Origin: a virus
IMG/VR virus record: IMGVR_UViG_3300010885_010611
Coordinates: 1-21,461 of that record
Length of the DNA stretch: 21,461 nucleotides
Strand: one strand, 5' to 3'
Positions 1 through 21,461 of this stretch are shown one piece after another. A program made the translations under genes and the position numbers. The notes below the pieces were generated by a model. That model made no database searches. It had not been told where the DNA came from and saw only the letters and a list, made by a program, of their open reading frames with translations. Position 1 is the first letter of the stretch, and the number at the start of each line of letters is the position of its first letter.

Positions 1-2
1 AG

Positions 3-137
3 TTAACTAGGAAAATAGAAGATTTATTAGATCATTACAAAACATTTGACTATGAGCACCCGGAAGTAAAGTTTCAAATTCAATTGAAAAAGAAACTTGA
101 AGAACTACGTCGTCGAGATCCATTTATATACAGATGA
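3..137 (+). CDS. C-terminal fragment of an unknown protein (5' end outside window)
   Basis: An open frame enters from the left edge and stops at TGA 135-137, giving the last 44 residues of a protein. The fragment is highly charged, with helix-like acidic and basic runs (KIEDLLDHY, LKKKLEELRRRD) and ends in PFIYR. The stop overlaps the start of the carbamoyltransferase as ATGA, the same coupling used across the rest of the window, which supports this as a real gene end. I do not recognise the family; too little is present to assign a role. Confidence 0.6.
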   Translation, partial: LTRKIEDLLDHYKTFDYEHPEVKFQIQLKKKLEELRRRDPFIYR

Positions 138-1606
138 ACATTTGGGGAATAAGTGCCAACAGCCATGACGCCGCAGTCAGTGTTTGGCACGATAAACAAT
201 TACAATTTGCGGCACACAGCGAACGTTACTCTGGCATTAAAAATGATGGAGACTTATGTGCCGGCATCATAGAAGATGCTGAACAATACGGTAAGCCAGA
301 CTTAATCGTTTGGTACGAAAATCCCGACTTAAAAACTGCTAGACAGTATAGTGCCGGTCAAGGTGATAGAACTAAAGAGAATGATGTTAAATCTTATCTT
401 GCAAAATACAATCTAAATCAACCTTTGGTCATTGGTGAACATCACAAAAGTCATGCTGCCGCAGGATATTATACCAGCGGACTAGCAGATGCCACAGTAG
501 TAGTCATTGACAGCATTGGCGAGTTTGAAACACTAACAGTTTGGCAAGGACAAGGCAACGACTTAAAGAAAGTTTACACACAAAGTTATCCAGACAGCGT
601 GGGACTTTGGTTTAGTTCAATGACACAGCGTATTGGATTAAAACCCAACGAAGAAGAATATATTCTAATGGGCATGGCAGCTTATGGCGACGCCAACAAA
701 TATAAAGCCGCTATATACGAAGATTTCTTTGCAGTAGTTAACGGTCCGGAAGTTAAGTTCAAACGTAACTTGCATCGTGGCTGTCCTGATTGGCGTTTGG
801 ATTTATTGCGTGAACAAGATTCATTTGATATTGCCGCCGCAACTCAACAAGTGTATACTGAAATATTACAAGGTATTAGCAAATGGGCTAGAGTAAACTT
901 GCCTAGTAAGAACATTGTATTAATGGGTGGTTGTGCCCTTAATTGTGTGGCTAACAGTGAGATTACAGGAGACTGGGACAAGGTTTGGATTATGCCAAAC
1001 CCCGGGGATGCAGGATCGAGTGTTGGTGCAGTGGCCGCTTTCTTTGGCGAACAAGTTAATTGGCCAGGGGCATATCTTGGCACAAACATGGGCAAGGAAT
1101 ACCCAGTTGATGAAACTATTAGCATACTTACAAAAGATAAAATTGTGGGTGTTGCTACAGGACGTGCAGAGTTTGGCCCTAGAGCACTTGGGCATCGAAG
1201 CCTACTGGCGGATCCTAGAGGTTCAGAGATCAAAGACACAGTCAACGCAATCAAGCGAAGACAGCAATTCAGACCATTTGCACCAGCAATCCTAGAAGAA
1301 CATGTGCATGAATATTTTGATATGCCCACAAACATAACCGCTAGCCCATTCATGCAGTTCGTTGCCAAATGTACTAAGCCCGATGAGTTCCCTGCTATTA
1401 TACATAAAGATGGAACGAGCCGTGTACAAACAGTATCTAAAAATGATAGTCCTGGGTTTAGAAAGTTACTTGAAGATTGGCATGCATTAACTGGTTGTCC
1501 AATGTTATTGAATACCAGTTTGAATATTAAAGGACAGCCCATGGTTAACAATATTCAACATGCTCAAGATTTCTATTTAAAGTACAAAGTTCCTGTGGTA
1601 ACGTGA
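134..1606 (+). CDS. NodU/CmcH-family carbamoyltransferase
   Basis: Complete 490-residue member of the NodU/CmcH/TobZ family, which transfers the carbamoyl group of carbamoyl phosphate, through a carbamoyl-adenylate, to a hydroxyl on a sugar or similar acceptor. Visible family motifs in order: HDAA at residues 11-14, EHHKSHA (102-108), VVVIDSIGE (122-130), MGMAAYGD (179-186), GGCALN (265-270), PNPGDAGSS (288-296), EFGPRALGHRS (346-356), HKDGTSRVQTV (424-434) and LLNTSLNIKGQPMV (458-471). It is slightly short for the family but neither end looks cut. The start overlaps the preceding stop (ATGA). Phage relatives are usually found in sugar, envelope or DNA-base modification settings; the glycosyltransferase-like genes directly downstream suggest a carbamoylated sugar or base, but the acceptor is not readable from the sequence. 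Confidence 0.93.
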   Translation: MNIWGISANSHDAAVSVWHDKQLQFAAHSERYSGIKNDGDLCAGIIEDAEQYGKPDLIVWYENPDLKTARQYSAGQGDRTKENDVKSYLAKYNLNQPLVIGEHHKSHAAAGYYTSGLADATVVVIDSIGEFETLTVWQGQGNDLKKVYTQSYPDSVGLWFSSMTQRIGLKPNEEEYILMGMAAYGDANKYKAAIYEDFFAVVNGPEVKFKRNLHRGCPDWRLDLLREQDSFDIAAATQQVYTEILQGISKWARVNLPSKNIVLMGGCALNCVANSEITGDWDKVWIMPNPGDAGSSVGAVAAFFGEQVNWPGAYLGTNMGKEYPVDETISILTKDKIVGVATGRAEFGPRALGHRSLLADPRGSEIKDTVNAIKRRQQFRPFAPAILEEHVHEYFDMPTNITASPFMQFVAKCTKPDEFPAIIHKDGTSRVQTVSKNDSPGFRKLLEDWHALTGCPMLLNTSLNIKGQPMVNNIQHAQDFYLKYKVPVVT

Positions 1607-1630
1607 GTTAAAATATTAAATACTAGTATA

Positions 1631-2371
1631 ATGCTAGATGTTTTTTTCCTCAGTTATAATGAACCATATGCAGATGAAAACTATGCTAAACTTAAAGAGC
1701 TAGTACCAAATGCTAGACGAGTCAACGGTGTAAAAGGTTTTGCGGCAGCGCATCAAGAATGTGCTAGACGCAGTTTCACTAATAATTTTTATGTAGTAGA
1801 CAGTGATGCTGTCATAGTAGAAGGGTTTGATTTTAAATTCGTACCTAGCAAGTATAAAAAATGGTGGGATGATATAGAGAATAATTATATCTGTGTTTGG
1901 AGTAGTATAAATCCTATAAATGACTTGATTTATGGTCACGGAGGTGTTAAAATACTACCTAAGCAACCTTTATTGGGACCAGACAAAGATGTCATTGATT
2001 TCACAACTGGCTTTGGATTAAGTACAAAAGTATTTGAAGGAGTCAGTAATATTACAGCATTTAACTATGATGAATATAATACATTTAGAAGTGCTTTTAG
2101 AGAATGTGCAAAGTTAGCATCTAACTTAACTAACAGAAAAATCTTAGATAAGTTAAAACCCGATGACGCATTCAAGCTTCGAGATGAAGTGGAGTATAGA
2201 TTAAATATTTGGACAACAGTGGGCAGTGATAGGAAGTTTGGAGAACATTGTATACAGGGAGCCTCGATGGGCAAAAAGTATGGTTTGAAATTTGCTGATA
2301 ACAGTGATAAATTAAAAATGATTAATGATTACGATTGGATGAAAAATGAGTTTAATAAATTCTTTAGATAA
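1631..2371 (+). CDS. Glycosyltransferase-like protein, first of three tandem paralogues
   Basis: 246 residues. The N-terminus has a short beta strand and motif FFLSYNEPYADEN (5-17), then a conserved His (H41) and FYVVDSDA (53-60). That DSD fits the DxD metal/nucleotide-sugar motif of GT-A glycosyltransferases. Further blocks shared with the next two genes are NPINDLIYGHGGVK and FRSAFRECAKL. No signal peptide or membrane segment is visible, so it is probably cytoplasmic. It follows the carbamoyltransferase after a 24-base gap with no clear Shine-Dalgarno sequence, and its last 26 bases overlap the next gene. The glycosyltransferase call rests on the DxD context and fold-like pattern, not on a certain family match; a nucleotide-sugar-binding protein without transferase activity is possible. 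Confidence 0.6.
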   Translation: MLDVFFLSYNEPYADENYAKLKELVPNARRVNGVKGFAAAHQECARRSFTNNFYVVDSDAVIVEGFDFKFVPSKYKKWWDDIENNYICVWSSINPINDLIYGHGGVKILPKQPLLGPDKDVIDFTTGFGLSTKVFEGVSNITAFNYDEYNTFRSAFRECAKLASNLTNRKILDKLKPDDAFKLRDEVEYRLNIWTTVGSDRKFGEHCIQGASMGKKYGLKFADNSDKLKMINDYDWMKNEFNKFFR

Positions 2372-3365
2372 TACTCTCTTTGAGAAGAAAAATAAAACAG
2401 AAATTTTACAGTTAAAAGAACTACCTGTAGTTTTTCTAAGTTTCGATGAACCTAACGCAGATGAAAACTTTGAATATTTAAAAGCAAATCATCCTAAACC
2501 AGACTTGATTCACAGAGTCCACGGAGTTAAAGGTTTCGACGCCGCACACAAAACTGCGGCAACCACAGCAGGAACAAAAAGATTTTTTACAATTGACGCT
2601 GACTGTCGGGTAGACAAAGAGATATGGAAAAAGAGTATAGAACTAGTTCCTGAGATTAAACAAGCTACACTGAGTTGGAGCAGTCGGAATATTGTCAACG
2701 GATTAGTCTACGGCAACGGCGGTGTTAAATTATGGTATGCAAAACATGTTATTAACATGAGAAGCCATGAAGCCGCAGAAGATGGTGATGATACACATAA
2801 TGTAGATTTTTGTTGGGACCCTGATCAATATAAACAAATGAATAATACATATGGTGTTGTACATAATAATGCCAGTGCTAAACAGGCATTCAGAGCTGGC
2901 TTCCGTGAAGGTATTAAAATGGGCCTGGATCAAGGTAAAAAAGTTCCACTTAAAGATTTTAAACACAAAATGTATCCAGCAAACTTTGCACGTTGGTTGA
3001 TATGGATGACAGTGGGTCGTGATGTCGAAAATGGCGATTGGGTTATATATGGTGCTCGTTTAGGTGCATATAAATTGTATGTAGAAAACTTTGATCATAC
3101 TGTAATATCTGACTATGAATGGTTTGATGACTTTTGGCAAGAACAGTTAGAGCTATTGGCTCAGGGTGAATATCTTAATGATCACAGTCATAATTTAATG
3201 ACAGAATTAGCGACTAAATTAGAATTACCATTAGTTGAATTAGATGCAAATCAAAGTGTATGGTTTAAGCATGTACATATAAGTCCCGGCAAAGGCATAG
3301 GGTGGCCGGCATTGTTAAATCAAAGTGCATTACCTATGTATGGTTTCACTTTACCTAAATATTAA
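2346..3365 (+). CDS. Glycosyltransferase-like protein with extra C-terminal segment, second paralogue
   Basis: 339 residues. It repeats the blocks of the preceding gene: FLSFDEPNADENF (30-42), H68, FFTIDADC with DAD at 84-86, NIVNGLVYGNGGVK, FRAGFREGIKM and a WMTVGRD block near residue 220. It differs by about 26 extra N-terminal residues and by roughly 75-80 extra C-terminal residues (about 260-339) ending in PMYGFTLPKY, not seen in the neighbours. The ATG lies 26 bases inside the upstream gene; no other Met occurs before the conserved core, so this start is needed to keep the core whole. The C-terminal addition may bind a partner or acceptor (inference). Like its neighbours, it is only a probable GT-A-type enzyme. 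Confidence 0.6.
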   Translation: MSLINSLDNTLFEKKNKTEILQLKELPVVFLSFDEPNADENFEYLKANHPKPDLIHRVHGVKGFDAAHKTAATTAGTKRFFTIDADCRVDKEIWKKSIELVPEIKQATLSWSSRNIVNGLVYGNGGVKLWYAKHVINMRSHEAAEDGDDTHNVDFCWDPDQYKQMNNTYGVVHNNASAKQAFRAGFREGIKMGLDQGKKVPLKDFKHKMYPANFARWLIWMTVGRDVENGDWVIYGARLGAYKLYVENFDHTVISDYEWFDDFWQEQLELLAQGEYLNDHSHNLMTELATKLELPLVELDANQSVWFKHVHISPGKGIGWPALLNQSALPMYGFTLPKY

Positions 3366-3366
3366 A

Positions 3367-4047
3367 ATGATACCTGTTTATTTTTTATATACAAATGAAG
3401 CAAATCTTAATGAAAATTGGGAACGACTACAGACTAAATCTAACAATGCAGTAGCCATTGCCGCAGTAGGGAATATATTTGAAAGTCATAAACACATAGC
3501 CAGTCTTTGTGAAGGCGATAGGTTTTATGTAGTAGATGCCGATTCGTGGATTGTGGATAGTTTTACCTTTGATAAAAACATAGAACTAACACCAAAGAGT
3601 GTGGCTGTATTCCGCAGTAAGAATCCTGTCAATGGATTAATTTACGGGCACGGAGGCATCAAACTATTCAGTAAGGATTGTTTTAGTGCCGAACGATTAG
3701 ATCGCCCTGACATGACTACTACACTTGCTGATAGTTATATTAAATTAAACATATTGGCCACAGAGCATAGATTTAATTACAATCCGTACAGCACTTGGAG
3801 AACAGCATTCCGTGAAGCAGTTAAACTCAGCGCAGGCATTAATAAAAATAATAATGATCAAGAAAGTCAAGAACGATTAACTATGTGGTGTGAAGCCGGC
3901 ATTGAAACGCAATATGGCTATTTTGCAATACAAGGCGCCCGTGAAGGAGTTGCTTATGCAAAATCTAAAAATGCAGATTTTACATTAGTAAATAATTTTG
4001 CATGGTTGGAAGATAAATTTAAAGATTGGTGTGGAATAAATGAATGA
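3367..4047 (+). CDS. Glycosyltransferase-like protein, third paralogue
   Basis: 226 residues from the ATG at 3367, one base after the upstream stop. An in-frame ATG at 3325 would add 14 residues that lie inside the preceding gene and match nothing in the paralogues; starting at 3367 aligns the N-terminus (MIPVYFLYTNEANLNENW) with the first paralogue exactly, including H41 and DAD at 57-59. Other shared blocks are NPVNGLIYGHGGIK and WRTAFREAVKLS. It is the most compact of the three. The stop overlaps the next ATG by eight bases. The role is probably transfer of a sugar to the same or a related acceptor as its neighbours; this is inferred from the DxD-like motif and context. Confidence 0.6.
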   Translation: MIPVYFLYTNEANLNENWERLQTKSNNAVAIAAVGNIFESHKHIASLCEGDRFYVVDADSWIVDSFTFDKNIELTPKSVAVFRSKNPVNGLIYGHGGIKLFSKDCFSAERLDRPDMTTTLADSYIKLNILATEHRFNYNPYSTWRTAFREAVKLSAGINKNNNDQESQERLTMWCEAGIETQYGYFAIQGAREGVAYAKSKNADFTLVNNFAWLEDKFKDWCGINE

Positions 4048-4900
4048 AGATAAATTAGTATGGCTATTCGGCCTTGAAAAGTTTTTTAATTATATTAACG
4101 ACAACGAAAAGAAACGCTTTATAAGAAATATCATTAATTTAAATTACTCTATTGGCGAATCAAAACCTTGGCCATTGAAAGAGCTTATATCATATGACTA
4201 TCTGTCTTGTCAGGCTCAGGGTAGGGAAGATCGACTAAACTTTTATACCAATATATGTTCACACGATACACTATTTACAAATGAACTAATTGGGGTAATG
4301 CATTCAATTTGGCCCGATGATACATTAATAAAAAAACTATTTGAAATCAGTAACGTCACAGATGAATCAGTATTGACAACGGTGTTTAGTAAAAGTCAAG
4401 TATTGGGTAAAATTTGGATGGCTGAAGTATTGTCAAAATTTAAACTAAATTTCAACAATATATTACTAATTGGAGGATGGTTAAGTCATCATGATTTATT
4501 TCTAAAAGATATTATATACAATCAAATGTATTCTATTGATCCAGACGAGTCTATTAACGGTCTTGCAAAAATAATGAACCCTGGCATCATTATAGAAAAT
4601 AAAAATATTGAAGAATGTATAGATGCCCGTGGCAATTTTATGTTAGAAGGCTACATGATCGAGTTTGATTTAATTATTAATACAAGTACCGAGCATATGG
4701 ATAATACTTGGTTCAACAAACTTAAATCAGGAACAACAGTCTTAATTCAATCGAACAGTTCTGGCTTAAGTCCAGAGCATATCAACCCCAGTATTAATTT
4801 ACCAGACTTTATTAAAAAATATCCGTTGTCTGAATCATTCTTTAGAGGAGACATGTCTTTTCCTAACTATAAACGATTTATGAGCTATGGTATAAAATAA
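4040..4900 (+). CDS. Class I SAM-dependent methyltransferase-like protein
   Basis: 286 residues. A helical N-terminal region (1-135) precedes a Rossmann-like half. ILLIGGWLSHH (141-151) sits where the SAM-binding glycine loop would be, SIDPD (165-169) matches the acidic end of strand 2, and FDLIINTSTEHM (209-220) resembles the strand-4 block of phage class I methyltransferases. KLKSGTTVLIQSN (228-239) then looks like the following helix and strand. The glycine loop is atypical (GGW, not GxGxG), so SAM binding is probable, not certain. It overlaps the upstream gene by eight bases and its TAA shares one base with the next ATG, placing it in the same transcript as the glycosyltransferase-like and radical SAM genes. 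A methyl transfer to the shared product would fit the context. Confidence 0.55.
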   Translation: MNEDKLVWLFGLEKFFNYINDNEKKRFIRNIINLNYSIGESKPWPLKELISYDYLSCQAQGREDRLNFYTNICSHDTLFTNELIGVMHSIWPDDTLIKKLFEISNVTDESVLTTVFSKSQVLGKIWMAEVLSKFKLNFNNILLIGGWLSHHDLFLKDIIYNQMYSIDPDESINGLAKIMNPGIIIENKNIEECIDARGNFMLEGYMIEFDLIINTSTEHMDNTWFNKLKSGTTVLIQSNSSGLSPEHINPSINLPDFIKKYPLSESFFRGDMSFPNYKRFMSYGIK

Positions 4901-6072
4901 TGTATAAAGCAGATACAATTACTACAGTTCATTTAGAAGTTACTGAACGATGTAATGCCAGTTGCCCCCAATGTGCCAGAAACATCAATGGCGGTGAAGT
5001 TAATCCACAGTTACATGATGCTGAATTAACCTTAGACGATGTTAAAACAATATTAAAACCTGAGTTCATTAAACAATTAAAACGATTGTATATGTGCGGC
5101 AATTATGGTGATCCTATCAGCGCACGTGACACACTAGAAATATTTGAATACATTCGCAATCACAACGCTAAAATGCAACTTAGCTTTCATACAAATGCCA
5201 GCGCAAAGACTCCTGAGTGGTGGAGTAAGTTGCCAGCGGCTATGGGCAAAAGTCACTATGTTGTATTCAGTGTAGATGGCTTAGAAGATACTAATCACTT
5301 GTATCGACAAGGCACAGTATGGAAAAACATCATGCGTAATGCCGAAGCTTTTATTAAAGCAGGCGGTAGAGCACGTTGGGACTACATCGTATTTGGACAC
5401 AATGAACATCAAGTTGAAGAAGCTCGAGCATTAGCAGAGTCAATGGGCTTTGAAAAGTTCAATGTTAAAAAGTCTAATAGATTCTTTAGCAATACCAGAG
5501 GCGCAGTTAAAGCAGAACATCAAGCAGGCAATCGTAAAGGCAGCGAAACAACATTGCTAAGTATGCCCAAGAATCCTGAATATCATAATGCCGCATTAAA
5601 ACAATTAGAAACTTTAAGCAAAGACAAAGGCGAAGTTAAAATTGATTTTGTATCTACTGTAGCAGAATTAGAAGGCAAAATCGGCAATCAAAAATTTAAT
5701 CTAGATCCTGCTAATAAAAAAGACATGGAAAAGTATTGGGACTCGGTTGAAGTTAAATGTAAAGTTGCAGAAGAAAAAAGCATTTATATCACAGCAGAAG
5801 GATACTTACAGCCATGTTGCTGGACAGCAGGACAAATGTATGTTTGGTATTGGAAGCAACGTGGCGGACAGATATGGGACGCTATAGATGCCGCAGGATT
5901 AGAAACATTAGATCTACGTGTACATGACTTAAATGATGTTATTAATGGTAAGTTTATACAAGATGTAATTCCAGAATCATGGAATAAACCTAGTTGTGCT
6001 GAAGGCAAGTTGGCTGTCTGTGCCAAGACATGCGGCAATAAATACGATGCCTTTAAGGAACAATTCAAATGA
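4900..6072 (+). CDS. Radical SAM protein with C-terminal auxiliary-cluster (twitch/SPASM-like) domain
   Basis: 390 residues. The radical SAM 4Fe-4S motif is CNASCPQC (C18, C22, C25). The usual GGE SAM-amino motif is replaced by CGNYGDP (66-72). Later core blocks are FSVDGLEDTNHLYRQ (123-137) and FGHNEHQ (165-171). The C-terminal part carries C287, the pair C306-C307 (QPCCW), C366 and CAKTC (374-378), a pattern expected for at least one auxiliary Fe-S cluster, as in twitch/SPASM enzymes that act on peptides, sugars or other large substrates. Three other genes in the window (7037, 8101/8759 and 12051) share this layout. The substrate is unknown. The gene is coupled to its neighbours by a TAATG junction upstream and ATGA downstream. 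Confidence 0.9.
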   Translation: MYKADTITTVHLEVTERCNASCPQCARNINGGEVNPQLHDAELTLDDVKTILKPEFIKQLKRLYMCGNYGDPISARDTLEIFEYIRNHNAKMQLSFHTNASAKTPEWWSKLPAAMGKSHYVVFSVDGLEDTNHLYRQGTVWKNIMRNAEAFIKAGGRARWDYIVFGHNEHQVEEARALAESMGFEKFNVKKSNRFFSNTRGAVKAEHQAGNRKGSETTLLSMPKNPEYHNAALKQLETLSKDKGEVKIDFVSTVAELEGKIGNQKFNLDPANKKDMEKYWDSVEVKCKVAEEKSIYITAEGYLQPCCWTAGQMYVWYWKQRGGQIWDAIDAAGLETLDLRVHDLNDVINGKFIQDVIPESWNKPSCAEGKLAVCAKTCGNKYDAFKEQFK

Positions 6073-7040
6073 ATCCAATTAAAATATATAACAACAATAA
6101 TAGATTTGTAGTAGATTGGACTCTAAATACATTATGTACATATCAATGTAGTTATTGTCCTGATCATTTACATAACGGCATAAATTTTTTAAAAAATAAA
6201 ACAGATGATCCTGAAATAATTTATAATTTTTTAGTCAAACTGCGAGAAGAGTTAATGGGGAGGAGTGTTCATATATTCATCAATGGCGGCGAACCGACTA
6301 TTAGTCCTAGTTTAGAAACCATTATTGATTTTTGTAATGATACTGGTTGGTGTCTATATGTTAATACTAACTGTAGCAGAAGTATCGATTGGTGGAGAGA
6401 ATATGCTCCGAAAATATATAAGGTCACAGTTAGTTATCACCCCGAAAGTGCCGACGAAGAGATATTTGAAAAAATATCATTGATTGGCAGCGTTACTAAT
6501 GTAGGAGTATTTACATTAATGTATCCCGTCTCTCCTTTCTGGGAAAAATCTGTGTCAGCATTTGAACGTCTAAGAGAATTTCAAAATATCAGATTAGAGC
6601 CCAGTAGAGTATTTAAACGTGAAAAACGAGAAACAGAATCTATCAGCTATGAATATTCTGAAGAACAAATTCAATGGCTAAAAGATCACAGTAATCTAAA
6701 TATAGGACACTCTGTTATCGGTAAAATTCCACCACCATATAATTCGTTTGGTTCCACTTGGGTCGAAGACGCCGCTGGATATTCTACAAAATTCGATGAA
6801 GTAGAAACTGTAAACAATAGAAAAAATAAATTCACCGGATGGAAATGTAACATGGGCATGGATTATATTCATATAACCGATTCTGGACACATTTATCCAG
6901 CAGTTTGCACAGTTAAACCAGGTAGGATTTTTGAAGGGGATATTTTTAATTTTAAAGGATTAAGACGCTTACCTTCTACTTGCATAGAAGAATGGTGTAT
7001 GTGTACTAATGATGTATTAATCACTAAGTATAAAATATGA
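6069..7040 (+). CDS. Radical SAM protein, short-N-terminus GGEP type
   Basis: 323 residues. The cluster motif is CTYQCSYC (C23, C27, C30), directly after VDWTLNTL, and the SAM-binding motif INGGEPTISP (71-80) is canonical. The C-terminal third has scattered cysteines (GWKCNM, HIYPAVC, STCIEEWCMC) that could ligate an auxiliary cluster. It differs from the flanking radical SAM proteins, which have a G...DP motif in place of GGEP; its closest relative here is the incomplete gene at the right edge (similar V(D/S)WxLxxxCxYxCSYC and GGEPT). A good Shine-Dalgarno sequence, AAGGA at 6055-6059, lies nine bases before the ATG, and both ends are ATGA overlaps. The reaction is unknown. Confidence 0.88.
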   Translation: MNPIKIYNNNNRFVVDWTLNTLCTYQCSYCPDHLHNGINFLKNKTDDPEIIYNFLVKLREELMGRSVHIFINGGEPTISPSLETIIDFCNDTGWCLYVNTNCSRSIDWWREYAPKIYKVTVSYHPESADEEIFEKISLIGSVTNVGVFTLMYPVSPFWEKSVSAFERLREFQNIRLEPSRVFKREKRETESISYEYSEEQIQWLKDHSNLNIGHSVIGKIPPPYNSFGSTWVEDAAGYSTKFDEVETVNNRKNKFTGWKCNMGMDYIHITDSGHIYPAVCTVKPGRIFEGDIFNFKGLRRLPSTCIEEWCMCTNDVLITKYKI

Positions 7041-8104
7041 AAAATATCTACTTAACGACTTCTACTAAATTGCAATTTGAACTAAGTTCAATGTGTAATG
7101 CTCTTTGTTTGGGTTGTGTTAGAACTGACAGTAATTCATTTAACGAAAAGAAATACGTAATTCCTGATAAACAATATATAGAATTTGAAACTTTTAAAAA
7201 AATACTGCAAGCACCAGAATTTGCCACAGTTGAAGAATTAGAATTTTGTGGTACAATAGACGATCCATTAATGCATCCAGAATTCTTAGAATTTCTAGAC
7301 TTTGCTAGCACAGTTAAAAAATATAATATTATAATTCATACTAACGCAAGCCTACGTAGTAAATCGTACTGGAAAAAATTAGCAGAAGTTTTACTAAAAA
7401 ATGATAGGCATGTAGTTAAGTTTAGTATAGACGGCATGGAAGATACTAATCACATATATAGACAAAATACAACATGGTCGAAGATTATGGAAAATGCTCA
7501 AGCGTTCATTAATGCAGGTGGCAACGGTGGTTGGCAATTCTTAATATTTCCATGGAATGAACATCAATTAATGGATGCCAAAGCACTAAGCGTCAAAATG
7601 GGATTTAATGAGTTTATGAGTAGGCACGACAGGAGTGTTGCAACGAGTTTAGGTCTACAGCAAATTCAAAAAATTAAAATAACAAATGTAGAACGCAAAA
7701 CAGGTAAAAGCTCAATTGAAAGCACAAATCGAGCATTACACGACTCGGTAAATAATAGTATAGAATGTAACAATCAAAATAAAAAAATGTATTTTATAAG
7801 TTTTGATAGTAAGCTATGGCCTTGTTGTTTTTTGCATAACGGATTTATGAATATGGATAGAGGTCGAGCAGAAATACTTAAACAACGATTATATGATGTT
7901 TATAAAGACGATACATGGAACGATATTAGATTACATGGCATAGAAGAAATATTAAGCCATGAATTTTATACTAATGATTTAGTTGAAAGCTGGGATTCTA
8001 CAATTCATGGAATTAATAAAACTGATAGAATTCATAGGTGTACAGAAGTTTGTAATGTCAAGAAATTAGAAGTTTTACCAATAGGACAATATACAGTAAT
8101 ATGA
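7037..8104 (+). CDS. Radical SAM protein with C-terminal auxiliary-cluster domain
   Basis: 355 residues, the same architecture as the gene at 4900. The cluster motif is CNALCLGC (C20, C24, C27), the SAM-site block reads FCGTIDDPLMHPE, and later blocks are KFSIDGMEDTNHIYRQ, FPWNEHQ and, in the C-terminal domain, IEC, WPCCF and CTEVC. Similarity to the 4900 protein is strong in the core (DGxEDTNHxYRQ) and weak between the core and the C-terminal domain, which suggests different partners or substrates on a common scaffold (inference). No strong Shine-Dalgarno sequence precedes the ATG, so translation probably depends on coupling through the ATGA overlap with the upstream gene. Function unknown beyond radical SAM chemistry. 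Confidence 0.88.
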   Translation: MKNIYLTTSTKLQFELSSMCNALCLGCVRTDSNSFNEKKYVIPDKQYIEFETFKKILQAPEFATVEELEFCGTIDDPLMHPEFLEFLDFASTVKKYNIIIHTNASLRSKSYWKKLAEVLLKNDRHVVKFSIDGMEDTNHIYRQNTTWSKIMENAQAFINAGGNGGWQFLIFPWNEHQLMDAKALSVKMGFNEFMSRHDRSVATSLGLQQIQKIKITNVERKTGKSSIESTNRALHDSVNNSIECNNQNKKMYFISFDSKLWPCCFLHNGFMNMDRGRAEILKQRLYDVYKDDTWNDIRLHGIEEILSHEFYTNDLVESWDSTIHGINKTDRIHRCTEVCNVKKLEVLPIGQYTVI

Positions 8105-8787
8105 TAGATTTTAAAGTTTTACACGTCGGATTGACAAATCGTTGCAGGCTACTTTGTCCAGAATGCACAAGAACATCAAAAAATAACAAATATATTCATT
8201 CGATGTTTGATATTGATATTAAACACTTTAAAAAATTTCTAGTAGATTGTAGACCATGGGAGGTATTATTTTGCGGCAACTGGGGCGATCCGATTTATGC
8301 AGAAGATTTTCTTGGTCTTGTACGTGAAATAAAATCTACATACTCTCTTGCTAGAATAATTGTACATACAAATGGCACCGGCAAATCAACAAAGTGGTGG
8401 GAAGAATTTGCATCCTTATTAGGAAAAAATGACATTGTATTTTTTAGCATTGACGGGACTCCAGAGAATTATACAAAATATAGAATTAATTCTAAATGGG
8501 ATGATGTAGAAAATGCTATTAAGACATGTGTAGAAACATCTGCTAAATTAGATAAGAAAACAGAATTCTTTTGGAAACACCTTGTATTTTCTTACAATGA
8601 AAATACGATAATGGAATCATATAAAAAAAGTAAAGAGTTAGGCATTGGATTTCAGCTACAACATAGTATGGTATTCGGCAATGCAGCCCTTACAGAAACA
8701 GGTGGCGGAACATGGTTAAGACCTAGCCGGCCTTTCAGTGAAATAGAAGCAGAATTTAATGAACAAAAAAATAATACCTTATTGTAA
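8101..8787 (+). CDS. Radical SAM core, N-terminal part of a gene split by a frameshift
   Basis: 228 residues holding a complete radical SAM core: cluster motif CRLLCPEC (C15, C19, C22), FCGNWGDPIYAED in place of GGE, FFSIDGTPENYTKYR, and FSYNENT. It stops just where the paralogues begin their C-terminal cysteine domain. The missing domain lies in the next frame (8759-9076) and a one-base shift in the A run 8765-8771 joins the two into a 324-residue protein of normal family length. The last residues before the stop (NNTLL) match nothing in the paralogues. Either this is a real split or programmed shift, or the A run has a sequencing or assembly error. Without the C-terminal cysteines the protein would lack its auxiliary cluster. 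Confidence 0.82.
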   Translation: MIDFKVLHVGLTNRCRLLCPECTRTSKNNKYIHSMFDIDIKHFKKFLVDCRPWEVLFCGNWGDPIYAEDFLGLVREIKSTYSLARIIVHTNGTGKSTKWWEEFASLLGKNDIVFFSIDGTPENYTKYRINSKWDDVENAIKTCVETSAKLDKKTEFFWKHLVFSYNENTIMESYKKSKELGIGFQLQHSMVFGNAALTETGGGTWLRPSRPFSEIEAEFNEQKNNTLL

Positions 8788-9076
8788 ACAATACCCCGGT
8801 GCATTCATAGAATTTACCGGCTTAGTTGCCCCTTGCTGTTGGTTCATCTCAACTAAAAAATCGCATGATTATGCTGAAGAATATTTTGGAGAAGACTATA
8901 ATCGATTGTTTATTACTAATAGTAAAGAAGATATCATCAACGTTTATAAAAGAGTAGAAGACAGTTGGGAAACAGATACTCCATTTAGAACATGTTTAGA
9001 AATTTGCGGAGAAGATGTAACTAATCATCCACTTAAACGTAAAATTCAAGAACAAAATCCTCATACTCGAGGATAA
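8759..9076 (+). CDS. C-terminal auxiliary-cluster domain of the split radical SAM gene
   Basis: 105 residues beginning at an ATG that overlaps the upstream frame by 29 bases. The cysteine pattern repeats the C-terminal domain of the sister proteins: YCKQ (first Cys), LVAPCCWF (Cys pair), and CLEICGED, the conserved CxxxC. Reading through the A run in the upstream frame with a one-base skip places YCKQ exactly where the 4900 protein has KCKV. The ATG may be chance, since no convincing Shine-Dalgarno sequence precedes it; independent translation by reinitiation at the overlap cannot be excluded. Best read as the second half of one radical SAM enzyme, not as a separate small protein. Confidence 0.75.
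   Translation: MNKKIIPYCKQYPGAFIEFTGLVAPCCWFISTKKSHDYAEEYFGEDYNRLFITNSKEDIINVYKRVEDSWETDTPFRTCLEICGEDVTNHPLKRKIQEQNPHTRG
8764..8772 (+). other. Homopolymer frameshift site (seven A) within the split radical SAM gene
   Basis: Codons CAA AAA AAT in the upstream frame span an A run at 8765-8771. A lysine tRNA on AAA can re-pair one base forward on AAA, and deletion of one A would fuse the two frames. The required shift is +1 (equivalently -2), not the common -1. Transcript slippage or a sequencing indel would give the same result. Confidence 0.6.
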
Positions 9077-9090
9077 TTCTGTAGAATATT

Positions 9091-9109
9091 CATGTTAAAT
9101 ACTAACATG
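9091..9109 (+). promoter_or_regulatory. Perfect inverted repeat enclosing two candidate start codons
   Basis: CATGTTA (9091-9097) and TAACATG (9103-9109) are perfect reverse complements around a five-base loop, AATAC. In the mRNA the 7-bp stem would pair the ATG at 9092 with the ATG at 9107, hiding both candidate starts of the following radical SAM gene. The stem is AT-rich and modest in strength; a regulatory role is an inference. Confidence 0.4.
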
Positions 9110-10507
9110 ACAACTCCAAGTAAAACATTTTGTATCCTACCATGGGTACATCTAAGTACACGACCTAACGGACATATGCGTGTATGCTGTACTGCTAATG
9201 CTAGTTCAGTGGGTCCAACCAATGACAAAGAACACGGAGGAGAAGTCGGCATTCTTAAAAATGCCGACGGTAAACCTGCCAATCTTAATCACACAGACTT
9301 TTTAAGTAGTTGGAATAATGACTACATGAAGAATACTAGACTTAAAATGCTGGCAGGTGAAGAGCCGCCTAGTTGTACTAAGTGCTATAAAGAAGAACGT
9401 GAAGGACATAAATCCAAACGCGAATGGGAAACAAAATATTGGAGCGAACGTGTTGATCTAGATAAACTACTATCTGATACACAAGAAGATGGCAGCGTTC
9501 CTCCACATATTGCTTATATCGACATGCGCTTTGGCACTAAATGTAATTTAGCCTGTGTTATGTGTAGCCCGCACGATAGCAGTTTATGGGTTCCCGAGTG
9601 GCAACAAATGTATCCTAAAGTACAAAATGCAACACTTAAAGATAGTATGCAATGGGGTAATAAAGGCAAAGAGAATGGTGCTAGTTATAACTGGCATAAA
9701 AACAATCCTCAGTTTTGGGAACAGTTATGGGAACAGATCCCTAACATGAAGCAGTTATACTTTGCAGGTGGCGAACCTCTTATTATCGAAGAACATTATG
9801 CCATTCTGGAAGAATGTATCAAGCGTGGTTATGCCAAGGACATGGAAATTCGTTATAACAGTAACGGTGTCGAATGGCGTGAAGACTTGTTTGAATTATG
9901 GAGTCACTTTAAATTAGTTCGTTATCATTATAGTGTTGATGCCATTGAAGATAGAAATGATTATATTCGTTACCCGAGTAAATGGGAACGAAACCTAGAA
10001 GCGTTTAAGCAGTTAGATAACGAAACAGGAAAAAATGTAGAGATTTCAATCGCTTGTGCTGTGCAAGCATTGAACATTTATTATATTCCAGAGTTTCTAA
10101 AATGGAAACTACAACACGGATTTAAGAAGATTAACATGTGGCCATTTGGTGCTGGTGGTGTTAACTATCACTTTGTTTACCATCCGCCACATTTAAATGT
10201 TAAAATATTGCCAGCATGGTTTAAAGACGAAATTGAACGCAAATATGAAGAGTTTATCCCATGGTGGAAAGCAAATTGGCAACTAGGCGTACCAAAATGG
10301 CACGAAGGTCGAGTCACAGAAGAACAATGGCTTAATGCTGATTATGGAATTAGCAGACTGCGTGGTATGGTTAAGTTTGCTAAAAGCGAAGACTGGAGTA
10401 ATCGTTTACCTGAGATGAAAGAATACTTAGAGTTATTAGACAAGCAACGTGGTACTGATTTTTATACCACATTTCCTGAAATGAAAGATATTTTTAAAGA
10501 TGTTTGA
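9107..10507 (+). CDS. Radical SAM protein with N-terminal twitch-like domain
   Basis: 466 residues from the ATG at 9107. An upstream in-frame ATG at 9092 is possible, but starting at 9107 lines up MTTPSKTFC with MTKDSKTFC of the 13109 gene, with cysteines at 9 and 27 in both; neither start has a clear Shine-Dalgarno sequence. The N-terminal domain has FCILPWVH, CC (27-28) and CTKC (90-93), the ligand set of an auxiliary Fe-S cluster. The core follows: CNLACVMC (C146, C150, C153), FAGGEP (GGEP at 221-224), and YSVDAIEDRNDYIRY. About 190 further residues (PAWFKDEIERKYEEF, TTFPEMKDIF) resemble the end of the 13109 protein. It matches the family named twitch-domain-containing radical SAM proteins, common in marine phages; the substrate is unknown. 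Confidence 0.9.
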   Translation: MTTPSKTFCILPWVHLSTRPNGHMRVCCTANASSVGPTNDKEHGGEVGILKNADGKPANLNHTDFLSSWNNDYMKNTRLKMLAGEEPPSCTKCYKEEREGHKSKREWETKYWSERVDLDKLLSDTQEDGSVPPHIAYIDMRFGTKCNLACVMCSPHDSSLWVPEWQQMYPKVQNATLKDSMQWGNKGKENGASYNWHKNNPQFWEQLWEQIPNMKQLYFAGGEPLIIEEHYAILEECIKRGYAKDMEIRYNSNGVEWREDLFELWSHFKLVRYHYSVDAIEDRNDYIRYPSKWERNLEAFKQLDNETGKNVEISIACAVQALNIYYIPEFLKWKLQHGFKKINMWPFGAGGVNYHFVYHPPHLNVKILPAWFKDEIERKYEEFIPWWKANWQLGVPKWHEGRVTEEQWLNADYGISRLRGMVKFAKSEDWSNRLPEMKEYLELLDKQRGTDFYTTFPEMKDIFKDV

Positions 10508-11237
10508 AGGTAAAACATTAATAGGAGTAGGTTGTAGCCATGTTCTTGGAGAACTAATGGGCGATTACGATCCAATAACTTGCCATGAGAGAAGCTGGGT
10601 TAAGAAATTAGAACGTCTCGGCAATTTTAAAAATAGTATCAATTTGGCTGAACCTGGAAGTAGCAACAAACGTTCATATCGAATAATAATAGATTATTTA
10701 AAAAAATATAATGAATCTACTAGCAATTTAGTTGTAATAATTTCTCTTACTCAGTTATCTAGATATGAATTTTGTTATACAGAGCTGCCACCACACGGTG
10801 AGACTAATTTTTTAAATATAGGAAGTTGGATGATATCTAATAATGATATTTCTAATCGAGAAGAATGGATAAAAAGAAATCCTAAACGTATGGTAGAATT
10901 TATAGAAACGTATTATACTAATTTTCACAATGATGTTAATGATATATCAGAGATTAATAACAATACATTAATGCTACATACTTTATTGCAGGCACTTAAT
11001 GTAGAGCATTATTTCTTTGAAATGATTTGTCCTCCAGGAACAATTACACAAGAACAACTTGGTTTACATATTCCAATGATAAACTTTAAAAATAATTTAG
11101 GTTATAAAATTAATGCAAAAGATTACTTGTGGGAAAAAGGTCAAAAGCCGGAAAAATGTATGCATTGGGATCATGCCGGCAATGAGTTTTTAGCAGATTA
11201 CATGTTAAAACATATAAAGGAATATTATCATGGTTGA
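10500..11237 (+). CDS. SGNH/GDSL hydrolase-like protein
   Basis: 245 residues. LIGVGCSHVLG (8-18) fits block I of SGNH hydrolases with the nucleophile Ser at 13; EPGSSNKR (51-58) fits block II (Gly and Asn for the oxyanion hole); the C-terminal HWDHAGNEFLADYM (222-235) resembles the terminal Asp/His block. No signal peptide is seen, so it would act in the infected cell. Members of this superfamily remove or transfer acyl groups on sugars, lipids and peptides, which fits a position among sugar-modifying and oxygenase genes. The match is by short motifs only and the overall length is normal for the group. The start overlaps the upstream stop by eight bases. Confidence 0.6.
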   Translation: MFEGKTLIGVGCSHVLGELMGDYDPITCHERSWVKKLERLGNFKNSINLAEPGSSNKRSYRIIIDYLKKYNESTSNLVVIISLTQLSRYEFCYTELPPHGETNFLNIGSWMISNNDISNREEWIKRNPKRMVEFIETYYTNFHNDVNDISEINNNTLMLHTLLQALNVEHYFFEMICPPGTITQEQLGLHIPMINFKNNLGYKINAKDYLWEKGQKPEKCMHWDHAGNEFLADYMLKHIKEYYHG

Positions 11238-12054
11238 TTTAGAATATGTCCCGGGAGATAACTTAGTTAAAGAGTTTATTCCCGTTGATCCTATAGAGCA
11301 TCCAAAGTGGATGAGCACCTGGAGTGACAGTAGCTATGCAGTTGACAATGTATTTGATGAAGAAGATCTAATTTGGTTAGAAGATTTAATGCATCGCAAA
11401 CATCGAAGTCGCAGAGTTAAACGCAACGGAACATTACACTTCAATGTAGACAATAAACGTATACAAAATAAATTCTTTGATAAACTAAAATCAGTTATTC
11501 CTGAAATAACCAACGAAACAATATGGGAAGGTAATTTCTTAATTACAGCTACACCTTATAATTTACATATTGACACTGGCAATCCTAATACACTAAAAGA
11601 TAGTGATAGTGTTCCTGGAAAACAATTTATTATTCCGTTATGGGTATGCGATAAAAACAAAAGCGAAAGTATGGAATTGGACTGCGGAACTGCTATTTTT
11701 AAAAACAGATTCCTAATGTACGGAACAAATTTTGCCAAAGGTGACCCTAAGTATGATACAAATGTATTCTATACGGTGCGTAAGTACGATGATTTAGTAT
11801 GCTATCATAGAGATGGAAGTATATGGGAAGTTGATTGGAACAAACAAACAATCAGCGATGAAATATACAACAGATATTTTAGACATTTTAATAAAAAATG
11901 GTTGGAAGGTTTTGAACTAGAAGGCATTTATAATTGGAAACGTGGCGGCATTATTGTCTTTGATCGTTGTCAAGCACATGCAGGTGTTAATTTCCCAGCC
12001 AGTGGCGTAACCATGAAGTGCGGGTTGAGTATGATGACTACTATTGCAAAATGA
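11230..12054 (+). CDS. 2-oxoglutarate/Fe(II) oxygenase-like protein
   Basis: 274 residues. YNLHIDTGNP supplies the HxD iron pair (H113, D115) and CQAHAGVNF the distal His (H250). K263, in VTMKCGLSMM, is in the position usually taken by the Arg or Lys that holds 2-oxoglutarate. Between them lies about 130 residues, somewhat longer than in compact members. GGIIVFDRCQAH is the typical strand leading to the distal His. Likely chemistry is hydroxylation or a related oxidation of the cluster's product; the substrate is unknown. The Shine-Dalgarno sequence AAAGGA (11216-11221) lies eight bases before the ATG, and the gene overlaps its neighbours by eight bases upstream and four downstream. Confidence 0.68.
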   Translation: MVDLEYVPGDNLVKEFIPVDPIEHPKWMSTWSDSSYAVDNVFDEEDLIWLEDLMHRKHRSRRVKRNGTLHFNVDNKRIQNKFFDKLKSVIPEITNETIWEGNFLITATPYNLHIDTGNPNTLKDSDSVPGKQFIIPLWVCDKNKSESMELDCGTAIFKNRFLMYGTNFAKGDPKYDTNVFYTVRKYDDLVCYHRDGSIWEVDWNKQTISDEIYNRYFRHFNKKWLEGFELEGIYNWKRGGIIVFDRCQAHAGVNFPASGVTMKCGLSMMTTIAK

Positions 12055-13112
12055 TATCCAAAGATAGTATTAGAATAGTCCACGTTGAAGCCAGCAGTCG
12101 TTGTAATAGTCAATGTCCTATGTGTAGTAGATACACCGGACTTGGATTTGTGCAGCCAGATTTAATTGAAGGCGACTTGACAGCAGATATCTTTTACAAG
12201 TTGTTCACTAAAGACTTTACCAGTCAACTAGAACATGTATACTTTAGTGGAGTATATGGAGACCCTTGTTTGAATAAACTATTACCAGAGTTTGTCAATT
12301 ACTTAATGGACAACGGATGTCGAAGTATTAGCATAGACACTAATGGCGGCTATCGTAGTGAAGATTGGTGGGCAAGTTTTGCTCGCCCTAATGTATTAGT
12401 TAACTTTGCCTTAGATGGTACCGATAATGAAACTCTTGACAAGTATCGAATAGGAGTCAAATATGATAAAGTTTTTGCTAATGTACGAGCATTTATGGCA
12501 GCAGGTGGAGTTGCACAATGGAACTTTATCGTATTTAAACATAATGAGCATCAAGTAGAAACAGCTAGACAATTAGCCAAAGAACTTGGAATGAAATTTA
12601 GACTTAAGGTAACTCAAAAATTTAGGGGTAAAAAAGACTTTAAAGTTATGGTAGAAGGCGAACATGTTTTTACATTAGAGCCACCCAACGACGACCAATA
12701 TAGACACAACAATGTAGGAAACGTTGAGCATATACCCATTGCGGTTTTTAAATTCGAGTTAAAGAACTATTCAAAATTAAATGAAAATAAAATCACTTGT
12801 AAAAGCCTAGAACGTAACGAAGTATATTTGGCTGCAAATGGGATGTTAGCACCTTGTTGCTATATAGGAACGCACACACACGATAGTCCGGGTAGTTGGC
12901 AGTTTAAAGAAATGTACGATGTTAATGATTTTGATTTGAATATACATTCAGTTGACAACGTGTTAAATAAGCAGTATAATATAAGTTCAAAATGGAATGA
13001 TACAATAGAAAATGGCAATTTAATTACTTGCTTACATACATGCGGAAGTCAAGAAAACAGGACTCTGTATGTTAATGACACGTTGAATAAAGAAAACATA
13101 TTAAAACAATGA
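12051..13112 (+). CDS. Radical SAM protein with C-terminal auxiliary-cluster domain
   Basis: 353 residues from the ATG at 12051, which forms an ATGA overlap with the upstream stop. An in-frame ATG at 12018 would add 11 residues within the upstream gene and breaks the alignment with the sister proteins. The cluster motif is CNSQCPMC (C18, C22, C25), the same residue numbers as in the 4900 protein. The SAM-site block is FSGVYGDP in place of GGEP; later blocks are NFALDGTDNETLDKYR and FKHNEHQVETARQLAKELG, nearly the same as in the 4900 protein. The C-terminal domain has ITCKS, APCCY and CLHTC. The substrate is unknown. Confidence 0.88.
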   Translation: MISKDSIRIVHVEASSRCNSQCPMCSRYTGLGFVQPDLIEGDLTADIFYKLFTKDFTSQLEHVYFSGVYGDPCLNKLLPEFVNYLMDNGCRSISIDTNGGYRSEDWWASFARPNVLVNFALDGTDNETLDKYRIGVKYDKVFANVRAFMAAGGVAQWNFIVFKHNEHQVETARQLAKELGMKFRLKVTQKFRGKKDFKVMVEGEHVFTLEPPNDDQYRHNNVGNVEHIPIAVFKFELKNYSKLNENKITCKSLERNEVYLAANGMLAPCCYIGTHTHDSPGSWQFKEMYDVNDFDLNIHSVDNVLNKQYNISSKWNDTIENGNLITCLHTCGSQENRTLYVNDTLNKENILKQ

Positions 13113-14368
13113 CTAAGGATAGCAAAACATTTTGTATAATGCCGTTTATACATCAAAATATTAAACACGAAGGCAAAGTAGGTGCATGTTGGCGTTATCC
13201 TGATCGCATCGGCGATTATCGTAGTCAAACATTAACTGAAATCTGGAACAGCAACGAAACAAAAGAATTACGTCGCGCAGTATTAAACGATGAACGTCCT
13301 ACAGGATGTCGTAGTTGCTGGGACTTTGAGGACAGCGGGGTGGCTAGTACAAGACAAACTTGTAATGAAACATATAAAGATAGTTATAACATTGACTTTG
13401 ACGAAGTTATTAGTAAAGTCAACAAAGAAGATTATTCAATGCCTTACGAACCTCAGAGCATAGAAATTCGCTTTGACAATACTTGTAATCTACGTTGTAG
13501 ACATTGTAGTCCCACTTACAGTAGTCAATGGGAAGTATTGGCATTTAAAGATCCTGAAGTAAAAACTTTTTTTACAAAATGGGGAGCAGGCCGTTTAGAA
13601 AAGAAACATATCAGTTTGCCAGAACGTAGTTTTGAAGAGTTTAAAAATGCTATCCCGCACTTACGTGAAGTATTAATTGCAGGCGGAGAACCATTACAAC
13701 AAAAACGTCACTGGGAAATGATTGATGCCATGGCAGGCTACGAACATAATATAACATTAAGTTATAACAGCAATTTAGTAGCACTGGGTTTGGGCTATTA
13801 TAATGTATTAGATCATTGGCCTAAGTTTAAAAAGATTATTCTACGTGTAAGCATTGATGGCGATGATAGCACATTTAGTTATTTTAGAACTAATGGAGAC
13901 ATTCAAAAAGTTATCGCTAATGTGCAAAAATTACATGAGCTAAAGAATGTCGAAATGAGTTTGACTACTACTGTCAGCGTTTACAATATTAGTAGATTAG
14001 TTGACATTGTTAAATTTGTAAATGCTGGAGGGGGATTGTTTCATACTAGTATGGTGCAATATCCCAGAGCAATCAATCCTAAGGTGTTGCCCAAAGACAT
14101 TAAAGAAAAGATTACTAAAGACTGGACAGAGTTTAAGTTAACATTAGAAGATCCAGAGTTATGGACACATAATCAGTGGACCAATGATAAACGTAAACAA
14201 CAACAAAAGAAACGTATAGTTCGTTATGGCGATCATGCTGTTGATTACATGAATGCCGAAGACTATTCGTCAGAACTCAGCGAAACTGCTGAGTATATTA
14301 ACTTTATGGACAAACAAAATGCAACAAGTTTTGCAGAAGTCTATCCCGAGTTAGCTAGCATCCTTTAA
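13109..14368 (+). CDS. Radical SAM protein with N-terminal twitch-like domain
   Basis: 419 residues. The N-terminal domain has KTFCIMPFIH (C9), GACWRY (C27) and CRSC (67-70); it keeps four cysteines where the sister protein at 9107 has five, with CW in place of CC. An extra Cys is at 85. The core has CNLRCRHC (C126, C130, C133), IAGGEP (GGEP at 192-195) and VSIDGDDSTFSYFR, followed by a C-terminal region ending in FAEVYPELASIL, like the TTFPEMKDIF end of the 9107 protein. The start is an ATGA overlap. Its last 18 bases overlap the end of the leftward radical SAM gene, so two radical SAM genes of the same type meet tail to tail. Confidence 0.9.
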   Translation: MTKDSKTFCIMPFIHQNIKHEGKVGACWRYPDRIGDYRSQTLTEIWNSNETKELRRAVLNDERPTGCRSCWDFEDSGVASTRQTCNETYKDSYNIDFDEVISKVNKEDYSMPYEPQSIEIRFDNTCNLRCRHCSPTYSSQWEVLAFKDPEVKTFFTKWGAGRLEKKHISLPERSFEEFKNAIPHLREVLIAGGEPLQQKRHWEMIDAMAGYEHNITLSYNSNLVALGLGYYNVLDHWPKFKKIILRVSIDGDDSTFSYFRTNGDIQKVIANVQKLHELKNVEMSLTTTVSVYNISRLVDIVKFVNAGGGLFHTSMVQYPRAINPKVLPKDIKEKITKDWTEFKLTLEDPELWTHNQWTNDKRKQQQKKRIVRYGDHAVDYMNAEDYSSELSETAEYINFMDKQNATSFAEVYPELASIL

Positions 14369-16363
14369 AAAGTTTTCAACTTTACTATAAAGTTCAGGCA
14401 ATGACTCTTTACAAGAGTTGTTTCTAATTTTATCTATTTCAGTAACGTATTGCATCAAGTCCTTAGCATCGGATTTATTTCCTTTAGCACGTTTGATAAA
14501 CTGTATTAGTTTACCTACATTTGCTTTGATACCTTCTGGAATTTCTGGCAAGTCGGGATGAACAGTTGTAAAATTAATTTGATAATCCTCGCACCAGTTT
14601 AATACATTGTTGTAATATGTGCTTGGCAAAATTCCCATATTAACGTAGTGCGGATCAAATGCAGGCTGGAGTTTAAAAAAGCCGTCCGATGTATCTGCTT
14701 CTTTTACTTCGCCATAAAGCATATTAGTATAAATTATTTCATTACCGGAGTCTTTGTATTTGTCTACCCACCACGTTATTAATTTAGGCAGTTCTAATAC
14801 GTTAAGAACACTTAAAGTGGTAGACATGATAACATTAATGTTAGAGTTAGTAGCACCTTGTTTAAGCCAAAAGTCAATAGCATTGCTCACAGTTTGTTTT
14901 GTATCGCCAAACCATTTACTACCATAGCGTATATAATCGTTGGCAGCACCGTAGGCATCTATACTAAGATTCAATTGTATATTTTTAAATTTAATTAGAT
15001 TTTCTAGCAGTTTAGGGCTAGGAATATAACTACAATTGGTATAAATCTCTAAGCTAACATTTTCAGGATGTCCTTGCTCGCATACTAGGTCAATGAATTT
15101 AGTAAACTCTGGATTAATCATCGGTTCTCCGCCAGTAAACTTAATTAACTTTAATGTTTTAAGTGTTTGTTTGTCGGGCGCAAATTTAACGTTATCTAAC
15201 TTAGGAAATAGCCAACGTTTTACTTTTTCGTCAACTACTTTATTAAGTTTAACTTCGTCGTCGTGCCAAGTAGTACTCAATGTACTATTACAAGTTAAAC
15301 AAGCAAGATTACAATAGTTACCAAATCCTATTTCTAAAAAGTCAATTCTTGGTTTTTCATATGACGGTTTCTTATGTAAATAACCTCCGTTATATAATAC
15401 ACTAGAACCCAATCGCATTGATGTTGCAACTTCGCCTTCATTTTGTTCTTCTTTGTAACATTTATGACAGCCTGATATAGGCAAGTTTTCTATTGTATTA
15501 TTTCTTGCCTCATCCCAATACTCTCCAAAAAATGACTGTTCCATCGTAGTTGTTTGTATGGGTGCTTCTTCCCTAATAGGAAATAATTTAACTAAATCTG
15601 TGTTTGTTTTTGCCGCTTCTGGACTCAGTACATCAAATTCTTTACGCTCTTTGAGTATATCAAATCTACAGCAAAGTTTGGCTTGCCCGTTTGGTTTGTA
15701 TTGAATATGCATCCATGGTAATATACAGAAAGCAGGATTTAATTTTGCATATAACTTGCCTGCATAATCCTCATAGGGTTTATTATTATTGTCTGCTAGT
15801 TGTATTAGTGTCGGATGCCCTTTAAACTTTTTCATCCATAGCAAGTGCAAGATATTGTTTATTGATTCTAAATAAGTTTCTTTATCATAATCATTTGGAT
15901 TAAAATCTAATTTTAAAAATTGTCTACTAGAAACTTTATCTAGTTTTGATAAATTTAAAAGGAAAGTTAAAAACTTTTTATTATCATTAATTACATCTAT
16001 TTCTAAGTAAGTAAACTTTTGTTTTTTAAAATATTCCCAAGCGTCTATAAATTGATACTCACTGTCTTTTTTAAAAGAAACTACCTTGATTTTATTAATT
16101 AGTTTATCAGTAATTTCATCTATGCTATCTATACCGTTCCAGTTTAATAGTTCTTGAAATTTATGAATATTAGTAATATTTTTATCGTAGACAATAAATT
16201 CAAATTCTTTATTAGTGTCTCTGGCATCAATGTCATATCTATGTGTTCTTAAGAAAAAAGAAAATAGACTATCTGCAGTACCGATAAATCTTTCAAACGT
16301 ATCACTGACTAGTCCTCTCCTAGTTTCTACGATTTCTTGAGTTATTATTTTATATTGTTTCAT
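14351..16363 (-). CDS. Large radical SAM protein: unknown N-terminal extension, twitch-like domain, radical SAM core
   Basis: 670 residues, the longest protein here. Residues 1-205 form an extension with no recognised motif, rich in charged and aromatic residues and without cysteine; no relative is in the window. A twitch-like domain follows: AFCILPWMH (C213), CC (231-232) and CHKC (299-302). The core has CNLACLTC (C351, C355, C358), FTGGEP (GGEP at 411-414), SIDAYGAANDYIRYGSKW, and an end (TTVHPDLPEI) like the other N-twitch proteins. The leftward start overlaps the upstream stop as ATGA with no visible Shine-Dalgarno sequence. The extension may bind a substrate or leader (inference). Function unknown beyond radical SAM chemistry. 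Confidence 0.9.
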   Translation of the reverse strand: MKQYKIITQEIVETRRGLVSDTFERFIGTADSLFSFFLRTHRYDIDARDTNKEFEFIVYDKNITNIHKFQELLNWNGIDSIDEITDKLINKIKVVSFKKDSEYQFIDAWEYFKKQKFTYLEIDVINDNKKFLTFLLNLSKLDKVSSRQFLKLDFNPNDYDKETYLESINNILHLLWMKKFKGHPTLIQLADNNNKPYEDYAGKLYAKLNPAFCILPWMHIQYKPNGQAKLCCRFDILKERKEFDVLSPEAAKTNTDLVKLFPIREEAPIQTTTMEQSFFGEYWDEARNNTIENLPISGCHKCYKEEQNEGEVATSMRLGSSVLYNGGYLHKKPSYEKPRIDFLEIGFGNYCNLACLTCNSTLSTTWHDDEVKLNKVVDEKVKRWLFPKLDNVKFAPDKQTLKTLKLIKFTGGEPMINPEFTKFIDLVCEQGHPENVSLEIYTNCSYIPSPKLLENLIKFKNIQLNLSIDAYGAANDYIRYGSKWFGDTKQTVSNAIDFWLKQGATNSNINVIMSTTLSVLNVLELPKLITWWVDKYKDSGNEIIYTNMLYGEVKEADTSDGFFKLQPAFDPHYVNMGILPSTYYNNVLNWCEDYQINFTTVHPDLPEIPEGIKANVGKLIQFIKRAKGNKSDAKDLMQYVTEIDKIRNNSCKESLPELYSKVENFLKDAS

Positions 16364-17865
16364 ACTACATCAGTTGCTAGATGAGTTAAAAACTCATTAA
16401 ATTCTTGTAAGAGTTGAAGATCAGTTCCTGGATCTTTATAGTCAACTATACCTTGACAGTTATTCTTTTGTAAATGTTTTGCCACAGAACCTAGTTGATT
16501 TCTAAGTGTTTTATATCCATAGGCAATAACATTACTTCTCCAACCTGCAATATCGCTTAAACATAGATAGACATTACTATCTTTAATTTGTTTAGTAACC
16601 ATCCAAGGCTCTGCCAAAATATCTGCATGAATGAATACATGTTTGAGTTTCTTAAACTCTAACCAAGTCTGTTCTAATTCTTCTTCACTGTTAAAGTTTT
16701 TAAGTATGTCTAAATATGCATCATCGAAAGTATTCATAGAACTCATATGAAAGCAATTAGGATGTTTAAATTTTTCTTGATAATGTAATTTAATAGAATC
16801 TAAGAGTATAGTAAAATGACTTCTAGTGCCATCCCATTCTTCGACTATTTGTTTTCTGATGTCCACACATCCTTTGATAATATCAAAATGCACTACTTGT
16901 TTAATAGCAACATCTTTTGGTTTTTTAGAATAGATAATAACATCTTTAAAGCCACTACATGGCAGCATTAATGTATCAACAGCACCCATGTTATTGTAAA
17001 ATACATCTGTGAATCTCTCTACAATGTAATCTTCTGTATTACGAATAAAGCATCCCCAAGTAATAGTATCAATTCTAATAGGAGTTTTAGCAGGCATTAC
17101 AGTTTGTAATACTTTAAGATATTGGTCAGATAATTTTGGCATCATATATAAGCTATGCCAAAAATCATTAAACATCTTTGGATTATTTTCCGGATACATG
17201 TACGTTTGACTTTGTCTAATTTCGTTGCTTAGATTGTAAACAGACATATTGTTTTTCAATGATACGTCAATAATATTCCAACCTTTTTTAACAGGAGTAT
17301 TAGATAAGGTTGTATTTGGATTAATTACTAATGGAGTGTAATTGTCGTGTATATTTTCTGTGCCTCTATTGGGAACAATATGTTCTATAGGAGTTAACTG
17401 CTGTTGTCCCCAATCTGGACAGTCAAGCTCTCTCCACTTCTTTAAATTAACAATAGCAGTAATAGGAAACAAGTAAAAACTACCCTTCCATTTATCTGCT
17501 TCCGGGTCATTAAACATTTTTCTGTTTTCGTATTGATCCATAATTTGACCCGATACTAACCAATTACCGTTTGTTTTTTCATTTAAGTCATTTACATGTT
17601 TGATACATGCTTCGTGATAATAGTATATGTTTGGTATAGTTCCTTCCCAAGTTAGGATAAGATAGTCATAGTTATTATGACTTTCGGCAGTTTCCTTAAT
17701 TGCATCATCTTCGGTTTCGGCAATAGTAACTAATGAAGGAAGTTTAACAATGTCTATATAAATATTTCTTTTATGAAATATCTTTAAACTTTGTCTAATA
17801 TCTTCATTTAAACCTATGTTGCTTTTGTCGTATATCAACGCATTAGAAATGCGGGTATTATTCAT
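16360..17865 (-). CDS. Conserved-looking protein of unknown function
   Basis: 501 residues from the ATG at 17865, which overlaps the upstream stop by eight bases and is preceded by GGAAG about seven bases away. An in-frame ATG at 17931 would add 22 residues lying wholly inside the upstream gene. The N-terminal half has NYDYLILTWEGTI, WLVSGQIMDQYENR and FYLFPITAIVNLKKW, a pattern that could be a sugar- or nucleotide-binding fold. The second half has MLPCSGFKDVIIYS, VVHFDIIKGCVDIRKQIVEEWDG and LCLSDIAGWRSN, suggesting a second alpha/beta domain. No membrane segment or signal peptide is seen. I do not recognise the family. Its place between an oxygenase and a radical SAM gene on one transcript suggests a part in the same pathway. 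Confidence 0.8.
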   Translation of the reverse strand: MNNTRISNALIYDKSNIGLNEDIRQSLKIFHKRNIYIDIVKLPSLVTIAETEDDAIKETAESHNNYDYLILTWEGTIPNIYYYHEACIKHVNDLNEKTNGNWLVSGQIMDQYENRKMFNDPEADKWKGSFYLFPITAIVNLKKWRELDCPDWGQQQLTPIEHIVPNRGTENIHDNYTPLVINPNTTLSNTPVKKGWNIIDVSLKNNMSVYNLSNEIRQSQTYMYPENNPKMFNDFWHSLYMMPKLSDQYLKVLQTVMPAKTPIRIDTITWGCFIRNTEDYIVERFTDVFYNNMGAVDTLMLPCSGFKDVIIYSKKPKDVAIKQVVHFDIIKGCVDIRKQIVEEWDGTRSHFTILLDSIKLHYQEKFKHPNCFHMSSMNTFDDAYLDILKNFNSEEELEQTWLEFKKLKHVFIHADILAEPWMVTKQIKDSNVYLCLSDIAGWRSNVIAYGYKTLRNQLGSVAKHLQKNNCQGIVDYKDPGTDLQLLQEFNEFLTHLATDVV

Positions 17866-18598
17866 AAATTTTCTTCCAAGTTTGGTAATTATTATTAATT
17901 CTATTAGACCAGCTATCTCCTGCCCAGCCATGTGCTATAATATGATATCGGTCTTCGTTGCTGTGATTGTACACACAGTGAACATTATATAAATTTAGTT
18001 TAATTGCTCGTCCTTGTTCCCATGGCAAGTAACCAATGTTATCCATATAGAAATGACAATCTTTGGGATGATTAATAGCAACATTAATAGGCCCGATATG
18101 ATTTTCATCCTGTGTTAAACTATCTTTGTGCGGAACAATCCATCCGCCCGGTTCCAATTTCATAATACGTATTCTAAAGTATTTTTTGTAATCAAATTGA
18201 TCTTTAAAGAATTCTCGAATAGTCGGACACCAATCTGCTACGTCGGTCCAACGCCAAGGGGCGTCTACATCAGTATAACCATATGTATGACTACTTTCTG
18301 TGTGTACACTACTAAGACCGTGTATGCATAAACTACTCCAGCCGGCATGTAGTTCATGACTTCTATGTTGAACATAATGCTTTTGTAAACGTTTGGCTTC
18401 AAATAACATTTGTTCCCAATCTGCAGAGTCTTTCCAGTCGTCTATTGGTAAAAACGGAATGTCACTGGACATGTTAACGTCTCTGCCTGAGGTTAATTCT
18501 TGCGGGTATTTTACTTTGGCAGGATAGTTATTTCTTTCGGCAAATAATTTTGGGTCTTCTCCGCTTACACCATATTCGTTTACTAAATCGTCTGCCAT
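17858..18598 (-). CDS. Aspartyl/asparaginyl beta-hydroxylase-like 2OG-Fe(II) oxygenase
   Basis: 246 residues. EPGGWIVPHKDS (149-160) carries the HxD pair (H157, D159); GPINVAINHPKDCHFYM (169-185) is the family's central strand block; VHCVYNHSNEDRYHIIAHGW (206-225) supplies the distal His (H207) and the Arg (R217) that grips 2-oxoglutarate. These fit the AspH family, which hydroxylates amino-acid side chains in proteins, free amino acids or peptide natural products. The first 110 residues are less typical. It is the first gene of the leftward unit: GGAGA at 18603-18607 (minus strand) lies four bases before the ATG, and a near-consensus late promoter core lies further up. It is unrelated in layout to the oxygenase at 11230. 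Confidence 0.78.
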   Translation of the reverse strand: MADDLVNEYGVSGEDPKLFAERNNYPAKVKYPQELTSGRDVNMSSDIPFLPIDDWKDSADWEQMLFEAKRLQKHYVQHRSHELHAGWSSLCIHGLSSVHTESSHTYGYTDVDAPWRWTDVADWCPTIREFFKDQFDYKKYFRIRIMKLEPGGWIVPHKDSLTQDENHIGPINVAINHPKDCHFYMDNIGYLPWEQGRAIKLNLYNVHCVYNHSNEDRYHIIAHGWAGDSWSNRINNNYQTWKKIYE

Positions 18599-18602
18599 GT
18601 TT

Positions 18603-18607
18603 TCTCC
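18603..18607 (-). promoter_or_regulatory. Ribosome binding site of the leftward unit
   Basis: GGAGA on the minus strand, four bases before the ATG at 18598. It is one of the few strong sites in the window and marks the first gene of the leftward transcript. Confidence 0.7.
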
Positions 18608-18617
18608 GGTTATTGTC

Positions 18618-18625
18618 TATAAATA
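18618..18625 (+). promoter_or_regulatory. T4-type late promoter core, rightward
   Basis: TATAAATA, an exact match to the T4 late promoter -10 consensus, lies in the only sizeable intergenic gap, 34 bases before the nitroreductase-like start. Distance leaves room for a short leader with a strong ribosome binding site. Late promoters of this type use the phage sigma factor gp55, so the downstream genes would be expressed with structural genes (known for T4; inferred here). Confidence 0.65.
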
Positions 18626-18631
18626 TTTATC
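18624..18631 (-). promoter_or_regulatory. T4-type late promoter core, leftward
   Basis: Read on the minus strand this is GATAAATA, seven of eight bases of the late consensus, 25 bases before the leftward start at 18598. It overlaps the rightward core, so the two form the near-palindrome TATAAATATTTATC (18618-18631). Confidence 0.5.
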
Positions 18632-18647
18632 TGCGTATATAATAATT

Positions 18648-18654
18648 TAAGGAG
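18648..18654 (+). promoter_or_regulatory. Strong ribosome binding site of the nitroreductase-like gene
   Basis: TAAGGAG, five bases before the ATG at 18660; the best Shine-Dalgarno match in the window, consistent with the first gene of a transcript. Confidence 0.8.
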
Positions 18655-18659
18655 AGAAA

Positions 18660-19403
18660 ATGTCCACAGTAAACGAATTAATTAAATCTAGGTTTACAAC
18701 TAGATTAATGACTGATGAAATCAGCGAAGATGATGTTCAAACTATTTTAGATAGTGCTCGTCGTGCTCCAAGTAAAAACAAAATTTATGGTTATAAAGTG
18801 TTTGCACTAACAGACTCTGCTGTAGGTAAGCGTCTTAAAAAAGAATTGTGTGATAATATCACAACCTGTGAAGATGAAGACGGTAAAGATATATATCTAT
18901 TACAAACCAAAGCACCGTTGGTATTACTTTATGTAACAAATCCAGCACCCGAACATCAAATGGTTGACCTAATCGAAAATGATGGAACTGAAGTATATGA
19001 CAAAGTCTACAGTGAAGTTAAAAGCCCAGTATCTAAATATGTTATGGTCAAAGGTGCAGTTCGTGATGCTATGATTAGTGCCACATATGCACAATTAACA
19101 GCAGAAGACCTAGGTTATGGCACAGCATTTGTTGCCTGCGGCATGGAAGATGTACTATCTAATAAACAATTTGTTAGATTGCTGGCAAAAGAATTTGGCG
19201 ATGATTTTGCATCACAGCCTATTGAAGCAGTAGTTGCAATTTGCATTGGTCCAAAAGATAAAAAGATTGTAGATCTTTATGCAGGTAAAGAAGTTTCTAA
19301 TAAAGAAGAATATCTAGACGGTGAGACACATTTCAAACGTGGCGGTCGCGAAGAAAGTTTCTTCATTAATCAAAAGCAAGAAACTATGATAGTTAGTGTA
19401 TGA
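18660..19403 (+). CDS. Nitroreductase-family (FMN-dependent) protein
   Basis: 247 residues. SRFTTRLMTDEISEDDVQTIL (10-30) corresponds to the R-R-S-x-R N-terminal FMN-phosphate region (R11, R15); ARRAPSKNKIYGYKVFAL matches the family's APSxxNxQPW block; RDAMISATYAQLTAEDLGYGTAFVACG is the conserved helix and turn near the flavin. Typical members are 170-220 residues; the extra length lies in the middle (about 60-110) and the C-terminus. The family reduces nitro groups and quinones, and some members dehydrogenate peptides or desaturate rings in natural-product pathways. It opens the second rightward unit with a late promoter and strong ribosome binding site, and is coupled by ATGA to a radical SAM gene. 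Its electron source and substrate are unknown; feeding electrons to the radical SAM enzymes is one possibility. Confidence 0.8.
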   Translation: MSTVNELIKSRFTTRLMTDEISEDDVQTILDSARRAPSKNKIYGYKVFALTDSAVGKRLKKELCDNITTCEDEDGKDIYLLQTKAPLVLLYVTNPAPEHQMVDLIENDGTEVYDKVYSEVKSPVSKYVMVKGAVRDAMISATYAQLTAEDLGYGTAFVACGMEDVLSNKQFVRLLAKEFGDDFASQPIEAVVAICIGPKDKKIVDLYAGKEVSNKEEYLDGETHFKRGGREESFFINQKQETMIVSV

Positions 19404-20593
19404 TCAATGAAACTTACTGTTCTAAAAGCTGGACAGATATTAATATCAATTTTGAATTAAGATCAGTAAGCCATTGCTGTAAGGCTATTCCGCATCAGTT
19501 TCCTGATAAGCTAACAGAAGATTTTATTAGTAGAAATGAGTTTATAACAGATAGAAGAATTATAAGTTTAAAAAATATTGCTCATACTGATTGCAACAAC
19601 TGTTGGAATGACTATGATAAAGGCAATAGTGCCTTCCGTGAATGGGCTAATAAATGGGATTCTTCATTTATTAAAAATAAAGACCTAACGGACGATAAAC
19701 ATGTTAATTATATAGAAATTAGACCAGATAGAACCTGCGATATGAGTTGTATATATTGTTGGTCTGGAAGTAGCAGTAAAATTGCACAAGAAGAAGGTAT
19801 TACAATAAATGATAATACCAACGAAGATGACTATATAGTTTTTAAATCATGGATTAAGAATCATTTAGAACGTGATGATTTAGAACAAAAAGAAATAATC
19901 TTTATTTTCTTAGGCGGTGAACCAACCGCCAGTGAACGTTTCTATGACTTGGTAGATTACATAGAAACAGTATCAAATAATAAAAATGTTCGTTTAGAGA
20001 TTTGTACTAATGCTAATAGTAAACAGTTTTTAATGGATAAGATTATTGATAAGATGTCAAAAAGTAAACTCAAATGGGGAATAGGTATTAGCAACGAAAG
20101 CTACGGAGAAGATGCAGAACTTATCAGATACGGCCTGGATTGGAATAGATTCAAGGAAAACTTTGTTCGTTATATACAGCACCCTAAAACAGAATTAATT
20201 GTATTGAGTCCTACAGTTAACATTTTTAATTTAAAAAGTTTTCCCGAATATATATCATGGGTCTATGAACAATTCAAAACTCATGCGCCTAATAAAGAAT
20301 TTACATGGTATGGAAACTTTATAAGTTGGCCCAATGAATTAGACATTGCAAACCTTCCGATATATTATCTTAAATACATAGAGCAAGCTAAAAGAGTTGT
20401 ATTAGACAATATAGAAGATTCTAATCATATATACACAGAAAATTTTATTACTTTCTTAGACAATATGATACTTAGAATAGGAACAGCATACGATGATAAC
20501 TATAAACAACAAGCACAAGAGTACTTAGAAAAAAAGCAAGTGACTAAAAGAACAACCAAATTAATTAAACTAATGGATAACTTAGACTTATGA
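19400..20593 (+). CDS. Radical SAM protein with N-terminal twitch-like domain
   Basis: 397 residues. N-terminal cysteines: YCSKSW (C7), SHCCKA (26-27) and CNNC (65-68), the same spacing class as the 9107 and 14351 proteins though the FCxxPxxH block has become YCSKSWTD. The core has CDMSCIYC (C113, C117, C120), FLGGEP (GGEP at 172-175) and GISNESYGEDAELIRYGLDW, where the SIDG block of its relatives has diverged to GISNES. It lacks the PEM/PEL tail block of the other N-twitch proteins. The start is an ATGA overlap with the nitroreductase-like gene. Substrate unknown. Confidence 0.88.
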   Translation: MINETYCSKSWTDININFELRSVSHCCKAIPHQFPDKLTEDFISRNEFITDRRIISLKNIAHTDCNNCWNDYDKGNSAFREWANKWDSSFIKNKDLTDDKHVNYIEIRPDRTCDMSCIYCWSGSSSKIAQEEGITINDNTNEDDYIVFKSWIKNHLERDDLEQKEIIFIFLGGEPTASERFYDLVDYIETVSNNKNVRLEICTNANSKQFLMDKIIDKMSKSKLKWGIGISNESYGEDAELIRYGLDWNRFKENFVRYIQHPKTELIVLSPTVNIFNLKSFPEYISWVYEQFKTHAPNKEFTWYGNFISWPNELDIANLPIYYLKYIEQAKRVVLDNIEDSNHIYTENFITFLDNMILRIGTAYDDNYKQQAQEYLEKKQVTKRTTKLIKLMDNLDL

Positions 20594-20823
20594 TAGACCT
20601 TGACACTATGCCCTTAAGAATGCTACAATTAGAAGCCGCTAGAATTATTAGTAGCATGGAAGCAACTAATGATAACATATATAAGTTTAACAAAGAAAGC
20701 AGACACGATAGTACAGGTTGGTACAAGGCTGCTATTACTTGGTATGTTAAAGAATATGGTGGCATGCCTAGCGAAGTAGGACCGGGTAAAGAAATAAAAT
20801 TTATATACGAACAAAATGAGTGA
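20590..20823 (+). CDS. Small protein of unknown function between two radical SAM genes
   Basis: 77 residues, no cysteine, no signal peptide, no membrane segment. A helical N-terminal half (MLQLEAARIISSMEA) is followed by an aromatic stretch (TGWYKAAITWYVKEYGG) and a glycine/proline segment (GGMPSEVGPGKE). It has an ATGA overlap with the upstream gene and an eight-base overlap with the next, so it is very likely translated. I do not recognise it. It could be a small partner, a carrier or, less likely, a peptide substrate of the adjacent radical SAM enzymes; nothing in the sequence decides this. Confidence 0.65.
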   Translation: MIDLDTMPLRMLQLEAARIISSMEATNDNIYKFNKESRHDSTGWYKAAITWYVKEYGGMPSEVGPGKEIKFIYEQNE

Positions 20824-21461
20824 TTTAAAAACAAGCGAATATGACTTTACTAAGATTCCTTTTAGCAACTTAGTTAGAGTAGGCCAACGAACAATGCTAT
20901 ACCGCGATATGTTTACTGTATCATGGCTACTAGGACGCTACTGTAACTATCGTTGCTCCTATTGCTGGCCATATGCTCGCAGTGATACAAAGGATCACCG
21001 TCCTACACCATTAATGTTACATACTGTAGATGAGATTAAACGTCAAGCTAGAGAAAATGGATTTAACAGTTTCCACTTTAGTCTAAGTGGCGGCGAACCT
21101 ACATTCCATCCTGCTTACATTGATATTTTAAATCATTTAAACAATGATGCTGCCAATACAAACTATACCAGTGTACACATGACTAGTAATATGAGTCGCC
21201 CTATGAAATGGTTTGAAGAACAATATGTGCCAGCAGTTAAGAACTTTCATCGTGCTAGTATCACAGCCAGCTGTCATCGTGAACATGTCGACACTGATAA
21301 GAAGGTAGAAGAGTTTGCTGACAAGTTAGTACTATGTCAAGAGTATGACACACAAATAACTATCAACATGGTTATGGTTCCGGAACAGTTTAATGAGATA
21401 TATGATTTAAGTTTGTACTTTCATAATAGAGGTATTAACGTTACAATCAAGCCACAATGCG
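20816..21461 (+). CDS. Radical SAM protein, short-N-terminus GGEP type (3' end outside window)
   Basis: The first 215 residues are present, starting at an ATG that overlaps the upstream stop by eight bases. The cluster motif is CNYRCSYC (C43, C47, C50) after VSWLLGRY, and SLSGGEPTFHPA (89-100) is a canonical SAM-binding motif. A block SVHMTSNMSRPMKWFEE follows, then ASITASCHREHVD, resembling VTVSYHPES in the 6069 protein. The frame stays open to the last base. With the 6069 gene it forms the third radical SAM type of the window. The C-terminal domain and any auxiliary cysteines are out of view. Confidence 0.9.
   Translation, partial: MSDLKTSEYDFTKIPFSNLVRVGQRTMLYRDMFTVSWLLGRYCNYRCSYCWPYARSDTKDHRPTPLMLHTVDEIKRQARENGFNSFHFSLSGGEPTFHPAYIDILNHLNNDAANTNYTSVHMTSNMSRPMKWFEEQYVPAVKNFHRASITASCHREHVDTDKKVEEFADKLVLCQEYDTQITINMVMVPEQFNEIYDLSLYFHNRGINVTIKPQC

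Follow-up and report, generated by a model that had tools for sequence, protein, structure and literature searches.

Radical SAM-rich islands have been noted in phages since 2010, without an established function. The T4-like Campylobacter phages CP220 and CPt10 carry 11-12 radical SAM genes and possess a five-gene block that moves as a module (PMC2853527). A T4-like marine genome, TARA_ERS488813_N000010, has 12 such genes; where PMC5332604 describes them, it ascribes them to Fe-S metabolism and leaves any system or core undefined. In pelagimyophages, host-recognition clusters carry radical SAM cassettes together with glycosyltransferases in a variable island at the tail-fibre genes (PMC7029224). 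In the cultured Pelagibacter phage Mosig, the region near the tail-fibre genes contains MoaA-like genes, a carbamoyltransferase, two Asp_Arg_Hydrox genes, two nitroreductases, methyltransferases, a UDP-Ara4N-type aminotransferase and an epimerase. Given CP220, CPt10, the marine genome and the pelagimyophages, the statement in a first-pass annotation of the present locus that its density of radical SAM genes is very unusual in a phage goes too far.

The stretch of DNA analysed here (21,461 nt, hereafter the window) belongs to a variable island of a large, uncultured phage of the T4 superfamily. Comparison of Gp23 points towards the large T4-like phages PA5oct, GAP32 and Vibrio phage 2.275.O (66-70% identity) but names no host, and no near-identical DNA was found in cultured phages. 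Its large relatives have genomes of 212-257 kb, compared with 141 kb for Mosig, and up to 19 radical SAM genes each. The genes of the window lie mostly in one orientation with hardly any gaps between ORFs, and their overlaps and abutments leave room for no extra gene of ordinary size. They are listed below.

134..1606 (+): CbT, NodU/CmcH-type carbamoyltransferase, accessory (PF16861 183.5 bits, PF02543 119.6 bits)
1631..2371 (+): G2, glycosyltransferase-like paralog of G3, core (31% identity to G3 and to G4)
2346..3365 (+): G3, GT-A-fold glycosyltransferase-like, core (DxD, alignment, predicted fold)
3358..4047 (+): G4, third member of the G2/G3 paralog family (alternative GTG start at 3325)
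4040..4900 (+): G5, predicted class I SAM-dependent methyltransferase fold, core (AlphaFold2 pLDDT 91.9)
4900..6072 (+): R1, radical SAM, layout A, C-terminal auxiliary cysteines, core (PF04055 41.5 bits)
6069..7040 (+): R2, radical SAM, layout B, accessory (PF04055 26.6 bits; CTYQCSYC motif)
7037..8104 (+): R3, radical SAM, layout A, accessory (PF04055 29.8 bits)
8101..8787 (+): R4, core half of a split layout A radical SAM, accessory (PF04055 31.6 bits)
8759..9076 (+): R4b, separate SPASM/twitch-like auxiliary-cluster half in the +1 frame (own ATG)
9092..10507 (+): R5, N-terminal-twitch radical SAM, layout C, core (NF033640 429 bits)
10500..11237 (+): G11, DUF6071-like, accessory (PF19547 20.5 bits, under the cut-off of 27)
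11230..12054 (+): G12, possible 2OG-Fe(II) dioxygenase, accessory (HxD...H read in the sequence)
12051..13112 (+): R6, radical SAM, layout A, accessory (PF04055 40.5 bits; dN/dS 0.07)
13109..14368 (+): R7, N-terminal-twitch radical SAM, layout C, accessory (NF033640 321.8 bits)
14351..16363 (-): R8, N-terminal-twitch radical SAM, layout C, accessory (NF033640 249.7 bits, residues 210-659)
16360..17931 (-): G16, accessory protein (no family over cut-off)
17858..18598 (-): G17, aspartyl/asparaginyl beta-hydroxylase family, accessory (PF05118 35.6 bits, cut-off 22.6)
18660..19403 (+): NR, nitroreductase family flavoprotein, accessory (PF00881 30.7 bits, cut-off 23.5)
19400..20593 (+): R9, N-terminal-twitch-like radical SAM, layout C, accessory (NF033640 167.7 bits)
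20590..20823 (+): G20, conserved 77-residue protein beside R10 or R1 (22 relatives)
20816..21461 (+): R10, radical SAM, layout B, truncated by the contig end, core (PF04055 55.1 bits)

The window resembles CP220 and CPt10 in being radical SAM-rich and T4-like, but identity to these phages is about 25% over half of R1 only, no R5- or R10-like match was found in them, and their radical SAM modules, unlike the window, are linked with a putative glycine amidinotransferase. TARA_ERS488813_N000010, likened by its description (PMC5332604), is similar in the kind and number of its genes. The pelagimyophage cluster is comparable in its organization, and Mosig and the window both possess carbamoyltransferase, Asp_Arg_Hydrox, nitroreductase, methyltransferase and MoaA-like genes. 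Neither in the pelagimyophages nor in Mosig did we find an ortholog of R5 or R10. In 83 related loci, each about 21 kb long, the number of radical SAM-type ORFs ranges from 1 to 13 (median 8), and the density of such ORFs is therefore not special to this contig. The order of genes from the carbamoyltransferase to R9 recurs almost unchanged in the contigs L001 (43 kb) and L002 (90 kb) of two further IMG/VR datasets, which rules out the chimeric assembly that had been raised as a concern.

All ten of the CX3CX2C radical SAM cores reported in the first-pass annotation were found, each inside a long ORF, at 4951, 6135, 7094, 8143, 9542, 12102, 13484, 15313 (minus strand), 19736 and 20942. The coordinates originally given for them are starts or ends of genes and not positions of the motifs; for R5, 9107 is an internal ATG in an ORF that opens at 9092. 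A six-frame scan of the window for CX3CX2C yielded one extra match, at 5526 on the minus strand, outside any gene. PF04055 (Radical_SAM) is matched by all ten proteins, and its gathering score of 29.5 bits is passed by all except R2, which reaches 26.6. The dN/dS values of the tested genes, 0.03-0.15, signify purifying selection. Chance motifs are ruled out by the long ORFs, the Radical_SAM matches and the purifying selection on the testable genes.

The three layouts into which these proteins had been sorted are real paralog groups by BLASTP, with 22-33% identity inside each. In layout A (R1, R3, R4 and R6) the core is at the N-terminus, layout B consists of R2 and R10, and in layout C (R5, R7, R8 and R9) a SPASM/twitch-like domain precedes the core. 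R7 has an N-terminal SPASM match (PF13186, 39.1 bits) and R8 an N-terminal extension of about 200 residues. R5, R7 and R8 pass the 170-bit cut-off of NF033640, a twitch domain-containing radical SAM protein in NCBIfam whose subfamily name carries no stated function; R9 lies barely below this cut-off and R1, R2, R3, R4, R6 and R10 do not reach it. Because each layout is one paralog family and four genes lie in or border NF033640, these genes probably go back to ancient events of duplication or recruitment inside families. The earlier view that the genes do not reflect amplification is thus correct in that the copies are not recent, but it overlooked the single paralog family within each layout. 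None of the window's radical SAM proteins matched a characterised sugar-acting enzyme, and the best named matches were generic.

R4 and R4b are two ORFs that overlap by 29 or 41 nt in the window and in five distinct relatives, and in all of these R4b has its own ATG. A sequencing error is disfavoured as the source of this split, since it occurs in five distinct relatives and the A-runs differ. Programmed frameshifting across R4/R4b may be an alternative to split proteins.

The ten genes had been proposed to form a multi-step system that would be revealed by conserved co-occurrence. The cluster is indeed real, selected and linked, and co-occurrence is conserved for three radical SAM genes with glycosyltransferase-like and methyltransferase-like genes; the ten are not, however, one fixed set. 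In viral loci of 20 kb or more that contain R5 (n=50), an R1 ortholog is present in 46 and R10 in 32. The core consists of R1, R5 and R10 (one per layout), G2-G4 with their predicted GT-A fold and G5 with its predicted methyltransferase fold. The remaining seven radical SAM genes are accessories, patchy in distribution and exchanged, and the core is surrounded by swappable radical SAM, dioxygenase-like, nitroreductase and carbamoyltransferase genes. CbT, for example, is found in 14 of the 50 R5 loci and G20 in 24. Clustering sorted 1104 proteins into 198 groups, including 107 singletons.

This core also occurs in chromosomes of the Bdellovibrionota, the phylum noted for its predatory bacteria. 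R5 (over 600 bits) was found in 14 and R10 in 16 of 241 genomes, and all 14 that bear R5 have R10 on that contig too, no more than 3.2 kb away (hypergeometric P about 7e-21, kinship of the genomes being ignored). Relatives of G2/G3/G4 and of G5 adjoin the bacterial core, and the linkage between phages and Bdellovibrionota holds despite rearranged gene order and orientation. R5 is 58-95% identical across phages and about 53-63% identical to the bacterial orthologs (dN/dS 0.03), and full-length R10 orthologs from phages and Bdellovibrionota are 55-96% identical. In an alignment of R1 with its phage and Bdellovibrionota orthologs, C18/C22/C25 and C287/C306/C307/C374/C378 are invariant (dN/dS 0.04-0.05). 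The R1 and R10 trees are unrooted, with long outgroup branches. Radical SAM-rich T4-like phages were already known; in the literature we found no description of a radical SAM core common to phages and Bdellovibrionota, nor of a conserved R4 split into separate core and auxiliary-cluster genes, and no paper title on Bdellovibrio and radical SAM bore on this locus.

The partners of the radical SAM genes provide some indication of what the core may do. G2 and G3 align with each other, G4 belongs to the same family, and residues D84 and D86 of the G3 DxD motif are invariant in the alignment. The AlphaFold2 model of G3 (pLDDT 88.8) matches the PBCV-1 capsid glycosyltransferase 2p72 (E 8e-4) and many other glycosyltransferases (VIA Z 9-11), so that G3 combines a modelled GT-A fold with a DxD motif and glycosyltransferase activity is predicted. 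The model of G5 is that of a class I methyltransferase, with matches to BioC (Z 16.6) and NodS (Z 16.1). CbT belongs to phrog_1601 (Nol-like carbamoyltransferase), with a dN/dS of 0.04-0.05. A NodU/Nol-type carbamoyltransferase beside a NodS-like model recalls Nod-factor tailoring, a likeness limited by the generic nature of class I methyltransferase folds and by the score of CbT against the NodU equivalog NF041651, 142.8 of 1000 bits, although the wider carbamoyltransferase Pfam domains are matched. G12 had no family match in profile searches; its dN/dS is 0.04. In three large relatives the island is flanked by nucleotide-sugar epimerases/dehydratases, an RmlC-like isomerase, UDP-glucose dehydrogenases, DegT aminotransferases, TylF and a C-methyltransferase. 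In G004, the sole relative mapped for this purpose, baseplate wedge and virion genes adjoin the island, which thus has the arrangement of a host recognition cluster, a variable island with sugar genes beside tail/baseplate genes; the window stops before this border. In Vibrio phage K566 a radical SAM group lies near PagP. On bacterial chromosomes, 13 family-2 glycosyltransferases were observed within 15 kb of R5, where 1.55 were expected.

We consider it somewhat better than an even bet that the locus uses radical chemistry to tailor an unusual surface glycan, with the host envelope as the structure most likely to be rewritten in the course of infection; both chemistry and target are inferred. 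This reading is favoured by the linkage of the core, the folds of its partners, the sugar-gene context, the parallels with Mosig and K566, the purifying selection and the gap-free window. The core would make an unusual sugar or glycan-linked group, with a nucleotide sugar, a lipid-linked sugar or a sugar-attached amino acid as the substrate on which the radical SAM enzymes perform C-H chemistry (oxidation, epimerisation, deoxygenation or C-C bond formation). The product would be transferred by the GT-A proteins, methylated by G5 and varied by the carbamoyltransferase and other accessories. By rewriting the envelope glycan of the infected cell the phage would most likely block competing phages; in the main variant of this proposal, the glycan would decorate the phage's own virion. 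Several observations count against a glycan, among them the absence, noted above, of a match between the window's radical SAM proteins and any characterised sugar-acting enzyme. A family-2 glycosyltransferase lies within 15 kb at only 6 of 12 bacterial loci, and some bacterial core loci lie amid housekeeping genes. The reading is also weakened because the GT-A and methyltransferase calls derive from predicted folds, and sequence profiles of G3, G5 and R5 gave no useful match to solved structures (PDB). Moreover, SPASM/twitch radical SAM enzymes act more often on peptides.

This last point bears on an alternative that we regard as unlikely, namely a RiPP-like maturation in which the radical SAM enzymes each modify different residues of a peptide or phage structural protein. 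Such layouts are typical of peptide-modifying enzymes, the window encodes a member of the Asp/Asn hydroxylase family, and the small G20, a putative phage-side partner conserved beside R10 and R1, might be the substrate or a carrier. G20 is, however, conserved end to end (45-91% identity over its whole length in 22 relatives), its copy in the window has no cysteine, and the Bdellovibrionota loci showed no G20 next to the core. The overlapping and abutting genes leave no space in the window for an unlisted precursor, though a substrate could be encoded elsewhere, and no radical SAM protein of the window reaches the equivalog cut-off of a peptide maturase.

It is decidedly unlikely that the locus directs biosynthesis of a small molecule or cofactor (aminocyclitol- or siderophore-like) which would benefit infected cells or act against competitors and would be tailored by glycosylation and carbamoylation. 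Natural-product clusters, too, contain genes for carbamoyltransferases, methyltransferases, glycosyltransferases, nitroreductases and aminotransferases, but the window showed no scaffold synthase, the island's neighbours in relatives are genes for nucleotide sugars, and family-2 glycosyltransferases are found close to the bacterial core. We give still less weight to a drifting store of host genes without joint function, linked by insertion into a plastic region. The patchiness of seven of the ten radical SAM genes and the many singleton clusters are what such a store would produce; the low dN/dS values and the linkage of three radical SAM genes across phages and Bdellovibrionota despite rearrangement make it disfavoured for the core. 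DNA or tRNA modification of the 7-deazaguanine type, shielding the phage genome, is highly improbable, for although R2, R8 and R10 weakly match QueE-like models, the QueE cut-off is far off (R2, 30.4 vs 206 bits) and none of ten large relatives has QueC above cut-off. A prokaryotic viperin was rejected (NF038283 cut-off 180 bits; R2 39.3, R10 41.9; PADLOC matches weak and partial), and so was a principal role in Fe-S supply by the phage (just 3 of 9 relatives have an A-type carrier).

Returning to the surface glycan, we tentatively propose, at somewhat less than even confidence, that R1, R5 and R10 constitute an undescribed three-radical-SAM pathway to a novel surface-glycan group, common to Bdellovibrionota and large T4-like phages, and that in the phages the changing extras diversify the product in surface-receptor conflicts. 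The distinction between a fixed core and exchangeable extras reduces the island to a small testable set, R10-R5-R1 with a glycosyltransferase-like and a methyltransferase-like gene. Should the glycan interpretation be correct, this set would open the way to new radical sugar chemistry, and the phage would be rewriting the cell surface by means of oxygen-sensitive enzymes.

The linear, 21,461-bp IMG/VR virus record contains ten ORFs with a CX3CX2C motif; scanning all six frames finds just one more instance, which lies outside any gene. All ten ORFs (R1 to R10, the last cut by the contig end) match PF04055, nine of them above the gathering score. Called genes are separated by gaps at only three places (24, 15 and 61 nt); they otherwise abut or overlap nearly throughout, and all are on the plus strand except the R8-G16-G17 block. 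BLASTP sorts the radical SAM proteins into three paralog groups, A (R1, R3, R4, R6), B (R2, R10) and C (R5, R7, R8, R9), with within-group identities of 22-33%. In group C a SPASM/twitch-like domain precedes the core domain, and R5, R7 and R8 score above the NF033640 cut-off, with R9 about 2 bits below it. The SAM-binding motif of group A is a variant (CGNYGDP, CGTIDDP, CGNWGDP or SGVYGDP), and GGEP occupies this position in the radical SAM proteins outside the group. Features referred to by position are as follows.

4900-6072, 7037-8787 and 12051-13112, plus strand, group A genes with the variant motif
8101-9076, plus strand, R4 and R4b, the auxiliary-cluster half of the split R4
20590-20823, plus strand, G20, a 77-residue protein

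Among related viral loci the order CbT-G2-G3-G4-G5-R1-...-R5-...-R10 is repeated and the intervening genes vary. Orthologs (40% identity or more) were counted in 50 R5 loci with a length of 20 kb or more; since near-duplicate contigs occur among them, the counts are not independent. R1 was present in 46/50, G2 in 38/50 and R10 in 32/50, further copies of R10 possibly lying outside the flank retrieved, whereas the accessory genes were found in only 7 (R2), 13 (R3), 5 (R4), 10 (R6), 13 (R7), 10 (R8) and 5 (R9) loci. At 40% identity, the 1104 radical SAM proteins across all loci form 198 clusters, 107 of them singletons, and the R1, R5 and R10 clusters are all within the four largest. Testable genes of the window have dN/dS of 0.03-0.15 against relatives; these values are rough, with synonymous sites close to saturation, and exclude R2, R4, R8 and R9, for which no partner sequence fell within the identity range, and R3, which lacked a usable dS.

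G2, G3 and G4 are mutually paralogous by BLASTP, with an invariant DxD in their alignment. The predicted structure of G3 (pLDDT 88.8) has a GT-A fold and matches the PBCV-1 capsid glycosyltransferase and others with Z of 9-11, while that of G5 (pLDDT 91.9) has a class I methyltransferase fold (NodS, Z 16.1; BioC, Z 16.6). By family, CbT is a carbamoyltransferase of the NodU/CmcH type, G17 a member of Asp_Arg_Hydrox and NR a nitroreductase. G20, for which a search found no family match, is conserved across its entire length; it lies immediately ahead of R10 in the window and ahead of R1 in other phages, and has an ortholog in 24/50 R5 loci.

In the window, as in five distinct relatives, R4 shares 29 or 41 nt with R4b, which in every case has its own ATG and lies in the +1 frame. 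The radical SAM core and the auxiliary-cluster domain thus appear to be encoded by two separate genes that overlap, and programmed frameshifting is a possible alternative.

No near match to the window was found among cultured phages. IMG/VR yielded relatives of R5 in 149 stretches and of R1 in 519. Six large contigs (212-257 kb) have 17-19 Radical_SAM matches each and two others (232 and 251 kb) have 7-8. T4-type Gp23 is present in 12/15 records tested, and in one relative it is 66-70% identical to its counterparts in PA5oct, GAP32 and Vibrio 2.275.O, all large T4-like phages. The window is therefore part of a larger island. The 251-kb record G003 (of L076), with only 7 Radical_SAM matches, shows four matches to Gp23, of which one contains internal stops; it may be chimeric or contain a second phage. 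Weak, sub-cut-off QueC-like matches in G008 (near 192 and 205 kb) and G004 (13.6 kb) are possibly other ATP-pyrophosphatase-type enzymes. Radical-SAM-rich T4-like phages are already established, as in CP220/CPt10 (PMC2853527), a genome with 12 radical SAM genes (PMC5332604) and the pelagimyophage host recognition cluster (PMC7029224). In the available portions of these three papers we found no description of a split radical SAM gene or of a core common to phages and Bdellovibrionota.

Such a core emerges from a profile search of genome contigs with the R5 alignment, which gave 32 loci, mostly in Bdellovibrionota MAGs at about 53-63% identity; some of the contigs measure 0.35-0.94 Mb. The taxonomic range is a lower bound because only two peptide patterns were used. 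Relatives of R1, R10, G2/G3/G4 and G5 adjoin the bacterial R5, in rearranged order and orientation. Of 241 Bdellovibrionota genomes, 14 carry R5 (over 600 bits) and 16 carry R10. Every one of the 14 with R5 also has R10, never more than 3.2 kb away on the same contig; one pair is on a 1.6-Mb contig. The genes around the bacterial core include housekeeping ones, for example tRNA synthetase and YceG, so the loci lie on chromosomes. In the R5 tree, rooted on R5-like paralogs, viral sequences are nested among Bdellovibrionota, which, with caution about long branches, suggests transfer from bacteria to phage. The R10 and R1 trees cannot be rooted; in both, Bdellovibrionota stay together and the pairings L194+L196, L193+L195 and L188+L191+L192 are repeated. 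Five contigs labelled as other bacteria, L197, L199, L202, L203 and, judged by gene content, L180, partly group with viruses or have phage-type neighbours; binned in Rickettsiales, Gammaproteobacteria, Acidimicrobiaceae, Chloroflexi and Neisseriaceae MAGs, they are probably viral contigs of this phage group.

Nucleotide-sugar and polysaccharide genes flank the island in G001, G002 and G004. In G004, which has the island at about 36-60 kb, sugar genes come next (60-75 kb); beyond them, at 80-97 kb, are a tail-fibre-like ORF, the gene for a 2910-residue virion protein and genes of the baseplate wedge. PF00535 glycosyltransferases, which cluster by nature, are enriched within 15 kb of the bacterial core (at least 13 observed versus 1.55 expected, a lower bound) and occur there in at least 6 of 12 loci. 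The cultured Pelagibacter phage Mosig (L225) has, at 54-72 kb of its record, nearly the window's mix of gene kinds, sharing carbamoyltransferase, Asp_Arg_Hydrox, nitroreductase and MoaA-like genes, near tail-fibre genes and with a sugar aminotransferase and epimerase. In Vibrio phage K566 a radical SAM group lies near PagP.

As a whole, the core is linked and selected, with GT-A-like and methyltransferase-like partners and a sugar-gene context. Radical SAM enzymes acting on sugars and aminocyclitols include BtrN, NeoN, AprD4 and DesII. Because the core has one enzyme per layout, three different reactions would fit better than redundancy. We infer that these enzymes would perform C-H chemistry on a sugar or on a group attached to one, that the modified group would be transferred and methylated, and that carbamoylation and further variation of the product would come from the accessories. 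With this product, the phage may alter the surface of the infected cell.
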